This document shows, piece by piece, positions 1 through 64,000 of a stretch of DNA of 64,000 bases; the stretch's first letter is position 1, and each line of letters starts with the position of its first letter. The stretch is from Pontiellaceae bacterium B1224 (lineage in GTDB: Bacteria > Verrucomicrobiota > Kiritimatiellia > Kiritimatiellales > Pontiellaceae). The DNA lies in the NCBI GenBank assembly GCA_029432815.1, contig JAROBA010000002.1, positions 62,001 through 126,000 on the forward strand. Reading direction: 5' to 3'. The notes below the pieces were generated by a model. The model did no database searches and was not told the DNA's origin. It saw only the letters and a list, made by a program, of their open reading frames with translations. The position numbers and the translations under genes were made by a program.

Positions 1-1
1 C

Positions 2-235
2 TGGGATATGGCCTTGGCCGCCTATCAGGCAGCCGAAGATTCTATATCTTTCTCACACCCCGATATTCAAGATGCAGAACGGTCACGTGCATGGCGAGGC
101 ATTGGATTTGTGTATATTGAACTCGGCCAGCTTGATAAAGCGAAAGAGAAATACATGCAATGCCTTGAACAGAACCCAAACGATCAGCGTGCTGCGGCTG
201 AACTGAAATACATCGAAAACTTATACGCGAAGTGA
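2..235 (+). CDS. TPR-repeat protein, C-terminal fragment (5' end outside window)
   Basis: The frame is open from base 2 and ends at a TGA at 233-235, so this is the last ~77 residues of a longer protein. The visible part contains a recognisable tetratricopeptide repeat (AWRGIGFVYIELGQLDKAKE, followed by YMQCLEQNPNDQRA), whose A/G/Y/A spacing is typical of TPR helix pairs. TPRs mediate protein-protein contacts. The catalytic or targeting part, if any, lies upstream and cannot be judged. It is convergent with the ZIP transporter gene that follows on the minus strand. Confidence 0.75.
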   Translation, partial: WDMALAAYQAAEDSISFSHPDIQDAERSRAWRGIGFVYIELGQLDKAKEKYMQCLEQNPNDQRAAAELKYIENLYAK

Positions 236-301
236 CGGCAAGCTGTTGAAGGCGCATCCTTTTAAAATTGCCCGATATCTTGCCCGCATGAATTCGTTCG
301 C

Positions 302-1117
302 TTATCCCAGCGCGACGTCGAGAATCATCATTACGGAAAACCCAGCCATGGTGGATATAGTGACTATGTCGATATTTTTCTCGTTGCGTTGCGATTCGGG
401 GATTAGCTCTTCCACCACCACAAAGATCATGGCGCCGGCCGCGAAGCAGAGTGCATAGGGCAAAATGTTCTGCATATTCATCACAAATGCCGCACCGATG
501 ACACCTGCAATAGGTTCCACGATTCCGGAGGCTTGACCATACATGAAACTCCTCCTTTTGCTCATGCCTTCACGCCGCAGTGGCATGGCCACTGCCGTAC
601 CTTCGGGAAAGTTCTGAATGCCGATCCCGATGGCCAGCGCAATCGCGCCGCCGATGGTGGCGGAAGGCAATCCTGCCGCAACCGCACCAAAGGCCACGCC
701 AACCGCGAGCCCTTCCGGAATATTATGTAACGTGATTGCCAACACCAGCAACGTACTGCGCTGCCAGGAGGTCTTCACCCCTTCGCTCTTTTCCATTGAG
801 AGTCCGGGATGCAGATGCGGTAAAAACTTATCGGTCAGTCGCATGAAAATGCCACCGCCCATAAACCCGATAACGGCCGTAAGCCACGGGGTGTGGCCAA
901 GCTGTTCGGCCATCTCAATGCCGGGAGCCAACAGCGACCAGAAACTGGCGGCAATCATGACCCCGGCGGCAAAGCCCAGCATACAGTCCATGAATTTCGG
1001 CTTCACCATACCCGGCATAAAAACCAGTGCCGCCCCCAGTGCGGTAACGCCCCAGGTGAAAAGTGTGGCAATCAGCGCCTGCACTACCGGATTAAACTGC
1101 ATGAAAAAATCGGCCAT
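302..1117 (-). CDS. ZIP-family divalent metal transporter
   Basis: A ~271-residue polytopic membrane protein of the ZIP family (GufA/ZupT type), which moves Zn2+ or other divalent cations into the cytoplasm. The two signature motifs are present: HNIPEG in the fourth membrane helix and QNFPEG in the fifth, which together build the metal site. About eight hydrophobic segments are visible and the length fits bacterial ZIPs. A TTG six bases upstream (1123) is in frame, but the ATG at 1117 has a purine-rich GAGGGGAG at better spacing, so I chose it. It lies about 100 bp downstream of the DUF547 gene on the same strand. Metal specificity is not readable from sequence alone. Confidence 0.9.
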
Positions 1118-1221
1118 CTCCAAGCTCCCCTCACCATTGATTTGGTTTGAGGAAAGGATGACATGGAACCGAGTAAGCCCAAAGCGATATCTACTGCTTA
1201 TCTCCCGGCCTATTTCAGCTC

Positions 1222-1920
1222 TTATTTATTCAGCGACCAGTCGTAGGAAAGGTATTTAATCTTCAACCCTCCAATACGTTCTCCACTGAATTTCTCGATG
1301 AAAGCCGGAACGGATTCAAAGTCGTCGCCGTACCATTTAAAAATCGCGGAGATGGACGCCGTGCCTTTTTTACGATCGATCACGAGCCCCGCCGGAGTGG
1401 CGAGATATTTCCGCGCCTGATCGTCGAGCTGGGCATCCAATTGATCCGCAGTATATGCCTCGCTACGGAGAACGGGGCAGCCTTTGGCGGCACAAACCAG
1501 CGCCATGTGAACGCGCGGATCGTGATAGTTCGGGCGAATAATTTTATGCTCCAGCGTGTTGAGCGTAATGGTTTTTCCAAACAGTGGAACGGCCGGTTGA
1601 TCCCACGGCCCTTTAAAAAAGCTGCCGATATCCTTAATGCTCTCCACCGGATAATGGTCGACAATCAGCTGAAGGGTTGCGGCGTTGTAGAGATTGATCA
1701 GAAAAGCGAACTGCCGTTTTTCGTCCCACGAATTGAACTCGGTTTCCGAAACCGCACCCGCCAGATCGAGATAGGTTCTCAATGGAATCGGGTTGGCCTG
1801 CAGTGCGGCGTAATCCACCCGGCCGTTCACCACATGCTGTTTAAGCAAGGCGTCGAAATCCTGCGCGGTCGCCGTCAGTACGGCCCCAAGGGCGATTGCA
1901 AATAAAATGAGTTTTTTCAT
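1222..1920 (-). CDS. Secreted DUF547 protein
   Basis: A 232-residue protein with a cleavable signal peptide ([18 protein letters not shown], cleavage near A19/Q20) followed by a DUF547 domain. Recognisable family blocks are [27 protein letters not shown] and the Cys-containing [18 protein letters not shown]547 proteins are exported and common in Gram-negative bacteria; their biochemical role is unsettled. AAGGAGAG precedes the ATG at good spacing. The gene is upstream of the ZIP transporter on the same strand with a 100-bp gap, so co-transcription is possible. No catalytic function is claimed. Confidence 0.85.
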
Positions 1921-2000
1921 GGATTCTCTCCTTCATGCATTCGAACGCTCACCGCTCGACATCCAGTAGTCGGGTGTGTTGCGGAATCCTTACACAGGAA

Positions 2001-2745
2001 TCTCTTTCCGTGTAGCGATCGTTTGCCTGAGGAACGAAGGAAACGAAGATCCCGGCGGCCGGCCTCTCTGCGGCGCCACCGCTTCCCTCATTCTTCGGGT
2101 AAGCGGTCTCTACACCTGCAACGCGGCAAAATGAAAGCGTCGGATTGGGCGTAGAACGAATCGCCATCGTTCCAATCTTTGGAAAAGCTGTTTGGCTTTC
2201 CAAGGATTGGAAGTCGGGTGACTCCACCCAAAAAGCTTCAGCGTTGATTCATAATATTTTGGAGTGAATGGCGGGCATGAATCCCTTTCGTGTAGCGTTC
2301 GTTTACCTGAGAAACGAAGGAAACGAAGATCCCGGCGGCCGGCCTCTCTGCGGCGCCACCGCTTCCCTCATTCTTCGGGTAAGCGGTCTCTACACCTGCA
2401 ATGCGGCAAATGTAAGCGTTGGATTGGGCGTAGAATGAATCGCCATCGTTCCAATCATTGGAAAAGCTGTCTGGCTTTCCAAGGATTGGAAGTCGGGTGA
2501 CTCCTTCCCAAAAAGTGTCAGCGTTGATTCATAATATTTTGGACTGAATGGCGGGCATGAATCCCTTTCGTGTAGCGTTCGTTTACCTGAGGAATGAAGG
2601 AAACGAAGATCTCCGCAGCCGGCTTATCTGCGGCGCCACCGCTTCCCTCATTCTTCGGGTAAGCGGTCTCTACACCTGCAACGCGGCAAAATGAAAGCGT
2701 CGGATTGGGCATAGAACCAATCGCCATCGTTCCAATCATTGGAAA
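2001..2745. repeat. 280-bp tandem direct repeat, 2.6 copies
   Basis: Three head-to-tail copies begin near 2001, 2281 and 2561 (the marker TGTAGCG falls at 2011, 2291 and 2571, an exact 280-base period). Copies one and two are full and differ at a few percent of positions; copy three stops at about 2745. Each unit contains two short hairpin elements facing each other (TGTAGCG...GGAAACGA and, inverted, TGTAGAGACCGCTT...AAGCGGT). Each also carries the TTCCA-N5-TGGAA palindrome, twice per full unit, 13 bp apart. The short open frames inside are repetitive and have no ribosome sites. No gene is claimed between 1921 and 3173; 2746-3173 is AT-rich and holds nothing I recognise. Confidence 0.9.
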
Positions 2746-3173
2746 AAGCTAATGCCCTTCTATTTACTTGCCATAAGAATCCCTCGAAACCACTATGTCT
2801 TTCCAATACAAAGGGTGCGAGTAGTGAGAACAGGCAAGCGGGCCCGATTATCCCTTCAATATTCGGATGTCAGGCAATTTTGCTGATCAATAATATGTTC
2901 GCTAGAAAGAAATACAGGACTGCTTAATAATAAATTTTGAGGGTTGGAAATGATAACAGAATTGAGTGGGAACAATTTCCCGAAGGTTGGAAAAATAAAG
3001 TAAAGGTGCCAGTTTGCCTAAATCGTCATTGCGATTGACCGGCTACTCTGGATTTGGTTTTTCACCGCATGTAGAGAAAGGTAAAAATAGATTTTGAGAG
3101 TCACATATCATGTAGCTGAAAGACAAGATGACGAAGTAGGCGACTGCACCTTGTCCCGACAATGGAGTACATT

Positions 3174-4448
3174 ATGATTTTGGGAGAGTTTGGGAGCGAA
3201 AAAACATTTTGGGATCAAACAGAAGCGTTATACAAAAAACAAAAGATGAAAAGCTGTGGTTTAGCAAAGCGCTGTAGCAACATTGGAGAACTCAAAAATT
3301 CTCGCATAATGAAGGAGTTTTTCTCGTACTGTCGGTGCATTTTTTCTGACGAATATTTACTCGCTACCGATCTTGAAAAATTTGCTTTAACGACAAGGCA
3401 CTTCTTTTCCAGAGGGAAACTGACAGAATTTCATAAATCGTATCATGATCAAGTAATGGATTTTTGGAGGAACACAGAAAGATACAGTCAGAAATTTTCT
3501 CAGAACGGAGTATTTCTGCCTCCACATAAAAACTCTCTATCTGATTTAAAGCAAAATACTTTACTTTTGGAGTATCTCTATTCTCCTATTAAACGGGGGC
3601 CACATAGTTTCCGTAGAGGTAATGATCGAAAATCCAACCCTAATCTTGAGCACTTGCTCGTTACTGATGGGTCAAATTACCTAATAACTAATCGATATTT
3701 TTTTATTGCGCCAGAGGGTTCAAAGGAGGGAGTGCGATTGTTTTGGTCAGAATTCCGGTATTCTAAAAAAAATAGTTTTTTGGGAGATTCTAAAATTGTG
3801 TTGCGTCCGGCTGTTGACAGCTGGACCAGTGAATATGTGATACCTACCGAGTTTGCTGTTTCGAATTCAACCTTCTATTCTAAAGTCCATAACTGGGATG
3901 AAAAAAGAAGTGAGATTGATAAGACAAATAGAAAGAGGAAAGCGCTAGAAGAGATAATTCATGAGAAGTATGAAAAAAATGATGAAGAAAGGAGACGAGA
4001 AGCCCAAAAGAAAAAAAATGAGACTCTCAGGCAACAGCGTCAACATGAGGAAGCACAGCGCATCCAAAAAGAGAAAACTGCACGCAAAAATATGCCACCC
4101 CCTGAATACTGTACAACATGCGGAGAATCAGACTGGTCTTTGCAAGAAGCGTCACCTAATCTACGTTCTGCTGTATGGGAGTGTGAATATTGTGGAAAAA
4201 CCACTCGCATTCTTTCTCAAGACCTGAGGCTCCAAACACCCCAGCGTTCTCCCATTCCAAAAAAAGTACAAAGAGACGTGTGGCGACGTGATCAAGGACG
4301 CTGTGTGGAATGTGGAAGCAAGGAGAATATTGAATTCGACCACATCATTCCTGTTTCAAAGGGTGGAGCCAACACAGTCCGGAACATCCAGTTGCTCTGC
4401 CAAGACTGCAATCGCACCAAAAGCAACAAGGACCCGGGAGAATCATGA
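3174..4448 (+). CDS. HNH endonuclease-domain protein with zinc-ribbon
   Basis: A ~424-residue protein. The N-terminal ~250 residues match nothing I recognise. Residues ~250-310 are a highly charged Lys/Glu/Arg coiled coil. A four-Cys zinc-ribbon follows (CTTCGESDW ... CEYCGK), then a C-terminal HNH nuclease domain: CVECGS, FDHIIPVSKGG, CQDCNRTKSNKD, with the catalytic His in DHIIP and paired metal-binding Cys. I chose ATG 3174 over 3162 because GGAG lies six bases before it. The gene is clearly AT-richer than its neighbours, suggesting horizontal acquisition. HEPN-like and Cys-rich genes follow on the same strand, so a defence role is possible but unproven. Confidence 0.8.
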   Translation: MILGEFGSEKTFWDQTEALYKKQKMKSCGLAKRCSNIGELKNSRIMKEFFSYCRCIFSDEYLLATDLEKFALTTRHFFSRGKLTEFHKSYHDQVMDFWRNTERYSQKFSQNGVFLPPHKNSLSDLKQNTLLLEYLYSPIKRGPHSFRRGNDRKSNPNLEHLLVTDGSNYLITNRYFFIAPEGSKEGVRLFWSEFRYSKKNSFLGDSKIVLRPAVDSWTSEYVIPTEFAVSNSTFYSKVHNWDEKRSEIDKTNRKRKALEEIIHEKYEKNDEERRREAQKKKNETLRQQRQHEEAQRIQKEKTARKNMPPPEYCTTCGESDWSLQEASPNLRSAVWECEYCGKTTRILSQDLRLQTPQRSPIPKKVQRDVWRRDQGRCVECGSKENIEFDHIIPVSKGGANTVRNIQLLCQDCNRTKSNKDPGES

Positions 4449-4476
4449 CCTTCGTTAATTCGCGAGAGGAGACAAT

Positions 4477-5226
4477 ATGACAACAGCCAAGGGAAAAGAC
4501 GATTGGCGCTGGATGGGAACCACTCTGGCATCACCCTTCAACACGGGAACGAGTGTGCTTCCGGTTGGGTCAATTCTCCGGAGCAGTCTCCCTGTCGATG
4601 CGTTTGGAAGAAGCGTTCGTCTCCCCATACCTAATGTTTCGGCGACGTTCCTGCACCTCGCTTTCGAGCAGACTTCGCTCGCATCGGAGTTACGTGTAGA
4701 GATCGAGACGAAGGCGGACGCCCTTCATACCTGCCCCTCAACATGCATCGACCTATTCCAGGCAGTCATGTCCTCCGCAATCCTCGCTTTCGCCTGCCTT
4801 GAGTCACTCATCAATATGCTCATTCCTCCCGATGCAAAGTTTGAGATCGAGCACAAGAAGATAGGGACTCGGGAACTCAAGACAAAGGAGCAACTAGAGA
4901 GGGAGCCGACCGAAAGCAAACTTGCTACCATTCTACCTCAACTTCTGGAATACGAAACCCCGAAAGGAAAGAAGGTCTGGCAGGATTTCAAGATGCTAAA
5001 GAAGCACAGGGACCGGATTGTACACTTTAAGTACGGCGATCAGGTTGCCGGGGTAAATGATGATCACCTCTGGGGTATCTGGGTCGACGAGAAATGCCCT
5101 GACTATGCTGAGATTGCGTACTCGATGGTGAACTACATTGCTTCTCATATTGAGAAGCCCCCGCTGTGGACGAAGCAACTCAAACAGAGTCGCGAGCAAT
5201 CGCCTCCAGCAGACCTAGAAGCATGA
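4477..5226 (+). CDS. Uncharacterised protein with a HEPN-like R-x4-H motif
   Basis: A 249-residue cytoplasmic protein with no family I can name. An AGGAG lies ahead of the ATG. The middle and C-terminal halves look helical. A segment AILAFACLESLINMLIP is followed by KKHRDRIVHFKYGD, which contains R-x4-H inside a helix, the hallmark of HEPN domains (RNA-cleaving or nucleotide-binding helical bundles). HEPN assignment is therefore an inference from one motif plus helical context. The gene sits 28 bp after the HNH nuclease gene and 31 bp before a small Cys-rich gene, all on the plus strand, so they are probably one unit. An SMC-like or abortive-infection role is not shown. Confidence 0.6.
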   Translation: MTTAKGKDDWRWMGTTLASPFNTGTSVLPVGSILRSSLPVDAFGRSVRLPIPNVSATFLHLAFEQTSLASELRVEIETKADALHTCPSTCIDLFQAVMSSAILAFACLESLINMLIPPDAKFEIEHKKIGTRELKTKEQLEREPTESKLATILPQLLEYETPKGKKVWQDFKMLKKHRDRIVHFKYGDQVAGVNDDHLWGIWVDEKCPDYAEIAYSMVNYIASHIEKPPLWTKQLKQSREQSPPADLEA

Positions 5227-5257
5227 CGTTCGCTAATATATAAAAGGAGAAATGACA

Positions 5258-5464
5258 ATGCCAAGATACTACGTAAACAGAAATGCTCAGGCTGATGGTT
5301 ATCACGAAGTACACACTACCGGTTGCCCTCATCCTCCGAACCCCGAAAACCAAGTTCCTGTGGGAATCCACGAATCTTGTGGTTCTGCCATGATAGAAGC
5401 TCGGAACATTTATCCTAATTCAGATGGATGCAAATACTGTTGCCCACGTTGTAATAGACGATAG
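5258..5464 (+). CDS. Small Cys-rich protein (HEVH...C type)
   Basis: A 68-residue protein starting MPRYYVNRNAQADGYHEVH with five cysteines: one after HEVH (TGCPHPP), one in ESCGSA, and three in GCKYCCPRC. The pattern suggests a small zinc-binding fold. From memory it resembles a widespread family of short orphan proteins sharing the N-terminal YVNxNAQ...HEVH and a terminal Cys cluster; none has a known function. The first ATG (5252) is only two bases from AAGGAG, whereas 5258 is spaced eight bases, so 5258 is the likelier start. It is the last gene of the HNH/HEPN cluster. Confidence 0.7.
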   Translation: MPRYYVNRNAQADGYHEVHTTGCPHPPNPENQVPVGIHESCGSAMIEARNIYPNSDGCKYCCPRCNRR

Positions 5465-5789
5465 CTACATAATAAACAGCGAACCAGAGCATGGACCCTT
5501 CTCGGACAACGCCCGGCGATTCGGTCAGAGTTTGATTCCCAAGCGGCTTACTTTTAACGTTCATATGGCTGAAGTTTGAGCCGGGCTTTCAGCCCTATTT
5601 TCTTCGAAAATCATCTGCGCTTCGCTTCGGGTCAACCGGGCAAAAAAAATTAGACCCATTTTTTTCATCTTTGAAAAAGGACCTTAACGACCGAACCCGA
5701 GGGGACCGGTTCCTCCCGGTCTTCTGCTCGAGCGGGTTTAGTCGAGGTGGAACTCGACCCTCCAAACCGTTAAATGCTCTGGCTTCGTA
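5465..5789. other. Intergenic stretch with palindromic element
   Basis: No gene is seen here. The 5' half (5465-5640) has no recognisable content. Bases ~5686-5765 form nested inverted repeats: GTCGAGGTGGAACTCGAC (5741-5758) is nearly self-palindromic, ACCGGTTCCTCCCGGT (5705-5720) is another stem, and CGAACCCGAG pairs with CTCGAGCGGGTT. This resembles the dispersed palindromic elements that occur in-frame in genes elsewhere in the window. It may also act as a terminator for the Cys-rich gene. Confidence 0.55.
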
Positions 5790-6755
5790 TTACTTGCCGA
5801 TCGTGGTTCGCATCAGCACCAGATTGTCATGCACCAGGCTGGACGACCAGATGAATTGGGCATCGGCGGCGGGGTCGTCAAACAGGTCGGTGAAGTTCGA
5901 GTAGGCGGGCTTGTTATCAACGCCAACGTAATCGTTGCTGAAGGTGACGGCCTTTGGCCAATCCTGGTCGTCAAATTCGGCGGCAGACCAGTTTTCCGGA
6001 ATCGGCCAATGCGCCGCGAACCAGGCCGATCCATCGGCAACATCGTCGGTGCTGCAGTTTGAACTGTCGCGGTGATTCCCGTTTATAATCAGACACTCTT
6101 TGCTTTTGAGCGGTGCAACATAGAAGGTCTGTGCTTTCCAGTTTGCATCGGTCACGGAAACGGTTTCTCCGGAGGCGTCTTTGACGACCGCCACCAACCC
6201 GGCATCGCCCTGATGAAATGGGGCTCCGCGAAAATTTTCAAAACCCAAACCGAGGTGCTCTTCCCAATCGACGCCCATCACACCCATCGTAAAGGGGCGC
6301 TGTGCTTTAAAGCGAATGATGCTGCTGTTGAACGGCGTCATCGGGGCGGGATCGACCGCGAGCAGTTGGCCATTCACGAAGAACTCGAAATAGTTGTCGC
6401 CGAAAATGTAGGCCGTAAAGATTTCGTCTCCGCCCGCGTCGAACACCGGAACCTTTTGCAGATCAATCTCCGCCCATCCGGCAGGCTCAAAACCGTTGGC
6501 TTCGTTGTATAGATCGGCGGCTTTCGGGCCGGACTGGAAATGCGTTTTCGCGGGTACCGTCCATTCCCGACCATCGGACGATTTGATGGTGCCGACGTTT
6601 GCCGTCCGCGGGTTCGCCCCCTTCCAATCGAAGAGCGTGGAAATATCGGTTTGAGCTTCCCCCTGCGTGAAGGAAGGCTGCTGGGCAAACGTAACCACCG
6701 GGCCCATGGCCAGTACGATGGCAGCCAAGCGCGACGCGAATATTGTTTTGAACAT
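5790..6755 (-). CDS. Secreted protein, probable galactose-binding-like beta-sandwich
   Basis: A 321-residue exported protein with signal peptide MFKTIFASRLAAIVLAMGP...TFAQ. The rest is rich in aromatic and Asp/Gly residues in a pattern typical of jelly-roll carbohydrate-binding-like folds (DNYFEFFVNGQLLAVDP; AAEFDDQDWPKAVTFS; QFIWSSSLVHDNLVLMRTTI). I cannot assign a family with confidence. AAGGAG precedes the ATG by seven bases. It follows the ECF sigma/anti-sigma pair by ~90 bp on the same strand, so it may be a target or passenger of that regulon. A hairpin repeat (6808-6840) lies in the gap. Confidence 0.65.
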   Translation of the reverse strand: MFKTIFASRLAAIVLAMGPVVTFAQQPSFTQGEAQTDISTLFDWKGANPRTANVGTIKSSDGREWTVPAKTHFQSGPKAADLYNEANGFEPAGWAEIDLQKVPVFDAGGDEIFTAYIFGDNYFEFFVNGQLLAVDPAPMTPFNSSIIRFKAQRPFTMGVMGVDWEEHLGLGFENFRGAPFHQGDAGLVAVVKDASGETVSVTDANWKAQTFYVAPLKSKECLIINGNHRDSSNCSTDDVADGSAWFAAHWPIPENWSAAEFDDQDWPKAVTFSNDYVGVDNKPAYSNFTDLFDDPAADAQFIWSSSLVHDNLVLMRTTIGK

Positions 6756-6807
6756 CGTAAAACTCCTTGGAGATGATTTCAGTTTTAAAAGTGAACACTT
6801 GTGTAGA

Positions 6808-6840
6808 GAACGTTTACCTGCGCGCAGCGCAGGAAACGTT
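6808..6840. repeat. Short hairpin repeat, same family as in the 280-bp units
   Basis: AACGTTTACCTGCGC pairs with GCGCAGGAAACGTT to give a long nearly perfect stem between the anti-sigma gene and the secreted-protein gene. The flanks TGTAGAGA (5') and GTGGT (3') match the flanks of the hairpins inside the 2001-2745 tandem repeat, so this looks like one member of a REP-like family. It could also attenuate or terminate the sigma operon. Confidence 0.6.
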
Positions 6841-6847
6841 GTGGTCG

Positions 6848-7093
6848 CTATTCTTCCTTTTCGAGCGCCTGTTTGATGCGCCGTCGGGCTTCTTCGGGCA
6901 GCGTTTTCTCTGTGGGTGCTTCAGCATCCGAGGCCTTCTTGAGAACGGAACGAAGCTGCCGCATCTGATGGCTGTAGGTGCGGCACAGTGAACACATCAT
7001 TAAATGCCCCCGCATCGCCATTCGTTCGCGGAACGGAAGCTCCCGGTCCAGTGACTCCGATACCAGCTTTGAAATTTCTTTGCACGTGCGCAT
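6848..7093 (-). CDS. Putative zinc-finger anti-sigma factor
   Basis: An 81-residue soluble protein with the zinc-finger anti-sigma (ZAS) signature: the CKEISKLVSESLDRELPF helix followed by MRGHLMMCSLCRTY, giving H-x3-C-x2-C. These proteins bind the adjacent ECF sigma factor and release it on a redox or metal cue. No transmembrane helix is present, so sensing should be cytoplasmic. ATG 7093 lies one base after the sigma stop codon, arguing for coupled translation; the TTG at 7111 is a less likely start. Position directly after the sigma gene supports the call. Confidence 0.85.
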   Translation of the reverse strand: MRTCKEISKLVSESLDRELPFRERMAMRGHLMMCSLCRTYSHQMRQLRSVLKKASDAEAPTEKTLPEEARRRIKQALEKEE

Positions 7094-7094
7094 C

Positions 7095-7673
7095 TTATTG
7101 CTTCGCTCCAAACCAGTTTTCGGTCAGGCACCCGCGCAGGCGCATTCGCGCCCGGTGGAGCATGACCCATAGATTGGTCGGGGTGATGCCCAATTCCTTA
7201 CAGATCAAATCGGAATCCTGTTCTTCGAGTTCGCGTAAGACAAACAGGCGGTGCAGCCGGTCGGGCAAATGTTCCATACATTGGAAAAGCACCCCCATGA
7301 ATTCCTTCTGTTCCAGAATTTTTAAGGGATTCACCTGCCATTCAACAGGCTTGATCCGCCAACGCCCCTTGCGATCAAAAAATTCCTCTTCCGGAGTTTC
7401 CTGATCTGCAACTTTATCGATCGGCAGTTCTCGGCCCTCTTTGCGAATCAGGTCTACAATCTTGTGCTTAAGAATGCCGATGAGCCAGGTGCGGGCGGAG
7501 GATCGGCCCGAAAAGGTTTTCCCGGACCTCAGCGCAGCCAGCAGGGTTTCCTGCACGACATCTTCGGCGGAAGCGGGATTATTCAAACGGCTCAGCGCAT
7601 AGCTGTAGAGCGCATCGCCGTGTTCATCCACCGCTGCTTCCGCATCGAATCCAGTCGTCGGAGGTTCTCCCAT
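7095..7673 (-). CDS. ECF-type sigma-70 family RNA polymerase sigma factor
   Basis: A 192-residue sigma factor with region 2 (ALYSYALSRLNNPASAEDVV, QETLLAAL, ARTWLIGILKHKIVDLIRKE) and region 4 (LHRLFVLRELEEQDSDLICK, ELGITPTNLWVMLHRARMRL), without region 3 or 1.1: the ECF layout. Its ATG overlaps the stop of the peroxiredoxin gene (TAATG) and its stop lies one base from the anti-sigma ATG, so the three are translationally coupled. It should direct transcription of a stress regulon, probably including its own operon. The peptide FQCME in the inter-domain part is encoded by a TTCCA-N5-TGGAA palindrome (7272-7286). Confidence 0.9.
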   Translation of the reverse strand: MGEPPTTGFDAEAAVDEHGDALYSYALSRLNNPASAEDVVQETLLAALRSGKTFSGRSSARTWLIGILKHKIVDLIRKEGRELPIDKVADQETPEEEFFDRKGRWRIKPVEWQVNPLKILEQKEFMGVLFQCMEHLPDRLHRLFVLRELEEQDSDLICKELGITPTNLWVMLHRARMRLRGCLTENWFGAKQ

Positions 7674-8263
7674 TACTGTGCGGCTTCAGTGGCGGCATTC
7701 AACAGGACCTCAGATTCGATCCGCTTTTTGTAGTCCTCATTGGCATGAGCAAAATCAATCACCCCATCTGTGCCGACAATGAAAACGGCCGGAACCGGAA
7801 GCTGGTGGTGGGATTCGCCGGAGGAGGCTTCCAGATCGATATTGTGTTTTTTGTATCTTTCAATCGTTCCGTCATCCACCGTGAAAACGAGACCAAAGGC
7901 CGTGGCCGCTTCTACTTTGGAATCGGATAGCAATGTATAGGACAAATGTCCTGCATCTGCACTTTTTGCCAGTTCCGACGGGCGGTCCGGGCTGATGGCA
8001 ATAATCTGATACCCCAGTTCGCGGAGCTGAGGATCGAGATCCTGCAAGGCCGCCAGATGGCGGTTGCAATACGGGCACCAGCCTCCGCGATAGAAAATTA
8101 AGATGGTCGGCTGCTCCGCAATGGCGGCCTGCAGATCGAAATCAACCCCTTCAGCTGTTTTCAGCGTGGCCGCGGGAATCGGCTGCCCGCTCGTTAAGGG
8201 TTTAATTTCTGCTGTTGATGCAAATGCGGCTGACAAAGCAGCCATCAGGATTAGAACTTTCAT
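7673..8263 (-). CDS. Exported peroxiredoxin-like (AhpC/TSA) thiol protein
   Basis: A 196-residue thioredoxin-fold protein with N-terminal signal peptide (LILMAALSAAFASTA). The active-site motif FYRGGWCPYCNRHLAAL carries a CxxC, and VPAVFIVGTDGVIDF is the usual cis-Pro strand. It probably reduces peroxides or protein thiols in the periplasm. The ATG overlaps the stop of the ArsM-like gene (ATGA), and the stop overlaps the sigma-factor start, placing it in the middle of the redox operon with MsrB. Confidence 0.88.
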   Translation of the reverse strand: MKVLILMAALSAAFASTAEIKPLTSGQPIPAATLKTAEGVDFDLQAAIAEQPTILIFYRGGWCPYCNRHLAALQDLDPQLRELGYQIIAISPDRPSELAKSADAGHLSYTLLSDSKVEAATAFGLVFTVDDGTIERYKKHNIDLEASSGESHHQLPVPAVFIVGTDGVIDFAHANEDYKKRIESEVLLNAATEAAQ

Positions 8264-9057
8264 ATGTTTTCTCCAGGTTTGATGACATTAAATGTGATGG
8301 AGTCGAACCGAAGCTCTCCCACCTTCTTTTGTACTTCTTTGTTATCGATGGTAATTTCCGACCGCTCGATTTCGATCGGTGTCCGAAAGCCTGCTTCAAC
8401 CGCTAAACGGATAAAATCCTGCTCCGCCAGCGCACCGCTGAGGCATTCGCCATACAGCACCGGATCATCTACCAGATGGGCCGGAACCGACTGATCCGAA
8501 TAAACATCCGAAAAATAGAACTGACCGCCCGGTTTCAGCACCCGAAAAATTTCGTGCAGCGCGGCGGGCTTGTCCGGACACAGGTTGATAACACAGTTTG
8601 AAATGGCCACGTCGAACGAATCGCTTTCGAGACCGATTTCATCCAGTTTTTCAATCAGCCCTTTATGAAACTCAACATTTGGATGTGCATAACCAAACTG
8701 CTTGGCCTGGTAGTCGATGTGGCGGCGGGCAACGGCAAGCTGCTCATCCGTCATATCAATTCCCACCACGGCGCCCTGCGGTCCCACCAAATAGGATGCA
8801 ATGTAGCAATCACGCCCGGAGCCGGAACCCAGGTCCAGCACCCGCTTCCCTTCCAGTCCGTCGGGAATCGTTAAGCCACAGCCGTAATATTTTTCCAATA
8901 CCTCGTCATGAATCAGGTCCATGGCTTTTTGAATGGGCGCGGGAACTTGCTTAATCGTACAACAGGCATTGGTTTTGAGATCATCTGATTTTTCAAGCGT
9001 TGAACCATAGTACGCGCTGACGGCCTCGTGCTTTTCGGTTTTGTTCAGTGTTTCCAT
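8260..9057 (-). CDS. ArsM-like SAM-dependent methyltransferase
   Basis: A ~265-residue class I methyltransferase. The SAM motif is VLDLGSGSGRDCYIAS, followed by the acidic strand VVGIDMTDEQ and post-I motifs. It carries the cysteines characteristic of arsenite methyltransferases at the expected places: NACCTIKQ near the N terminus, SNCVINLCPDK, and YGECLSGALAEQDF. It should methylate As(III) or a related metalloid using SAM. It is shorter than classic ArsM (~350). I start it at ATG 9057 rather than 9102, because the longer frame would overlap the preceding gene. Its stop overlaps the peroxiredoxin start (ATGA). Substrate could differ from arsenite given the unusual neighbours. Confidence 0.85.
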   Translation of the reverse strand: METLNKTEKHEAVSAYYGSTLEKSDDLKTNACCTIKQVPAPIQKAMDLIHDEVLEKYYGCGLTIPDGLEGKRVLDLGSGSGRDCYIASYLVGPQGAVVGIDMTDEQLAVARRHIDYQAKQFGYAHPNVEFHKGLIEKLDEIGLESDSFDVAISNCVINLCPDKPAALHEIFRVLKPGGQFYFSDVYSDQSVPAHLVDDPVLYGECLSGALAEQDFIRLAVEAGFRTPIEIERSEITIDNKEVQKKVGELRFDSITFNVIKPGENI

Positions 9058-9070
9058 GATTTCCATTTCC

Positions 9071-9979
9071 TTAAAGTTCACTGCAACTCGCACCATTGGC
9101 AAAGCAGGTAAAACAACGGTGGTGTTTCATCATCACACGAGCCCCCATGGCCTCGGCGAGACTGCCGCCCTGATCATACGCCTCGTCGTCATCGACCAGC
9201 GTGCAGGCATAAACCCGCATGCGCCCGCCCTTTTTCACGACCATCTTGCTGAAGCTGCACATAAATCCATCGCGTTGCGCTTCGGTTTTATAGGTCGTCA
9301 TGCAGGATTCGGTAATGTAGGGCACATCGGGATGGGCGTTCGGCACATCAAATTCCGGAAAAACGACGATATGCGTATCCGCCGGAAGCCCAGCCTTTTC
9401 AAAGTATGGAACATAGTCCCGGTTTACGGCATCCACATCTTCGCCCGTGGCACTCTGCCGCGCAATCGACACCTTGAAACCTAACCGGTGCAACTCAGAC
9501 ATGGTTTTAAGTGAAAGATCAAAGTTTCCTTTGCCGCGCTCGGCATCGTGTTTTCCAGGGTCTGGAAAATCGAGACTGACGCGAAAAGCCAACGGATATT
9601 TTTTATCGGCCAGTTCAGCCACCTGATGCAATCGGTTTAAAAGCGGTTCGGTGGCGTTGGTCAGCACCAGACAGGGATTCAGATCGAGGGCGTAATCCAG
9701 AATTGAAACCATATCCGGAATAACAAAAGGTTCGCCGCCGGTAAAAGAAAACTGCTCCGTTCCTAATTGCAGCGACTCCTGCATGAAGGGTTTAACCTCT
9801 TCCAGCGTGATGGCATTCAGCCGATAGTCCCCCGGCTTGGAACCTTCCAGACAAAAAGAACAGCGCAGATTACATACTGTTCCCGTATGAAACCACAACT
9901 CCTGCAGCTTCTTCGGTTGAATGTAGCCCCTTTTCGGGGCTTGTTTAACGGTCGGATTTTCGATGATGGCCTCGTTCAT
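9071..9979 (-). CDS. Radical SAM protein with C-terminal Cys cluster
   Basis: A 302-residue radical SAM enzyme: CNLRCSFC binds the catalytic 4Fe-4S cluster, and FSFTGGEPF is the GGE motif that contacts SAM. Later cysteines (ESCMTTYK, GFMCSFSK, VYACTLVDDDEA, and the terminal HHRCFTCFANGASCSEL) suggest one or more auxiliary clusters. It is not the ArsS arsenosugar enzyme as I know it (different N-terminal motif). GGAAAATACT precedes the ATG. It lies 13 bp upstream of the ArsM-like gene and 81 bp after msrB. The reaction is unknown; modification of a methylated metalloid or of a peptide are both possible. Confidence 0.85.
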   Translation of the reverse strand: MNEAIIENPTVKQAPKRGYIQPKKLQELWFHTGTVCNLRCSFCLEGSKPGDYRLNAITLEEVKPFMQESLQLGTEQFSFTGGEPFVIPDMVSILDYALDLNPCLVLTNATEPLLNRLHQVAELADKKYPLAFRVSLDFPDPGKHDAERGKGNFDLSLKTMSELHRLGFKVSIARQSATGEDVDAVNRDYVPYFEKAGLPADTHIVVFPEFDVPNAHPDVPYITESCMTTYKTEAQRDGFMCSFSKMVVKKGGRMRVYACTLVDDDEAYDQGGSLAEAMGARVMMKHHRCFTCFANGASCSEL

Positions 9980-10060
9980 AGTATTTTCCTTTCATTCCGT
10001 AGTCGACCGAATGCAAAAAACCTTACATGCTTTTTCGAGAAACAGGGAAATCGCTGGAGG

Positions 10061-10564
10061 CTATTCTTTTGCGGCAGCCTCTGACGGTGCATCCGTTTTA
10101 CGGAAAGTAATCGAGGCGGAGTTGATGCAATAGCGCAGACCGGTCGGGGGCGGACCGTCCGGGAAGACGTGGCCCAGGTGGGCATCGCATTTGGTGCAGA
10201 CCACTTCCGTGCGAACCATGCCGGCCGACGTATCGCGGTGCTCGGTGATGACCTCATCATTCACCGGCTTAAAATAGCTTGGCCAACCACAGCCGGAATC
10301 AAACTTCGTGTCGGATAAAAAGAGATCCGTACCGCAACAGACACAGGAATAGATCCCCAGCTCCTTGTGATCCCAGTATTTCCCTGTGTAGGCCCGCTCG
10401 GTACCCTTCTTGCGGGTGACGTAATACTGCATTTCGTCCAGCTGTTCCTGCCACTCTGCTTCGCTTTTAACCACTTTGTTTGTATCCACCGGTGTAATCT
10501 CCTCTTTTGCACAGGCCGTTAATGCCACAGACGCCATTAATATTGCTGCCATATTTAATTTCAT
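10061..10564 (-). CDS. msrB: Peptide-methionine (R)-S-oxide reductase, lipoprotein form
   Basis: A 167-residue MsrB with a lipoprotein signal ([18 protein letters not shown], lipobox LTAC), so it acts at the periplasmic membrane face. The catalytic core is complete: YSCVCCG and VCTKCDAH supply the zinc cysteines, GCGWPSYF is the substrate loop, and RYCINSAS carries the catalytic Cys. It reduces methionine-R-sulfoxide in proteins. A very strong GGAGGTG site precedes the ATG. It is the first gene of the minus-strand redox operon running through to the anti-sigma factor. Confidence 0.95.
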
Positions 10565-10583
10565 ACGTCACCTCCGAATAGAA

Positions 10584-10608
10584 GACCGAAAAAGTCTAGT
10601 TTCTGTTC
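10584..10608 (-). promoter_or_regulatory. Possible ECF-type promoter upstream of msrB
   Basis: Read on the minus strand, GAAC (10608-10605) and GGTC (10587-10584) are separated by 17 bases, the arrangement of many ECF promoters. The implied start would leave a very short leader before the GGAGGTG ribosome site. This is a weak four-base pattern and rests mainly on the sigma gene being in the same operon. Confidence 0.25.
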
Positions 10609-10706
10609 AATCTGTAGGCAATGTTTCTTCTTCCAATGATTGGAAGTTTGGGTTGCTTCAAAGACAACAGGGATTTAGTTTCCAACCATTGGAAGCGAGA
10701 CTTGGT

Positions 10707-11021
10707 ATGGATGACGACTGGATAGAGATTAAAAAAGACCCGGTGCATGTGAAACGCGAACGCGCCAAGGCTAAAGAGCTGCGCAAAAGCACCTGGTGGA
10801 AGCAAGAGCTTTCGAAAGGCATCTGCCACTATTGCGGGGAAACCTTCCAGCCTTCGGAACTCACCATGGATCATGTGTTGCCGGTGGTGCGCGGTGGAAA
10901 AAGCATAAAGAGCAACTGTGTCCCCTGCTGCAAAGAGTGCAACAACGAAAAAAAATTCCTGACCCCCGCAGAGTTGATCATGCGGGAGCTGGAAAACGAA
11001 TCGCCGTCGGAAGACGATTAG
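10707..11021 (+). CDS. Small HNH endonuclease-family protein
   Basis: A 104-residue protein that is mostly an HNH domain: CHYCGETF, MDHVLPVVRGGKS and CCKECNNEKKF provide the two CxxC metal pairs and the catalytic His. It begins at ATG 10707 (MDDDWIEIKKDP); the open frame extends upstream to 10476 but there it is antisense to msrB. Stand-alone HNH proteins of this size are common in bacteria and their substrates are mostly unknown. Its stop overlaps the stop of the convergent ldhA-like gene by three bases. Two TTCCA-N5-TGGAA palindromes lie just upstream (10631 and 10680). Confidence 0.8.
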   Translation: MDDDWIEIKKDPVHVKRERAKAKELRKSTWWKQELSKGICHYCGETFQPSELTMDHVLPVVRGGKSIKSNCVPCCKECNNEKKFLTPAELIMRELENESPSEDD

Positions 11022-12013
11022 TCCGGCACCACGGCGTTCACCAGTTCTTCGCCGTTTTCATATGCAGTGATATTCTGCAACGTTGTTTGCGCAATTGCTG
11101 AAACGGCTTCTTCCGTAAAATAGGCCTGATGCCCGGTAATCACCACATTCGGGAACGTCGTCAGACGGGCAAAAACATCATCGGTACGGATTTCAAAGGT
11201 TTTGTCCTCAAAAAAGAGTTCTTCCTCTTCTTCATAAACATCAATTCCGAGATATCCAATTTTGTGAGATTTCAATCCTTCAATGGCTGCCTTGGAATCA
11301 ATCAGCGCCCCGCGGCTTGTATTAATGATCATAACGCCTTTTTTCATCTTAGCGATAGAATCATGGTTCACGAGATGATGCGTTTCTTTAAATAACGGAC
11401 AATGCAATGAGATGATATCTGACTGAGCAAACAGTTCATCCCGACCCACATAGTTGACCCCCAGCTCCAGACAGGCCGGATTCTGGTATTTATCATAGGC
11501 AATAATATTACAGCCAAAGCCATTCAGGATGTTGGCGACGCATTCGCCTATTTTACCGGTTCCCACCAAGCCGACGGTGCGGTTTCGCATATCAAACCCA
11601 AGCAGTCCATCCAACGAAAAGTTACCTTCTTTCACGCGGGAATTCGCCCAATAGACCTTACGGTTCAGTGCAAGCATCAGTCCAACGGTATGTTCGGCCA
11701 CCGCATACGGAGAATACGCCGGAACACGAACCACCTGAACCCCCAGCTCCTTCGCGCTGACAATATCCACATTATTAAACCCAGCACAACGCAGGGCAAC
11801 CAGACGGGTGTTCTGCGCGGCCAGCGCAATTAATACCGATGCATCAACCTGATCATTTACGAAAACGCAGACACAGTCATACCCCTCGGCCAACTTAAGA
11901 GTTTCGCGCCTAAGCTTCCCTTCGTAGTAGATGATTTCATGGCCGAAATCCTTGTTAGCAATATCAAAATATTTTCGATCATAGGGTTTGGTACTGAAAA
12001 AAGCGATTTTCAT
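11018..12013 (-). CDS. ldhA: D-lactate dehydrogenase (2-hydroxyacid dehydrogenase family)
   Basis: A 331-residue NAD-dependent D-2-hydroxyacid dehydrogenase reducing pyruvate to D-lactate. Visible features: NAD-binding TVGLVGTGKIGECVANIL, the substrate Arg in NTSRGALIDS, the catalytic Glu region GIDVYEEEEELFFED, and the catalytic His in VITGHQAYFTEEA. The YEEEEELFFED stretch and overall length match fermentative LdhA rather than SerA. AAAGGA precedes the ATG. It is 19 bp downstream of the exonuclease gene, suggesting co-transcription. It fits an anaerobic or facultative lifestyle. Confidence 0.92.
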   Translation of the reverse strand: MKIAFFSTKPYDRKYFDIANKDFGHEIIYYEGKLRRETLKLAEGYDCVCVFVNDQVDASVLIALAAQNTRLVALRCAGFNNVDIVSAKELGVQVVRVPAYSPYAVAEHTVGLMLALNRKVYWANSRVKEGNFSLDGLLGFDMRNRTVGLVGTGKIGECVANILNGFGCNIIAYDKYQNPACLELGVNYVGRDELFAQSDIISLHCPLFKETHHLVNHDSIAKMKKGVMIINTSRGALIDSKAAIEGLKSHKIGYLGIDVYEEEEELFFEDKTFEIRTDDVFARLTTFPNVVITGHQAYFTEEAVSAIAQTTLQNITAYENGEELVNAVVPD

Positions 12014-12032
12014 TAATGTCCTTTAGTCGTTG

Positions 12033-12644
12033 TTAAAACAGGTCAAGCTGATCCGGTTCAGGGGCAAATGTCGGGAACCTCATTTCTTCTTTCCCCCCCA
12101 TCAATGCAATCAGATCCTGCTCTGAACAGGGCTCACCGCGCATTTCCAGCGTTTCCACGATTTTGGCAAAAAGCAGTCCGCAGTAGGAACTGTCTTCTTC
12201 CGCGCGGTGAAACGTTCCGCTGGGAAAATTAAAATGCCGGGTCAGAGTCCAAAGCTTGTAATTAGGCAGGTTTGGAAAAACCTTACGGGCGAGCGGGAGT
12301 GTATCCAACACCACGCCGCCCGGTGCCACAGATTTATTAAGTTTAATATCTTCGAGCATAAACTTATAATCGAACGGTGCATTGTGCGCTACCAATGGGA
12401 GATCTCCGCAAAACTCAGCAAATTCTGCCAGCACTTCGGAAATCTTCGGTTTGCCAATCAGCATATCATCTGTAATTCCGTTCACCGCCGAGGCTTCCTG
12501 CGGAATTGGTATACCGGGATCCACCAGCTTTCCGTAGCCTTTCACTGCCCGGTTTCCATCAAACATAACTGCCCCGACCTCCACGATCATATCTTCAGAA
12601 GGTTTGGTTCCTGTTGTCTCTAAGTCAAATGCAATAAATTTCAT
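12033..12644 (-). CDS. DEDDh 3'-5' exonuclease (DnaQ/epsilon-like)
   Basis: A 203-residue exonuclease-fold protein. Exo I is FDLETTGT (Asp and Glu), Exo II is LPLVAHNAPFDYKF, and Exo III is FHRAEEDS (His and Asp), so the full DEDDh set of metal and catalytic residues is present. It could be the proofreading subunit of DNA polymerase III or a stand-alone exonuclease such as an RNase T relative; sequence alone does not decide. No clear ribosome site is seen ahead of the ATG. It precedes the ldhA-like gene. Confidence 0.88.
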   Translation of the reverse strand: MKFIAFDLETTGTKPSEDMIVEVGAVMFDGNRAVKGYGKLVDPGIPIPQEASAVNGITDDMLIGKPKISEVLAEFAEFCGDLPLVAHNAPFDYKFMLEDIKLNKSVAPGGVVLDTLPLARKVFPNLPNYKLWTLTRHFNFPSGTFHRAEEDSSYCGLLFAKIVETLEMRGEPCSEQDLIALMGGKEEMRFPTFAPEPDQLDLF

Positions 12645-12700
12645 AACAATATAGTACCAATATAGGATGGTTTAATTTCATGCGATCTAAAAGGGGAATA

Positions 12701-12731
12701 AAAAACCCGCCCAATAATTGAGCGGGTTTTT
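12701..12731. terminator. Bidirectional rho-independent terminator
   Basis: AAAAACCCGC-CCAATAATTGA-GCGGGTTTTT: a six-base GC stem with A and T tracts on either side. It ends the secretin operon on the minus strand. Confidence 0.85.
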
Positions 12732-12751
12732 CTATCACGACTGAATGCTGC

Positions 12752-14914
12752 TTAGTTAGCAGCAGCCTGACGCTGCATTTCGCGCTGATCGCGCGTCATT
12801 CCACGGTCATCAACCTGCGTAGCCTTAACAGAGATTACGAGGTTTTTCTTGGAGGAACGTGAACCTTCTGAACGGAACAGACGGCCGAGGTATGGGATAT
12901 CACCCAGGAACGGAACCTGATCGCGGAAGGTTTCAGTACGCTCATCAACCAGACCACCCATAACGATGGTGGAACCATCAGCAATAGTGACCTGCGTCTG
13001 AATCGCACGGGTTTCGAAGTAAGGCATCAGGATTTGAAGCTCAGCTCCGTTGCCTTGCGGGTTGAAGCTGTCGCTGTCGCCCGTTTCGTAGGAGTTGTAA
13101 CCCGCAACGTAGATGTCATAGCCTTTAAACTTGGTGATTTCCGGCTGGAGGTCGAGATCAATGGTGTTGCTTTCAGCATCAACCACCGGCGTAACCTTCA
13201 GCACAACACCCAAGTCGTAGTCTTCCCAGTCCTGCGGTTTTACAACCGGAGCAGTACGCTGACCGGTTTCCACATCGTAGTCCTGCGGATAGCGGTGAGC
13301 TTCAACCACACGGATAATGGCTTCATTACCGGACTTGGTAGTTACTTTAGGAGCCGACAGTACATCTGCAGTACCTTCCTGTTCCATGGCAGTGATAGCC
13401 AAATCGAACGGGAAACTGCTGGTGTTCGAGAGAACCATTTCTGCCGGAGCGCCGCCCATAGTTGCGAGGATACCAGTCTGCAGTGATTCAAATGCAGTGC
13501 TGTTATTGCGCTGGTTCTGCCCAAAGAGACTCTGACCGGGTGATTGCGTAATCTGCGAATAGCCGGTAACAGGATCGGTATACAGAGTCGGTCCGGTTGG
13601 GTTCGTGGCATTCGGCGTAGAGTCGTTCACAGTGCCGGAAGTCGTGTAGCCCTGTGCATTCTGGTAATAGGTTCCACTGCTTTCGAGGCCAAGCCCAGCA
13701 AATGTACCGTCATCATAGAGGGTCCAGTTAAAGCCGAGTTCTTCGAGAGCACCTTCGTTGTATTCAACGAATTTTGCTACAATTTCGACCTGCTGAGAGC
13801 GTTTCTTGATGGCTTCGTCTTCGAGGTCATCCAGAATATCTTCAACCGCTTTCAGGTTTTTCGGGGTGTTCTTGACGAACAGCTTGTGGAAGTTCGGCTG
13901 ATAGACAGCAGAAGAACCTTCCGGCCAATCAACAATAGAGAAGAACCCTACCACATCAGCTGGTCCACCTGAAGAAGTGGAAGCAGAAGCATCACCGAAA
14001 AGATCGTCAACACCGCCGCCACCGCCACCGCCGGCCATGGACTCAAGTTCTGAACCAACTTCAGGAATCACAACATAGGAAACGAGTTTCAGATCAGACG
14101 GAGGAACATATCCAACCGGCATAACTGCAACTGCTTTAGCCTGAACCTCAAATTTCAGGGAAGCCATTTCCACGATATACTGAAGCGCTTCGTACAGGCT
14201 CATATCGCGAATGGAGATGGTAATGTTATTAGCATCTTCAACCGGAGAATCTTCCATACCCAACAACAGAATATTTACACCCTGCTTGGATGGGTCCTGA
14301 CGACGTGCAGTTTCGGTAAGGAAAAGCACAACGTCTTTGATGTTGGCTTCGCGGAAGTCGAGGCTCGGAATCGTGATTTTCTGCAACCGCGCCGTCATGT
14401 TGAGTTTCGCCTGTTCATCCGGAGAGATCTTCTTAGGACCATCTGTGTCCGGCGGAAGAGCTACAATTTTTGAATCCGGATTCCAGGAAGCATCCACTTC
14501 AGCAAGTGCCTGAGTGCGGCTTGCAAGCTTCAGCACAGATTCTTTAGCAGAAACTTTCTGCGCCGTTCGCTTCAGGTATTCCATCGCTTTACGGTTGTAC
14601 GGATCTGCTACAAGAACAGCTTCAAATACCGCTTCAGCTTCAACCAATTGGTCGTCTTTGTAGTACTGAACACCCCGGGCGAGCAGATCTGTTTCATCTT
14701 GCGCTGCTAAAACTGGCTTGGCAGCGGGCATATCAGTTTGAACAGCGGCAGGCTGTGCGGTTTGAACCGTGGCAGCAGCAGGAGCTGACTGTGCAGCTCC
14801 TCCATCAGCAGCATCCAACTGCGCGAATACGTCATCCAGGTCACCCTGGGCTCGAATCGTTTGTGCTCCTGCAAGAAACACAACCAATAGAGACGAGATA
14901 TAGGTTTTATTCAT
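12752..14914 (-). CDS. Type IV pilus-like secretin (Amuc_1098 family)
   Basis: A ~720-residue outer-membrane secretin, the gate through which a pilus or substrate passes. It has a signal peptide (ISSLLVVFLAGAQTIRAQ), a TPR-like segment (LLARGVQYYKDDQLVEAEAV), an STN/N0 domain (SLDFREANIKDVVLFLTETA), an N1-like domain, and a C-terminal secretin domain (TTKSGNEAIIRVVE, GSTIVMGGLVDERTETFRDQ, VPFLGDIPYLGRLFRS). The longer frame to 15001 is rejected because GGGGAAGGA precedes ATG 14914. It is the last gene of a four-gene operon in the same order as Akkermansia Amuc_1101-1098. Confidence 0.92.
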   Translation of the reverse strand: MNKTYISSLLVVFLAGAQTIRAQGDLDDVFAQLDAADGGAAQSAPAAATVQTAQPAAVQTDMPAAKPVLAAQDETDLLARGVQYYKDDQLVEAEAVFEAVLVADPYNRKAMEYLKRTAQKVSAKESVLKLASRTQALAEVDASWNPDSKIVALPPDTDGPKKISPDEQAKLNMTARLQKITIPSLDFREANIKDVVLFLTETARRQDPSKQGVNILLLGMEDSPVEDANNITISIRDMSLYEALQYIVEMASLKFEVQAKAVAVMPVGYVPPSDLKLVSYVVIPEVGSELESMAGGGGGGGVDDLFGDASASTSSGGPADVVGFFSIVDWPEGSSAVYQPNFHKLFVKNTPKNLKAVEDILDDLEDEAIKKRSQQVEIVAKFVEYNEGALEELGFNWTLYDDGTFAGLGLESSGTYYQNAQGYTTSGTVNDSTPNATNPTGPTLYTDPVTGYSQITQSPGQSLFGQNQRNNSTAFESLQTGILATMGGAPAEMVLSNTSSFPFDLAITAMEQEGTADVLSAPKVTTKSGNEAIIRVVEAHRYPQDYDVETGQRTAPVVKPQDWEDYDLGVVLKVTPVVDAESNTIDLDLQPEITKFKGYDIYVAGYNSYETGDSDSFNPQGNGAELQILMPYFETRAIQTQVTIADGSTIVMGGLVDERTETFRDQVPFLGDIPYLGRLFRSEGSRSSKKNLVISVKATQVDDRGMTRDQREMQRQAAAN

Positions 14915-15031
14915 TTTTCCTTCCCCTCTACTTCTCATAATTAAATGCCAAATAATCCGTGAGTTCACCAGGGTCCACGGCAGGCATTCACCAACAATCA
15001 TTCACCCTATAACCATTCCTCCGGAAAACAT

Positions 15032-15991
15032 TTACTGTTTCCCATCGGCCAAGCCGACAATTTCGAACACATTTCCGGTTTGAATATCCCTTAAGATCAC
15101 CTTGTCGGGGTACACACCTAGAACCGTGTACTCATCATTACGCAAAGATAATAACGCGCCCATAGTAACTAAAATGGGGGTTTGATCAAGAATATTAATC
15201 AACTCAGCTTTACTTTTTGGATCCAGCGCAATTTCCCCGCGAACCAGTTCAATTTCAGAGCTTCCACGCCGCACAAAAAGGCGTGCAGGGCTCCCGTTTT
15301 TAGAAGCCTCAAAACGTTGAACAACAACCCCTTCCACGTTCTCGTTCAGCGAGGCAAAGTGTGTCTTTCCCGTCTCCGGTTTATTCAACTGAAACACAAC
15401 ACTCCCATCCCCGAGCTCCGTGAAACCTTGGAAGACAAGGAAAAAAGGGATGTCTTTTCTCTCCACAAATCGCAGTTTTGTTGCATAAGGCGGGTGCGAA
15501 TCTGCACTTCTCGGATTTGTGGAACCTTTAAACTCCTCCAGATTGTTAAAACCGTCCTCATCAGGATCCTCCTGAGCATCGGTGGCATTGTATTTGTTCA
15601 AGTCGTATTTCAGCTCCCAATCATCCGTAATTTCATCCCCGTCACGATCCAGCTGATTCAGGGTTGGCTGAGGAATTCCGGAGAAGGGGCATATCTCAGC
15701 CTCATACGGAATCGGATAGGCGCTGCCGATTGCAACCACCCGGAATTCACCAACCATGAGACCCCGCTTTTCCGAATCCTCGCGCTTAGGCCCCCTTGCG
15801 CTTCTCACACTGTTTTCCAGAGCCGGGAAAACCAGTGCCACAGCATCGTTTGACTCGATCGATGAACGGGCATCTATGGGGCTGGAATTCGACCCCATGA
15901 ACGTTGCGACAATCGACCCCCCTAGACCAATGCCCAGGATACCTAGAATAACATATTCGATTCCGGTTTTTTTCTTTGAGACTGAACTCAT
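15032..15991 (-). CDS. Amuc_1099-family pilus-system protein
   Basis: A 319-residue protein with an N-terminal membrane anchor (YVILGILGIGLGGSIVATFM), then a periplasmic part containing acidic Asp-rich loops (LDRDGDEITDDWELKYDLN and EDPDEDGFNNLEEF) of the thrombospondin-3/EF-like calcium-binding type. It should bridge inner-membrane and secretin parts of the pilus system. GGAGGATAATCG precedes the ATG, which overlaps the upstream stop (ATGA). Assignment rests on operon order plus recall of the Akkermansia cluster; the biochemical role is not established. Confidence 0.8.
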   Translation of the reverse strand: MSSVSKKKTGIEYVILGILGIGLGGSIVATFMGSNSSPIDARSSIESNDAVALVFPALENSVRSARGPKREDSEKRGLMVGEFRVVAIGSAYPIPYEAEICPFSGIPQPTLNQLDRDGDEITDDWELKYDLNKYNATDAQEDPDEDGFNNLEEFKGSTNPRSADSHPPYATKLRFVERKDIPFFLVFQGFTELGDGSVVFQLNKPETGKTHFASLNENVEGVVVQRFEASKNGSPARLFVRRGSSEIELVRGEIALDPKSKAELINILDQTPILVTMGALLSLRNDEYTVLGVYPDKVILRDIQTGNVFEIVGLADGKQ

Positions 15992-16956
15992 CGATTATCC
16001 TCCGCCAGGTCAAAATTATATACATCAATAGTCAGACGCACAGAAACCTGCTCATCGCCAGAAATAATACGCTCGGGACGAGACAGCGCGTTCTCTCCGG
16101 AGAGAATACCTTCAGCTAAATAACGTACGGTTTCATCACTCTCCTCCCCACGTTTAACGGCAGAGGGATTATAGGCAAGAATGTCGGACTGCGTTTGATG
16201 AGAAAATCCGGAAACCACCATAACGTGCGGTGCCCCTGCGAACAAATCCAGCACCCGCCAGACCACCTCTTCCGAAGCAGTAAAAGAAACGGCGATCTGT
16301 TCGATGGAATAGATCCCATCCGATTCCGTGTAGGAGGCAGTCGGAGGCTGTAGCTTCCGCCCCCCGGAACCCGGCCGATTTCTCACTGGCCGCCGGCGTA
16401 CCATTTCCGGTTCATCGGACACTTCAAATACATCGCGCGATATCGTGCTCACAGAAGTTACCCCGCTCTGCACCAGCACGTCGGCCACGCGTTCAACCGA
16501 ATAGAGCTGGCGCGAAAGACGCGGCACATGTGCAGCCTCCGGCACCGCTCCGCCACTGGCATACTGCGCAAAGCCGGCCTCCAACGATTCCGGCAGCTGC
16601 ATACCCGCACGCACTGCCCGATTGCGAAAACGCTCGATCACATCCTGCGCCCGCGCGGAAAACTCAGCAGCCTCGACCGAATCGCGCGGAAATGGATCGC
16701 GTTTCAACTCTGCCGCCAGCTCACCCACCCGGAATTCCAATTCATCCAGATTATTTTTCAAAACCTCGACGTTGGCATCCGAAGGATACGGATTCCGCTG
16801 CTCCAGCCGCGTCAGGTGCTGCAGCTCCTGCCGCAGCCCGGCATTCGCTTTCGACAAACGAACCGCACCGATGGCCAGAACAACCAGCTCAACGAGCAGA
16901 AGAACCGCACAAATTCCGCCCCCGATCATAACCGTTCTATTCCGGCAAAGGTTCAT
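15988..16956 (-). CDS. Amuc_1100-family pilus-system protein
   Basis: A 322-residue single-pass membrane protein: TM helix near residues 9-30 (MIGGGICAVLLLVELVVLAI), a long coiled coil (ANAGLRQELQHLTRLEQR to AAELKRDPF), and a C-terminal mixed domain. It carries family-like stretches FRNRAVRAGMQLPESLEAGF and QYASGGAVPE. It corresponds to Amuc_1100, a PilO-like protein known in Akkermansia as an abundant immunomodulatory membrane protein. GGAGGATCAATT precedes the ATG, which overlaps the PilM stop codon. Confidence 0.85.
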   Translation of the reverse strand: MNLCRNRTVMIGGGICAVLLLVELVVLAIGAVRLSKANAGLRQELQHLTRLEQRNPYPSDANVEVLKNNLDELEFRVGELAAELKRDPFPRDSVEAAEFSARAQDVIERFRNRAVRAGMQLPESLEAGFAQYASGGAVPEAAHVPRLSRQLYSVERVADVLVQSGVTSVSTISRDVFEVSDEPEMVRRRPVRNRPGSGGRKLQPPTASYTESDGIYSIEQIAVSFTASEEVVWRVLDLFAGAPHVMVVSGFSHQTQSDILAYNPSAVKRGEESDETVRYLAEGILSGENALSRPERIISGDEQVSVRLTIDVYNFDLAEDNR

Positions 16957-18332
16957 AATTGATCCTCCGCAAAATAGACATCCATCACGAACTCGCGTGC
17001 AAACAACTTCTTCGAAGGGCGACTGAACACGGTGGTTTTTTCGCTGAACCGCTCGCTGGCTCGCAACGAATCTCTCAATGACCTAACGACATCCTGCCCA
17101 TCGGGTTCTTTATCCAGATAGCTGACCACCGAAATCCGGATGCCGTTCAGCGGCTCATTCGGAAGAAGCGGCTCGGTGGCAAGCAGGAACATACCTTCCG
17201 GTAGCAGCCGGTTGAGCTCCTCCAACGTCTCCAGCCAAAACGTGCGATTCGCCAGTACGTCATCGTAAACGGCCGCCCGGCGGTTCAGCCCGTCAACCTG
17301 CTCCTCCAGCGGCAGGAGCTGCTGTTCGATCCGGCTTAGTTCTCGAACCTGTTTTTCGACCGACCCCATCACTGTTCGGGTCTCCGCAAGCTGCAGATTC
17401 AGATTAAGGATCCAGACGGCCAACAACAGCACAAGCATGACCGCCGCAGCAATCCAAAGCGGCAGACGCCTTTTCAACTCCTGCTCATGCTGTAAAGAAA
17501 CCGGTACCAGATTAATGGCCACAGCCTGATCGACCGCCAAACCCATGCAAACCGAACCCGTGGATGCATCAACCGGAAGTGAGAGACGATCGCCGAGGGA
17601 TTCAGCCAAGCTTCGTTCAGCCAACACACGTTCCGGCGCCCGACCTTGCTGCTGACTTCGGTAAAACGTAATTGAACGCTCGATTTCCTTAACCAGTCGA
17701 TCCTTAACACTTCCAACCATTGGAAGGGTACGGAAAAAGGTTCGGGCTCCATCAATAAACACTAAGTTTGAAGATTCTGTTCCGGCATCAACCAGCAACA
17801 TAGAGCTGTCTGTTTTTTCAACAGCCCGCACCGCATTGGCCAGAGCCACGGGAGCCACGCTGATCTTTTCAATGGCCAGTCCATTGGCCTTCACCGCATG
17901 CACCAACCCCTCAACCAACTCGGCTTTAACGGCAACCAGCAGCACCTCCGGTTCCGGAACATCAGGATCGATGACGTGCGCATCCCATACCACCTCATCA
18001 ATAGGAAACGGAATATTCTGAACCGCCTCATGACGAATGGTCTTCTCCAACTGATCACTTCCAACCATTGGAAGTTTCACCAACCGGGAAAAAACCGCCG
18101 AGCCCTCGATTGCAATACGGGTCCGTTTGGTTCCAGGTTTCCGGCCATCCATCAGCCGCTTGAGTGTCATCGCCACCACTGCATCCTGCGGCAGTTCGGC
18201 AGAAATATCACCAGCGAATTCAGCAAAGCCGGAATCCAGCAGCTGAGGCGTATCGGATGAAGAAAGAGCAAACACGGCCATACGGATGCCGTCTGCCTCA
18301 ATACTCAATGCTATAATCCGGTCAGTCTTCAA
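16953..18332 (-). CDS. PilM-like protein fused to a PilN-like membrane segment (Amuc_1101 family)
   Basis: A 459-residue protein. The N-terminal ~290 residues form an actin-like ATPase fold of the PilM family (IIALSIEADGIRMAVF, MLLVDAGTESSNLVFIDG). A TM helix follows (LPLWIAAAVMLVLLLAVWIL), then a coiled coil and a PilN-like C-terminal domain, so PilM and PilN functions appear fused. The start is a TTG with AAAAGGA about nine bases upstream. It heads the operon. Two copies of LPMVGS (KLPMVGSDQ and TLPMVGSVK) are both encoded by TTCCAACCATTGGAA palindromes (18059 and 17711). Confidence 0.85.
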   Translation of the reverse strand: MKTDRIIALSIEADGIRMAVFALSSSDTPQLLDSGFAEFAGDISAELPQDAVVAMTLKRLMDGRKPGTKRTRIAIEGSAVFSRLVKLPMVGSDQLEKTIRHEAVQNIPFPIDEVVWDAHVIDPDVPEPEVLLVAVKAELVEGLVHAVKANGLAIEKISVAPVALANAVRAVEKTDSSMLLVDAGTESSNLVFIDGARTFFRTLPMVGSVKDRLVKEIERSITFYRSQQQGRAPERVLAERSLAESLGDRLSLPVDASTGSVCMGLAVDQAVAINLVPVSLQHEQELKRRLPLWIAAAVMLVLLLAVWILNLNLQLAETRTVMGSVEKQVRELSRIEQQLLPLEEQVDGLNRRAAVYDDVLANRTFWLETLEELNRLLPEGMFLLATEPLLPNEPLNGIRISVVSYLDKEPDGQDVVRSLRDSLRASERFSEKTTVFSRPSKKLFAREFVMDVYFAEDQL

Positions 18333-18401
18333 GAGCTCAGTCCTTTTTGCAGGAGTTGGAAATCTTGCAACCGGAGGGCAGTGATAAAAAGAAAAAAGAA
18401 G

Positions 18402-19181
18402 TTAAATCCGGCTCAACAGCTGCTTCGCGGCAACGCCGGGGTCGGGTTCGCGCAGTAAACTTTCGCCCACGAGAATGGCATGTGCTCCCGCTTTTTTCAG
18501 CAACACGACATCTTCCGGCGTCTTGATTCCGCTCTCACTCACCAGTGTGCAGCCGGCCGGTGCCATCGCCGCCAGCTCAAAGGTTGTATCAAGCGAAGTC
18601 ACGAACGTTTTAAGATTGCGGTTATTAATGCCGATGCAGTCGGAGCCAGCATCAATCGCCCGCTGCATTTCCTCACGGTCGTGCACTTCCACCAAGGGCT
18701 GCAGTTCCAAGATCTGGATTTCTTTGATGAAGCGGGCCAACTCTTCATCGGTCAGTGCACCAACAATCAGCAGCACCGCCGAAGCACCCATGGTTTTGGC
18801 GTGGGCAATCTGCCATGAATCGACCACGAACTCTTTGTAGAGCATCGGGATTTCAATGGCGTTGCGGACCTCGGAAAAATCCTCCGCCCCGCCGCCGAAA
18901 TATTTGTGGTCCATCAGACAGGAAACCGCACTCGCGCCGTTGGCTTCATAGCCCTTCGCAATTTCCGATGGACTGAACGGTTCGCGGATCAGTCCGGCCG
19001 ACGGAGACTTACGCTTCACTTCCGCAATCAGCCCCATCGGAGCAGCCCGCAGGGCCTGAACAAAATCAGGGCGGTTTCCAATGTCTGGAAGCATTGCCTG
19101 TAACGCTTCCAGGGATTGGAACTTTTTGCGCTCTTCCACTTCAATGCGTTTGTCCGCACAGATCTGTTCGAGAATATTCAT
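18402..19181 (-). CDS. trpC: Indole-3-glycerol phosphate synthase
   Basis: A 259-residue TIM-barrel enzyme closing the indole ring in tryptophan synthesis. Signature blocks: LIAEVKRKSPSAGLI (catalytic Lys), VLLIVGALTD, GINNRNLKTF, LVSESGIKTPEDV and ILVGESLLREPDPG. The ATG at 19181 lies one base after the preceding stop, so the two genes are coupled. The N-terminal helix carries FQSLE and, 15 residues on, LPDIGN, both made by TTCCA-N5-TGGAA palindromes (19107 and 19076). No other trp gene is adjacent. Confidence 0.95.
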   Translation of the reverse strand: MNILEQICADKRIEVEERKKFQSLEALQAMLPDIGNRPDFVQALRAAPMGLIAEVKRKSPSAGLIREPFSPSEIAKGYEANGASAVSCLMDHKYFGGGAEDFSEVRNAIEIPMLYKEFVVDSWQIAHAKTMGASAVLLIVGALTDEELARFIKEIQILELQPLVEVHDREEMQRAIDAGSDCIGINNRNLKTFVTSLDTTFELAAMAPAGCTLVSESGIKTPEDVVLLKKAGAHAILVGESLLREPDPGVAAKQLLSRI

Positions 19182-19182
19182 G

Positions 19183-19698
19183 CTACTGATTTCCTGCGCT
19201 CTCCCACACCCGCACAATCGGCGCAGTTGAACTGCGACTCAACACGTTTTCAATTGGAGTCCCCACCGAGGAATCTTCCCACCAACGCTCTTCGTTTTCG
19301 GAGTTTTCAACGGCCACTTCTTTGCCTTTATAGGTGACGACCAGCGCATATTTATCCTTACGTGGACTGATGATTTTCAGCGCCATTTCATTCAACTCTA
19401 CTGTACTTGTGTAATTACTTTGTTCCTCAAGAAAGCGATGCACCGTTCGGCAGTGAAAATACTGGGCGGGATAGTCGTCATCGCGAGGCTCGAGCCACAG
19501 ATAAAAATCAAATACGAGATCATCAATGATTTCCTCTTTTCTTACGTCAAAGGTCGCGACCAACGTCAACGAACTGTTTTTGACCATGAGCCCATCCAGC
19601 TCCAGATCTCTCACTTTGATCTCGGGAATGTCTTTTTCAGCTAAGGCCGTCAGGCCAACGCATGCAAGTATAACCGTAATAACCATTTTTTTAATCAT
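19183..19698 (-). CDS. Secreted protein of unknown function
   Basis: A 171-residue protein with signal peptide (KKMVITVILACVGLTALA). The mature part appears beta-rich (LELDGLMVKNSSLTLVATFD, FYLWLEPRDDDYPAQYFHCR). No family is recognised. GGAGAATACTC precedes the ATG. It sits between prfB and trpC on the same strand, 26 bp after prfB's coding end in gene order, and its stop is one base from the trpC start. Confidence 0.7.
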   Translation of the reverse strand: MIKKMVITVILACVGLTALAEKDIPEIKVRDLELDGLMVKNSSLTLVATFDVRKEEIIDDLVFDFYLWLEPRDDDYPAQYFHCRTVHRFLEEQSNYTSTVELNEMALKIISPRKDKYALVVTYKGKEVAVENSENEERWWEDSSVGTPIENVLSRSSTAPIVRVWESAGNQ

Positions 19699-19723
19699 GA
19701 GTATTCTCCATTAAGTTAACTGC

Positions 19724-20815
19724 TTACCGGTTCTTCTTCAAATAGGCTTCAATGAACGGGTCGATGTTTCCATCGAGCACACCCGCAGCATTACCGATCA
19801 CCTCGTCGGTTCGGTGATCTTTCACCTGCGTGTACGGCTGCAGAACGTAGGAGCGGATCTGCGAACCCCAGGCAATCTCCCCTTTATCGCCGTAAAGCTG
19901 ATCAACCGCCTGGCGCTGCTTGTCCTGCTCATGTTCATAGAGCCGGGCCTTCAGCATCTTCATGGCCGCCGCTTTGTTTTTATGCTGCGAACGTTCGGCC
20001 TGACACTGCACCACCGTTCCGGTCGGCAAGTGGACAATACGCACGGCCGAGTCGGTCGTATTCACGTGCTGACCACCGGCGCCCTGCGCGCGATAGGTAT
20101 CGATCCGCAAATCAGATTCCACAATTTCAATATTAATGTCGTCGTCCAGTTCCGGCGTCACATCCGCCGCAACGAATGACGTATGACGGCGCGACTGCGA
20201 ATCGTACGGACTGATACGCACCAGACGATGCACGCCGCGCTCAGATTTCAGTAAGCCATAGGCATAGGCCCCGCTGATCAAAATGGAAACGCTCTTAATG
20301 CCCGCTTCGTCGCCCGACTGATAGTCCATAATCTGGACCTTAAAATTCTTCCGTTCCGCATAACGAGTATACATGCGATACAGCATATCCGCCCAATCGC
20401 AGCTTTCGGTTCCGCCGGCCCCGGCGTGCAACGTGAGATAAGCCCCGTTGGCATCGAACTCATCGCCGAGCAGCGACTGCATTTCCAATGATTGGAAACT
20501 GCTCTCCACCTTTTTCAGTTCCGACTCGGCCTCCGCCAGCGCTTCATCCTCACCCGCATCCGCAAGTTCCAGCATCAATTCGGCGTCATCCAGTCCGCCG
20601 CTGATGGAATCGAACGGATCGAGCACCATCTTCAGCGATTTGGTGGCGGCAATATTCGCCTGCGCCTTATTCTGGTCGTTCCAGAAATCGGGCACTGCCG
20701 CAGCGGCCTCGAGCTTTTCAAGTTCAGCCCGTTTAGCGGCAATATCCAGATAGCCTTCCATTTCGGTCAGCTGCTCACGAAACGCTTCTATTCTTGGTTT
20801 CAGTTCTTCCTGCAT
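19724..20815 (-). CDS. prfB: Peptide chain release factor 2
   Basis: A 363-residue class I release factor. The GGQ motif (AQGAGGQHVNTTDSA) that triggers peptidyl-tRNA hydrolysis is intact. The RF2 identity comes from the N-terminal MEGYLDIAAKRAELEKLE and the RISPYDSQSRRHTSF region; the stop-codon tripeptide reads SPY instead of SPF. The usual programmed frameshift after GYL is absent: the frame runs GAA GGC TAT CTG GAT with no in-frame TGA, so autoregulation is lost. The start ATG 20815 has GGAAGGA five bases upstream, which overlaps a TTCCAATCATTGGAA palindrome. Confidence 0.93.
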   Translation of the reverse strand: MQEELKPRIEAFREQLTEMEGYLDIAAKRAELEKLEAAAAVPDFWNDQNKAQANIAATKSLKMVLDPFDSISGGLDDAELMLELADAGEDEALAEAESELKKVESSFQSLEMQSLLGDEFDANGAYLTLHAGAGGTESCDWADMLYRMYTRYAERKNFKVQIMDYQSGDEAGIKSVSILISGAYAYGLLKSERGVHRLVRISPYDSQSRRHTSFVAADVTPELDDDINIEIVESDLRIDTYRAQGAGGQHVNTTDSAVRIVHLPTGTVVQCQAERSQHKNKAAAMKMLKARLYEHEQDKQRQAVDQLYGDKGEIAWGSQIRSYVLQPYTQVKDHRTDEVIGNAAGVLDGNIDPFIEAYLKKNR

Positions 20816-20822
20816 AGTTTCC

Positions 20823-20837
20823 TTCCAATGATTGGAA
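20823..20837. promoter_or_regulatory. Palindrome overlapping the prfB ribosome-binding site
   Basis: TTCCAATGATTGGAA ends seven bases before the prfB ATG; on the prfB strand its right arm contributes the GGAA of the GGAAGGA ribosome site. If the palindrome folds or is bound, initiation could be affected. This is positional evidence only. Confidence 0.4.
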
Positions 20838-20891
20838 CAGCGAAATATACCCGAAGCCACCCCATTGCCAAACCCCGCAGTGTGAAAAATA

Positions 20892-22547
20892 TCAGATGTC
20901 AGTCTTCTTTTTTCTGCGCCGTTTCAGGGAGTTGGGAGACAGCACGACCATGACACCGATGCCGATGATGACCGCTCCTTTTGCAAAGAGGTTGCCTTTG
21001 CGGGTGTAGAAGGTTTGCTCCATACCCTCGGGGCGCGGGGAAATGGCGGCCACGGCAAGGCCTGCTTTGCGCGGTTTGAGTTTGCGGTCGATATTACCGT
21101 AGGCATCGATGGCACCGGAGACGCCGGTGTTGCAGCAGCGGACCATGGGAATGCGATTTTCAATACAGCGAAAGACGGCGTGGGCAATATGCTGTTCGGA
21201 CTGAGCGGAAGGATCGAACCAGGCGTCGTTCGTTTGATTGACGAGCCAACGGGCTCCGGCCAGAGTTGCGTTGCGGGCGAGCGGCGCAACGATGTCTTCA
21301 AAACAGATCAGCACGGAGAACGGGGCTTTGCCGGGCAGCGGCAGAACGGTGCTGCCGGCTCCATGCCCGAAGTCGATATCGATAGGCGTAAACTTGCGCA
21401 TCAGTCCGGGAAAGGGAACATATTCTCCGAAGGGTACGAGATGCTGCTTATCATATTTCGCGATTTCAGCTCCATTGGTGCCCACCAGAATGGAGCTGTT
21501 GAAATAGGTCCGGCGTCCTTCATTAATGGTGTAGTCCATGGTGCCGACGAGAATGGGGGTTCCTTTTTCAACCAGCTTGTCGACCATTTCGTAGCTGGTT
21601 CGGTCGTACGTTGAACGGAGAAAATCAGGAATAGCGGTTTCTGGCCAGATGATCAGATCGATGCCCTCAATTCGTTCGGCGGCACTGGTGAGTTCTTCGA
21701 GGCGATCGCGGATGTCCTGATCCATGGCGTCGTCCCACTTGGCGGCCTGTTCGATGTTGGGCTGCACCAGCGCCACCTTTACCGCTTCATAAAAGCGCGG
21801 GCGGTTGAGCAGAATATTCATGCCGTGCGCAACGGAAAGCGCCACCGGCAGCACCCCGACCATCAATTCGATGTGCGGCTTATATTTGTGCGAGCGGCTT
21901 CCGGAGATGTATTGACGGAAGGTGATGAAGACGCCGGCATTCATCCAGACGATATAGGCCGAGACTACGGAGACCCCGCCCCACTTCGCAACCTGGATAA
22001 TGGCGGGATTTGCATATTGCGAAACTCCGAGCGAATTCCAGGGAAAGCCGGTGAACAGAACTCCTCGCAAATATTCCGAGCCGACCCAGACCGCGGTGAC
22101 TGCAAACATGAAACGTATATTTTTTCGCAGATTATTTCCGGCCCATTTTTTGGCCCCCACCGAAACGGCAATGGAAAACGGAATGACGTATAGCGCGCAG
22201 TAGAGGGCCAGCACGGCAAAGCCCAGCAGAGCACTGAGCTGAAGCCCAACTCCCTCAACCCGGCCGGTTAAATGCCGGAGCCACGAGAGCGACATCATGA
22301 AAAACACAAAGCCGGAAAGCAGACCCAGCCACGCTGCTTTTTTCACAGATGCTGACTGAATCGCGAGCATCAGCGGCACGAGTGCAACATAGATGAGTGT
22401 GGCGTTTCCATAGCCTGGAAATGAAAGTGCCAGCAGCACCCCCGAGAGTATGCTTCCAATGACTGGAAGCAACGGCGATTTGAGCACGGGATGATCGAGC
22501 TTGAAGGCGGGACGTTCTTTATCGTACGCCTTCCGCTTCTTATCCAT
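20892..22547 (-). CDS. lnt: Apolipoprotein N-acyltransferase
   Basis: A ~551-residue inner-membrane enzyme that adds the third acyl chain to lipoproteins. About seven N-terminal membrane helices are followed by a nitrilase-type periplasmic domain. The catalytic triad is visible: Glu in IIWPETAIPDF, Lys in YDKQHLVPFGEYVPF, and Cys in VLICFEDIVAPL. WLVNQTNDAWF and RCIENRIPMVRCCNTG also fit. A possible start at 22568 lies inside a TTCCAATGATTGGAT half-palindrome with no ribosome site, so I prefer ATG 22547. Two further palindromes encode SFPGYGN (22406) and LPVIGS (22454) near the N terminus. Confidence 0.93.
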   Translation of the reverse strand: MDKKRKAYDKERPAFKLDHPVLKSPLLPVIGSILSGVLLALSFPGYGNATLIYVALVPLMLAIQSASVKKAAWLGLLSGFVFFMMSLSWLRHLTGRVEGVGLQLSALLGFAVLALYCALYVIPFSIAVSVGAKKWAGNNLRKNIRFMFAVTAVWVGSEYLRGVLFTGFPWNSLGVSQYANPAIIQVAKWGGVSVVSAYIVWMNAGVFITFRQYISGSRSHKYKPHIELMVGVLPVALSVAHGMNILLNRPRFYEAVKVALVQPNIEQAAKWDDAMDQDIRDRLEELTSAAERIEGIDLIIWPETAIPDFLRSTYDRTSYEMVDKLVEKGTPILVGTMDYTINEGRRTYFNSSILVGTNGAEIAKYDKQHLVPFGEYVPFPGLMRKFTPIDIDFGHGAGSTVLPLPGKAPFSVLICFEDIVAPLARNATLAGARWLVNQTNDAWFDPSAQSEQHIAHAVFRCIENRIPMVRCCNTGVSGAIDAYGNIDRKLKPRKAGLAVAAISPRPEGMEQTFYTRKGNLFAKGAVIIGIGVMVVLSPNSLKRRRKKKTDI

Positions 22548-22582
22548 TTCTTTGAACGATCCAATCATTGGAAATCCATTTC

Positions 22583-23260
22583 TTATAAATCGAGGTTCAT
22601 TAAAGAGGGAACCGCCAGCCAGCCGCGGGGTGTTTGCTGCTGCAGCAACAGGTCGGAAATATATTTCAGCAGATCATCAGATTGGGTGAGCGTCTGCTTT
22701 TTTGCCGAACCGCTTTCAACGTTGAAAGAGGCAAGCCCTTTCAACCCGAGCACCCCTTCCCCGCCGGATGCATCCCAGAATACATATAGATGGTCGACAA
22801 TCGCACGGATGGTTCGATAGAGCATCATCTCGTGCTTTTCCGCTTCCGACAAAACCAGCCGGCTGAAGTCGAGCGTCCACATGCGGTCGAGCCGTGCTCC
22901 GGCCCAGTCGGCCGGGCGGATGACGCCGAGTGAAAAATAGGGAAGCAGCTGCGGGAAATAGTGTAGCTCGGAAAGAATATCGAGCCAGCGGGCCACATGC
23001 CGGTTGTGCGGCTGTTGCGAAGCCAGCACGCGTTCGGCGGCAGCCCGGTCGTTCACCGCACAGAAGGCGCGGGCAATGAGCAGCACCAGATCGGCTCGCT
23101 GCACCCCTTGCGGATGAAACTGACGGCAATACATCGCAACCGAAGCAGATACATTATCGGCCAGCGTACCCGCCGGAATTTCCAGTGTTTGGAAAATCTC
23201 CTGCAGATGAAGGGTCCAGGCATCCTGCTCTTCCAATGTCTGGAAAGCGGACTCTCTCAT
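22583..23260 (-). CDS. Uncharacterised protein
   Basis: A 225-residue, Leu/Ala-rich, probably all-helical cytoplasmic protein. I recognise no family. The N terminus has two FQxLE peptides (SAFQTLEEQ and EIFQTLEIP), both from palindromes at 23231 and 23180. The ATG overlaps the nrdR stop (ATGA), so it is translated with nrdR. The phrase RAAAERVLASQQPHNRHVA recalls TPR-type helix packing, but this is not firm. Confidence 0.65.
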   Translation of the reverse strand: MRESAFQTLEEQDAWTLHLQEIFQTLEIPAGTLADNVSASVAMYCRQFHPQGVQRADLVLLIARAFCAVNDRAAAERVLASQQPHNRHVARWLDILSELHYFPQLLPYFSLGVIRPADWAGARLDRMWTLDFSRLVLSEAEKHEMMLYRTIRAIVDHLYVFWDASGGEGVLGLKGLASFNVESGSAKKQTLTQSDDLLKYISDLLLQQQTPRGWLAVPSLMNLDL

Positions 23261-23712
23261 TCCCGACCAATGAGGCGCTCAACCTCGTTCATAAACTGAC
23301 CGGCATCGCGGAAGCGACGATAGACCGATGCGTAGCGGATGTAGGCAACCTCATCAAGTTTTTCGAGCGCCGTCATTACTTTTTTGCCAAGCATGATGCT
23401 CGGAATTTCTTTTTCAAATTCCGATTCCGCTTCCATCACAATGGCATCGGCCAGACGTTCTATCTGTTCAACGCTGATGTGGCGCTTGCGGCAGGCAATG
23501 TTCAAACTCTTCACCAGCTTATCGCGGCTGAGCTCTTCCCGCCGGCCATCACGTTTAGTGACCTGAAGCTGCGCGCGCTGAATCTCTTCATAGGTTGTGA
23601 AGCGATGTCCACAACCCACGCAAACACGACGCCGACGAATGGCATCGCCGTTACGAACTTCACGGCTGTCGATCACACGGTTCTCCCGACCTTCACATTT
23701 CGGACATCTCAT
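23257..23712 (-). CDS. nrdR: Transcriptional repressor NrdR
   Basis: A 151-residue repressor of ribonucleotide reductase genes. It has the N-terminal zinc ribbon (MRCPKCEGRENRVIDSRE, RRVCVGCGHRFTTYEE) and an ATP-cone (VTKRDGRREELSRDKLVKS) that senses ATP/dATP. The start is fixed by MRCPKC, the invariant N terminus; GGGAGAGG lies upstream. The frame extends further 5' but into the terminator of the histone-like gene. Its length matches the family. Confidence 0.96.
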   Translation of the reverse strand: MRCPKCEGRENRVIDSREVRNGDAIRRRRVCVGCGHRFTTYEEIQRAQLQVTKRDGRREELSRDKLVKSLNIACRKRHISVEQIERLADAIVMEAESEFEKEIPSIMLGKKVMTALEKLDEVAYIRYASVYRRFRDAGQFMNEVERLIGRE

Positions 23713-23773
23713 AGATGTGTACCTCTCCCTGATTTGTGCGCAGACGATAGACTTAAAGCGCGAGTGCGAACAA

Positions 23774-23804
23774 TAAAAAACGCCCCGCATCTGCGGGGCG
23801 TTTT
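23774..23804 (-). terminator. Rho-independent terminator after the histone-like gene
   Basis: AAAACGCCCCGCAGATGCGGGGCGTTTTTT on the minus strand: an eight-base GC stem, four-base loop and T tract. It separates the histone-like gene from nrdR. Confidence 0.9.
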
Positions 23805-23825
23805 CAACTTCCACTGAAGTCCTGC

Positions 23826-24380
23826 TTATTTTTTCTTCGCAGTTTTTTTCTTCGCGGCCTTTTTCTTGGCCGGAGCCTTCTTGGCGGCTTTCTTTTTCGC
23901 CGGAGCTTTTTTAGCAGCCTTCTTTTTTGCCGGCGCTTTCTTCACTGCCTTTTTCTTCGCCGGTGCCTTTTTAGCGGCTTTCTTTTTTGCCGGCGCTTTC
24001 TTGGCAGCGTTTTTCTTGGCAGGAGCCTTCTTCGCGGCTTTCTTTTTCGCCGGTGCCTTTTTGGCAGCTTTCTTTTTCGCCGGGGCTTTCTTGGCAGCTT
24101 TTTTCTTGGCCGGAACCTTTTTAGCTACTGCTTTTTTCTTCGCGGCTTTCTTTTTCGCCGGTGCCTTCTTAGCAGCCTTTTTCTTTGCCGGCGCCTTTTT
24201 GGCAGCTTTCTTTTTCGCAGGTGCTTTTTTAGCGGCTTTCTTTTTTGCCGGCGCTTTTTTAGCTACCGCTTTTTTCTTAGCCGGTGCTTTCTTCGTGGCT
24301 TTTTTCTTAGCCGGTGCTTTCTTCGCGGCGACCTTCTTCTTAGCCGGTGCCTTCTTTGCTGCTTTTTTCTTTGCTGCCAT
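23826..24380 (-). CDS. Histone H1-like Lys/Ala/Pro repeat DNA-binding protein
   Basis: A 184-residue protein made almost wholly of the repeat KKAPAKKKAA with small variants (KKAVAKKAPA, KKVPAKKKAA). It is extremely basic and resembles the C-terminal tail of eukaryotic H1 and bacterial Hc/AlgP-like proteins, which coat and condense DNA. A strong AAGGAGGCC precedes the ATG and a perfect terminator follows, so it is a single-gene unit likely expressed strongly. The unusually repetitive DNA suggests length variation by slippage. It lies between nrdR and infB. Confidence 0.9.
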   Translation of the reverse strand: MAAKKKAAKKAPAKKKVAAKKAPAKKKATKKAPAKKKAVAKKAPAKKKAAKKAPAKKKAAKKAPAKKKAAKKAPAKKKAAKKKAVAKKVPAKKKAAKKAPAKKKAAKKAPAKKKAAKKAPAKKNAAKKAPAKKKAAKKAPAKKKAVKKAPAKKKAAKKAPAKKKAAKKAPAKKKAAKKKTAKKK

Positions 24381-24670
24381 TGTGGCCTCCTTGGTTTCTA
24401 CTCCTGACTAACAAATCATTGATCGTCTCTTTACTACTCATCTAACTTTGCAACCATCTAAAGAGCTCTCAATGTTCGTCCTTCTGATAAGCGTTTATAA
24501 GCACAAAGCAACTTTTATGCAAATGGTTTGGTTATAAAAACACCTGATGTTTATGAAGTTACGATGACAAAAATTAACATTGTGAAACATCTGATTTTTT
24601 AATGCGGTACAGACACAAAAAAACCGCCTGCAGAACAGACGGTTTTATCTCACGCTGAAGTGCTCTGCGT
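24381..24670. other. AT-rich intergenic region, probable promoter zone of the histone-like gene
   Basis: This 290-bp stretch is AT-rich. On the minus strand it should hold the promoter of the histone-like gene (for example the TTATAA around 24490-24500), but no pair of boxes stands out. The infB terminator occupies 24617-24648. Confidence 0.4.
24617..24648 (-). terminator. Rho-independent terminator after infB
   Basis: On the minus strand AAACCGTCTGTTCTGCAGGCGGTTTTTTT folds into a nine-pair stem with one G-T pair, ending in a T tract. It closes the nusA-infB operon. Confidence 0.85.
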
Positions 24671-26806
24671 TTAGAGCTCCTGCGTGATCTTTTCAACGAG
24701 GTATGCCTGAATGGTATCGCCTGCGTCGAAGTTGGTGAAGTTGTCCGGACGGATACCGCACTCCTGGCCCTGACGCACTTCAGCGGCTTCGTTCTGGAAG
24801 CGTTTGAGCGATCCGATGAGACCTTCGAAGAGAATCTCTTTCCCGCGTTTAATACGGATGCTCGCCTTCGCTGTAATGCGTCCGCTCATCACCATACAAC
24901 CGGCAATCTTACTCTTCTTGCTCATCTCGAACACTTCTTTGATCTCCGCCTCACCAATCACCTGCTCGCGCAGTTCCGGCTCAAGCAGCCCCTTCATGGC
25001 GCTTTCAACATCTTCGATCAATTCATAGATGATGCTGTATAAACGAATCTCAACACCTTCACGTTTTGCGGCGGCGTTGGCTCCGTTTTCATTCCCGGTA
25101 TGGAAGCCGAGAATGATGGCGTTGGATGCGCTGGCAAGCATGACATCGTTCACGGTTATGTTGCCGACATCGTTAGTGATAATGTTGATCTCAACCTTAT
25201 CGCTCTTAATACCACTCAGGGAATGAGCAATGGCTTCAACCGAACCCTGCACATCGGCTTTGATGATGACCTTGAGCTCTTTCTTTTCATCCGAAGCTCC
25301 GGCACCGAACAGATCGTCGAGCGACATCTTTTTAGGAGCAACTGCACCACCGAGTTGTGCAGCGCGGTCTTCCGCCTGCAGATCCTCGGAAAGATTTTTC
25401 GCTTCCTTATCGTTCGCCATCACCTGGAATTCATCGCCGGCACCCGGCACATTTGTGAGCCCGAGAATTTTAACGGCGGTGGATGGTCCGGCCGAGCGCA
25501 CCTTAACGCCCTGATCGGAAATCAGCGCCTTCACACGACCCCAGTAGTTTCCGCAGATCACCGAATCGCCGACTTTCAGTGTACCTTCTTTAACGAGGAT
25601 ACTGGCGGTCGGTCCCATACCCGGTTCCATCTGCGCTTCAACCACAAAACCACTGGCCGGTTTATTCGGGTTGGCTTTCAGTTCAAGCATTTCAGATTCG
25701 AGCAGAATACGTTCAAGCAGACTGTCAATGCCTTCGCCGGTTTCGGCACTGACCGGAACGCATCCAATGGAACCGCCCCAGTCTTCCACCATCACCCCGT
25801 GTTCCTGAAGCTGCTGCTTCAGGCGTTCCGGATTGGCAGCCCGCAGATCCATTTTGTTCATGGCAATAATGGTGCAGACACCTGCTGCTTTAGCATGCTT
25901 AATGGCCTCGATCGTTTGTGGCATCACACCGTCATCGGCGGCAACAACCAGGACGGCAATGTCGGTCATGTTTGCACCGCGGGCACGCATGGCTGTGAAA
26001 GCTGCGTGGCCCGGTGTGTCGAGGAACGTAATCTTGTGATCATCCAGTTCAACGGTGTAGGCGCCGATGTGCTGTGTAATCCCGCCCGATTCGCCGGCCG
26101 TGACTTTCGTGTTACGCACTTTATCGAGCAACGATGTTTTACCGTGGTCTACGTGACCCATGAAGGTGACAACCGGAGGACGCGGCATTAATTTATCCGG
26201 CGTATCGGGCAACGCATCCTTTTTCTTTGCCACCGCTTTCTTCGCAGATTTCGGCTGTGGCGGCGGGGCTTTTTTCTTTTCTTCTTTGCGTACTGTAAAG
26301 CCGTGTTTCGCGCCGATTTCCTTCGCAATTTTCAAATCGATTTCTGCATTGATGGAAGCGAAGACGTTCATCTTCATGAGCTCGGCAATTACCATGTTGG
26401 GCTTCATGCCCATCATTTCGGCAAAGTCCTTAACCATGACCTTCGGCTTCTTCAGCTCGATAAGGGTGGGATCGCCCTGCGGTTCAGCCGGAACTGCGGC
26501 AACCGGAGCTTCCGCAACCACCTCCTCTGCCGGAGCGTCTACTGTTTCAGCAACAGCCTCTTCAGCCACCGGTTCTTCAGTAGCTGCTGCCTCTTCGGCC
26601 GGAGCTTCTGGTTCCTCTTCCACGACGTTGTCTTCGCGGGCTTCCTGAATGGTGGCATACCCGAGTTCATCACAAACCTGAGTAATCTGTTCATCCGAAA
26701 GCTCGGAGTCCGGGCCATCAACAGCAATGTCGATATCTCCCAGAATCTCGATCAGTTCTTCGGCCGATACGCCGACATCTTTTGCGGTTTCTTGTACTGT
26801 CATCAT
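24671..26806 (-). CDS. infB: Translation initiation factor IF-2
   Basis: A 711-residue GTPase that delivers initiator tRNA to the ribosome. Two IF2-N domains are visible ([20 protein letters not shown] near residue 3; [20 protein letters not shown] near 123) around an acidic Ala/Glu/Val linker. The G domain starts near residue 217 with GHVDHGKTS, then DTPGHAAF and NKMD. Domains II-IV follow to the end. The ATG overlaps the nusA stop by four bases, so the two are coupled. No TTCCA-N5-TGGAA palindrome occurs in the gene. The common partners rbfA and truB do not follow. Confidence 0.97.
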
Positions 26807-27990
26807 TCCGTGATCTCACCGTGTTCTTTTATGTACTCCACCTCAGCGGCGTACCAAATTGATTTTGCCTGTTCCGGGGTAATGCCTTCGATGGAAGAGA
26901 GGTCGCCCATTTCGGCGGCCAGAATACCTTCCAAGGTCAGGAAACCGGAGAAGACCAGCTTTTCGGCATATTCATCGCCGATACCTTCAATGGCCGCGAG
27001 CTTCGTTACTGCAACAGCAACGCGCTCTTCGAAGCCCATGCTTTCTTCATCTTTCTGAATGTCGACGCGCCAACCTGTCAGCTTGGAGGTCAACCGCGCG
27101 TTCTGTCCACGCTTGCCGATTGCCAGAGAAAGCTGATCCGGCTCAACGGTAACCTGGACGGTCTGCGTATCGGCATCGGACTCAACATGCTTCAGGCGGG
27201 CCGGAGCCAGCGCGTTTGTAATAAGGGTTTTGATGTCATCGCTCCAGCGAACGATATCGATCTTCTCGCCGGACAGCTCCCGAACAATGTTTTTCACTCG
27301 CATACCGCGCATACCAACACAGGCACCCACCGGGTCAACGCGTTCGTCGTGCGAGATGACGGCCACTTTACTGCGATAGCCGGCCTCGCGGGCAATGCCC
27401 TTAATTTCCATCGTTCCATCGGAGATTTCCGAAACTTCAATCTCGAAAAGACGACGGACAAAATCGGGATGGTTGCGTGAAAGAACGATTTCCGGACCGC
27501 GTTCGCGTTCGCGAACATTAAGGATCAGTGCGCGAACGCGTTCGCCCACTTCATACTCTTCAGTAGGAACGCGTTCTTTGGAAGGCATGATCGCTTCACC
27601 GTGTTCCAGTTCAATCACTACATCGGAGCGGTCGAAACGGGTCACGGTGCCGGTGATGATTTCACCGATGCGATCCTTGTATTCCTCGAAAATGATTTCT
27701 TTTTCGGCATTGCGTATTTTCTGCATGATCACCTGTTTGGCGGTCTGCGCAGCAATACGGCCCATGTGCGGAGGCGTGGTTGCAATTTCCGAGCCATCAG
27801 TCAGCCGGCGATAGGCTTTACGTTCGAAGGTTTTACGATCGATTTCAATACGCAGATCATCATCCACTTCACCGTTCTTTTCTGCAACACTCTGCAACGC
27901 GAGTTCGATGGCGCGAATAATCACTTCGCGTTCAACACCGCGCTCGCTTTCCATATACTCGACAACGGCCTTCAATTCTGCAGGATTCAT
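26803..27990 (-). CDS. nusA: Transcription termination/antitermination factor NusA
   Basis: A 395-residue NusA: N-terminal polymerase-binding domain (AELKAVVEYMESERGVEREV), S1 domain (GEIITGTVTRFDRSDVVIEL), two KH domains (PVGACVGMRGMRVKNIVREL and LSLAIGKRGQNARLTSKLTG), and a C-terminal helix-hairpin-helix segment (AAIEGIGDEYAEKLVFSG). ATG 27990 is preceded by GGAGGTAGCGGTA and is preferred to 28008. RimP, the usual upstream neighbour, is not adjacent. One near-miss palindrome (TTCCAAGGTCAGGAA, 26929-26943) falls in the C-terminal part. Confidence 0.96.
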   Translation of the reverse strand: MNPAELKAVVEYMESERGVEREVIIRAIELALQSVAEKNGEVDDDLRIEIDRKTFERKAYRRLTDGSEIATTPPHMGRIAAQTAKQVIMQKIRNAEKEIIFEEYKDRIGEIITGTVTRFDRSDVVIELEHGEAIMPSKERVPTEEYEVGERVRALILNVRERERGPEIVLSRNHPDFVRRLFEIEVSEISDGTMEIKGIAREAGYRSKVAVISHDERVDPVGACVGMRGMRVKNIVRELSGEKIDIVRWSDDIKTLITNALAPARLKHVESDADTQTVQVTVEPDQLSLAIGKRGQNARLTSKLTGWRVDIQKDEESMGFEERVAVAVTKLAAIEGIGDEYAEKLVFSGFLTLEGILAAEMGDLSSIEGITPEQAKSIWYAAEVEYIKEHGEITE

Positions 27991-28182
27991 TACCGCTACC
28001 TCCTTCACTAAACCATTTCATTTCAAATAACTTGCCCTAGAGAGAACAAAAGAGCGGCCAATGGGCCACCCTTTACCAGAGCCAAACTTTCAACAAGTCG
28101 AGCAAACTACGCTCCCACCCCCCTCCCCGTCAAGGGCCAATACGGGGAAATCAGGGACCTGGGCGGCATCCGGTTCGAAGTG

Positions 28183-29337
28183 CTATTCCGGAATCGTCTC
28201 CTTGTCACTAAATTCCCAAAGACCGGTATATTGCCAGCCAAATGCTGAATATTGATACCCACTGTACGCGCCCGACCGAGGACGGATAAACCGGAAGGCA
28301 TTAAAGCCTGAGGGTTTAAATACCACGTCGGAAACATAAGGTTCTGTGGTCCACTCTTCCCAATAGGACAGCGTATCGGGAGTCCCTGCAATCGTACAGG
28401 TCCCCAGCCCATTCGCCGCCGGGCAAAATTCAAATGTATTTGTTCCCTTTGTAAAACTGATGGATTTCCCCTCTAAATTAGAAAACCACGTCGATGCCTG
28501 TGGATAAAACACCTGCGCTCCCCGATAAAACCTACATGCGTGATTTGTTGAGACCGCCAGGGAAATATCTTCGCCGGCTGTCGGCGAATAATTTTCGCCG
28601 GCAAGCGTCCAGTTAATCAGATTGGGAGATGAATAAATTAACTGTTCGCATTGGTTCGAGGTCCCCGCAGTCACATCGCCGCTCAGCGTCAACGCAAGAG
28701 GAGTAACCTTCGGCAAGGGCTCATCCAGCGGACTGAACGCTTCGGCCTCCGCTCCAATGCGCAGAATCTCAACCGAGCGCATCACAACATTGGTTAACGG
28801 ACGGTCCGATGCATCAGTGGCAACTGACCCAATGCTGGAAACCACATTCATTCCGCCCGCCACTTCGCCAAATACCATGTATTTGCTCACATCATCGAAG
28901 GAAGGATGTGAAACAAGTGTAATGAAAAACTGGCTTCCGTTACTGTCGGTTCCTGAATTTGCCATCACCAGAATACCGGCATTACTATAATAATCAGCAG
29001 TTGGCACCAGCTCATCCGGAAAAGCATACCCCGGTCCACCGGTTCCATTACCCAGCGGACAGCCGCCCTGAATCATGAACCCATCAATCACCCGATGAAA
29101 AATCAGCCCATCATAAAACGGGTCCGACCGTACTGCACCGTCCGTCGACACCCAATGCTGCGAACCTTCTGCCAATCCGACAAAGTTTGCACACGTCAGC
29201 GGTGCCTCCGCATAATCCAGCCGACAAGTAAACGACCCCATCGTTGTATCAAACGCTGCATACAGTCCATTGGTCAGCTCCGCCGCAGCAGCCTGCACCA
29301 TCAAAAGCGCCCCTATAATTTTCAACCACGTTCCCAT
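28183..29337 (-). CDS. Exported cyclophilin-type peptidyl-prolyl isomerase with extra C-terminal domain
   Basis: A ~384-residue protein. The signal peptide (WLKIIGALLMVQAAAA) is followed by a cyclophilin domain at about residues 20-200 (APLTCANFVGLAEGSQ, FHRVIDGFMIQGGCPLGNGT, GSQFFITLVSHP), which isomerises prolyl bonds in the periplasm. Residues ~215-384 form an additional beta-rich region of no family I know, resembling the anchoring or sorting extensions of exported PVC proteins. GGAG lies six bases ahead of ATG 29337. The frame upstream of that point crosses a palindromic repeat and is not coding. Confidence 0.88.
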   Translation of the reverse strand: MGTWLKIIGALLMVQAAAAELTNGLYAAFDTTMGSFTCRLDYAEAPLTCANFVGLAEGSQHWVSTDGAVRSDPFYDGLIFHRVIDGFMIQGGCPLGNGTGGPGYAFPDELVPTADYYSNAGILVMANSGTDSNGSQFFITLVSHPSFDDVSKYMVFGEVAGGMNVVSSIGSVATDASDRPLTNVVMRSVEILRIGAEAEAFSPLDEPLPKVTPLALTLSGDVTAGTSNQCEQLIYSSPNLINWTLAGENYSPTAGEDISLAVSTNHACRFYRGAQVFYPQASTWFSNLEGKSISFTKGTNTFEFCPAANGLGTCTIAGTPDTLSYWEEWTTEPYVSDVVFKPSGFNAFRFIRPRSGAYSGYQYSAFGWQYTGLWEFSDKETIPE

Positions 29338-29441
29338 CCTGCTCTCCAAATCTAATGACAGAATTCCGAAAGATGTACAGGATGACCCGCGCAGAATCCA
29401 ACAAATTGCAAAATCCATGTACTGCCGACGCTTAGCTCTCT

Positions 29442-29502
29442 GTGGGGCGGACTTTCCTGTCTGCCCTCTCCGCCGCTGAGCAGACCGGAAAGTCTGCTCC
29501 AC
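29442..29502. repeat. Palindromic element (GGCGGACTTTCC...GGAAAGTCTGC)
   Basis: Left arm GGCGGACTTTCCTGTCTGCC and right arm GCAGACCGGAAAGTCTGCTCC form an imperfect inverted repeat with about 15 bases between. It lies between the divergent cyclophilin gene and a truncated vapC, and its right end directly abuts the surviving vapC frame at 29503. A second family of mobile palindromes, distinct in sequence from the in-frame elements at 31773, 50239 and 51113. Confidence 0.75.
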
Positions 29503-29847
29503 ATTTCAGCCTTCAAGGACGATGAGCACCAGAAAAAACTGGTACATGCCCGTCTTAAGAAAGCAGAAAAGAATAAGGGACAGCTGTTCATTCCACTGAC
29601 GGTCATACTCGAAACCATTTGGGTATTGGAGAGTGCCTACGACTTCCAACGTCTGGAAATTCTAAGCGGCATCGAGGCGCTCACCCAAAAGCCGATCTTT
29701 TATTTTGAGGCCGACGACGTGCTCGCCGGGCTGATTGAACACGGCCGCATCACCAGCCTCGATCTCTCCCACCTGCTGATCGGCCTATCCGCAAAGTTCC
29801 AAGGATTGGAAATCCGTTCCGTTTACAAAACCCATTCCCTTTTATAA
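29503..29847 (+). pseudogene. VapC-like PIN-domain toxin, 5'-truncated
   Basis: The frame reads ISAFKDDEHQKKLV...LFIPLTVILETIWVLESAYDF...FYFEADDVLAGLIEHGR... and ends with TAA at 29847. This matches the body of VapC-type PIN ribonucleases (conserved Glu in ILETIWVLES), but the first ~10 residues, including the DTN strand with the first catalytic Asp, are missing. The break coincides with the palindromic element ending at 29502, and no start codon with a ribosome site precedes it. No antitoxin gene is adjacent. Two TTCCA-N5-TGGAA palindromes encode FQRLE (29644) and FQGLE (29797). Probably inactive. Confidence 0.75.
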
Positions 29848-29983
29848 GTGAAATGCGGCGGCGCTTTACCTATTCTGCTGGCACATTGGAAATCGGTCGG
29901 AAGTCAAACGTCGGAAGGTCCAAGGTCTGGAAAGGCATTCGACCTGCAACCTGAAGGCCTTCGACCCACTAAAGGAGTGACAC

Positions 29984-30574
29984 ATGATACCTATGCTTGT
30001 TTTGCTTGGACTCATTGCCGTGCTGATCATCTGGATCGTCGGGATGTATAACGGTCTGGTGGTGCTACGGAACCGCTTTAAGAATGCCTTTGCCCAGATT
30101 GATGTGCAGCTGAAGCGGCGCTACGATCTGATCCCCAATCTGGTGGAAACGGCCAAAAGCTATATGAAACACGAGAGCGAAACGCTCGAAGCCGTCATTC
30201 AGGCGCGCAATATGGCCTCGTCGGCGGGCAAAGCCGCTGCTGCAAATCCTGGCGATGCCGGGGCGATGGCCGGACTGCTCGGCGCAGAAAGCATGCTGAC
30301 CGGTGCGCTCGGCAAACTGTTCGCGCTGTCGGAAGCCTATCCGGATTTGAAGGCCAATCAGAATATGATGCAGCTGAGCGAGGAGCTGACCTCGACCGAA
30401 AACAAAATCTCGTTTGCGCGTCAGGCGTATAATGATGCGGTCACCGTGTATAACACCAAACGCGAAGTCTTCCCCTCCAACATCGTCGCCGGCATGTTTA
30501 ACTTCACTGCGGGTACGCTCTTTGAGGTACAAGACGAGACAGTGAAAGAAGCCCCTAAAGTCAGCTTTGGCTAG
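29984..30574 (+). CDS. lemA: LemA family membrane protein
   Basis: A 196-residue protein with one N-terminal TM helix (MLVLLGLIAVLIIWIVGMY) and a helical periplasmic or cytoplasmic domain: YNGLVVLRNRFKNAFAQIDV, QLKRRYDLIPNLVETAKSYM, and NKISFARQAYNDAVTVYNT, all diagnostic of LemA. The AAAGGAG site precedes the ATG by seven bases. LemA genes commonly accompany membrane M48 proteases, as here. Function in bacteria is not settled, but association with envelope proteolysis is usual. Confidence 0.95.
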   Translation: MIPMLVLLGLIAVLIIWIVGMYNGLVVLRNRFKNAFAQIDVQLKRRYDLIPNLVETAKSYMKHESETLEAVIQARNMASSAGKAAAANPGDAGAMAGLLGAESMLTGALGKLFALSEAYPDLKANQNMMQLSEELTSTENKISFARQAYNDAVTVYNTKREVFPSNIVAGMFNFTAGTLFEVQDETVKEAPKVSFG

Positions 30575-30675
30575 TGGATGAATGGATTGCTGGATGTTTG
30601 GAATATTGATTATTCTAAGCACGCATTCCAATTCTCCATCAATCCCCTCAATCCAATAATCCATTTTCCTTCCCC

Positions 30676-32694
30676 ATGGATTTCTTCGCCCGTCAGGATA
30701 GCGCCCGAAAGCAGACCGGCATACTGCTGGTCTCTTTTACGGCAGCTATTCTGCTGACGTCGGCACTGGTTTATTTCGTCATTCTCCTCGGGCTCGAGCT
30801 GCTCGGTTTCGATTTTACGCAACTCAGAAAACCAGATGACAACCTCCAGCTCTGGCATGCGCCCCTCTTCTTCGGAACGTTTCTCGTCACACTCATAGTC
30901 GTTACCTTTGGATCGATCCTCAAGAAATCGGAACTGAGCGGCGGCGGCCCGATGATTGCCACGCAACTGGGTGGACGGCCGGTGCTGCCCGACTCGCAGG
31001 ATTTCTATGAGGTCCGGCTCCGGAACATTGTTGAAGAAATGGCGATCGCCTCGGGCGTTCCGGTGCCGCAGATCTATCTGCTTGAAAACGAGCGGGGCAT
31101 CAATGCCTTCGCCGCCGGTTTCCGCGCCGGTGATGCGGTCGTGGCCGTGACCTATGGAACCATGGTCGGGCTGAGCCGCGATGAACTGCAGGGAGTGATT
31201 GCCCACGAATTCAGCCATATCCTGAACGGCGATATGCGGATGAATCTGGATCTGATCGGCTGGTTGCACGGTCTGACGGCCATCGCGGGAGCCGGGAAAG
31301 GCATGCTCCACAGCCTGGAACATGTGCGCGGTCGCGGCAGCCTGATTATCGTTATTGTCGGCGGCGGCCTTTTCGCCGTCGGCTCCATGGGAAATGCCTT
31401 TGCCGGATTGATTAAGAGCCTGATCTCCAAACAGCGGGAAATTCTCGCCGATGCCTCCGCCGTGCAGTTTACCCGCAATCCCGGCGGGCTGGCCGGTGCT
31501 CTGAAGAAAATCGGCGGACTGGTCCATGGCTCCCGCCTGCATGCAGCACATGTGGATGAAGTCAGCCACATGTGTTTCGGCAACGGCCTGCGTGGCACCA
31601 TGTTTCCCACCCACCCGCCGCTTAAAACCCGTATCCAATGGTTGGAACCCGGCTTCGACGGGCACTATGAAAACGTTACACTCGACTCGATTTACGCCAC
31701 GCTGGCCCAAACCGAAGGAGCGCCGCGTCCGCGCGATGATCGGGTTCAAGCGTTTGCCGACATCTACGGGCAGGGCAGGCGAGACGCCTGCGATACACCC
31801 CGTACCGCAGGCGTCTCGCCTGCTCCCCGCAGAGCAGCCAACCCTCCGAAACCCATCAACGGCCATGCCCTACTGGAATCGATTGGCAAACCGATGCTGC
31901 AGCACGAAGAAACGGCCCGCGCCCTGATCGCCTCCATCCCGGATCGGGTTCGTGAATATGCGGGCAGCCCGTACGGCGCGCGCATGCTGATCTATTTTAT
32001 GCTGCTCGACCGCAATCCTGAAATTCAGGCCAAACAGCTCTCCATCATCAAGCAAATGGCCGAACCCGAAGTTTTCCAAACCTTGGAAGCGGCCGTTCCA
32101 AACATTGGAAACCTGGAACACGGGCTATACCTGCCGATCATTGATCTGACCATTCCGGCGCTGCGCTTCCTTTCGGTCGGGCAATACCGCGCCTTTATGC
32201 AGGTGGTTAAAGCGCTTGTTTTGGCCGATGGACAGACGGATATTTTTGAGTATGCACTGCAGCGGGTGTTGTCGCATCACCTCGAACCGCTCTTTGAAGG
32301 CCGGAACCGCAAGCGCCCGGCCAACTTTTATTCCATCCGGGGCCTGGTTCGCGAAACCTCCATCCTGCTTTCCGTACTCGCCCGTAAATGCCACGACCAC
32401 GGAATCGAAGCGTCGTCTGCTTTTATGGCGGCGGTCGACCTCATCGACGATCCGAAAACAGAATTCGTCCTGCTCGATAAATCAGAATGCAGCTGGGATC
32501 GGCTCGACCTTGCACTGGATAAACTCAACGAAGGATCGGGCCTGGTGAAGAAGCAGATTCTAAGCGCGGCTCTCACCTGTATGATGTTTGATCGCAAAAT
32601 CACGGTCGAAGAGGTGGAACTGTTTCGCGCCATTGCGGTCACCCTCGACTGCCCCGTCCCGCCCTGGGTCACCCCCTTGGAATTGGATAAATAG
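30676..32694 (+). CDS. Membrane M48-family metalloprotease with in-frame palindromic insertion
   Basis: A 672-residue HtpX-like protease. Two N-terminal TM helices, then the M48 domain with zinc motif VIAHEFSHILNGD (HExxH) and third ligand in KQREILADASAVQF, which places it in the M48 quality-control family. The C-terminal half (after ~370) is an extra domain not present in E. coli HtpX. Residues ~367-385 read GRRDACDT...AGVSPAP, encoded by a palindromic insertion at 31773-31827. Further on, FQTLEAAVPNIGN is made by two palindromes (32074 and 32096). It follows lemA by ~100 bp. Confidence 0.9.
   Translation: MDFFARQDSARKQTGILLVSFTAAILLTSALVYFVILLGLELLGFDFTQLRKPDDNLQLWHAPLFFGTFLVTLIVVTFGSILKKSELSGGGPMIATQLGGRPVLPDSQDFYEVRLRNIVEEMAIASGVPVPQIYLLENERGINAFAAGFRAGDAVVAVTYGTMVGLSRDELQGVIAHEFSHILNGDMRMNLDLIGWLHGLTAIAGAGKGMLHSLEHVRGRGSLIIVIVGGGLFAVGSMGNAFAGLIKSLISKQREILADASAVQFTRNPGGLAGALKKIGGLVHGSRLHAAHVDEVSHMCFGNGLRGTMFPTHPPLKTRIQWLEPGFDGHYENVTLDSIYATLAQTEGAPRPRDDRVQAFADIYGQGRRDACDTPRTAGVSPAPRRAANPPKPINGHALLESIGKPMLQHEETARALIASIPDRVREYAGSPYGARMLIYFMLLDRNPEIQAKQLSIIKQMAEPEVFQTLEAAVPNIGNLEHGLYLPIIDLTIPALRFLSVGQYRAFMQVVKALVLADGQTDIFEYALQRVLSHHLEPLFEGRNRKRPANFYSIRGLVRETSILLSVLARKCHDHGIEASSAFMAAVDLIDDPKTEFVLLDKSECSWDRLDLALDKLNEGSGLVKKQILSAALTCMMFDRKITVEEVELFRAIAVTLDCPVPPWVTPLELDK
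31773..31827. repeat. In-frame palindromic insertion (RPE-like) within the M48 gene
   Basis: GCAGGCGAGACGCCTGC (31775-31791) and GCAGGCGTCTCGCCTGC (31807-31823) are reverse complements of each other and each is itself nearly palindromic. The 55-bp element keeps the frame and encodes RRDACDT...AGVSPA in a poorly conserved linker of the protease. Confidence 0.85.
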
Positions 32695-32696
32695 CA

Positions 32697-33017
32697 ATGG
32701 GATCAAACTATCAATATGGAGGGAAAAAGAAGCGCCGTGAAAAAATCCTGATGGCCCTGATTTGCGGGCCGGCATTCGCCCTCGTGCTTTTTTGCGCCAT
32801 GTTTTTTCTATCTCATCTGCCGGAATCGGCAACACAAGATCTAAGATATATTCTCTGGCCGGCCGCCGCAACCGGGTGCACCCTTCTCGTAGCAGGAGCA
32901 GACCGATTGGGCAAACACTTCAACTTGACTCCTCAGGAATTTGCAGCCCCCGTCGCCTTCAGCTGCACGCTCTGCCCTCTCCTCACCTATGCCCTGCTCT
33001 GGATCATTATCACTTAG
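32697..33017 (+). CDS. Small three-helix membrane protein, paralogue A
   Basis: A 106-residue protein: basic N terminus (GGKKKRREK), then three hydrophobic segments (LICGPAFALVLFCAMFFL, LWPAAATGCTLLVAGA, SCTLCPLLTYALLWIIIT). It shares length, layout and several motifs (LICGP.FALV, EF.AP.A..C.L) with the next gene, so the pair is a tandem duplication. The ATG is two bases after the protease stop codon. No family is recognised. Proximity to the protease suggests a shared envelope role, unproven. Confidence 0.6.
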   Translation: MGSNYQYGGKKKRREKILMALICGPAFALVLFCAMFFLSHLPESATQDLRYILWPAAATGCTLLVAGADRLGKHFNLTPQEFAAPVAFSCTLCPLLTYALLWIIIT

Positions 33018-33029
33018 AAGGAAACCAAA

Positions 33030-33335
33030 ATGAGATTCGAAGACAAAAAACTGAAAGCACAGCGGCGTAAGGCCAGTTGGATCGTCGGCCTGATCTGCGG
33101 GCCGGTCTTTGCCCTCGTCTTCTGTGCGGTTTTTTTCATTCCGCCACTGCTGGCCAACTTTTATCTGAACCCATTCCTCTGCCTCATTGGAAGTATTGCC
33201 GCCACCGCCCCGCTCGCAGACAAAATTGGAAAACGCAACAAGGTAATGGCCGAGCAGTTTGCAGGACCGGTTGCACTCTGCTGCATGCTTTCGCTCGGGC
33301 TCTTTATTTTTCTGCGCTACAGCCTGATCAATTAA
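33030..33335 (+). CDS. Small three-helix membrane protein, paralogue B
   Basis: A 101-residue paralogue of the preceding gene: basic N terminus (KKLKAQRRKA), helix GLICGPVFALVFCAVFFI, then NPFLCLIGSIAATAPLADKI and GPVALCCMLSLGLFIFL. AAGGAAACC precedes the ATG at good spacing. No function can be assigned. The der gene follows after 54 bases. Confidence 0.6.
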   Translation: MRFEDKKLKAQRRKASWIVGLICGPVFALVFCAVFFIPPLLANFYLNPFLCLIGSIAATAPLADKIGKRNKVMAEQFAGPVALCCMLSLGLFIFLRYSLIN

Positions 33336-33389
33336 TTTTACCCTTTGCCGTTGACCGATTTAAGGGATTCACGTATCACCCTCCGCACT

Positions 33390-34754
33390 ATGGAAGAAAC
33401 GAAGAGCAAAAGAATTGTGGCGATTGTCGGTCGTCCGAACGTTGGAAAGTCGGCCCTGTTTAACCGACTCGTGGGCCGTCGCGTGTCGATCGTGCATGAA
33501 GAAGAGGGTGTAACCCGCGACCGCGTGGCGTGCGAAGCCAACTGGGAAGGCGAACGCTTCGAGCTGTTCGATACCGGCGGGCTGGGCCATTTCGGCAAGC
33601 AGGCTAAACCGGATCAGATTGTGGCCGGCACGGAATCGCAGGCGGAAATCGCCATTGCCGATGCTTCGTTTATTATTTTTGTAGTCGATATTTCTGCCGG
33701 GCTGACGCCGCTCGATCAGGAGGTTGCCCGTATTCTGCACCAGAGCGGACGCACCGTCCTGCTCGCAGCCAATAAGGCCGACAACCCGGAACGCGAAGAA
33801 GGCACCTACGACTTCGACGCGCTCGGCTTCCCGGTTTTCCCGGTTTCCGCGCTGCACAACCGCGGGATCAACGATCTGATGGAAGCCCTGTTGCCACAGC
33901 TTCCTGCGGAGGAAAATCCAACCATCGATGAGCCGCTGCGCGTGGCCGTGGTCGGCCGTCCAAACGCTGGGAAATCATCCTACATCAATCGTCTGCTCAA
34001 AGACGAACGCGTCATTGTTTCCGATGTACCGGGCACGACACGCGACAGCGTTGAAATTCCGTTCGTCATCGGCAAAGGCGAATCCGCTCGCCATTACCAG
34101 CTGATCGATACCGCCGGCGTCCAGCGAGATACCCGCGGGAAAAGTGCCGTCGACTGGTTTTCCAACCTTCGGACGGATAAAGCCATCGAGCGCGCCGATG
34201 TGGTGATTATGGTCCTGGACGCTGAGACCGGACCCACCACCGCCGATAAAAAAGTGGCCGCAAAAATTATTGCCGCCGAGAAGGGTTGTATTCTTCTCAT
34301 GAATAAATGGGACCTGGCAAAAGATGCCGACGAAGACGTCACCCAGACGAAATATCTTCCGGCACTGCGTGAAGCGCTGCCCTTCATGGGTTTCGCTCCG
34401 GTCCTGTTTGTTTCGGCGAAAGATGGATACAACATTAAGCGCTCGATCGAAGCCATCGACTATGTAGCCGCCCAGACCCGCGTGGAAATCACGACCGGCG
34501 TTCTGAACCGGGTGATCCAGCAGGCCGTTGAAAAATATTCGCCGCCGATTGCCAAAGGCAAGCGCCTCAAGATTTTCTATGCCACGCAGTCCGGCACCAA
34601 CCCGATCTATTTCAAGATCTTCGTTAACGATCCGGCGAATGCCCGCGCCAACTGGCTGAAATATCTGCAGAACCAGTTCCGCGAAGCGTTCGGCCTGGAA
34701 GGCGCCCCGATCTTCATCAAGCTCGTGGCCCGCTCCCGCCCAGCACAACGGTAG
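33390..34754 (+). CDS. der: Ribosome-associated double GTPase Der (EngA)
   Basis: A 454-residue protein with two consecutive GTPase domains: first G1 VGRPNVGKSALFNR, G3 DTGG, G4 NKAD; second G1 VGRPNAGKSSYINR, G3 DTAG, G4 NKWD. A C-terminal KH-like domain (RLKIFYATQSGTNPIYFKIF) completes the Der layout. It is needed for 50S ribosome assembly. ATG 33390 begins MEETKSKRIVAIVGRP; the longer frame to 33345 adds unrelated residues. A terminator lies 35 bp downstream. Confidence 0.96.
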   Translation: MEETKSKRIVAIVGRPNVGKSALFNRLVGRRVSIVHEEEGVTRDRVACEANWEGERFELFDTGGLGHFGKQAKPDQIVAGTESQAEIAIADASFIIFVVDISAGLTPLDQEVARILHQSGRTVLLAANKADNPEREEGTYDFDALGFPVFPVSALHNRGINDLMEALLPQLPAEENPTIDEPLRVAVVGRPNAGKSSYINRLLKDERVIVSDVPGTTRDSVEIPFVIGKGESARHYQLIDTAGVQRDTRGKSAVDWFSNLRTDKAIERADVVIMVLDAETGPTTADKKVAAKIIAAEKGCILLMNKWDLAKDADEDVTQTKYLPALREALPFMGFAPVLFVSAKDGYNIKRSIEAIDYVAAQTRVEITTGVLNRVIQQAVEKYSPPIAKGKRLKIFYATQSGTNPIYFKIFVNDPANARANWLKYLQNQFREAFGLEGAPIFIKLVARSRPAQR

Positions 34755-34788
34755 CCTGAAATCAGGTTAATGAAGGATGGGTTAGGAG

Positions 34789-34819
34789 AGCCGCTGTTCA
34801 ACGAATAGCGGCTTCTTTC
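34789..34819 (+). terminator. Rho-independent terminator after der
   Basis: AGCCGCTGTTCAACGAATAGCGGCTTCTTTC: a seven-base stem with an 11-base loop and a T-rich tail, 35 bp past the der stop. Confidence 0.75.
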
Positions 34820-34957
34820 ATTCTGAGAGCACCCGGTTTCCCCGAAAAAGCATCCGATTTAACCGATCACCACCCGCAAATATTATCCGGGAAACCATAC
34901 AGTTGAAATTCCGGTGAATGGTAAATCAGTCGGGCGAACCGATTTTAACCTGAGCCC

Positions 34958-35944
34958 TTAAATTCGGCCGAGAATTCGATCCATCACCCAGGCAGTGTGT
35001 GCGGCGGTTTTTCCAATGCCTGGATGTTTTTCGTTTTTCAAGAGGGAGTCCCGCATTGCCTCAACGTGCGGAAGCTGAACGGGATTGGGATGTTCGATGG
35101 TTACCTCAATCGTTTTAGCTTCGGTCGTCAGTCGAACCGGGGCCTCATCAAATACGGAAAATTCAATCGAGCCCTGGCTGCCGAGAATTTGTACGTGGTC
35201 CTGATTCAGAGCGCTGCCGAAGTTCCAGCTTCCGCTTCCCGTAATTCCGCTTTCATGCACCCAGCAGGCAGTCAGCGCATCGTGGGAGGAATAGAGCCCC
35301 TGCTGATTGGTTGCAAGGCCGGAGACGTCTTTGAAGTCGCCTAAATAGAAAGCGATCAGGTCCAGTCCATGGCTGGCCAAATCATCAAAATAGCCGCCTG
35401 CCGCAATCTGTTTGTCCGTTCGCCAATTGGGTTCTCCGGAAAGATCCTGCGCACTCGGCGGTTTACTGAATTGCCAGCTGACGTGCCGCACATCGCCAAT
35501 CAAGCCCCGCTCCAACCAGCCCCTGATTTTCGTAAAGCGCGGCAGGGTCCGTCGATAGTAGGCCACAAACAGCGGCAGGTTCTTCGCCTCAAATGCGGAG
35601 CAGATTTCGACACATTCGGCATACGTCGGCGCCATCGGCTTTTCAATACAACAGGGCTTACCCACAGCAGCGACCATCAGCGCATAGATATGATGCTGGT
35701 CGGGGGGCGTTGCGATATAGACCGCATCCACTTCCGGATCGGCAATCAGTTCCGACGCATCGGTATAAACCTTCGGAACGCCATGGCGCCGGGCATAATC
35801 CCTCGCTTTTTTTCCATTCCGTCGCATCACGGCCACAAGTTCAAAACCGGCGGTCTGCTGATAGGCCGGGCCGCTTTTGACTTCCGTCACATCTCCGCAC
35901 CCGATGATTCCCCACCGGATCTGATTTTTGCCATGCGTCGTCAT
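34958..35944 (-). CDS. Gfo/Idh/MocA-family NAD(P)-dependent oxidoreductase
   Basis: A 328-residue oxidoreductase. N-terminal Rossmann fold with IRWGIIGCGDVTEVKSGPAY, the central EKP motif (VGKPCCIEKPMAPTYAEC) supplying the catalytic Lys, and the substrate-side GGYFDDLASHGLDLIAFYLG containing the D-x3-H pair. Such enzymes oxidise sugars or inositols; substrate is not predictable here. ATG 35944 follows the preceding lipoprotein stop by one base, so I reject the longer frame to 36016. A one-base-off palindrome (TTCCAATGCCTGGAT, 35011) falls in the C terminus. Confidence 0.9.
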   Translation of the reverse strand: MTTHGKNQIRWGIIGCGDVTEVKSGPAYQQTAGFELVAVMRRNGKKARDYARRHGVPKVYTDASELIADPEVDAVYIATPPDQHHIYALMVAAVGKPCCIEKPMAPTYAECVEICSAFEAKNLPLFVAYYRRTLPRFTKIRGWLERGLIGDVRHVSWQFSKPPSAQDLSGEPNWRTDKQIAAGGYFDDLASHGLDLIAFYLGDFKDVSGLATNQQGLYSSHDALTACWVHESGITGSGSWNFGSALNQDHVQILGSQGSIEFSVFDEAPVRLTTEAKTIEVTIEHPNPVQLPHVEAMRDSLLKNEKHPGIGKTAAHTAWVMDRILGRI

Positions 35945-35945
35945 A

Positions 35946-36332
35946 CTATTTAACCAGACCTGATTCTTCTCTGAAGGAAGCGGCGGCACGCCCGCCCACA
36001 GAGAAGGTAATGACAACGATCACGGGTTTCTCAGGCGTCTCCTTCGGAGGGGGAATCAATTCCGGCCCATATACATAGTTCCCGTTTCGGGTCTTCCAGA
36101 ATACCTGAATTTCATTTCCGCGATACTCCAACAACGGGAACTTGGTTGAAAATTGCCCCTGCGCAACAATGAAGTTACAGGATGCCAATTCATAGGTACC
36201 CAAAACTCGCAATTCTGCATCGGTTATCGGCTCATCGGTTGCATTCACAAATTCGAGCCCTGCGATCTCCAGAGGTGTTGAAGCGCAACCTGTTAATCCG
36301 AGCAGAAGCAGCGTTGCGGCAAACCATTTCAT
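35946..36332 (-). CDS. Small lipoprotein of unknown function
   Basis: A 128-residue protein with lipoprotein signal MKWFAATLLLLGLTGCAS (lipobox LTGC; +2 residue Ala suggests outer-membrane sorting). The mature part is beta-rich and unrecognised (LEFVNATDEPITDAELRVLG, EIQVFWKTRNGNYVYGPELI). GGGGAGG precedes ATG 36332, a strong start. It is coupled to the Gfo/Idh/MocA gene downstream, one base apart. Confidence 0.75.
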   Translation of the reverse strand: MKWFAATLLLLGLTGCASTPLEIAGLEFVNATDEPITDAELRVLGTYELASCNFIVAQGQFSTKFPLLEYRGNEIQVFWKTRNGNYVYGPELIPPPKETPEKPVIVVITFSVGGRAAASFREESGLVK

Positions 36333-36484
36333 GATACCTCCCCAATCGATTCGATTTTTTTGATCGCTCATATGCATGCGTTGCATAGTATCGCCGTTTT
36401 TTACCGAAACAAGATTCGTCACCCTAAATTAGACATTCCTGAATTAAGGCTCTACACTGCTTCGCATTAACCGAGGAATAGGCC

Positions 36485-36832
36485 GTGAACTATCAGACTG
36501 CATCTTTGCCCGAAACCGCCGAACTGGCGGGTTCCACCAAGCTCATGAATCAGGATACCGTCGTACCGGGCATCCTGAAAAAGCATCTGACCCCGAAAGG
36601 CAAGTGGGGCTTTCTTGTCGTGGAAAGCGGGTCGCTTGAATATGTCTGGGAAGATGATACCGAAAACGTGCTGATGGCCGATCCCGGACACCCGATTGTG
36701 ATTTTCCCCGAGCGCTTTCATCACGTGATCATCACCGGGCCGGTGGAATTCAAGGTTGAGTTTTATATCGTACCCGAAGAAGAGAATAAACCGGAACAAT
36801 CGGGTGACCGACCCGGGGAGGCGTTTGTCTAA
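36485..36832 (+). CDS. DUF1971-type cupin-like protein
   Basis: A 115-residue protein starting at GTG 36485 with GAGGAA seven bases upstream. The pattern VVPGILKKHLTPKGKWGFLV, VVESGSLEYVWED, and PGHPIVIFPERFHHVIITG matches DUF1971, a small cupin-like domain sometimes found with tellurite-resistance methyltransferases. A redox or metal-related role is likely but not shown. Its stop overlaps the ATG of the next gene (TAATG). Confidence 0.85.
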   Translation: MNYQTASLPETAELAGSTKLMNQDTVVPGILKKHLTPKGKWGFLVVESGSLEYVWEDDTENVLMADPGHPIVIFPERFHHVIITGPVEFKVEFYIVPEEENKPEQSGDRPGEAFV

Positions 36833-37032
36833 TGGATCTCGAAGCCCTTAAAACCATGCATCCGATGGTATGGATCATTCTTGTTGCAGCCGTCGTCATC
36901 ACCGTTGCGTCATTATTTAATAAAGCCATCAAATTTGCGCTCAAGCTCGCAGTGATCGGCGTGGCCGCCCTGTTTGTGCTCTATTTCCTCGTGCAGGCGA
37001 ATGTGATTGTTCTTCCGACCTTTGGAAAATGA
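36832..37032 (+). CDS. Small two-helix membrane protein
   Basis: A 66-residue protein with two hydrophobic helices (VWIILVAAVVITVASLF and LAVIGVAALFVLYFLVQ). No family is recognised. It is translationally coupled to the DUF1971 gene by a TAATG overlap, which supports it being real. Confidence 0.65.
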   Translation: MDLEALKTMHPMVWIILVAAVVITVASLFNKAIKFALKLAVIGVAALFVLYFLVQANVIVLPTFGK

Positions 37033-37054
37033 TGTATTAAATCGGACGCTTATA

Positions 37055-37279
37055 CTACGGATTCTCGAAATCCGTATTTAGAAACAGCTCTTCCACCTGA
37101 TCGCGGGCCCACTGTGTTTTACGCAGAAACTTCAGGCTCGATTTAATGCTCGGTTCCCAGTTGAAACAGCGGATATCAATCAGCGCACCCAGTTCGTCCC
37201 AGCCATAGTGATCCACCAGTTGGTTCAAAAGTTTCTCAAGCGTGATGCCATGCAGCGGATTATTGGGTTGTTCATTCAT
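37055..37279 (-). CDS. VF530-family (DUF2132) DNA-binding protein
   Basis: A 74-residue protein nearly all conserved family sequence: [62 protein letters not shown]530 proteins are small helical proteins reported to bind DNA; their role is unknown. It is divergent from the co-chaperone gene that follows. Confidence 0.9.
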
Positions 37280-37377
37280 ACGTGCACCCTGCCCGATTCC
37301 CGTTGAAACCGCCAGTTTTTCCGCTAGGATGCCCGCTCTTTAAAATTTTCACGCATCAATCGGTACGGAGCATTTTC

Positions 37378-38103
37378 ATGGCTTGGACAGGTAAATTAAT
37401 CGGCGGCGTTCTTGGCTCGCTGCTGGGACCGCTTGGAACGGTGGTTGGAGTCGGAATCGGGCATCAGTTCGACAAAGGCGCAACCAAACTAAAACAGACT
37501 GCACAGACGTTTCAGGTGGCTTTCTTCGGCTGTCTGGCCAAAATGGCGCGCGCCGACGGCACCATTTCCAAAGCTGAAATTGAAGCCGTGGAACAGATTA
37601 TGGCTCGGTTTAATTACACCGGCGCCGTCCGCGAGCAGGCCATCGAAATTTTCCGCCGCGCCAAAGATGATCCCCACACCGCCGCCGATTACATCAACCA
37701 GCTTGCCGGCGTAATTCAGTTCAACCCGCAGATCGCCATGACCTTTATTGCGGCCCTGCATGCCGTTGCTGCGGCCGACGGGGTCATCCATCCGAACGAA
37801 CGCGAAATCCTGCTGCAGGCCGAACGTGCCTTCCGCCTGCGGCCCGGCACCATCGATGCCATGCTCAACGGTGTGCGTGGCAATGCGCCGAACGCACTGG
37901 AAAACGCCTATAAAGTTATGGAAGTCGCGCCCGATGCAACCGACGCGGAAATCAAAAAGATCTACCGCCATAAATGCATGGAATTCCATCCCGATAAACT
38001 GGCATCAAAAGGCCTGCCGGAAGAGTTCATGACTTATGCCCACGAACAGCTCACTAAAATCAACGAAGCCTACGACCTCATCAAAAAAGAGCGCGGGCTT
38101 TAA
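37378..38103 (+). CDS. DjlA-like co-chaperone (TerB plus DnaJ domain)
   Basis: A 241-residue protein. N-terminal Gly-rich amphipathic or membrane segment (LIGGVLGSLLGPLGTVVGVG) with no long cytoplasmic tail, a central TerB-like helical domain (FFGCLAKMARADGTISKAEI, ALHAVAAADGVIHPNEREIL), and a C-terminal J-domain (AYKVMEVAPDATDAEIKKIY, HKCMEFHPDKL). HPD is intact, so it should stimulate DnaK at the membrane. The frame runs upstream to 37282, but ATG 37378 starts the recognisable protein. Confidence 0.9.
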   Translation: MAWTGKLIGGVLGSLLGPLGTVVGVGIGHQFDKGATKLKQTAQTFQVAFFGCLAKMARADGTISKAEIEAVEQIMARFNYTGAVREQAIEIFRRAKDDPHTAADYINQLAGVIQFNPQIAMTFIAALHAVAAADGVIHPNEREILLQAERAFRLRPGTIDAMLNGVRGNAPNALENAYKVMEVAPDATDAEIKKIYRHKCMEFHPDKLASKGLPEEFMTYAHEQLTKINEAYDLIKKERGL

Positions 38104-38147
38104 AAGGTAGGGCGACTTTCGACGAAAGCGCCGCGTCCGAGCGGACC

Positions 38148-38855
38148 CTATCTAAACTGATCCTTCCTTTGCCGGAGCGCTGCAAATTCCCCCGCGGATT
38201 TAACATGCAGGAATGGATTGGTTTGCTTCTCCTCCGCCAGCGTTGAAAAAATGGCAGCAACCGGATTCGCGGCATAAAGAGCGAGCCGTTTTTGCATCGC
38301 ACCGTTTTCCGGCTCTGCCGACAGCGCAAAGGCCATATTGTCTTCCAGATAATCATGCCCGCCGAAAATCAGGGTTTCATCCGGAAGCTGCTGGATCGCT
38401 TCCAAGCTTTGGAAAAATTGTTCGGGCGTACCGCCCATCATCCGGCCGCACCCCCCGCCGATGATCGTATCGCCGGTGAAACAAATTCCAAGGTCTGGAA
38501 AAAAGTAGCTCTTGCAGACCGCCAAATGGCCCGGCGTTGAGAGCGACCGGCAGGTGGTTCCAAGGATTGGAAACTCGCGGCTTTCCACCGCTGGACTGGT
38601 GGACTGAACTCCCAAACGGTCCTGAAGTTCCCGACATCCCCCCGAATGATCTCCGTGCCCGTGCGTGATGAGAACATTCAAAAGCTGGAGCTCTTCTTTT
38701 TCCAAGGTTTGGAAAATCGGCGCAGCTTCCCCGGCATCGATCAGAATCGCCTGCCCGTTCCGGCAGAGCAGATAGTTAAAGGTGCCATACGTGCTGAGCA
38801 GCACCTGCACCGCCAGCAACTCGTATTCGCCAAATTTAAAACGTGCTTTAATCAT
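38148..38855 (-). CDS. Metallo-beta-lactamase-fold hydrolase (glyoxalase II-like)
   Basis: A 235-residue MBL-fold enzyme: metal motif ITHGHGDHSGG (HxHxDH), LSTPGHLAVCKSYFF (third His), FTGDTIIGGGCGRMMGGTPE (bridging Asp) and FGGHDYLEDNMAFALSAEP. The last stretch is typical of hydroxyacylglutathione hydrolases, but thiol specificity is not readable. The ATG lies inside the cupin gene's last codons (8-base overlap). Four exact TTCCA-N5-TGGAA palindromes occur (38400, 38486, 38558, 38700), encoding FQSLE, FPDLG, FPILG and FQTLE. Confidence 0.88.
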   Translation of the reverse strand: MIKARFKFGEYELLAVQVLLSTYGTFNYLLCRNGQAILIDAGEAAPIFQTLEKEELQLLNVLITHGHGDHSGGCRELQDRLGVQSTSPAVESREFPILGTTCRSLSTPGHLAVCKSYFFPDLGICFTGDTIIGGGCGRMMGGTPEQFFQSLEAIQQLPDETLIFGGHDYLEDNMAFALSAEPENGAMQKRLALYAANPVAAIFSTLAEEKQTNPFLHVKSAGEFAALRQRKDQFR

Positions 38856-39156
38856 AGAATACCGCCAGCCAGATAGTTTTTTCAGTTTCAGAGGTGGCCG
38901 CAACACGATGTTTCTGATGCGCAGGAATCAGCAGATAATCACCGGGTTTCAGCTCAACAGACCGATCTTCAAATTCAAGTGTCGCGGAACCGGAAACCAG
39001 CAGCACCCATTCATTCTGGACCTGATCGTACCAGAAATCATCTGGAGATGTATGCCCGTCCGACATAATACGCTCGATCCGAACATTGGAACTTTCGGTC
39101 AGTACATCGACCAGTTCTTCAGGCAGTTCTTCAGGTATATTGGAAAACAGGTTCAT
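38848..39156 (-). CDS. Cupin-domain protein
   Basis: A 102-residue single cupin barrel with the two motif regions GHTSPDDFWYDQVQNEWVLL and LKPGDYLLIPAHQKHRVA. Metal ligands are partly replaced (one His in motif 2), so activity is uncertain. GGGAGAAGA precedes the ATG, which overlaps the ThiF stop (ATGA). The frame continues upstream to 39471 but only antisense to ThiF. Close relatives appear beside ThiF-like proteins, but I do not know their role. Confidence 0.82.
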   Translation of the reverse strand: MNLFSNIPEELPEELVDVLTESSNVRIERIMSDGHTSPDDFWYDQVQNEWVLLVSGSATLEFEDRSVELKPGDYLLIPAHQKHRVAATSETEKTIWLAVFYD

Positions 39157-39941
39157 TCTTCTCCCAGCAGAATTCGCAGCACTACATTGGCCTGCATGTT
39201 TGCGCAGATGCCAACGCGCGGGGCCATGAGGCCGCAGCCGGGAGCGGCTCCGGTTTCGCGGTCGCCGACGATATAAATCCGATCGCCCATTTTTCGAACG
39301 CCGATGGTTTCGCCGGGACCGAAACCTGCCATGCCGGATGCGGCCACGAGCGGGGCGGTTTTGAAATGCTGCATGAGCATCGCTTTCTGGTCGGGGCGGT
39401 CGAAGGCCTCGACCATCACATCCACCTCGCCAAACAGTGCGGGGATATTCTGGGGAGTCACTTTCACACAATGGGCTTCGTAAGTGACGTAAGGGTTGAT
39501 TCGTTTCAGATTGGTTTCCAATGCCTGGGATTTAGTGAGCCCGAGCTGGTCGATGAAATATTGCTGCCGGTTCAGATTGCTGGGTTCGACGATATCAAAG
39601 TCCACCAGAATCAGCTTTCCGACGCCGATGCGGGCCAGCGCCACAGCGATGGCGGAGCCGAGGCCGCCGAGACCGGCGATGCCGACTGTTGCTCCTTTAA
39701 TCTTTTCGTGGACTCCGGGTGTATGGCGCGAAACCATTAAAGCTTCCAGTTCTTCCGCCGGAGGAATCTTTCCGCGCTGGATCAGGTTTACTGTATCGCC
39801 TTCCTGCAACTCGATATCTTCGGCCACGGCGGCACCATTGTAAATCAGCACATCGGCATCGGGTTTCTGCGCATCGCGCAGTTGCCACAGGGTTGAGCCG
39901 GCGGCCACCTCCAGTATCCTCTCATTGAGTAAAATTTTCAT
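39153..39941 (-). CDS. ThiS-ThiF fusion: sulfur-carrier domain plus adenylyltransferase
   Basis: A 262-residue protein. Residues ~1-65 are a ubiquitin-like ThiS/MoaD fold (KILLNERILEVAAGSTLWQL, NLIQRGKIPP) lacking the usual free C-terminal GG because it continues into an E1-like domain. That domain has the ATP motif VGIAGLGGLGSAIAVALARI and DFDIVEPSNLNRQQYF, followed by VEAFDRPDQKAML. It should activate a sulfur carrier for thiamine or cofactor synthesis. Cupin and MBL genes follow in an overlapping operon. Without a GG tail its own ThiS part is probably not the carrier. Confidence 0.85.
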   Translation of the reverse strand: MKILLNERILEVAAGSTLWQLRDAQKPDADVLIYNGAAVAEDIELQEGDTVNLIQRGKIPPAEELEALMVSRHTPGVHEKIKGATVGIAGLGGLGSAIAVALARIGVGKLILVDFDIVEPSNLNRQQYFIDQLGLTKSQALETNLKRINPYVTYEAHCVKVTPQNIPALFGEVDVMVEAFDRPDQKAMLMQHFKTAPLVAASGMAGFGPGETIGVRKMGDRIYIVGDRETGAAPGCGLMAPRVGICANMQANVVLRILLGEE

Positions 39942-40003
39942 ATAAATGATTAACTGCGATGGAACGGATAATGACAAGAATCAAGAAGCCAATTCTTCCG
40001 GAC

Positions 40004-40031
40004 CACCCCGGCTGGTCTCGACAAAGCCGGG
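40004..40031. repeat. Inverted repeat between divergent thiF and proB
   Basis: CCCCGGCT and AGCCGGGG form a perfect eight-base stem with an 11-base loop. The following bases are not T-rich, so it is not a standard terminator for either gene; it may be a leader hairpin of proB or a dispersed palindrome. Confidence 0.5.
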
Positions 40032-40078
40032 GCAATCTGGTAGCACCATCGACTTGTTTAACCCAAAACGAAACGAAT

Positions 40079-41167
40079 ATGCCGCAAAAAGAACATAGAG
40101 AATCGCTGAAACATGCGAAACGGATCGTCGTGAAGGCGGGCAGTAAGGTGCTGGTGGAGAGTTCCGGTCGGCCGGATGAACAGCAGTTAAAACTGCTGGT
40201 AGACGAGCTTGCTCACATCGAAAATCAGGGTGGCGAAGTGGCGTTTGTTTCATCGGGTGCGGTGGGAGCCGGGCTGGATGCTTTAGGCATGAAAACACGT
40301 CCTACAGCCATGCAGGATCTACAGATGGCGGCGGCGGTCGGGCAGATTTGCCTGATGAGGCTATATCATGATTTATTCGGTGAAAATGATGTCCGGATTG
40401 GGCAGGTGCTTCTGACCCATGACGCGCTGAAACATCGCGAGCGTCATCTGAATGCCCGCAATACGCTGATGAACCTGATCGAAAACCGTATCATTCCTGT
40501 TATCAATGAAAATGATGCGATTTCAACGGAAGAAATTAAATTCGGGGATAATGATGTGTTGGCGGCACTGGTGGCGATTCTGATCGATGCCGATGCGCTG
40601 ATTCTGCTGAGCACAACGGATGGTTTGCGCGATGGAGCAAGTAATCGGGTTTCTTACATTGAGGAAGTCGATGACAACGTGCTTGAACTGGTTAGCGACA
40701 AAGCGGATAAGCTATCCACCGGCGGCATGGCCTCAAAATTGAATTCAGCCCAGATTGCCGCTCATAATGGCATACCGGTGGTGATTGCCGACGGACGTAA
40801 ACCGGGTGTGCTGAAGCGTATTTTTTCCGGCGAAGATGAGGGCACCCTGCTGTTTCCAAAGGCTGGAAATATTTCCAGGCGCAAACGCTGGATTGCTTTC
40901 TTCAATCGGGTGGAGGGCCATTTGATTGTTGATGACGGTGCCGTTCAGGCCATGCAGAAAGGTAAAAGCCTGTTGCCGGTCGGCATCAAACAAATTGAAG
41001 GCAGCTTTAAAGTTGGCGCGATGGTGAATATCCAATCTTCGGAAGGTGAACCCATTGCCCGGGGTCTTGTAGAATGCTCGAGTCAGGAAATTGACGAACT
41101 CAAAGGCCGGAAAACCACCGGCAAATCGGGCGAGATCATCCATCACGATAATATGGTAATACTTTAG
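40079..41167 (+). CDS. proB: Glutamate 5-kinase
   Basis: A 362-residue enzyme for the first step of proline synthesis. The amino-acid-kinase domain has RIVVKAGSKVLVE, VAFVSSGAVGAGLDALG, NENDAISTEEIKFGDNDVLA and TDGLRDG; the C-terminal PUA domain includes GHLIVDDGAVQAMQKGKSLL. ATG 40079 begins MPQKEHRESLKHAKR; the longer frame lies over a palindrome. No clear ribosome site is seen. It is followed by proA after 13 bases. A palindrome at 40854 encodes FPKAGN. Confidence 0.95.
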   Translation: MPQKEHRESLKHAKRIVVKAGSKVLVESSGRPDEQQLKLLVDELAHIENQGGEVAFVSSGAVGAGLDALGMKTRPTAMQDLQMAAAVGQICLMRLYHDLFGENDVRIGQVLLTHDALKHRERHLNARNTLMNLIENRIIPVINENDAISTEEIKFGDNDVLAALVAILIDADALILLSTTDGLRDGASNRVSYIEEVDDNVLELVSDKADKLSTGGMASKLNSAQIAAHNGIPVVIADGRKPGVLKRIFSGEDEGTLLFPKAGNISRRKRWIAFFNRVEGHLIVDDGAVQAMQKGKSLLPVGIKQIEGSFKVGAMVNIQSSEGEPIARGLVECSSQEIDELKGRKTTGKSGEIIHHDNMVIL

Positions 41168-41180
41168 AAAGGATATACTT

Positions 41181-42437
41181 ATGAATATTAAAGAACAGGT
41201 TCTAAAAATCGGTGCGGATGCCAAAAAAGCGAGCCGCAAACTTGCGAAACTTTCAACCCGCAAAAAGAATGCGATTCTGGAGGCCATGGCAGAAGAGCTG
41301 GATGCACAGCGGGCGTTCATTCAGGCTGAAAATGCCAAAGATCTCGCTGCCGGTCGCGAAGCCGGACTGACGAATGCGATGCTGGATCGTCTGGAGCTGA
41401 CGGATGATCGCATTGACGGGATGATTAAAGGGTTGCGCGATGTGGCGGTTCTATCTGACCCGGTCGGGGAAGAAATCAGCACCTGGAATCGCCCGAACGG
41501 GCTGGAGATCCATAAGCGCCGGGTTCCGATCGGTGTTATCGGTATTATTTTCGAGTCGCGCCCTAATGTGACCTGCGACGCCGCCGCTTTGTGTTTTAAA
41601 ACCTCGAATGCAGTCATTCTACGCGGCGGAAAGGAAGCCATTCATTCCAATCTGGCTATTGCTAATGCCATGCAAAAGGGCGGCGAAACAAAAGGCATGC
41701 CTGAAAACTGTATTCAACTGATTCCGACCATTGATCGGGAAGCTGTTAAGGTGATGTGCCAGATGACAGACTATCTGGACCTGATCATCCCGCGCGGCGG
41801 CGAGAGCCTGATCCGAGCGGTGATGGAAATGGCGCATGTTCCGGTCATCAAACACTACACCGGCGTATGCCATACCTATGTGGATGTCTCAGCCGACCTT
41901 TCCATGGCCTGGAAAATTGCTGAAAATGCAAAGTGCCAGCGGCCCGGTGTTTGCAATGCCATGGAAACCCTGCTTGTTCACAAAGACATTGCCGATGATT
42001 TCCTCCCGAAAATGGCTGAAATCTACGATAAGAACAACGTCGAAATGCGCGGTGATATACAAACCTGCAAGCTGATCGGACTAGCTAAACCGGCAACGGA
42101 AGAAGATTGGAGCACGGAATATGTGGACTTGATTCTCTCCATCAAAGTCGTGGACGATGTGAGAGAGGCCATTGAGCACATCAACACCTACGGTTCCGGC
42201 CATTCGGATGCCATTGTTTCCGAAGATGAGAAAGCAACGGTTAAGTTTCTGAACGAAGTGGATGCAGCGACAGTTTATGTGAATGCGTCGACCCGTTTCA
42301 CCGATGGAGCTGAATTCGGTATGGGCGCAGAAATCGGCGTCAGCACTGATAAGCTGCATGCGCGGGGCCCCATGGGATTGGAAGAGCTGACAACCTATAA
42401 ATATGTGATCGAAGGTAAAGGTCAGATCCGCGAATAG
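41181..42437 (+). CDS. proA: Glutamate-5-semialdehyde dehydrogenase (gamma-glutamyl phosphate reductase)
   Basis: A 418-residue enzyme for the second proline step. Conserved blocks: VPIGVIGIIFESRPNVTCDA, ILRGGKEAIHSN, VCNAMETLLVH (catalytic Cys region QRPGVCN), HINTYGSGHSDAI and NASTRFTDGAEFGMGAEIG. AAAGGATATACTT precedes the ATG. It forms a two-gene operon with proB. Confidence 0.96.
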   Translation: MNIKEQVLKIGADAKKASRKLAKLSTRKKNAILEAMAEELDAQRAFIQAENAKDLAAGREAGLTNAMLDRLELTDDRIDGMIKGLRDVAVLSDPVGEEISTWNRPNGLEIHKRRVPIGVIGIIFESRPNVTCDAAALCFKTSNAVILRGGKEAIHSNLAIANAMQKGGETKGMPENCIQLIPTIDREAVKVMCQMTDYLDLIIPRGGESLIRAVMEMAHVPVIKHYTGVCHTYVDVSADLSMAWKIAENAKCQRPGVCNAMETLLVHKDIADDFLPKMAEIYDKNNVEMRGDIQTCKLIGLAKPATEEDWSTEYVDLILSIKVVDDVREAIEHINTYGSGHSDAIVSEDEKATVKFLNEVDAATVYVNASTRFTDGAEFGMGAEIGVSTDKLHARGPMGLEELTTYKYVIEGKGQIRE

Positions 42438-42445
42438 TGCCGGGC

Positions 42446-44416
42446 TTAATCTGCCACAGGAACTGGCTGGCTTTCGGAGTCGGCCTTTTCGTTGGCATCC
42501 GGACGAATGCTCACGGATTTTGTCGGATCTGTTTCTGTAACGGAATAGGGCTTAAGCACCCCGATACTTTCTCCGGATTCATCGAGGTCTCTGACTACAA
42601 AGATAAAATCTCGCACCAGCAAATTATGTGTTTTGCACATCGCGAGCACCTCTGCCCGCAATTCATCGCTGTAGTAGTGGGTGAATATTACCTCGTCAAC
42701 ATCCTGATCCGTGATGATCTGCTCGAGTTCCTCAAAGTTTCCAAGCACTGGAAATCCATAAACGTTTTTCTGATACAGCCCCGGGTTATCATCAATCAAC
42801 CCGATAATTTTACGAGGCGCTTTCTGTTGGTCCTCAAAAGTGGCTTGCCGTAGATAGAGGATCGCATTTTCCCCGGCCCCCAGTATCAGCGTTTTTAAAT
42901 CATTTTCAGAGCTCACTGAAGAGCGAAGCCATGCATTGAGATCCCGAGCCACGCGCAGCGAAGCGCGTATCCCGACGATGCCGATTGCGGCTATGACGGT
43001 ATGCAGAATTAATCCTACAACGAGTTCTTTTCCGGACAGATCCGAAGCCCAGAGCAGTGCCACATATGCAAGCGCCTCGCCGGCAAGCAGCTGAAGAAGC
43101 AGGACCAGCAACTGAGAAATGCGTGACCGGGTCCATACGATTTTGTAGATGTTATAAAAATAGATCGTCGCGAACGGGATGGTCACGCAAACCGCTAAAT
43201 GCAGCGGAGAGAATGAGCGATCAAGTACGATTCCGAACACAAAATAGGTTGCAAACAAGAGGCACGATACGTCCCAGCAAATTCCGACAAATAAACCAAT
43301 CAGATTACGTGGTCGCCGAACGCCCTGCAGAACAACCTGCGTGGTGGTCCAAAGCTCTACTTGCGCGATTTGACGAACAATTACGTGTAGCACGACAATC
43401 ATGCCAACCATGAACAAAGCCACTCGATTATCAGTCATTGCCGTTGCGGCCAGAGCAATTACACAGATAAAGATGGCGGCGCCATAAAGCGCAATCGCAG
43501 CTTTACGCTGCGTCATCCCGCTACGCATTAATTTATGGTGAATATGATCAAGGTCCGGACCGAAAACTTTCGTTGCCAGGCCGTCACCCTTTATGGAAGA
43601 CACAATTTTACGCGCCAAGCGCCTCCAGACCGCCATAATGACATCGAATACAGGTACACCCACCGCCAGCAACGGAACAAGCAAGGCCACAACCATCGAC
43701 TGCTTAACGTCCGCCTTAAGCGATACAGCAGCCAGCATAAAGCCAATAAACATGCTGCCGCAGTCTCCGAGAAAAATTGAAGCAGGGTTGAAGTTATAGC
43801 GCAGGAAACCAAGACATGCTCCGGCAAGCGCAATCAGGACCATTGCATCGGTTGGTTGATGAAGAGAAAGCAGCATACCCGCAAGCCCGGCACTGGCGAT
43901 CATACCCAGACCGCCGCAGGCACCATCCATTCCGTCAATCAGGTTAAAAGCATTAATCAGCAGAACAAACCAGAACAGCGTTACTCCCAGATTAATGATC
44001 CACGGCAACGGCATATGTAAAAAAGCCTCGAAGGTGAAACCCCCGAAAAACATAAGCAGAGCAACTGCAAGCTGACCCAGCAACTTAAACCAGGCCTTCA
44101 TATCGAACATATCGTCAAAGATTCCGACCAATAATAAGACCAGCGATCCCGCAAAAATAAATAACCAGTCCTGCAACTGGGTTGCACCTCCCAGATTATG
44201 CCAAGGCCCAAAGAAAACAGCCAACAACCCAAGGTGGGTGGCAATAAAAACGGCAATACCGCCGCAACGGGGAATGGGGGTCTTATGAATGCGACGTTCA
44301 TCCGGCTCATCCACCATCTTGAGCGCGGGAGCAATTTTTTTAACCCACGGAACCAGAATCCACGATGCAACCAGACTGATCAGAAAAACTACAATGTACT
44401 TAATTAAGAAACTCAT
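42446..44416 (-). CDS. WecA/TagO-type polyprenyl-phosphate sugar-phosphotransferase fused to a membrane and Rossmann domain
   Basis: A ~656-residue membrane protein. The N-terminal ~340 residues are a PNPT-superfamily transferase with DEPDERRIHKTPIPRCGG, VGIFDDMFDMKAW, NAFNLIDGMDG and DLDHIHHKLMRSGMT, which attach the first sugar-phosphate to undecaprenyl phosphate. It continues as four more helices and then a nucleotide-binding Rossmann-like domain (LKTLILGAGENAILYLRQ) like the N-terminal half of CapD/FlaA1 epimerases, but with no epimerase catalytic domain. The palindrome at 42739 encodes FPVLGN. The start is probably ATG 44416; TTG 44440 is possible. Confidence 0.85.
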   Translation of the reverse strand: MSFLIKYIVVFLISLVASWILVPWVKKIAPALKMVDEPDERRIHKTPIPRCGGIAVFIATHLGLLAVFFGPWHNLGGATQLQDWLFIFAGSLVLLLVGIFDDMFDMKAWFKLLGQLAVALLMFFGGFTFEAFLHMPLPWIINLGVTLFWFVLLINAFNLIDGMDGACGGLGMIASAGLAGMLLSLHQPTDAMVLIALAGACLGFLRYNFNPASIFLGDCGSMFIGFMLAAVSLKADVKQSMVVALLVPLLAVGVPVFDVIMAVWRRLARKIVSSIKGDGLATKVFGPDLDHIHHKLMRSGMTQRKAAIALYGAAIFICVIALAATAMTDNRVALFMVGMIVVLHVIVRQIAQVELWTTTQVVLQGVRRPRNLIGLFVGICWDVSCLLFATYFVFGIVLDRSFSPLHLAVCVTIPFATIYFYNIYKIVWTRSRISQLLVLLLQLLAGEALAYVALLWASDLSGKELVVGLILHTVIAAIGIVGIRASLRVARDLNAWLRSSVSSENDLKTLILGAGENAILYLRQATFEDQQKAPRKIIGLIDDNPGLYQKNVYGFPVLGNFEELEQIITDQDVDEVIFTHYYSDELRAEVLAMCKTHNLLVRDFIFVVRDLDESGESIGVLKPYSVTETDPTKSVSIRPDANEKADSESQPVPVAD

Positions 44417-44731
44417 TATTAAAAATCTAAACCTGCTCAACGACAGTAGCAGTCCTCGACCCTTTTTAAAATTTTCTAGAAAATAGCAACTATCATGCCT
44501 TCTTTTTATAATACAGGGGGGACTTTAAGTTGCCTCTTATGAAAATGGAAGCCATCAGACCGGCTTTTATACGTCTAGCTTCCCGCATATAAATCTGGAG
44601 AATCAATAATAAGAACACCTAAAACCGGTTATAAACCTCTGTTTCCAAGGGGTTACAACGTATTCGAAAAAAAAGTGAACATTTCCTCTTGCGCGATCCG
44701 GCAAAATGAATACTATATGCGCTCCTTTCAC
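44417..44731. other. Intergenic region upstream of tRNA-Asp
   Basis: This 315-bp AT-rich stretch separates two divergent units. Apart from the tRNA promoter at its right end (see below) and a TATTATAA on the minus strand around 44506-44513 that could serve the transferase gene, I see nothing in it. Confidence 0.4.
44689..44716 (+). promoter_or_regulatory. Probable sigma-70 promoter of tRNA-Asp
   Basis: TTGCGC (44689-44694) and TACTAT (44711-44716) are 16 bases apart, and the expected start near 44723 lies just ahead of the mature tRNA end. Confidence 0.5.
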
Positions 44732-44808
44732 GGGGGTGTAGCTCAATTGGTTAGAGCGCCAGCCTGTCACGCTGGAGGTTGCGGGTTCGAGTCCCGTCAC
44801 TCTCGCCA
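44732..44808 (+). tRNA. tRNA-Asp (GTC)
   Basis: A 77-base cloverleaf. Acceptor stem GGGGGTG pairs with CACTCTC (two G-T pairs), D-arm GCTCAATTGGTTAGAGC, anticodon stem CCAGC/GCTGG around CTGTCAC with anticodon GTC at 44766-44768, T-arm GCGGG-TTCGAGT-CCCGT, discriminator G and encoded CCA. Confidence 0.97.
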
Positions 44809-44830
44809 TTCATTTGGCACAATGTTTTCA

Positions 44831-44859
44831 AGGGTCTGCTTAACAGCAGACCCTTTTTG
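44831..44859 (+). terminator. Rho-independent terminator after tRNA-Asp
   Basis: AGGGTCTGCTTAACAGCAGACCCTTTTTG: nine-base stem, short loop, T tract, 22 bp after the tRNA. Confidence 0.9.
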
Positions 44860-45248
44860 TTTTTTTCATCTCCTCCGCCCACTACGGGAAAAACTACGGG
44901 CTGGGAGGTTTAATCCTAGATTCGGGAATGGCCAAGTTTACTGCAGCCACAAGATTTTAAAAGCGCAGATGTAGTTGCCTACCTCTAGGGCTTAAAAGCA
45001 CAGTGGATGTGGTGAAATTGGTCACTCGAAGGGTGAAAATGAAGGAAACAAAAAGACGAACCTTGTGGGTGTGAAGTGTGGTTTGGGATTGATGCCGGTA
45101 TCATTGAATAAAATACCGTTTCCTTCATTTTCATTCCCGGATCTAGGTTAATAAGTCCGCCCGTTGATTCTGCAGCAAACCTGCCCTCATCGAGGGCTAC
45201 TCCCCCTCCTTCTGCGGCGCAGCAAGATGATACCGCATCTAAAACGAA
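44860..45248. other. Intergenic region with a 100-bp inverted-repeat element
   Basis: No gene is seen. A short frame at 44929 starting MAKFTAATRF stops after ten codons. TGAAAATGAAGGAAAC at 45034-45049 is exactly complementary to GTTTCCTTCATTTTCA at 45118-45133, bounding a 100-bp element. Inside, CGGTAT/ATACCG forms a second stem. The rest is unremarkable. Confidence 0.6.
45034..45133. repeat. 100-bp inverted-repeat element (MITE-like)
   Basis: Perfect 16-base terminal inverted repeats (TGAAAATGAAGGAAAC / GTTTCCTTCATTTTCA) around a 68-base interior that holds CGGTAT...ATACCG. No target-site duplication is obvious. It may be a nonautonomous transposable element or a stable RNA hairpin. Confidence 0.6.
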
Positions 45249-45271
45249 AAAGGCGGCCCGAAGACCGCCTT
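45249..45271 (-). terminator. Rho-independent terminator after acnB
   Basis: On the minus strand AAGGCGGTCTTCGGGCCGCCTTTTTCG: seven-base stem, TCTTCGGG loop, T tract, 30 bp after the acnB stop. Confidence 0.85.
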
Positions 45272-45300
45272 ATCACGTTTCACGACTCAATCGTCGCGCG

Positions 45301-47859
45301 TTATACAGAAAACTCAGTCAACTGATCGAAGTTAAGATATCGGTAGATATTCTCTTCCTTACCTTCAAACTTCGGAGCAACGATTTTCACGTATTCTTCC
45401 GGAGTCGGTAGCGATCCCTTCAAGGCAACCACGGCCGCAAGTTCGGCGGAACCCAGATAAACCTGAGCACCAGCTCCCATGCGGTTGTTAAAGTTACGCG
45501 TGGAGGTGGAGAACACGGTTGCTCCATCTTTCACGCGCGCCTGGTTGCCCATGCAGAGCGAACAGCCGGGAATTTCAATCCGGGCACCGGCGGCACTGAA
45601 CTTGGAATAGTAACCTTCTTTGGTCAGCTGATGCTGGTCCATCTTGGTTGGCGGACAGATCCAGAGCTTCACATTGGCAAAGCCTTCGCCTTCGAGCACT
45701 TCGCCGGCAGCGCGGAAATGGCCGATATTGGTCATGCAGCTTCCGATGAACACATCGTCCACATGCGCGCCCTGCACATCGGACAGTTTTTTCACATCGT
45801 CCGGATCGTTCGGGCAGCAAAGCAGCGGCTCTTTAATTTCGTTCAAATCAATTTCGATGATCTGTTTATATTCCGCATTGGCATCGGCGCTCATCAGCTC
45901 GCCGTTTTCAATCCAGTCTTTCACATTATCAATCCGGCGCTGAATGGTTTCAGCATCGCCGTATCCGCCCTTGATCATCTCTTCCATCAGTTTTACGTTG
46001 GAGTTGAGGTATTCGACGACAGATTCACGGCCGAGTTTAATGCTGGCGGCAGCGGCGGAGCGCTCGGCGGCGGCATCGGTCAGCTCGAACGCCTGTTCGA
46101 CTTTCAGATCCGGCAGCCCTTCCATTTCGAGAATACGACCGGCGAAGATATTTTTCTTATTCTTCTTCTCCACGGTCAGCAGGCCTTCCTGAATCGCCTG
46201 ATACGGAATAGCGTTCACGATGTCGCGCAGGGTTACGCCCGGCTGCAGCTCGCCTTTAAAGCGAACGAGCACCGATTCCGGCATGTCCAGCGGCATCACG
46301 CCCAGCGCGGCGGCAAAGGCCACGAGCCCGGAACCGGCCGGGAAGGAAATACCCAGCGGAAAGCGGGTGTGCGAATCGCCGCCGGTTCCGACGGTGTCGG
46401 GAATCAGCAGACGGTTCAGCCAGGAGTGAATGATGCCATCGCCCGGACGCAGGGAAACCCCTTTACGATCCATGATGTATTCCGGAAGCGTGGCGTGTGT
46501 GATCACGTCGGTCGGCTTCGGATAGGCCGCCGTGTGGCAGAACGACTGCATCACGAGATCGGCATTAAATTTAAGACAGGCCAGCTCGGTGATCTCACCG
46601 GCGGTCATCGGCCCGGTGGTATCCTGCGATCCAACGGTCGTCATTTTCGGCAGGCAGGAGGTGCCGGGAAGAATGCCTTCCACGCCACAGGCTTTGCCGA
46701 CCATTTTCTGCGCCAGCGAATAGCCCTGGCCCGGAGCCGGTTTCGGATTATCCGGTACCACAAAAATGCCGGACTCATCGTTGGAACTCATGCCCAGAAC
46801 GGCACGCGCTTTTTCAGTCAGCTGTTTACCAATGATCAGCGGCACACGACCTCCGGCACGGTATTCGTCCAGAATCGTGTCGGGCTTAATTGGATACGAA
46901 GTGATTTCCTTTCCGTCGGCATCGGTGATCAAACCCTTAATCGGATAGACCTTGATGATCGTGCCGGTGGTGAGTTCCGACACATCGGTCTGAATCGGCA
47001 GGGAACCGGAATCTTCAGCAGTGTTAAAGAAAATCGGAGCGATAGTGCTACCGATAATGATGCCGCCGCGGCGCTTGTTCGGGATGCAGGGAATGTCGTT
47101 GCCGATGTGCCAAAGCAACGAGTTGATCGCCGACTTGCGCGAGGAACCGGTTCCGACCACGTCGCCTACAAAGGTGACCGGCAGGCTGGTCTTCTCTTTC
47201 AGATCGGAAATTTCCTGCGGTCCATTCGGGAACAGCGATCCCCCCATGCAGGTGGAGTGCAGCGGAATGTCGGCGCGCGTGTAGGCGAAGGACGCCGGAG
47301 AAAAATCATCGGTGTTAATTTCGCCGTCGACTTTATAGATGACCGTTTCAATTTCTTCTTCCACAGCTGGCAGCGATGTGAACCATTCGCCGTTGGCCCA
47401 GGAGGTCAGCACGTCTTTCGCAATTTCGTTTCCTTTATCAGCCAGCGCTTTGACATCATCAAAACGGTTGACGGACAGCACGATATTTTTCAGGGCGGCA
47501 CCGGCGGTGACGGCCAGCGGTCCCTGCTCGTCGACCAAACGAATCAGGCCGTCGAGATTGTAGCCGCCGACCATGGTTCCGAGCAGCTGAACGGCGCGCT
47601 CCGGAGTTATCAATGCGGTGGATTCTTCGCCATGAGCGACTTTAAACAGGAATTCGGCTTTCACCTGTGCGGCCGGATCGACGCCGGGGTTTACACGTTC
47701 GGTAATCAGCGCAACCAGCTCGTCTTCTTTTCCGGCCGGCGGGGTTTTCAGCAATTCAATGACTTCCGCAGTTTGTTCTTTGCTCAGGGCAAGTGGCGGG
47801 ATTCCTTCTTTGGAACGCTCTTCTACGTGAGCATAATAATCTTCAAAAAACTGGCTCAT
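45301..47859 (-). CDS. acnB: Aconitate hydratase B
   Basis: An 852-residue TCA-cycle enzyme interconverting citrate and isocitrate. Its N-terminal HEAT-like domain (FEDYYAHVEERSKEGIPPLA) and domain order mark the B type. The 4Fe-4S cysteines are in FIGSCMTNIGHFRAAG and PGCSLCMGNQARV; VGTGSSRKSAINSLLWHIG and GGDSHTRFPLGISFPAGSGL are substrate-binding blocks. AAGGTG precedes the ATG. Despite its length it holds no TTCCA-N5-TGGAA palindrome. It is a monocistronic unit with its own terminator. Confidence 0.97.
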   Translation of the reverse strand: MSQFFEDYYAHVEERSKEGIPPLALSKEQTAEVIELLKTPPAGKEDELVALITERVNPGVDPAAQVKAEFLFKVAHGEESTALITPERAVQLLGTMVGGYNLDGLIRLVDEQGPLAVTAGAALKNIVLSVNRFDDVKALADKGNEIAKDVLTSWANGEWFTSLPAVEEEIETVIYKVDGEINTDDFSPASFAYTRADIPLHSTCMGGSLFPNGPQEISDLKEKTSLPVTFVGDVVGTGSSRKSAINSLLWHIGNDIPCIPNKRRGGIIIGSTIAPIFFNTAEDSGSLPIQTDVSELTTGTIIKVYPIKGLITDADGKEITSYPIKPDTILDEYRAGGRVPLIIGKQLTEKARAVLGMSSNDESGIFVVPDNPKPAPGQGYSLAQKMVGKACGVEGILPGTSCLPKMTTVGSQDTTGPMTAGEITELACLKFNADLVMQSFCHTAAYPKPTDVITHATLPEYIMDRKGVSLRPGDGIIHSWLNRLLIPDTVGTGGDSHTRFPLGISFPAGSGLVAFAAALGVMPLDMPESVLVRFKGELQPGVTLRDIVNAIPYQAIQEGLLTVEKKNKKNIFAGRILEMEGLPDLKVEQAFELTDAAAERSAAAASIKLGRESVVEYLNSNVKLMEEMIKGGYGDAETIQRRIDNVKDWIENGELMSADANAEYKQIIEIDLNEIKEPLLCCPNDPDDVKKLSDVQGAHVDDVFIGSCMTNIGHFRAAGEVLEGEGFANVKLWICPPTKMDQHQLTKEGYYSKFSAAGARIEIPGCSLCMGNQARVKDGATVFSTSTRNFNNRMGAGAQVYLGSAELAAVVALKGSLPTPEEYVKIVAPKFEGKEENIYRYLNFDQLTEFSV

Positions 47860-48026
47860 GATTCACCTTCTTATCTTTAGCTGTTGAGTAAACTCCTGAT
47901 CGCACCCTGATCCGCCAGGGCGAAATCAATTTAGCTTATAATCCGATCATACTTTTAGTTGCTTAGGAAATTCGTTGGAAAATAAAGGTTCACGCGGGCC
48001 CTGTCAATTGCGGGCATCCCATAAGC

Positions 48027-49112
48027 TCATCCGGCGAAATCTTCGCCACGCCCGGAGCAAAATTCAATGATCCCGGAAATAGTCGAGGCCGAGACCCCGC
48101 GCCAGTATACCTGCCATTTGCCGGAACGGTGGTGCCCTTCAGCCTGCTTGTCGTACCAGGAGTTAAAGGGATTTGCGCGGTTGGAACGCCAGAAAAAGGC
48201 TTCATGATTCCGCTGCACCTCGCTCCAGAGTTCCAGCGCCAGCCCTTCGCCGCGTGCTTCGCGGCCGACCGCAAATTTGGAGAGATAGAGCCCGGATGGA
48301 TGTTCTTCGAGCAGGACCCCCCCTCGATAATTTTTTTCGATGTAGGCGTGCGCCACCTGCCCCAGAAACCCGTGGTCCAGCAACGTTTTTCCGAAACTCG
48401 CTTCAAGCAGTTGCAGCAATCGCGCCCGATCGACCTGTTCCAAACCCTGGAAATGCTGAATAACGCTGCCCTTGCGGAACAGGGTCCCCGCTCCCTTCAC
48501 CGTGAAGATTTCCTGCAGCAGATTGATCGGCGAGGTGACGGAAAGATGAACCCCCGGCCGTTCTTCAAGCAGCTTTTTTCCAAGGGTTGGGAAATCGAAT
48601 TCCAGTTTTTCCAGAGGTTGGAAGTTTTCTTTGTGCGTATAAATATATTCCAGCCGCTCGCCCGCCTCGGATTTCAACCCACCGGCCGCTCGAACAAAAT
48701 GAACGCGTTTCGCGGTATCGGGCAGCATTTCCAGCAGCGCGGCTTCCACATCGAGTTTTTCCGTCACAAAGACCGGCACCTTTTCCTGTTTCCGGGCATG
48801 TTCAATGAAGGGTGCGGCCGTACCTTTTTCCAAGGTCTGGAAAATAAAAACAGATTCCACCGATAGCGCCTGCTGCATTTTCAGGGCATTCGGGCCGCTC
48901 AGCAGAATGGCGGGTACCAGCTCCAGGCGCAAAAGAAAATGCAGATCAAACGCCAAAACCTCAACCCCGGCTTCGATGCTTCCAAGGTCTGGACAAAGAA
49001 GCGCAAAGCATGCGGAGGTGTCGGACTGGAACTTATCGAGATAAAACTCGTATTCGTCCCGCCGCCCGATGCTATCGAGAAACAGCCGTATGGTTTTGTT
49101 CAGTGCAATCAT
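48027..49112 (-). CDS. N-acetylglutamate synthase-like protein (kinase-like domain plus NAT domain)
   Basis: A 361-residue protein. The C-terminal ~150 residues are the NAT domain of vertebrate-type or bifunctional N-acetylglutamate synthases: YLSKFAVGREARGEGLALEL, FFWRSNRANPFNSWYDKQAE, GKWQVYWRG. The N-terminal part resembles a shortened amino-acid-kinase fold, missing its usual kinase glycine motifs. It should acetylate glutamate for arginine synthesis. Palindromes at 48438, 48609 and 48828, plus near-copies at 48577 and 48979, encode FQGLE, FQPLE, FQTLE, FPTLG and PDLGS, many for one gene. Confidence 0.78.
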   Translation of the reverse strand: MIALNKTIRLFLDSIGRRDEYEFYLDKFQSDTSACFALLCPDLGSIEAGVEVLAFDLHFLLRLELVPAILLSGPNALKMQQALSVESVFIFQTLEKGTAAPFIEHARKQEKVPVFVTEKLDVEAALLEMLPDTAKRVHFVRAAGGLKSEAGERLEYIYTHKENFQPLEKLEFDFPTLGKKLLEERPGVHLSVTSPINLLQEIFTVKGAGTLFRKGSVIQHFQGLEQVDRARLLQLLEASFGKTLLDHGFLGQVAHAYIEKNYRGGVLLEEHPSGLYLSKFAVGREARGEGLALELWSEVQRNHEAFFWRSNRANPFNSWYDKQAEGHHRSGKWQVYWRGVSASTISGIIEFCSGRGEDFAG

Positions 49113-49208
49113 CGTTTCGATTAGCGTCGAAACCGTTCAAAAGTTCAAGGGTTAAACGGTTCAAAAGAAATACCTTTTAAACACAGCAACCCTGCCAACC
49201 TTAAACTT

Positions 49209-49760
49209 CTAAAGCGCTTTTTTGGTCTCTTTCACGAGGCGTTTGAGTTTTCCGCTAAGAGCGACTTTTTTTACGTTCGACATGCGGTCGACCAGCAGTA
49301 CACCGTCCAGATGATCCAGCTCGTGCTGAATGGCGCGGGCCAGCAGCCCCTTGGCGTGAATGGTCTGAGGAATACCGTCGAGATCGATATATGCCGCATC
49401 CACTTCATACCAACGCTCCACATTGGCAAAGATTTCGGGAAAGCTGAGGCATCCCTCGGGCCCGACCTGTATGTCTTCCGTATGTCCGGTTACTTTCGGA
49501 TTAATGAAAACGAGCGGCATTTCAATGCCGGGATTCTCCCGCTGACCGTCGTCGCCCAAATCGCCTTCGGCCGGGATATCAACAATGAACATGCGTTCCG
49601 TCCGCCCGACCTGTTCGGCGGCCAGACCCACGCCCTGCTCTTTATACATGGTTTCAAACATTTCCTTCGCCAGATCGCGGATGTCGTCGTTAACCGACAT
49701 GACTTCCACAGCGCGCTGTCGCAGAATCGGATTTCCATAGGTGCAAATTGGTAAACTCAT
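49209..49760 (-). CDS. def: Peptide deformylase
   Basis: A 183-residue metalloenzyme removing the N-terminal formyl group. All three motifs are present: GVGLAAEQVG, EGCLSFP (metal Cys) and QHELDHLDG (two metal His and catalytic Glu). Length is typical. It is divergent from the B12-type radical SAM gene 75 bp away, and no fmt is adjacent. Confidence 0.97.
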   Translation of the reverse strand: MSLPICTYGNPILRQRAVEVMSVNDDIRDLAKEMFETMYKEQGVGLAAEQVGRTERMFIVDIPAEGDLGDDGQRENPGIEMPLVFINPKVTGHTEDIQVGPEGCLSFPEIFANVERWYEVDAAYIDLDGIPQTIHAKGLLARAIQHELDHLDGVLLVDRMSNVKKVALSGKLKRLVKETKKAL

Positions 49761-49834
49761 AGCCGCAAGGTTTTCATGGAGTTCGCTCTGTATGTCAATT
49801 GAAATTGAGAAAAGGGAACAACCCCGGTATATCT

Positions 49835-51478
49835 ATGCCAATGAACTTCCCTGAACCATCTGAGATCCTTTTTGCCGCCTTTAACGCGCGCTATGCGCAC
49901 ACTTCGTTTGGTGCGCGCTATCTGCTGGCCAATATGGGCGAACTGCAGACCCATTCAAAATTGATGGAGTTCGACCTGCAGGTACAGCCCCGCATTGCCG
50001 TTGAAAAGATTCTGGTTCACAATCCGCAAATTGTAAGTATCGGATGCTACATCTGGAACATTGATCTCGTCACAAAGGTTGCCGCCCTGCTGAAAGGCAT
50101 CCGACCCGAAATTAAGCTGATCCTCGGCGGTCCCGAAATTTCCTACGAAACCGAAGAGCAGGAAATTTTCCAATACGCCGATTACGTCGTCTGCGGCGAA
50201 GGTGAAATTGAAGTCCCGAAGCTTTGTTCCTTACTGCTGGGCAGGCGGGCCGCCTGCGATACAGAAATCGCCGTACCGCAGGCGGCCCGTCTGCTCCACG
50301 CTGATCCGGTGGATGTGCAGCAGATCGAACTGCCGTACGATCTTTACTCGGACGAGGACATCAAACACCGCGCCATCTATGTGGAAGCCTCGCGCGGTTG
50401 CCCGTTCCGATGCGAATACTGCATGTCGTCGCTCGATCCCTGCGTGCGCTATTTCCCGGAAAGCAAACTTTTTCCAGCCTTTGGAAGGCTGCTTGATCGC
50501 GGGGCGCTCAGCTTCAAATTCGTCGACCGCAGTTTCAATATCGATATTTCCTTTGCGCTCAAAGTCCTCGCCTTTTTCAAAGCCCGCTATCAGCCCGGCA
50601 TGATGTTGCACTTTGAAGTCATTCCTTCCCAACTTCCCGACGAACTGATGGAAGCCGTTTCGGATTGCCCGCCCGGCATGTTGCAGTTTGAGGTCGGCAT
50701 TCAGACGTTTAATGAAGAAGTCGCACATCGGATTCAACGCCCGCTGGATATTGCTAAAATCGAAACCAATATGCGCCGACTGCGCGATGAAACCGGCGTT
50801 CACATTCATTCCGACCTGATTGCCGGACTCCCCGGCGAAGATCTCAAAAGTTTCGAAGCCGGATTCAATCGTCTGCTCGCCCTCCGGCCGCAGGAAATTC
50901 AACTCGGCATTTTGAAACGGCTGCGCGGCGCACCGATTGATCGGCATTCCAACGATTGGAACATGATCTACAGCCCGCACGCCCCCTACGAAATCCTCAG
51001 CACCAGCCTGATCTCGTTTGAAGACATGCAGCGCATTCAACGCTTCGCCCGCTATTGGAACCTCGTCGTCAACAACGGCCAGTTCATCGACACCGCCCCG
51101 CTCATCTGGTCAGGGAGCAGGCGGGCCGCCTGCGATACGCAAGCCGTACCGCAGGCCGCTGGCCTGCCCGGAGAATCCGCCTTCGCGGCGTTTATGCGCT
51201 TTTCGGATTGGCTCTATGCAAAAACCGATTCGACCGGGAATCTGCATGTGGTTCGTTTGGCTAAGCTGCTGATGGAATTTCTGACGAAGGAACTCGGGCT
51301 TAATGAAAAGGTCGTGGCCGAAGCGCTTTGGTCCGACTATCAGCGCGGTAATCGGCCGGACGTACCGGGGTTTCTGAAAAAATTTGGATTCAACCACAGC
51401 CGGCAGGATGCCGGCGATACGACTGTAGCGCCTGCTTCCTGCGGGCACTCACGACAGAATAGGCATTTACAGGAATAA
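49835..51478 (+). CDS. B12-binding-type radical SAM protein with three palindromic insertions
   Basis: A ~548-residue protein. N-terminal cobalamin-binding-like domain (IVSIGCYIWNIDLVTKVAAL, LILGGPEISYETEEQEIF), central radical SAM domain with YVEASRGCPFRCEYC, and a C-terminal DUF4080-like helical region (ISFEDMQRIQRFARYWNLVV). Substrate unknown. Two linkers contain RPE-like insertions (RRAACDTEIAVPQAARL near residue 144; RRAACDTQAVPQAAGL near 430), and the C terminus ends in a third, degenerate one (RQDAGDT...APASCG). Start at ATG 49835; TTG 49799 is also open. prmA follows three bases after its stop. Confidence 0.85.
   Translation: MPMNFPEPSEILFAAFNARYAHTSFGARYLLANMGELQTHSKLMEFDLQVQPRIAVEKILVHNPQIVSIGCYIWNIDLVTKVAALLKGIRPEIKLILGGPEISYETEEQEIFQYADYVVCGEGEIEVPKLCSLLLGRRAACDTEIAVPQAARLLHADPVDVQQIELPYDLYSDEDIKHRAIYVEASRGCPFRCEYCMSSLDPCVRYFPESKLFPAFGRLLDRGALSFKFVDRSFNIDISFALKVLAFFKARYQPGMMLHFEVIPSQLPDELMEAVSDCPPGMLQFEVGIQTFNEEVAHRIQRPLDIAKIETNMRRLRDETGVHIHSDLIAGLPGEDLKSFEAGFNRLLALRPQEIQLGILKRLRGAPIDRHSNDWNMIYSPHAPYEILSTSLISFEDMQRIQRFARYWNLVVNNGQFIDTAPLIWSGSRRAACDTQAVPQAAGLPGESAFAAFMRFSDWLYAKTDSTGNLHVVRLAKLLMEFLTKELGLNEKVVAEALWSDYQRGNRPDVPGFLKKFGFNHSRQDAGDTTVAPASCGHSRQNRHLQE
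50239..50297. repeat. In-frame palindromic insertion, copy 1 in the radical SAM gene
   Basis: Left arm GGCAGGCGGGCCGCCTGCGA and right arm CCGCAGGCGGCCCGTCTGCT flank a ten-base centre. In frame it encodes GRRAACDTEIAVPQAARL, just after the B12-binding domain. Confidence 0.85.
51113..51171. repeat. In-frame palindromic insertion, copy 2 in the radical SAM gene
   Basis: Left arm GCAGGCGGGCCGCCTGCGAT and right arm ACCGCAGGCCGCTGGCCTGC, with a shorter centre than copy 1. It encodes SRRAACDTQAVPQAAGL in the same phase as copy 1. Confidence 0.85.
51398..51450. repeat. In-frame palindromic insertion, copy 3 at the radical SAM C terminus
   Basis: CAGCCGGCAGGATGCCGGCG followed by GCGCCTGCTTCCTGCGGGCA. 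The arms differ from copies 1 and 2, but the encoded RQDAGDT...APAS peptide and phase match the family. It forms part of the gene's last 30 codons. Confidence 0.6.
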
Positions 51479-51481
51479 TTT

Positions 51482-52342
51482 ATGAGCGAAGAAAATAAAT
51501 ACAGCGGCGGTCAGTTGAATCTGCTTGTGCCGTTTGAACATGTGGAACGCGTCTGCGAGTGGGTTCGCGATGCTTTTGGAAAAGAGTCGATCGAAGTCAC
51601 CCAGCCGATGGCGGACGAATCGCTGATCGAAATTTATTTTGATTCCCTGCTCGAAGCGGAAATTGCCAAAAAGGCGCTGCCGGATGATCTCTATATCAAA
51701 GCGGCCGATGCAAAGGAATATAAGGAGCAGGACTGGACCACCTTCTGGCAGCACCATTTCCAGACCCTGGAAATCGGAACCAGCCTGCGGATTGTTCCGG
51801 AATGGGAAGAAACCCCGGACGACGATAAAATCAATATCATCATCAACCCCGGCCTCAGCTTCGGCACGGGAGGACACTTCACCACGAAATTCTGCCTCGA
51901 AGCACTGGAAACCAGTTTCCAATCTTTGGAAATCGAAACGATGATCGATGCCGGAACGGGCAGCGGTATCCTCTCCATCGCCGCCATCAAACTCGGAATA
52001 CCCGATGTGGTGGCCTTCGACTACGATCCGGTCTGTGTGGACCAATGCAATCTAAATGCCGAACGCAACGGCGTGGAAAATAGAATCCATTTTTTCCAGG
52101 CCGATGTTCTGCAACCGGGCTGGTATGCCAAACCGGCGGATCTCGTCTGCGCCAATATTCTGACGTCCGTTTTGCTCGATGCCGCGCCTCTGATTAAACG
52201 GGCTGCCACCAAACGCATCCTGCTCAGTGGGATTCGGGAAATCGAAGCCGATGCCGTGGCTGACACCTTTATTCAACTGGGTTGCAAAGAAGTCTCTCGC
52301 GATGGCGACGGGCAGTGGTGCGGCATCGTGCTCGACGTCTAG
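51482..52342 (+). CDS. prmA: Ribosomal protein L11 methyltransferase
   Basis: A 286-residue methyltransferase that trimethylates L11. Diagnostic PrmA blocks: NPGLSFGTGGHFTTKFCLEA, IDAGTGSGILSIAAIKLG (SAM motif), VAFDYDPVC and DLVCANILTSVLL. AGGAATAATTT precedes the ATG. FQTLE (51758) and FQSLE (51917) are palindrome-encoded, falling in the linker and just before the SAM motif. Confidence 0.93.
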   Translation: MSEENKYSGGQLNLLVPFEHVERVCEWVRDAFGKESIEVTQPMADESLIEIYFDSLLEAEIAKKALPDDLYIKAADAKEYKEQDWTTFWQHHFQTLEIGTSLRIVPEWEETPDDDKINIIINPGLSFGTGGHFTTKFCLEALETSFQSLEIETMIDAGTGSGILSIAAIKLGIPDVVAFDYDPVCVDQCNLNAERNGVENRIHFFQADVLQPGWYAKPADLVCANILTSVLLDAAPLIKRAATKRILLSGIREIEADAVADTFIQLGCKEVSRDGDGQWCGIVLDV

Positions 52343-52368
52343 CGCAAAGAAAACTCCGGGAGCTCTGT

Positions 52369-53322
52369 ATGCTGAAACTACCACCTCACATCAATCTATT
52401 CCGACACTTTGACCGCATCATCTGGTATGCGGTGGCAGGACTTACAGTGGCTACGCTACTCGGCTTTCTTGGGCGTTTGAATTGGATGCTCGAACTGTTC
52501 TCTCACTTCCGCGTGCAATACCTCCAAATTGCCTTGTTACTGGCCGGAATCTGCCTCTGGGTACGCCGCAATAAATGCGCCTCGGCCCTCGCGGCTGTTG
52601 CTGCGCTCAACTATATATTCATTCTTCCACTCTACCTGGGCAAACCGTCCGCCCCGAATACCAAACCGGTGCGTGCCATGCTCATGAACATCAATGCGCA
52701 GAACGGAAACACAGCGCAGGTGATATATGCCATTACCAACGCGAGTCCGGACCTGATTGTGCTGGAAGAAGTCACCCCGCACTGGGCCTTCGAATTATCC
52801 CAGTTGGCCACCAACTATCCCCACCATATCATGGAACCGCAGGAGGGTTGCTTTGGCATCATGCTACTGAGCCGCTATCCGCTTGCGCACGGAGAGATCG
52901 TGGAGATTGGAAATGCGGGCGTCCCTTCCATCATCACCGAAGTACATTTCCCCGAAGGGGCGGTTTCCGTGATTGCCACGCATCCGCTGCCGCCGATTAC
53001 CGCTTCCTATGCCCGGGAAAGGAACGGCCAGCTGGAAGCCCTTTCAGCCGTGGTTAAACAACAGAAATATCCCGTGCTGCTCATTGGCGATCTGAACGTA
53101 ACCACTTGGTCGCCCTACTTCCAGACATTGGTAAAAGAGTCGGGTCTGAAAGACAGCATGAAGGGCTTTGGTTTTCAACCCAGCTGGGCCGCAAACTTCT
53201 TCCTGAAAATCCCGATTGATCACATGCTGCACGCTTCCGAAATCAACATCCATAACCGGCAGATCGGGCCTGACATCGGATCTGACCACTTTCCGGTGAT
53301 CGTCGATTTTACGCTGAAATAG
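52369..53322 (+). CDS. Membrane-anchored endonuclease/exonuclease/phosphatase-family protein
   Basis: A ~317-residue protein. Two or three N-terminal membrane helices (IIWYAVAGLTVATLLGFL, LQIALLLAGICLWV), then an EEP-fold hydrolase: MLMNINAQNGN, LIVLEEVTPHW (metal Glu), VLLIGDLNVTTWSPYF (Asp/Asn), and PDIGSDHFPVIVDF (catalytic Asp-His). It probably acts outside the cytoplasm on a phosphodiester or lipid. GGGAG lies six bases before ATG 52369; the longer frame overlaps prmA and is rejected. Confidence 0.85.
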   Translation: MLKLPPHINLFRHFDRIIWYAVAGLTVATLLGFLGRLNWMLELFSHFRVQYLQIALLLAGICLWVRRNKCASALAAVAALNYIFILPLYLGKPSAPNTKPVRAMLMNINAQNGNTAQVIYAITNASPDLIVLEEVTPHWAFELSQLATNYPHHIMEPQEGCFGIMLLSRYPLAHGEIVEIGNAGVPSIITEVHFPEGAVSVIATHPLPPITASYARERNGQLEALSAVVKQQKYPVLLIGDLNVTTWSPYFQTLVKESGLKDSMKGFGFQPSWAANFFLKIPIDHMLHASEINIHNRQIGPDIGSDHFPVIVDFTLK

Positions 53323-53330
53323 GCAGATCC

Positions 53331-54482
53331 TTACTCACCGAGGATATAGAGGTGATGCAACATCGAGTTCTGCTCAATCAGTTTGCCGGCAATAGAAATG
53401 GACGAATCGATTTTGTTTTTTAATTCGCCGAATCGCTCGCTCGGGAAAACGACATCCGCTCTGACTTTAATTTTTGAATAGACGCCAGACAGCTCACAGA
53501 TTTCGACCGTCGCTTTCACGCCTTTGCTATCCTTAAAAACAGGATCATAACTGAATTTACTGACGCGCTGAATTTTTCCTGTACCGGTAACGAGTTGATC
53601 GCGATAGACTTCTTCAAAACGAGGTTGTATTTTTAAAGCGGTGCTTGAATCTCCGCCATAGAGATCCTGGGCAATCGACTGAACGTCGTATAAAACGATG
53701 GCAGGAGGCGGCTCTTCTGAAACAGTCGGCATGGGCTCTGTGCTTTTGGTTGCAGGCTCAACGATCGGCACTGCCGGCATCGGTTCTTCATTAATTTCCA
53801 CCATCGGGGGCTCCGGAACAATCGGGTTGGCAGTAAAGAGCGGATTGAAAGGCGGCTCAATCGGTTCAATTTCAACAACCTTCTCCACTTGTTCCGCAAC
53901 GGATCGCGATCGGTCAGTTAACTCGTTGCACACGGAAAGCAACGAGTTCGCGGTGCGTATAATGATACCCGCATCCTTCTCTTTCCCCGGCTTATTTAAT
54001 TCGATCATTTCATTCGAGACCGATACATCGGTATGAGAGATCAGCAGGTTCGTAATCATGGCCTGTCGATCCGGTGTCAGAAATTCCTGAACCTTTTGCG
54101 GGTGCATCCCGCGCACCAGCGCGCGGTCATCGAAGGAGGGATTTCCTGTTTCAATGTCCTGCATCCCGAACGCATGCCCGACCTTATGGATTGCAGTCTG
54201 TCGCGTAATCTTAAAATCGACCGGAATCCGGTCATGATAGCTGATGTGATATTTTGTGTAGGTCTTGGAATTATTTCCGCCGCTTTTGGTGAAAGATGAA
54301 ATGACAATTCGGTGCCCTCCCTTTCGGCCCGATATGGTTCCGGTCAAGCCGAAGTCAGCCGAATTATAACCCAGCCCCAGGTGCTCAGCCGCAACACGCC
54401 ATTGCTCCTGCTTCGCCTTTGCATTCTTGAGGAGGTTGTAAACCACAACGCCCCCCACCACCATCACGATGAAAAATCCCAT
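53331..54482 (-). CDS. Membrane-anchored protein with Pro-rich linker, function unknown
   Basis: A ~383-residue protein with one N-terminal TM helix (MGFFIVMVVGGVVVYNLL). A folded N-terminal part (WRVAAEHLGLGYNSADFGLT) is followed by a long acidic Pro/Glu/Val linker (VEIEPIEPPFNPLFTANPIV to PTVSEEPPPAIV) and a C-terminal domain (IQRVSKFSYDPVFKDSKGVK). No family is recognised. GGGGGAACGT precedes ATG 54482. It is convergent with the EEP gene and downstream of the helicase gene on the same strand. Confidence 0.7.
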   Translation of the reverse strand: MGFFIVMVVGGVVVYNLLKNAKAKQEQWRVAAEHLGLGYNSADFGLTGTISGRKGGHRIVISSFTKSGGNNSKTYTKYHISYHDRIPVDFKITRQTAIHKVGHAFGMQDIETGNPSFDDRALVRGMHPQKVQEFLTPDRQAMITNLLISHTDVSVSNEMIELNKPGKEKDAGIIIRTANSLLSVCNELTDRSRSVAEQVEKVVEIEPIEPPFNPLFTANPIVPEPPMVEINEEPMPAVPIVEPATKSTEPMPTVSEEPPPAIVLYDVQSIAQDLYGGDSSTALKIQPRFEEVYRDQLVTGTGKIQRVSKFSYDPVFKDSKGVKATVEICELSGVYSKIKVRADVVFPSERFGELKNKIDSSISIAGKLIEQNSMLHHLYILGE

Positions 54483-54530
54483 ACGTTCCCCCTGGTGGCT
54501 CAACCCCCGAGTGCAGGGCGTTAACCTCCA

Positions 54531-56471
54531 TTAATAATAACCGCCCTCAAGACATAGCATATCTTCAGGGATCTCGGCAATAAATCGTGAGGGATCGAGG
54601 AAAATCATACCGCCGTCGCGCTGACGACGCACCATCGGCGAGCAGATGAAGAGTTCATCTTCGGCGCGGGTGACGGCCACATAAAACAGGCGGCGTTCTT
54701 CGGCATCGCCCGATTCTTCAATCGACTTTTTGCTCGGAAACATCTCTTCATTCACAAACAGAATAAAGACCGCTTTCCATTCCAGCCCTTTCGCCTGATG
54801 AACAGTGGAGAGTCGGATGGAATCGCGCGTTTCCTCTTCGGCCGGGGCAGTCCCGTTCTCCGCATCGAGATTGGTGAGCAAGGCAATTTCCTGAAGGAAT
54901 GATTCGGTCGAATCGAACTTGACCGTGAAGTCAATCAGACCATCGATATCCTCCTGGCGAAATTTATGATTATCGAAGTTTTCGATCATATATTCTTTAT
55001 AGAAGGCCTTCACAAAACGGAAGATGACTTCGCCGGGATCGTTGGCCAGATTTTCCTCGCGATAGGCAAGGAAGATATCCTGTATTTTTTCCCATTCCGG
55101 CTTGGCTGCGGCCGGCAGGGCGGCGAGAACGTCCGCGCAGGTTTCCGGGCGTTGCAGGTTTATACGGCCTCCAAGTTTCTTGAAAATCTTCACGGCCGTC
55201 TTGGCTCCAACCTTTGGAAACAATTGCACCAATCGCGAAAAGGCCAGCTCATTGGACGGGTTCACCAGGATTTGCAACAGCGTGCAGACATCTTTGATGT
55301 GCGCCTTTTCAAAAAAGCGGACGCCGGAGGTCAGGGCATAGGGCAGGCCCGCCCGGTTCAGTTCCATTTCCAGCTCCATCGCATGGAAATGGGATCGATA
55401 GAGCACAGCAATCTCGGAAAGCGGCATGCCCTGCCGATTCAGCTCCCGCGCCTTTTCAATGATATATCTTGCCTGCACAGAACCATCGCGCATCTTGGCC
55501 AGCTTCGGCTGCGCGGCACTTTCGCGAACAGCCACAAGCTCTTTCTGAAACTGGTCCGGATTGCCTGCAATGACTTCGTTGGCCACCTCCAGAATTTCGG
55601 GCGTGCTGCGGTAGTTGGTTTGCAGCTTAAAGCTCTGCGTTCCGGGATAGGTTTTTTCAAATTCCAGAAAGTTCCGAAAATCGGCCCCGCGCCAGGAATA
55701 GATACTCTGGAAATCATCGCCCACCACCATCAGGTTGCCATGCGTCTGTACCAGCAGATGCACCAGCTGTGCCTGAATTGCATTCGTATCCTGATATTCA
55801 TCCACCAGAACATATTTGAATTCCTCCTGATAGAAGAAGCGAATCCGCTCATGCTCGGCCAACAGCTTGTGGGCATAGATCAACAGATCATCAAAATCCA
55901 TCGAGTTGGAATCGCGTTTTTTCTGCTGATAAAGATTATGGGCCTTGATGACATCGTCGGCTTTCACATCGGAATGTTCGAATTCCTCATCGACCGCAGC
56001 AGTCAGGTCGCCCATGCGCCCACTCACTACCCCGAACAAACTGAGCAGCACCTCCGGCTTCGGGAAATGTTTTTTTTCCACACCGATTTCGTCGATGCAC
56101 GCGCGCATCAGCTTCTTGGAATCGTCGGAATCGAGGATTGAGAAATCGCGCCCGAAACCTAATTTCAATTCATGGGCATGCGAACGGAGAATCCGATTGG
56201 CAAACGAGTGAAAGGTTCCACTGTACCCACTGTTAAAGCGCTGATTCACCAAATCTTCGGCCCGGGTCAGCATTTCGCGGGCAGCCTTATTGGTGAAGGT
56301 CAGCAGGAGCACTTCGCGAGGTTGGATATTTTTCTCGATCACCAGATAAGCCAGGCGATAAATCAGGGTGCGGGTTTTGCCGGTTCCGGCCGCGGCAATG
56401 ACCAAAGTCGGGCCATCCGGCGCGGTGACCGCGGCATACTGCTCTTCGTTGAGTTCGTCTTTAAAATTCAT
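54531..56471 (-). CDS. UvrD/Rep-family superfamily I DNA helicase
   Basis: A ~646-residue ATP-dependent 3'-5' helicase. Motifs in order: Q-motif LNEEQYAAV, Walker A VIAAAGTGKTRTLI, Ib SGTFHSFANRIL, Walker B VLVDEYQDTNAIQ, III VVGDDFQSIYSWRGADFRNF, IV QTNYRST, V LSTVHQAKGLEWKAVF, VI ERRLFYVAVTRAEDELFI. The UvrD/PcrA/Rep choice is not clear. ATG 56471 begins MNFKDELNEEQ and is preferred over 56534. The adjacent YihY gene lies upstream by ~100 bp. Confidence 0.94.
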   Translation of the reverse strand: MNFKDELNEEQYAAVTAPDGPTLVIAAAGTGKTRTLIYRLAYLVIEKNIQPREVLLLTFTNKAAREMLTRAEDLVNQRFNSGYSGTFHSFANRILRSHAHELKLGFGRDFSILDSDDSKKLMRACIDEIGVEKKHFPKPEVLLSLFGVVSGRMGDLTAAVDEEFEHSDVKADDVIKAHNLYQQKKRDSNSMDFDDLLIYAHKLLAEHERIRFFYQEEFKYVLVDEYQDTNAIQAQLVHLLVQTHGNLMVVGDDFQSIYSWRGADFRNFLEFEKTYPGTQSFKLQTNYRSTPEILEVANEVIAGNPDQFQKELVAVRESAAQPKLAKMRDGSVQARYIIEKARELNRQGMPLSEIAVLYRSHFHAMELEMELNRAGLPYALTSGVRFFEKAHIKDVCTLLQILVNPSNELAFSRLVQLFPKVGAKTAVKIFKKLGGRINLQRPETCADVLAALPAAAKPEWEKIQDIFLAYREENLANDPGEVIFRFVKAFYKEYMIENFDNHKFRQEDIDGLIDFTVKFDSTESFLQEIALLTNLDAENGTAPAEEETRDSIRLSTVHQAKGLEWKAVFILFVNEEMFPSKKSIEESGDAEERRLFYVAVTRAEDELFICSPMVRRQRDGGMIFLDPSRFIAEIPEDMLCLEGGYY

Positions 56472-56572
56472 CGAAGCACGTTGCCAGATCGTAGACGGTG
56501 CGAAAAGCCTCTTCGTAGGTTGATGCTCCAGCATCGATCCTCCGTACGAAGGGACGTAGCTGGAGCTACATC

Positions 56573-57892
56573 CTACTTCTCTTCCGGCATAAATTTACGA
56601 AGAGTGATGGGATCGAGGATTTCGTCGAGCCGACCGTTGAGCATCTCGAGGACTTCGTCGGTGACCAGATCTTCGACGAGCCCGAGGTCGTCGGGGGAGG
56701 AGCCATCGGACACCATGAGGTCGAAGATTTTTTTGGCCGTCACGTGCTCGGGAGCCTGCAGCAGCACGTAGCCATCCAGCCCTTCGGTGGCGACCGGTCC
56801 TAGCAGGTTGGCACGGGTGAGCACTTCGACGATTTCATTCATCAGGCGGATCGGAATGTTATTGGCGCGGGCATAGTCAACGGTGTGCACAGCGGCTTCC
56901 GAACCCTGGAAGACACGGACCGCTTCCTGCATAACGGAATAGGCGACCCACAGCTTGGAAGTCATACTGGCGCGAACGGCAGCCTGTTCCTCGGCATAGG
57001 TATCGCGGTTCTGAATGGCAAAGGCCAACTCGGCACCGAACAGCAGAATGGTCCAGCTCATTTGCAACCAAAAGAGGAAAATCGGGATATAGGCAAACGT
57101 ACCGTAAATTTTACTTAACCGTGTGACCCCAACCCCCAGCTTGACCATCAGCACCTGAAAAATAATGGCAAGAAACGCACTGGTGAATCCGCCGATCAAT
57201 GCCGCACGGAATTTTACCTGCGTGTTCGGGATAAACATGAATACGGCAACAAACGCAACGGTCATTAAGAATACAGGCCCAATTTGAAGCAGCAGCGAAA
57301 TGAAGGGGCCCAACCAGGAAACCTCGGAGGAAAATGAGGATAAGGTCAAAGACAGGTAGTTGGAGCCAATCATAAGAATCGGTGTCACCACGAGCACAGA
57401 CAGGTAGTTTCGAACCTTATCGGCAATACTCCGCGGAGACTGGACGCCCCAGATCTGATTGAACGATTCCTCGATCCCGCTCAACAGCTTAAAGATAATA
57501 TAGAGAAAAATGACACCCCCGAAGGTGCCCAAGGCTCCCATATCGGTTTTTTCCACCAGCTCAACGAGGTTATACACTGCTTCCTGCACCTGTGGCATTT
57601 CCGCTGACCACTCAATCAGTTTTTCCTTGGCGGTGGTAAATCCGATGGCGCTGGAAATGGAAAAGAGAATCACCATAAACGGAATCATGGCCATGAGCGT
57701 GGAATACGTTAGAGCTGAAGCATGGAGCTTGCAGTTATCGTCCTTCACACCTTTCAGCACCAGGTGAATCACCCGGAGCGATTCCACCCCGAAAGACCGC
57801 AGCTTGGAATCGTGAACAAGATCAATCCGCCAAAGGTCGTACTGCAGGAAATGAAAAAACGTCTTCAACTTTTCTATAAAGGTACCAGCCAT
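56573..57892 (-). CDS. YihY/BrkB-family membrane protein with C-terminal winged-helix-like domain
   Basis: A 439-residue protein. About six membrane helices in the YihY (formerly RNase BN) pattern: SALTYSTLMAMIPFMVILFS, FGGVIFLYIIFKLLSGIEES, FAYIPIFLFWLQMSWTILLF, ending the core at FGAELAFAIQNRD. A cytoplasmic tail of ~130 residues follows, with a winged-helix-like start (AVHTVDYARANNIPIRLMNE). Such proteins may export lipids or small molecules; no enzyme role is claimed. A near palindrome (56897) encodes FQGSE. Confidence 0.9.
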   Translation of the reverse strand: MAGTFIEKLKTFFHFLQYDLWRIDLVHDSKLRSFGVESLRVIHLVLKGVKDDNCKLHASALTYSTLMAMIPFMVILFSISSAIGFTTAKEKLIEWSAEMPQVQEAVYNLVELVEKTDMGALGTFGGVIFLYIIFKLLSGIEESFNQIWGVQSPRSIADKVRNYLSVLVVTPILMIGSNYLSLTLSSFSSEVSWLGPFISLLLQIGPVFLMTVAFVAVFMFIPNTQVKFRAALIGGFTSAFLAIIFQVLMVKLGVGVTRLSKIYGTFAYIPIFLFWLQMSWTILLFGAELAFAIQNRDTYAEEQAAVRASMTSKLWVAYSVMQEAVRVFQGSEAAVHTVDYARANNIPIRLMNEIVEVLTRANLLGPVATEGLDGYVLLQAPEHVTAKKIFDLMVSDGSSPDDLGLVEDLVTDEVLEMLNGRLDEILDPITLRKFMPEEK

Positions 57893-57956
57893 TAAACAAA
57901 CTCCCGCTCATCAATCAACGGGGGAATGGTACGTTTCTTTCCAATCATTGGAAAGC

Positions 57957-58009
57957 GTGAAACGTGAAACGTGAAACGTGAAACGTGAAACGTGAAACGT
58001 GAAACGTGA
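57957..58009. repeat. Heptamer tandem repeat (GTGAAAC), seven copies
   Basis: GTGAAAC is repeated seven times without change at 57957-58005, followed by GTGA and an eight-T tract. It follows directly on the palindrome at 57939-57953, between the divergent barrel-protein and YihY transcripts' ends. A slippage-prone site. Confidence 0.95.
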
Positions 58010-58072
58010 TTTTTTTTCAAACCCTGGAAGCCCGTCAACAGGATTCACGACTCAATCATAACTCTTCACGAT

Positions 58073-58963
58073 TCAATAGCTGAGGGAAACACCGGCATAG
58101 GGACCATCGTTGAACGATCCAATGCTATTGTACCAAAGCCAGCGGTAGCCGGCCCGTAACTGAATAAAACGGCTGCCGAAACTGGCGGAGAGATCGTAAT
58201 CGCCAATATTATAGACAATACCTGCGATATCGGCTTCATACCATGCCGGACGGAATTCGATGCCAAGCCAATCGGTCGGGAAGTATTTGACGGGAAAGGT
58301 CAGTGCGGGTGAGCTGTCGTCGGAAATATCTCCGTTCTGAGTTGCAACACCCAGCCCAAAGGCGAGTTCAACCACGCCGGGAAACAGATCGCGATACTGC
58401 AGACCATAGCGCAGCATGCCGTAAAATTGATTCACACGCTGGGTCAATCCGGCCAAACTGTCATCGTATTTCGTGGTGCGGGCCTGAAAGCCCAGCACTT
58501 TATAACCGAGCTCAAGCCGGGCATCGAGAGCATCATTATCGCCGTCGATATATTGCCAATTCAGATCCGCGCGAACATACGGCAGACCCGCCTGCCCTTT
58601 ATTGTGTTTCGGCCACATCAACCCGCCATACTCTTCTGTGGCCCAGCCCTCTTTTTCAGGCGTCATGGCGGCCGCCGGATCATCGGCACGATATGCAAAA
58701 GGCGCGGCGACCACCCAGCTCCAGAAATCGCTCATAAATCCACTGCCACTATTGTTGTGCGAAGGATACGTTCCGGAACCGAAAGGGGAAGTAGCCACAT
58801 CAGAAGACGCGGCATAAGCAACTTTAGGCGGCGGATCAGACGGCTTTTCCTCCGCATTCTCTTCCGTCTTTTTCTTAAGATCGCCCAGGCCTGCACCCAT
58901 AGCAGAACACGCCAGCGAAACCGCCAGCGTGCTCATCCAAAAACGATACTGTGTTCGAGCCAT
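58073..58963 (-). CDS. Exported protein, probable outer-membrane beta-barrel
   Basis: A 296-residue protein with signal peptide (MSTLAVSLACSAMGAG). The C-terminal ~190 residues alternate polar and hydrophobic residues in strand-sized blocks (VRADLNWQYIDGDNDALDAR, LELGYKVLGFQARTTKYDDS, AFGLGVATQNGD, DGPYAGVSLSY), and the protein ends in an aromatic residue, as outer-membrane barrels do. No named family. ATG 58963 lies seven bases after the stop of a decayed ilvD 3' end; the longer frame runs antisense to nothing and into that remnant, so it is rejected. Confidence 0.7.
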   Translation of the reverse strand: MARTQYRFWMSTLAVSLACSAMGAGLGDLKKKTEENAEEKPSDPPPKVAYAASSDVATSPFGSGTYPSHNNSGSGFMSDFWSWVVAAPFAYRADDPAAAMTPEKEGWATEEYGGLMWPKHNKGQAGLPYVRADLNWQYIDGDNDALDARLELGYKVLGFQARTTKYDDSLAGLTQRVNQFYGMLRYGLQYRDLFPGVVELAFGLGVATQNGDISDDSSPALTFPVKYFPTDWLGIEFRPAWYEADIAGIVYNIGDYDLSASFGSRFIQLRAGYRWLWYNSIGSFNDGPYAGVSLSY

Positions 58964-58976
58964 AGTTTTAGCCCTG

Positions 58977-59165
58977 CAGAATCGCTCCGTTGCTGGCATT
59001 CGTTGCCATCTTGGCATAACGCGCAAGCCAGCCGGTTGTGAAGCGCGATGCAGATTCCTTCCAATCCTACCAACGTTCCACAAACGCTTTTTCGGACAAC
59101 TGTACCGATAGTTTATTTTCGGAATGTCGATTCAATGATGTCTCCTTCACGAATCAGGCCCACCG
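58977..59165 (-). pseudogene. ilvD 3'-end remnant
   Basis: About 190 bp that align base for base with the 3' end of the intact ilvD (60966-61155), including AATCGCTCCGTTGCTGGCAT and CCAGCCGGTTGTGAAGCGCG, with scattered changes and at least one single-base deletion (AATGTCGATTCAATG against AATGTCGATTTCAATG) that breaks the frame. Only ~60 codons survive. It lies in the same orientation as ilvD and immediately before the barrel-protein gene. Confidence 0.9.
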
Positions 59166-59644
59166 CTTCAAGACCGACCAGCTCTACATCACACGCCGAT
59201 GCGGTTAAATTCAAGGAGGGGGCTTTTCCGAAAATTCATTTGATTCCAAAAATTTGGCACCGTAACTGCTTTCTCTGCGAGTATGCAGAAACCGATTTAT
59301 CACCGTAAACCCCAAGGTCTTAGCGACCCAACGGCAATGCACTTCAACAAAAAAACCTGCAAAATATGGGTTAACGTTGGTCTTGCAGAACTAACTCATG
59401 ATAACTGTGAACACTATTCGATTGTTGATTGCTATGGAATTACGATTATTAAAAGTTCGTTGCGCAACGCCTGCGACGAAAAGAGTCGAAGGGAACGATC
59501 CCCCCTCTCGCCCACACACAATAACCGAAGCAGGATTGCCCGGATCAGCGATTCAGGTACCCTCCAAAAACCACTTATTAAATTTAATTGCTCTAAATAT
59601 CAAGACCCTGCGAAACCCCGAACCTCAAAAAGAGAAGAATAAAG
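59166..59644. other. Intergenic region with fragment of a histidine-kinase gene
   Basis: No gene is seen. Bases 59534-59557 (GATTGCCCGGATCAGCGATT then CAGG) match 60661-60684 in the histidine kinase at 23 of 24 positions, in the same orientation and frame phase (RIARISDSG), suggesting a decayed kinase fragment. The rest has no recognisable content. Confidence 0.55.
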
Positions 59645-60907
59645 ATGAACTCAATATCAAAAATAGCAGCTCAGGATATGTTTCAATCCGAATTGGACGC
59701 AGAGAATCTTGTCCGGGAAATCATGGAAAACATGACCGACAATATTTATTTCAAAGATCTAAAATGCCAGTTTGTGCTCGTTAACAAATCGTTCTGCGAA
59801 TGGGCAAAGCGTTCACAGGAAGACGTCATTGGGAAAACGGACTTCGATATTTTTTCGGCAGGCCCTCATGCGCAAGCCGCTTTTGACGCGGAACAGGAAA
59901 TCATAAAATCAGGGCTACCCCTTCTGGGTATAGAAGAGGAAGAAGTGTGGCCGGACGGGCATGTGACCTGGGTCTCGACCTCTAAAATGCCCTGGAGAAA
60001 TAAAGACGGCGAAATTATCGGCACGTGCGGAATTTCGCGAGATATCACCATCAACAAAAAACTCGAGGGCCAATTAGCCCAAGCACAAAAGCTGGAATCC
60101 GTCGGCCAGCTCGCAGCGGGAATTGCACACGAAATAAACACACCCATCCAATTCGTAAGTGATAACCTCTGCTTCCTTAAAGATTCGGTTCAGGAACTGC
60201 TGACCCTAGCTGATCAATACCGCCAATTCATCCAATTCGCAAAAAAAAGCGGATTCGATCCTGCAAGCATCAAGGAGCAGGAAACATTTTTAGATGACGC
60301 TGATATGGAATATCAGACAGAAGAATTGCCCAAGGCCATTGAGCAGTCGCTCGAAGGAACCGACCGCGTTTCAAAAATTGTTCGTGCTATGAAGGAATTC
60401 TCACATCCGGGCAGCTCCGAAATGTCGGATGCCAACCTGAATGAAGCCATCGAAACCACTCTTATTGTGACAAACAACGAATGGAAATTTGTGGCAACCG
60501 TCGAGACGAATTTTGCCAAGGATCTTCCTTCCGTTCCCTGCCTCATCAGTGAGCTCAACCAGGTGGTACTCAACATGATTGTGAATGCCCGCGATGCGAT
60601 CGAGGAGACGGGAGAAATGGGAACCATTACGCTCTCAACCACCTACGATGACCACTGGGTGATTGCCCGAATCAGCGATTCAGGAGCGGGTATGCCCGAA
60701 AACATCCAGTCCCGAATTTTCGACCCATTCTACACCACCAAGGAAGTCGGCAAAGGCAGCGGCCAAGGATTGGCCATCGCGCACAACGTCATCGTCAACA
60801 AACACGGCGGCGAGTTAAACGTAATAAGCAAACCGAGCGAAGGAGCCACCTTCGAGATCAAGTTGCCCCGGAAGCAGAATCCCGAAGGTAGCGCAAAAGC
60901 ATCCTAA
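59645..60907 (+). CDS. PAS-domain sensor histidine kinase
   Basis: A 420-residue cytoplasmic kinase without TM helices. PAS domain at ~20-140 (IMENMTDNIYFKDLKCQFVL, GKTDFDIFSAGPHAQ, GEIIGTCGISRDIT), dimerisation domain with the phosphorylated His in GQLAAGIAHEINTPIQFVSD, then an HATPase_c domain with N box NQVVLNMIVNARDAIEE, G1 ARISDSGAGMP, F FDPFYTTK and G2 GKGSGQGLAIAHN. No response regulator is adjacent. AGAAGAATAAAG precedes the ATG. PAS ligand is unknown. Confidence 0.93.
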   Translation: MNSISKIAAQDMFQSELDAENLVREIMENMTDNIYFKDLKCQFVLVNKSFCEWAKRSQEDVIGKTDFDIFSAGPHAQAAFDAEQEIIKSGLPLLGIEEEEVWPDGHVTWVSTSKMPWRNKDGEIIGTCGISRDITINKKLEGQLAQAQKLESVGQLAAGIAHEINTPIQFVSDNLCFLKDSVQELLTLADQYRQFIQFAKKSGFDPASIKEQETFLDDADMEYQTEELPKAIEQSLEGTDRVSKIVRAMKEFSHPGSSEMSDANLNEAIETTLIVTNNEWKFVATVETNFAKDLPSVPCLISELNQVVLNMIVNARDAIEETGEMGTITLSTTYDDHWVIARISDSGAGMPENIQSRIFDPFYTTKEVGKGSGQGLAIAHNVIVNKHGGELNVISKPSEGATFEIKLPRKQNPEGSAKAS

Positions 60908-60934
60908 AAACCCGGCCTGATTCCAGACCGGTTC
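60907..60934 (-). terminator. Rho-independent terminator after ilvD
   Basis: On the minus strand CCGGTCTGGAATCAGGCCGG followed by GTTTTTAGG: eight pairs with one G-T pair, GAAT loop, T tract. It may also act on the convergent histidine-kinase transcript. Confidence 0.7.
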
Positions 60935-60957
60935 CTCCATTTACGTGACCCGAAGTT

Positions 60958-62628
60958 CTAGGCTTCAAGAATCGCTCCGTTGCTGGCATTCGTTGCCATT
61001 TTGGCATAACGCGCAAGCCAGCCGGTTGTGAAGCGCGGTGCAGGTTCCTTCCAATCCTTCCGACGTTCAGCAAGCTCTTCGTCGGACAGCTGAACCGAAA
61101 GTTTATTATTTGGAATGTCGATTTCAATGATGTCGCCTTCGCGGATCAAGCCGATCGGACCGCCTTCGGCCGCTTCCGGAGAAATGTGGCCGATGCAGGC
61201 CCCGTGGGTGCCGCCGCTGAAGCGGCCGTCGGTGATCAAAGCGACCTTATCGCCGAGACCCTGCCCCATAATGTAGGAGGTCGGGGCGAGCATTTCCTGC
61301 ATACCTGGTCCGCCTTTCGGGCCTTCATAGCGAATCACCACCACATCGCCAGCCTTCACCTTATCGGCCAGAATGCCTTCACAGGCTTCTTCCTGCGATT
61401 CGAAGATGACCGCCGGACCGGTGTGCACCAGCATTTTCGGGTCGACCCCCGCGCTTTTCACCACGCAACCACCTTCGGCCAGATTACCCCAGAGAATGGA
61501 GAGGCCGCCGGTTTCGGAATACGCATGCTCGAGATCGCGAATACAATCCAGATCCTTACTCGCAATGCCTGCAATATTTTCGCCGAGTGTTTTTCCTGTA
61601 ACGGTCGGGCAATCGAGAGTCAGCAGATCTTTCTTTTTCGCGGTTTCCGCAAGAATGGCGCTGATGCCGCCGGCCGCATGCACATCCTCAATGTGGTAGT
61701 GCGACGAAGGCGAAACCTTACAAATGTTCGGTGCCTTTTTGGAAACAGCATTAATCCGTTCGAGGCTGTATTCAACGCCCGCTTCTTTAGCAATCGCGAG
61801 CGTATGCAATACGGTGTTGGTGCTTCCGCCCATGGCCATATCGAGCGCGAAGGCATTGTCCAGCGACTCCTGCGTGACGATATCACGCGGCAGCGGTCCA
61901 TCGGCATGTGCCATTTCAACAGCGCGCTTGGCGGCATCTTTCCAGAGCTGATGGCGAGCCGGATCGAGCGCAAGAATGGTTCCATTGCCTGGAAGTGCAA
62001 GGCCGATGGCTTCGCAAAGGCAGTTCATGGAGTTTGCGGTGAACATGCCGGAACACGAGCCCTGCCCCGGGCAGCCTTTGCATTCGATCTCTTCAAGCTC
62101 TTCATCCGTAATTGTGCCCTGCTTATGTTCAGCCACTGCTTCGAAGACGCTGATCAAGTCGACCACTTTTCCATCCTTCGTCTTGCCAGCCTTCATCGGG
62201 CCGCCGCTGGCGAAAATGGTCGGAATGTTCACACGCATGGCACCCATAATCATCCCCGGAACAATCTTGTCGCAGTTCGGGATGCAGATCATGGCATCGA
62301 ATGCATGTGCTCCCACCATGGTTTCAACCGCATCGGCAATCAGCTCGCGGCTCGGCAAAGAATATTTCATGCCGGAATGGCCCATCGCGATGCCGTCGCA
62401 GACGCCGATCATATTAAATTCAATCGGTGTACCTCCGGCTTCGCGGACAGCGTCTTTCACAATTTTACCGACCTGATCCAAATGCGCATGACCCGGAATG
62501 ACTTCATTGAAAGCATTACAGACCGCGATGAACGGCTTCTTAATGTCTTCCGACGACATTCCAGTCGCCCGCATGAGACTGCGGTGTGGGGCTCTTTCCA
62601 ATCCTTTTTTCGTTTTATCACTACGCAT
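60958..62628 (-). CDS. ilvD: Dihydroxy-acid dehydratase
   Basis: A 556-residue iron-sulfur enzyme of branched-chain amino-acid synthesis. Cluster cysteines are in [13 protein letters not shown] and [20 protein letters not shown]; further blocks are [19 protein letters not shown] and [26 protein letters not shown] precedes the ATG. A palindrome at 61980 encodes LPGNGT. A partial, decayed second copy lies 1.8 kb away at 58977-59165. Regulation by a leader is not evident. Confidence 0.96.
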
Positions 62629-62828
62629 AGCAGGTCCTTTTCTTAAGTCGGTTAATGGGTGCGAATATTACCAGAGCCAGCCACGAAGTAAATCACGTCC
62701 TGAAATGAATACCCACCGAAACGTGATCGGAACGCACATATTAAATCATCTCTTGGTATATATTTTGCTCTATACACGTAAATTTCGCACGAATTATAAA
62801 ACTACGATTTAGAAAGATCATTTACACC
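62629..62828. other. Divergent intergenic region between ilvD and the phosphodiesterase unit
   Basis: AT-rich toward the right (TTGGTATATATTTTGCTC around 62755). It should contain promoters for ilvD and the rightward unit, but no clear boxes stand out. Confidence 0.35.
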
Positions 62829-62927
62829 ATGGAACGGGAAAGCAACCATCAGATTAAGTGGCGCACCACTTCCGCCGGCACGGCGGCATATTTTTCCAAA
62901 CCTTGGAAAAAGGATGCCGCTAAGTGA
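62829..62927 (+). CDS. Possible 32-residue leader peptide overlapping the phosphodiesterase gene
   Basis: ATG 62829 opens a frame reading MERESNHQIKW...FSKPWKKDAAK and stopping at TGA 62925-62927, which overlaps the next gene's GTG start (GTGA). FSKPWKK is encoded by a TTCCA-N5-TGGAA palindrome. No ribosome site is evident. It may be a coupled leader or a chance frame. Confidence 0.3.
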   Translation: MERESNHQIKWRTTSAGTAAYFSKPWKKDAAK

Positions 62928-64000
62928 GCACCGGCAAAAATCGCGTACTCTTGATCGGCGTCGATGGCATTGGCCTGTCCGACCTTAAGAAATATAATCT
63001 GAAAAATTTTCAGTCGGGCGCAATCAACGGTTCATCCGGAAAGATCTGCAACACCGCCGCACTACCGAATGCCGTTGCCTGGACAGGGCTGGCCACGGGC
63101 TGCTCGCCCGATCACCATGGTATTTTCGGCCCGTCGACTATTGATCAAGATAGCGGTCAGGTCCGGGCGGCAGGTCCCTCCGACTGGAATCGTCCCCCTG
63201 TTTGGGAACTGCTCAACCAACATGATCTGACAACCCATCGTTTCAACATTCCTGCCCGCCATCCGGAAGCCGAGCAGGAACATTGCCTGACCATTTCACC
63301 GCTCTTTTTTAATCAGATTCGAAACGGCAGGCTCAGCCCGCTTCGCAGCGTGCAACCGGCCAACTTTTTCGATGCCACCAAATCACTGGCCATTCCTCCT
63401 TCGCAGGTGGACCGCGCCACGCTCGAACTTTTTATTCCGGACATTGAAAATCAGGATGCAGCAAAACATCCAGACATTTCCAACATTGCGGGCAGTATTG
63501 CCTCGAATCTCTCCATTCAGGCCATTGCCGGCCAGGCCATGGCCGAACTCGACTGGAATTTATCCATCATCCGATTTTCGTTAGCCGATGAAATTAATGC
63601 CATTCTCAGCAAAACCGACGAATCCACCGGGCTCTTCAGCAGCGTGCGCGAAGCGACCTTCCGTACCCTGAATCTATGCCTCGGCTCCTTCCGACGTCTT
63701 GCGGGCGACCACACGCTGATCCTCTGCTCCATGAAGGGCGACGGCGGCGGTTTTGTTGCCTTTGAAGGTGCCGAAATCCGCGCTGGTGCAAAACTGATGG
63801 GGCCCCGCCCGGAAGATATTGCACCGACTCTCCTGAACCTCATGGGACTGGCCCCTACAGATCAGATGAGTGGCCGTGTGCTGGAAGAAATTTTTTGCAC
63901 GCCCCCTCAAACCGCTGCCTGCCGCGCTCTTCCGGACACGGTTAAAATGGCTCCGCCCACGCGGACTGAATCCGGCTGGCTGCTTGAATCCTCCGAACTC
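62924..64000 (+). CDS. Alkaline-phosphatase-superfamily (type I phosphodiesterase-like) protein, 3' end outside window
   Basis: The frame starts at GTG 62924, right after an in-frame TAA, with AAGGA nine bases upstream, and runs open to 64000 (359 residues so far). N-terminal VLLIGVDGIGLSD supplies a metal Asp, NAVAWTGLATGCSPDHHGIF the nucleophile Thr and HG, as in nucleotide pyrophosphatase/phosphodiesterases. At the place of the usual SDHG metal motif it reads SMKGDGGG, so two metal ligands may be absent. The C terminus of the domain (IAPTLLNLMGLAPTDQMSG) is intact. Substrate unknown, possibly inactive or altered chemistry. Confidence 0.75.
   Translation, partial: MSTGKNRVLLIGVDGIGLSDLKKYNLKNFQSGAINGSSGKICNTAALPNAVAWTGLATGCSPDHHGIFGPSTIDQDSGQVRAAGPSDWNRPPVWELLNQHDLTTHRFNIPARHPEAEQEHCLTISPLFFNQIRNGRLSPLRSVQPANFFDATKSLAIPPSQVDRATLELFIPDIENQDAAKHPDISNIAGSIASNLSIQAIAGQAMAELDWNLSIIRFSLADEINAILSKTDESTGLFSSVREATFRTLNLCLGSFRRLAGDHTLILCSMKGDGGGFVAFEGAEIRAGAKLMGPRPEDIAPTLLNLMGLAPTDQMSGRVLEEIFCTPPQTAACRALPDTVKMAPPTRTESGWLLESSEL

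Follow-up and report, generated by a model that had tools for sequence, protein, structure and literature searches.

The palindrome TTCCA-N5-TGGAA is repeated throughout the genome from which the window (the whole 64-kb stretch analyzed) was taken, and we propose, with a probability of roughly 40%, that it is the recognition site of one sequence-specific, dimeric protein that binds double-stranded DNA at thousands of chromosomal sites. The putative dyad-binding protein is probably cooperative and chromosome-architectural, a DNA uptake sequence being the close rival. The window holds 41 exact sites, spanning positions 1575–62908 (Table 1), against a chance expectation of 0.09 by dinucleotide shuffling or 0.38 from the observed 5-mer frequencies. 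Only the 5-base spacer was enriched, gaps of 0–4 and 6–10 bases giving zero copies. A previous sequence-only reading had reported that the motif pervades the window far above chance, which is confirmed, but its count of 39 was too low; the site at 1575 was overlooked because that reading started at 2170. Its minimum of eight one-base-off copies is consistent with the 20 that we counted, and its placement of most copies inside genes agrees with our own gene calls (31 of 41). Five sites lie in a 280-bp tandem repeat (1998–2746), the copies of which are not independent.

Table 1. Exact motif sites in the window (no strand assigned); the strand of the surrounding gene follows its coordinates.
Position	Context
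1575–1589	sequence TTCCAAACAGTGGAA
2170–2184	within 280-bp tandem repeat
2198–2212	within 280-bp tandem repeat
2449–2463	within 280-bp tandem repeat
2477–2491	within 280-bp tandem repeat
2730–2744	within 280-bp tandem repeat
7272–7286	sigma-70-family gene (7095–7673 −)
9553–9567	radical SAM gene (9071–9979 −)
10631–10645	intergenic (own gene calls)
10680–10694	intergenic (own gene calls)
17711–17725	PilM-like gene (16953–18332 −)
18059–18073	PilM-like gene (16953–18332 −)
19076–19090	ORF 18402–19217 −
19107–19121	ORF 18402–19217 −
20483–20497	peptide-chain release factor gene (19724–20860 −)
20823–20837	start of peptide-chain release factor gene (19724–20860 −)
22406–22420	apolipoprotein N-acyltransferase gene (20892–22568 −)
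22454–22468	apolipoprotein N-acyltransferase gene (20892–22568 −)
23180–23194	ORF 22583–23260 −
23231–23245	ORF 22583–23260 −, just past nrdR
29644–29658	
29797–29811	
32074–32088	peptidase M48 gene (30676–32694 +); kept in G092, G074
32096–32110	peptidase M48 gene (30676–32694 +); kept in G092, G074
38400–38414	gloB-like gene (38148–38906 −); common to G093, G092, G074
38486–38500	gloB-like gene (38148–38906 −); common to G093, G088, G092, G074
38558–38572	gloB-like gene (38148–38906 −); common to G088, G092, G096
38700–38714	gloB-like gene (38148–38906 −); common to G093, G092, G074, G086, G099
40854–40868	amino acid kinase/PUA gene, proB-like (39959–41167 +)
41900–41914	aldehyde dehydrogenase-family gene, proA-like (41181–42437 +)
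42739–42753	glycosyltransferase family 4 gene (42446–44440 −)
48438–48452	N-acetylglutamate synthase-like gene (48027–49112 −)
48609–48623	N-acetylglutamate synthase-like gene (48027–49112 −)
48828–48842	N-acetylglutamate synthase-like gene (48027–49112 −)
50472–50486	B12-binding radical SAM gene (49799–51478 +)
50947–50961	B12-binding radical SAM gene (49799–51478 +)
51758–51772	prmA-like gene (51482–52342 +)
51917–51931	prmA-like gene (51482–52342 +)
57939–57953	intergenic; adjoins (GAAACGT)8 repeat
61980–61994	ilvD/edd-family dehydratase gene (60958–62628 −)
62894–62908	intergenic (own gene calls)

In the whole genome (5.38 Mb), 2,237 motif sites were counted versus 3 for a reversed-pattern control, showing that the abundance is neither at chance level nor confined to the window. 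The sites are distributed uniformly along the chromosome at about one per 2–2.4 kb, and about 71% of them fall in ORFs. Detailed statistics were obtained from 484 kb of this genome (G000), where 241 perfect and 176 one-off copies were found, and from samples of its relatives, using a home-made gene caller. The motif was found in the class Kiritimatiellia only, where the copy number of a genome lies anywhere between background and 3,209, and no site was present in the sampled regions of G294. Text searches of PMC with one common spelling of the motif and three written consensus forms returned no description, consistent with the earlier remark that none was known.

The fuller consensus is TTCCA-RNSNY-TGGAA, preceded by any base except A and followed by any base except T, and it forms a perfect dyad with a palindromic logo. 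Among the 241 perfect sites the centre reads R-N-S-N-Y, and the middle base is G or C in 230. Thus, of the earlier description of fixed half-sites around a variable centre, the dyad is retained but the free centre is not. The core TCC/GGA is strict, whereas A5 and T11 are among the more tolerated positions. The central dialects RNSNY, YRSYR and YTSAR switch between sister genera and are mutually exclusive there. Four features had escaped the sequence-only reading: the constraint on the centre, the dialects, the phased arrays between genes in related families and the restriction to one class.

In families f3, f10, f13 and f14, the palindromes are arrayed at 31–32 bp, that is, paired three helical turns apart. 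In the complete genome G101, neighboring sites are phased at 10.5 bp (n = 24, R = 0.87, p = 1e-8), also after removal of the 30–33 bp gaps (n = 17, p = 8e-6), and helical phasing was found again in G105 and G024. The location of neighbors at whole helical turns indicates that duplex DNA is bound on one face. No helical phasing was detected in the window's own genome (R = 0.17). The contexts of the arrays mirror ordinary intergenic ones, their orientations matching the background and their flanking genes showing no recurrent family, indicating that the arrays are not promoter-specific; a regulatory function for them was therefore rejected. A macrodomain signal was also rejected, because the sites of G101 show no ori/ter bias. 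Near-sites read in the mRNA orientation comprised 22 of the G.U type and 36 of the A.C type, and this lack of a G.U bias places recognition at the DNA level. The phasing, the strict core and the dialects all favor the protein in the earlier suggestion of a "protein or methylase" as the reader; the methylase is not supported, given the tolerance of A5/T11.

A codon alignment of gloB orthologues revealed that genic sites were gained by ungapped point substitution, without indels, and insertion or transposition was rejected on this ground. The flanks have no common sequence, nothing being conserved beyond one base, in agreement with the earlier view of a dyad rather than a transposed repeat. Of 48 sites aligned between motif-rich congeners, 34 were exact, compared to 6% in the control, yet the encoded peptide was identical in only 29% of them; between families f1 and f2, 8 of 32 sites were exact, with no identical peptide. 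The comparison of orthologues for gain and loss that the earlier reading had proposed revealed sites born by substitution and maintained in position (at 73% nucleotide identity, and partly also between families), together with decay or loss in some lineages and congeners. Coding sites numbered 172 versus 20 under synonymous-codon shuffling, and FQxLE peptides 77 versus 1.5 expected, which shows that a DNA-level constraint reshapes proteins.

In the mechanism that we propose, a symmetric dimer would contact two TTCCA-R half-sites that are separated by one turn of the helix and flank the G/C dyad base, and would occupy thousands of chromosomal sites in a subset of Kiritimatiellia. We infer that the putative protein acts inside the cell and oligomerizes along one face of the DNA, best at three helical turns, to organize or package the chromosome, perhaps in a way somewhat comparable to the occupancy of phased boxes by NrdR or Lrp dimers, though on the scale of a whole genome. 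For the genus of the window, single sites appear to be enough, so that the sites would be dispersed across genes and leave FQxLE peptides as their mark on the proteome. The more specific claim, that this is a new Kiritimatiellia chromosome organizer with helically phased dyads in at least three dialects, whose genic sites dictate amino acids in Pontiella-like species, is put forward tentatively.

Several points argue against the architectural reading. None of the ParB, Lrp, NrdR, ComEC and Y1 transposase families follows the distribution of the motif; uptake sequences would account just as well for the copy number, the ORF fraction and the dialects; selection would have to act on thousands of single sites, a demanding requirement unless a drive mechanism operates; and the window's own genome lacks helical phasing. 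The co-conserved DNA-binding protein that the sequence-only reading had thought worth seeking was not found among ParB, Lrp and NrdR. The architecture of NrdR fits, but almost every one of 65 genomes, motif-rich and motif-free alike, has a single copy of a canonical protein (Zn ribbon), and NrdR was rejected as the reader. Lrp, which is represented by a single conserved orthologue in almost every genome and has a little-changed HTH, was rejected because this HTH is very similar in G000 and in the motif-poor G089 and G081 (G032, G033, G042, G172 and G184, being wrong-frame picks, were left out of the alignment). ParB gave one match in most motif-rich and motif-poor genomes and none in G000 and G105; ParB/Noc was rejected, as motif-rich genomes carry no extra paralogue.

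It is possible, though in our view somewhat less likely, that the motif is a DNA uptake sequence, in which case a competence receptor would favor fragments that contain the dyad, and their recombination into the genome would raise the number of sites. The uniform density would fit such a sequence, the fraction in ORFs resembles that of Haemophilus influenzae, where 65% of uptake sequences lie in ORFs (PMC1939737), and the ratio of one-mismatch to perfect copies is 176:241 here and 764:1471 there. Origin by point substitution, the DUS-like mutual exclusion of dialects between sister genera and the loss of the motif from some congeners are also consistent with uptake, as are the presence of ComEC in 64 of the 65 genomes tested and of PilM and secretin genes in the window. 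However, ComEC is equally common in motif-free genomes and thus does not discriminate, the uptake sequences described so far lack palindromic form (PMC1939737), and it is not obvious what the strict 31–32-bp arrays and the phasing at 10.5 bp would do for uptake; the maintenance of positions at such sequence divergence, partly between families, also argues against it.

The remaining explanations are less probable. By analogy with HIP1 of cyanobacteria, likewise a palindrome of very high abundance, which gives way to alternate HIPs in some species (PMC4390886), an orphan methyltransferase might modify the dyad, with repair or mismatch correction enriching it; this is unlikely, given a 15–17 bp site with a constrained centre, the tolerance of A5/T11 and a helical phasing that methylation would not predict. 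We consider it just as improbable that the sites are a self-mark, protecting or licensing the chromosome against a defence or recombination nuclease as a bidirectional Chi-like signal. The uniform chromosomal coverage would suit such a mark, and arrays are present on a few Mu-like phage contigs, one of which, with 9 sites in 18.85 kb, has a density like that of the host. However, of 2.9 million viral contigs only 8 contained RNSNY arrays, the long dyadic motif does not resemble Chi, and nothing points to a nuclease. Hardly any credence can be given to an RNA hairpin or to a mobile palindrome of the REP/REPIN type with its RAYT transposase. RAYT-like Y1_Tnp is present in G000 (11 matches) and a weak hairpin could form, but the sites arose by substitution without indels or shared flanks, lack a GTAG head and show no G.U preference, and G120 and G117 carry the motif without any Y1_Tnp. 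True GTAG-headed REP-like pairs occur separately in the G000 genome.

Sequence-specific codes with thousands of sites are known from only a few groups of bacteria (DUS, USS and HIP1), and their purpose is debated. The Kiritimatiellia motif is new in sequence and phylum, and its symmetry, its helical phasing, the switching of dialects between sister genera and its gain and loss inside one genus make drive versus function directly testable; culturable relatives, Pontiella and Tichowtungia, appear to exist.

Dedicated chromosome organizers use palindromic sites of the matS, parS and Noc types, which number in the tens and are regionally biased, whereas the present sites number in the thousands, without ori/ter bias, and a genome usually has a single ParB. 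The pairs at 31–32 bp resemble NrdR boxes, which are paired with 15–17-bp spacers and centres three helical turns apart, four being tolerated (PMC12051234), but NrdR controls RNR promoters while the motif is genome-wide. The Ss-LrpB site TTGCAAAATTTGCAA is also a 15-bp palindrome, equal in length and symmetry, in regularly spaced dimer sites with DNA wrapping (PMC4046817), but the Lrp HTH of the class is conserved regardless of motif abundance. HIP1 is likewise highly iterated and lineage-limited, but it is a contiguous, GC-rich 8-mer (GCGATCGC) linked to methyltransferases, in contrast to a helically phased, gapped 5-5-5 dyad of 15–17 bp. The earlier parallel to HIP1 and uptake sequences is therefore valid for copy number and iteration, but not for the contiguity of HIP1 or the non-palindromic form of DUS. 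With the DUS and USS of Neisseriaceae and Pasteurellaceae, the motif shares thousands of dispersed, mostly genic copies, birth by point mutation, dialects and few one-offs, and it differs from them in its symmetric dyad with a 5-base centre, its phased arrays, its positions shared across species and its unrelated sequence and phylum.

The palindrome TTCCA-N5-TGGAA, which the sequence-only reading had described as pervading the window, was found there at 41 exact sites, whereas dinucleotide shuffles predict 0.09 and observed 5-mer frequencies 0.38; among the spacer lengths compared, enrichment was limited to spacer 5. Copies were not restricted to the window, because the whole 5.38-Mb genome of Pontiellaceae bacterium B1224 (G000) contained 2,237 sites and only 3 matches to the reversed control pattern. 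As had been claimed, most copies lay inside genes (71% of sites in G000, evenly distributed along genes), with a higher density in intergenic (1.14 per kb) than in genic DNA (0.40 per kb). Over 484 kb of G000 the consensus was TTCCA-R-N-S-N-Y-TGGAA, not preceded by A and not followed by T. The reported fixed half-sites around a varying centre thus held for the strict TCC/GGA core, but the centre was constrained (G or C at the central base in 230 of 241 sites) and positions 1/15 and 5/11 took most of the mismatches in the one-mismatch sites (176 vs 15 in the control). Tandem repeats and other features of the window, which spans positions 62001-126000 of contig C127, are listed in the table.

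Features of the window
Feature	Position	Strand	Remarks
280-bp tandem repeat	1998-2746		2.7 copies; five motif sites within
nrdR	23257-23814		adjoins the Pfam HC2 gene
Histone H1-like protein, lysine/alanine-rich (Pfam HC2)	23826-24380	-	possible host nucleoid protein
REP/REPIN-like palindromes	31776, 31808, 50242, 51118, 51152		others in G000 contigs C127, C120, C160
gloB-like gene	38148-38906		four motif sites
(GAAACGT)8 tandem repeat	57951-58009		directly adjoins a motif site

Among 346 genomes of the class Kiritimatiellia, many families were at background and others carried hundreds to thousands of copies (3,209 in G049; 2,297 in G092). Outside the class, a phylum scan found 0-7 copies of the RNSNY-centred form per genome, and named records with motif arrays were mostly titled as Kiritimatiellae, Lentisphaerae or Verrucomicrobia MAGs. 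One genome of another class (G387) had 52 occurrences of the reversed RNSNY control, possibly another iterated dyad. Within family f13, genus g22 used RNSNY (462 of 467 sites in G032) and lacked YRSYR, the form of genera g23 to g26 and g28 (up to 285); YRSYR-like centres also occurred in genus g32 of f14, and a third form, YTSAR, in G294 of f29, two of whose loci were assigned to it by retrieval order. The dyad base was G/C at nearly every site in all dialects. RNSNY arrays occurred in just 8 of 2.9 million viral contigs, some of them Mu-like phages (L464/L120, L460, L461) with 31-bp arrays, intergenic or within a small gene; the 18.85-kb IMG/VR contig (L464 + L120) had 9 sites, a host-like density.

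Orthologous genes were compared for gain and loss of sites. In the gloB-like gene, aligned without gaps to 20 congeners, sites arose by substitution, which confirms that the motif is not a transposed repeat. Some substitutions changed an amino acid, motif-rich species having FQSLE where most relatives have FxSLQ, and half-sites held while the centre varied. Between rich congeners, 34 of 48 unique site pairs in 13 genes were exact (6% in the control), with an identical peptide in just 29% of exact pairs; G088 showed decay (8 of its 24 pairs exact, another 8 with a single mismatch), and poor or moderate congeners had 1 of 90 sites in common. Families f1 and f2 shared 4/20 and 4/12 exact sites, counts that may overlap, where controls gave ~5%; the peptide differed at each of these sites. 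Shuffling of synonymous codons left 20 coding sites in place of the observed 172, and 77 FQxLE peptides were present where 1.5 were expected. Conservation without peptide identity, the excess over shuffled codons and birth by substitution require that the DNA word itself is under selection or drive.

In families f3, f10, f13 and f14, sampled sites were mainly intergenic, in arrays at 31-32 bp, with a second spacing of 22 bp in f13. Named arrays were retrieved on condition of 31-32 bp spacing; neighbours in the complete genome G101 were taken without it, and their distances (≤150 bp considered) were 22, 31-32, 40-43, 53, 63, 82-85, 116, 125 bp and beyond, close to integral numbers of helical turns (R=0.87, p=1e-8; p=8e-6 leaving out 30-33 bp). 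Helical-turn spacing was seen again in G105 and was absent in G000 (R=0.17). Near-sites on the mRNA strand showed no G.U preference (22 G.U and 36 A.C changes), and G6/T10 and A6/C10 combinations were about equal (35 and 31). These results, together with the phasing, contradict an RNA hairpin as the recognised form and indicate that duplex DNA is read, in line with the proposed protein-read dyad; its symmetry suggests dimeric recognition.

The co-conserved DNA-binding protein that had been suggested as a check did not emerge from 65 genomes picked as rich, dialect, decayed or motif-free: Lrp (nearly universal, HTH little changed), NrdR (universal and canonical) and ParB (single-copy in most) did not track the motif, nor did Y1 transposases, and ComEC was nearly universal. 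Families f12-f14, f17, f21 and f29 had a second ComEC-like match, within very long ORFs of about 1,100-1,370 codons. The 484 kb of G000 also contained 11 REP/REPIN-like palindromes, often with a GTAG head (GTAGGACAGGCTTCCAGCCTGTC), which are unrelated to the motif and probably tied to RAYT-like Y1 transposases.

We tentatively favour, with a probability of about 0.42, an intracellular protein that would bind the sites cooperatively across the whole chromosome, chiefly because arrays are phased, site positions are deeply conserved and the motif is palindromic. A DNA uptake sequence is a close rival that we rate as somewhat less probable; the ORF fraction, dialects, one-off to perfect ratio and uniform coverage fit uptake equally well. 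A methylation site or a self-mark is possible but unlikely.

The spellings searched matched no paper, consistent with the earlier statement that the sequence had no known description; coverage of papers on the class was partial, and an earlier mention is possible. We place the sequence among the highly iterated dispersed motifs but outside both DUS/USS and HIP1. Its anatomy is like that of NrdR boxes, with 15-17-bp spacers and centres three turns apart, four being tolerated (PMC12051234), and of Ss-LrpB sites, regularly spaced 15-bp palindromes that wrap DNA (PMC4046817), whereas its copy number is instead that of uptake sequences.

Follow-up and report, generated by a model that had tools for sequence, protein, structure and literature searches.

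In the BIME/REPIN systems of E. coli, Pseudomonas and Stenotrophomonas, an inverted pair of hairpins is tied to a Y1 HUH transposase (RAYT), and REPs adjoin or flank the RAYT genes. The GTAG REPs are short tagged hairpins that often form head-to-head dimers and are mostly intergenic (Di Nocera 2013, PMC3733652). Further, REPs lying in frame inside genes have already been published, including those of Opitutus terrae, a bacterium of the PVC superphylum, some of which keep the frame of genes for replication, repair and RNA functions (Di Nocera 2013, PMC3733652). REPs also occur in frame within the tnpAREP genes of TnpA-Y1 subclass 2.4 (RAYT group 4), as reported in a study that discarded unexpectedly long RAYT proteins as fusions or annotation errors (Quentin 2018, PMC6006769). 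With regard to the tag, cleavage by the TnpA-REP of S. maltophilia is lost when the substrate carries GTAC, and the E. coli enzyme accepts GTAG in unaltered form only (PMC8266576). The Rickettsia palindromic elements (RPEs) and their Wolbachia counterparts lie in frame in unrelated conserved proteins, and an RPE-bearing guanylate kinase was reported to be translated and active (PMC2229807). In-frame palindromes have so far been treated as tolerated accidents.

Here we describe a palindrome in an M48 peptidase gene of a Pontiellaceae bacterium. Because in-frame intragenic REPs have already been published, the M48 copy belongs to a known kind. Its family resembles the GTAG REPs in hairpin form, head-to-head pairing and mostly intergenic location, and the O. 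terrae REPs in lying partly in frame within such genes of a PVC bacterium, but differs from the GTAG REPs in its GTAT/GTAC tag and lower copy number. Unlike the BIME/REPIN systems, in which RAYT and REPs form an extragenic REPtron, RAYTs and REPs are here often in frame inside host ORFs. As in TnpA-Y1 subclass 2.4, three RAYT genes of the same genome (L118, L125 and L157) hold in-frame REPs; in contrast to their treatment by Quentin (2018), long ORFs recur here as conserved in-frame domain insertions, and long RAYT fusions are not necessarily errors of annotation. The in-frame position within unrelated conserved proteins is shared with the RPEs, which however are 105-146 bp long and unrelated in sequence, with no RAYT identified in that text (PMC2229807). 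Genus-wide re-occupation of codon sites, a constraint on spacer length and a tabulated phase bias go beyond the findings of Di Nocera (2013). Since many codon sites in this one genus occur in filled, solo and empty form, the long-standing questions of REP spread and of the role of RAYTs for the host become testable by comparison.

Genome sequences and analysis

The genome (G000; Pontiellaceae, Kiritimatiellota) is a 5.38-Mb draft of 204 contigs. The window, that is, the whole stretch of DNA analysed, is 64 kb long (C127:62001-126000). G-numbers are species handles and L-numbers are locus handles. Genes were called by codon score, and key genes were checked with Pfam. Pattern searches covered the whole genome, and strict hairpin counts covered 1.66 Mb of its contigs, which were taken as whole stretches and not centred on copies. 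Relaxed counts of GTA[CTG] hairpins over the 1.66 Mb were dropped and the stricter GTAYCGC core was chosen, because chance hairpins dominate the relaxed counts. Reading phases were tabulated for this genome and for loci from 27 congeneric genomes; the genus sample consists largely of draft genomes. A phylum-wide scan of 388 genomes revealed almost nothing beyond the genus. Any statement below on mobility or on the activity of host proteins is a prediction from sequence.

The palindrome in the M48 peptidase gene

The gene carrying the palindrome matches Peptidase_M48 of Pfam (E=3e-24), and the best matches of its protein are from Pontiellaceae strains and Pontiella. The features of the locus are as follows.

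30676..32694, plus strand: M48 (HtpX-like) membrane peptidase gene, an ORF with PF01435 at aa 114-324; 30 homologues aligned
31775..31796, minus strand: REP arm 1, GTATC-GCAGGCG-TCT-CGCCTGC; sense reading GRRDACDT
31797..31801: spacer separating the two tags, 5 nt, ACCCC
31802..31823, plus strand: REP arm 2, GTACC-GCAGGCG-TCT-CGCCTGC; reading RTAGVSPA

The initial annotation, made from the sequence of the window, had reported a perfect 17-base inverted repeat in this gene. We confirmed that the 17-mer GCAGGCGAGACGCCTGC at 31775-31791 has its perfect reverse complement at 31807-31823. The inverted repeat extends to 22 nt at 95%, with arms 5 nt apart, and the element as a whole (31775-31823) is GCAGGCGAGACGCCTGCGATAC-ACCCC-GTACCGCAGGCGTCTCGCCTGC, coding for GRRDACDTPRTAGVSPA (aa 366-383). 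No other close-spaced inverted repeat in the window comes near the strength of this palindrome and of a copy at 50241. The arms mirror each other as had been described, but the description as a single inverted repeat is incomplete: each arm forms a hairpin by itself, with a 7-bp stem and a 3-nt loop, whose 5' foot bears the tag GTAT or GTAC (consensus 5'-GTAYC-GCAGGCG-nnn-CGCCTGC). Because each arm would fold alone with its own tag, the unit consists of two REP-like hairpins placed head to head, and we consider it highly likely that the M48 palindrome is a REP dimer of the BIME/REPIN type.

In an AlphaFold model of the M48 protein, pLDDT was <50 at residues 365-396, a stretch that includes the insert (366-383), and confidence was good elsewhere. 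The insert thus appears to sit in a predicted disordered linker after the peptidase domain. This linker varies in all relatives aligned. The M48 orthologue of G002 carries a decayed dimer that shares a near-identical spacer and 3' flank, so the insertion may predate the split from G002. No recognisable dimer copy was found in M48 orthologues closer than that of G002, and a search of the nearest orthologues yielded no clean filled/empty pair, the linkers being too divergent even at 77% identity. An attempt to define the insertion point or a duplication from these orthologues was given up because the linkers do not align well enough.

Genomic distribution and RAYT genes

The 17-mer with at most one mismatch occurred at 14 places genome-wide, compared with 0 for a reversed-pattern control, and exact inverted pairs numbered 9 genome-wide compared with 0 in the control. 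Further, 16 GTAYCGC-tagged hairpins were counted in the 1.66 Mb, compared with 0 when the tag was scrambled. The genome contains approximately 32 REP loci, roughly three quarters of which are intergenic; the seven within called genes are those of M48, radical SAM (three loci), DusB, HrpA and MiaA. Spacers of head-to-head dimers range from 0 to 24 nt. The family combines the features by which REP/BIME elements are recognised, namely a tagged hairpin, dispersed and mainly extragenic copies, inverted pairs and an association with RAYTs. The tag of M48-type arms, GTAT or GTAC, falls outside the strict definition of the GTAG superfamily; other hairpins in this genome do carry GTAG. The GTAY tag counts against an explanation based on RAYTs, given how the S. 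maltophilia and E. coli enzymes respond to altered tags (PMC8266576).

A REP lies 20 bp past the stop codon of the RAYT gene at L125. This gene (L125:1623-2486) and those at L118:6076-7104 and L157:1648-2748 are 58-68% identical, and each contains in-frame GTAG/GTAC hairpins of its own. Near its 5' end, the L125 gene is apparently frameshifted; it is missed by the PF01797 profile and was picked up from the ORF list. Linking the element to PF01797 genes by distance was tried and abandoned, since a good GTAY REP lay near only 2 of 11 such genes in the neighbourhoods fetched. In addition, the ORF of a TatD-family DNase (L363:619-2076, C119) runs in frame into a C-terminal RAYT domain. This TatD fusion, 49% identical, is the only relative in this genome of the embedded type of RAYT described below, and no RAYT cognate to the GCAGGC family was identified in the genome.

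Recurrent occupation of the same codon sites

Three in-frame inserts were found in a radical SAM gene of the window.

49799..51478, plus strand: B12-binding/radical SAM/DUF4080 gene with three in-frame REP inserts; start possibly at 49841
50241..50294, plus strand: radical SAM site A, REP dimer, GRRAACDTEIAVPQAARLL; a whole RAYT is present here in G018, G023 and G026
51117..51167, plus strand: radical SAM site B, REP dimer, SRRAACDTQAVPQAAGLP; a whole RAYT is present here in G013, G017, G020, G021 and G028
51399..51420, minus strand: radical SAM site D, single REP arm near the C-terminus, SRQDAGDT; stem GCCGGCA

Site A, site B and the C-terminus of this gene are occupied in many congeneric species, and site B is empty in G004, G016, G018, G023, G025 and G026. 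At one position of DusB, GCAGGC-type dimers are present in five species; in others the stems are GCCCGC, GCCTGC or GCCGGC with the phase unchanged, some have GTAGTTCCGCC-type hairpins, and a few have little or nothing. The palindromes at the DusB and radical SAM sites are swapped across the genus, with position, hairpin and phase kept. Gene conversion, re-insertion at a hotspot or turnover in place could each give rise to such re-occupation.

RAYT domains inside host genes

A complete RAYT domain, bracketed by REP dimers, lies at site A or B of the radical SAM ORF in eight congeneric species. When the genus was searched with this 190-aa domain, approximately 45 copies were found in 20 genomes, most of them in stop-free frames of 440-1198 aa. 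The internally interrupted hosts, as identified with Pfam and NCBIfam, were XseA (ExoVII large subunit), PriA, a CCA-adding/poly(A) polymerase-type enzyme and diphosphomevalonate decarboxylase, and C-terminal RAYT fusions were found with TatD (in G000) and Fic. The loci with an in-frame, palindrome-flanked RAYT domain are listed by host gene.

xseA: L356, L358, L355, L357, L368
priA: L385-L391, L359
CCA-adding enzyme: L361, L370, L371, L373
diphosphomevalonate decarboxylase: L375

In each of XseA, PriA and the CCA enzyme, several species share a single conserved point of interruption; at the PriA site, the peptides of G000 and G003 look like short inserts and contain no RAYT. The open-access literature searched yielded no in-frame RAYT cassette in a housekeeping gene.

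Two loci show repeated units around the embedded RAYT. In the radical SAM gene of G013 (L323/L354), tandem 51-bp REP dimers, which encode repeated 17-aa units (SRQDVGDTVPPASCGQH), flank the RAYT on both sides. In G028 (L274:2552-4144), the spacer peptides of the two REP dimers that flank the RAYT are identical (SGS), which would fit recent copying or conversion between the flanks and a route to solo dimers.

At the CCA site, dS of the RAYT domain was 0.7-1.5, dN was 0.11-0.20 and dN/dS was 0.14-0.17, values similar to those of the host part, and domain and host have diverged to about the same extent. Elsewhere, synonymous substitutions approach saturation and dN is low. The host parts of the interrupted housekeeping genes are under purifying selection as well. 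The low dN/dS indicates that the embedded RAYT domain is selected as a protein. The HUH motif is kept in all 30 of 30 aligned RAYT copies as NHVH or a close variant (NHIH, NHAH). The embedded RAYT matched NF047646 with E=6.5e-21 and 74.7 bits (cut-off 80 bits). In an alignment to PDB 4ER8 (TnpA-REP), presumed position 115 is Y in copies with EYYDH and S in those with ESYDH or ESFDH. In PriA- and CCA-embedded RAYTs (L371, L372 and related loci), ESFDH takes the place of the EYYDH or ESYDH of other copies, and the catalytic tyrosine may have been lost in the ESFDH copies with HUH retained. An AlphaFold model of the radical SAM-RAYT fusion was set aside as evidence owing to its low confidence (pLDDT 59). 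A RAYT domain at dN/dS of ~0.15 inside a CCA-adding enzyme, or one within PriA or ExoVII, is unexpected: either the host enzymes work with an HUH domain in mid-protein, or the transposase became part of them.

Origin of the inserts

We are fairly confident in the following account of the M48 insert: a REP dimer was moved by a RAYT, entered the M48 linker and was kept by open-frame selection and inheritance. The dimer would be a non-autonomous element, mobilised as single-stranded DNA by a RAYT (TnpA-REP, Y1 HUH) and inserted into the linker behind the peptidase domain. Its persistence would be due to a reading frame that remained open and to a linker that can accommodate a short hydrophilic peptide. 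Published work on intragenic REPs, on TnpA-REP cleavage and on TnpA-Y1 subclass 2.4 offers a precedent for the mechanism (PMC3733652, PMC8266576, PMC6006769). In the genus, the family comprises solo dimers and dimer-RAYT-dimer cassettes in frame within host genes. A solo dimer at a cassette site would most simply result from loss of the RAYT through recombination between the flanking dimers, or from insertion of a lone dimer. We infer the mobilisation, the order of events and this route to solo copies from the comparison of loci.

Whether this extends to a way of life of the whole RAYT lineage in Pontiellaceae is, in our estimation, an evenly balanced question. The lineage would live as REP-bracketed, in-frame domain insertions in the genes for PriA, XseA, the CCA-adding enzyme, the B12-radical SAM protein and diphosphomevalonate decarboxylase. 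It would borrow host expression, escape loss in that an imprecise deletion would disrupt the host gene, be kept by purifying selection and sometimes be shed to solo dimers, with the M48 insert representing the non-autonomous side.

Exaptation, in which the inserts would be useful in the host protein or mRNA, for example by pausing translation, forming a hairpin in the mRNA or making a protein contact, is in our judgement a minor candidate. The DusB and radical SAM sites, which hold different palindromes across the genus with frame and hairpin kept, and the dN/dS of the RAYT embedded at the CCA site are consistent with it, whereas the sites are empty or short in some species (G016 and G025 at radical SAM site B; G009 at DusB), the M48 copies are rare and decaying, and the host genes are functionally unrelated.

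Reading phase and spacer length

Across this genome and the 27 congeneric genomes, hairpin-then-tag (F-type) arms were distributed over phases 1/0/2 as 49/3/0, and tag-then-hairpin (R-type) arms over phases 0/1/2 as 52/5/1, the arms in both counts not being independent. Treatment of all 110 in-gene arms as independent events was rejected, and the arms were grouped into about ten sites (M48; radical SAM A, B and D; DusB; HrpA; a TPR protein; an AddB-like nuclease; the Fic-RAYT gene; and a doubtful N-terminal case). First arms were in one phase at nine of these ten distinct sites, one site being doubtful; the probability of at least nine of ten in one class is ~0.001 if the three phases are equally likely. 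The fixed phase across unrelated genes that the initial annotation had noticed is therefore borne out, and the equal use of frames that it had named as counter-evidence is ruled out by the phase table. Its more specific statement, that M48 shares its phase with radical SAM, applies to the first arm, which agrees with both radical SAM dimers (RRAACDT). It does not apply to the second arm, which reads RTAGVSPA in M48 and VPQAARLL in radical SAM, because the spacer is 5 nt in the former and 10 or 7 nt in the latter. Shared descent and re-occupation of the same sites, which had not been considered, explain much of the repetition.

The in-gene spacer was 1 mod 3 in 34 of 38 dimers, compared with 12 of 27 intergenic dimers (Fisher p=1.9e-4). 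With such a spacer, 44 + spacer is divisible by three, a bias that would follow from translation of the inserts and loss of those that break the frame. The M48 dimer, with its 5-nt spacer, is an exception. The GATAC arm comes first in 36 of the 38 in-gene dimers, in which the sites are not independent, and the base preceding the arm is nearly always a purine (A or G), so that the codon there is AGC or GGC. Alternative frames through the element are open too, and hence stop codons do not force the choice of phase. Exceptions to the common phase are the second arm of M48, the single arm of MiaA and, apparently on one arm, the PriA-site repeats.

Under the RAYT account given above, the fixed phase would result from purifying selection for an uninterrupted, tolerable frame, together with inheritance and re-occupation of in-frame sites. 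Open-frame selection and inheritance account for much of the phase pattern. They do not fully account for the exact phase shared by unrelated sites, and selection alone does not obviously give one of three open phases at about nine of ten sites. The initial annotation had offered selection or a mechanism tied to reading frame; the former is supported by the spacer bias and the predicted disordered linker, but nothing shows frame-tied insertion, nor is it needed. We regard as unlikely a mechanism of the latter kind, in which a RAYT target motif lying in one codon phase would impose a preferred phase and orientation. It would agree with the concentration of first arms in one phase, the nearly uniform orientation of in-gene dimers and the A or G before the arm, but the choice of target cannot set the length of the spacer, which is constrained within genes. 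Further, the exceptional arms of M48 and MiaA, and apparently one arm of the PriA-site repeats, lie in another phase, and many of the sites are orthologous, leaving few independent events.

Removal of the insert from the product, by protein splicing, RNA excision or ribosome bypassing, is very improbable. Inserts of up to ~280 aa are found without a frame break in the conserved priA, xseA and CCA-adding enzyme genes, as removal would permit, but bypassing or RNA excision would not need a conserved frame and a length divisible by three, and the conservation of both disfavours splicing and bypassing. No intron family matched, and no intein or Hint domain was found in the Pfam/NCBIfam scans. We give virtually no weight to the idea that the palindrome arose by chance in a GC-rich gene or is an artefact of assembly: the assembly is a draft of many contigs, but the 14 real matches against 0 in the control speak against it and recurrence at orthologous sites in independently assembled genomes refutes it.

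Two of the intergenic copies, L109:2500-2587 (C117) and L113:2515-2566 (C124), share at least ~25 bp of additional flank (TCTTTGCAGAGCGATCTGAATCG...), which suggests that these copies may belong to a longer repeat unit.
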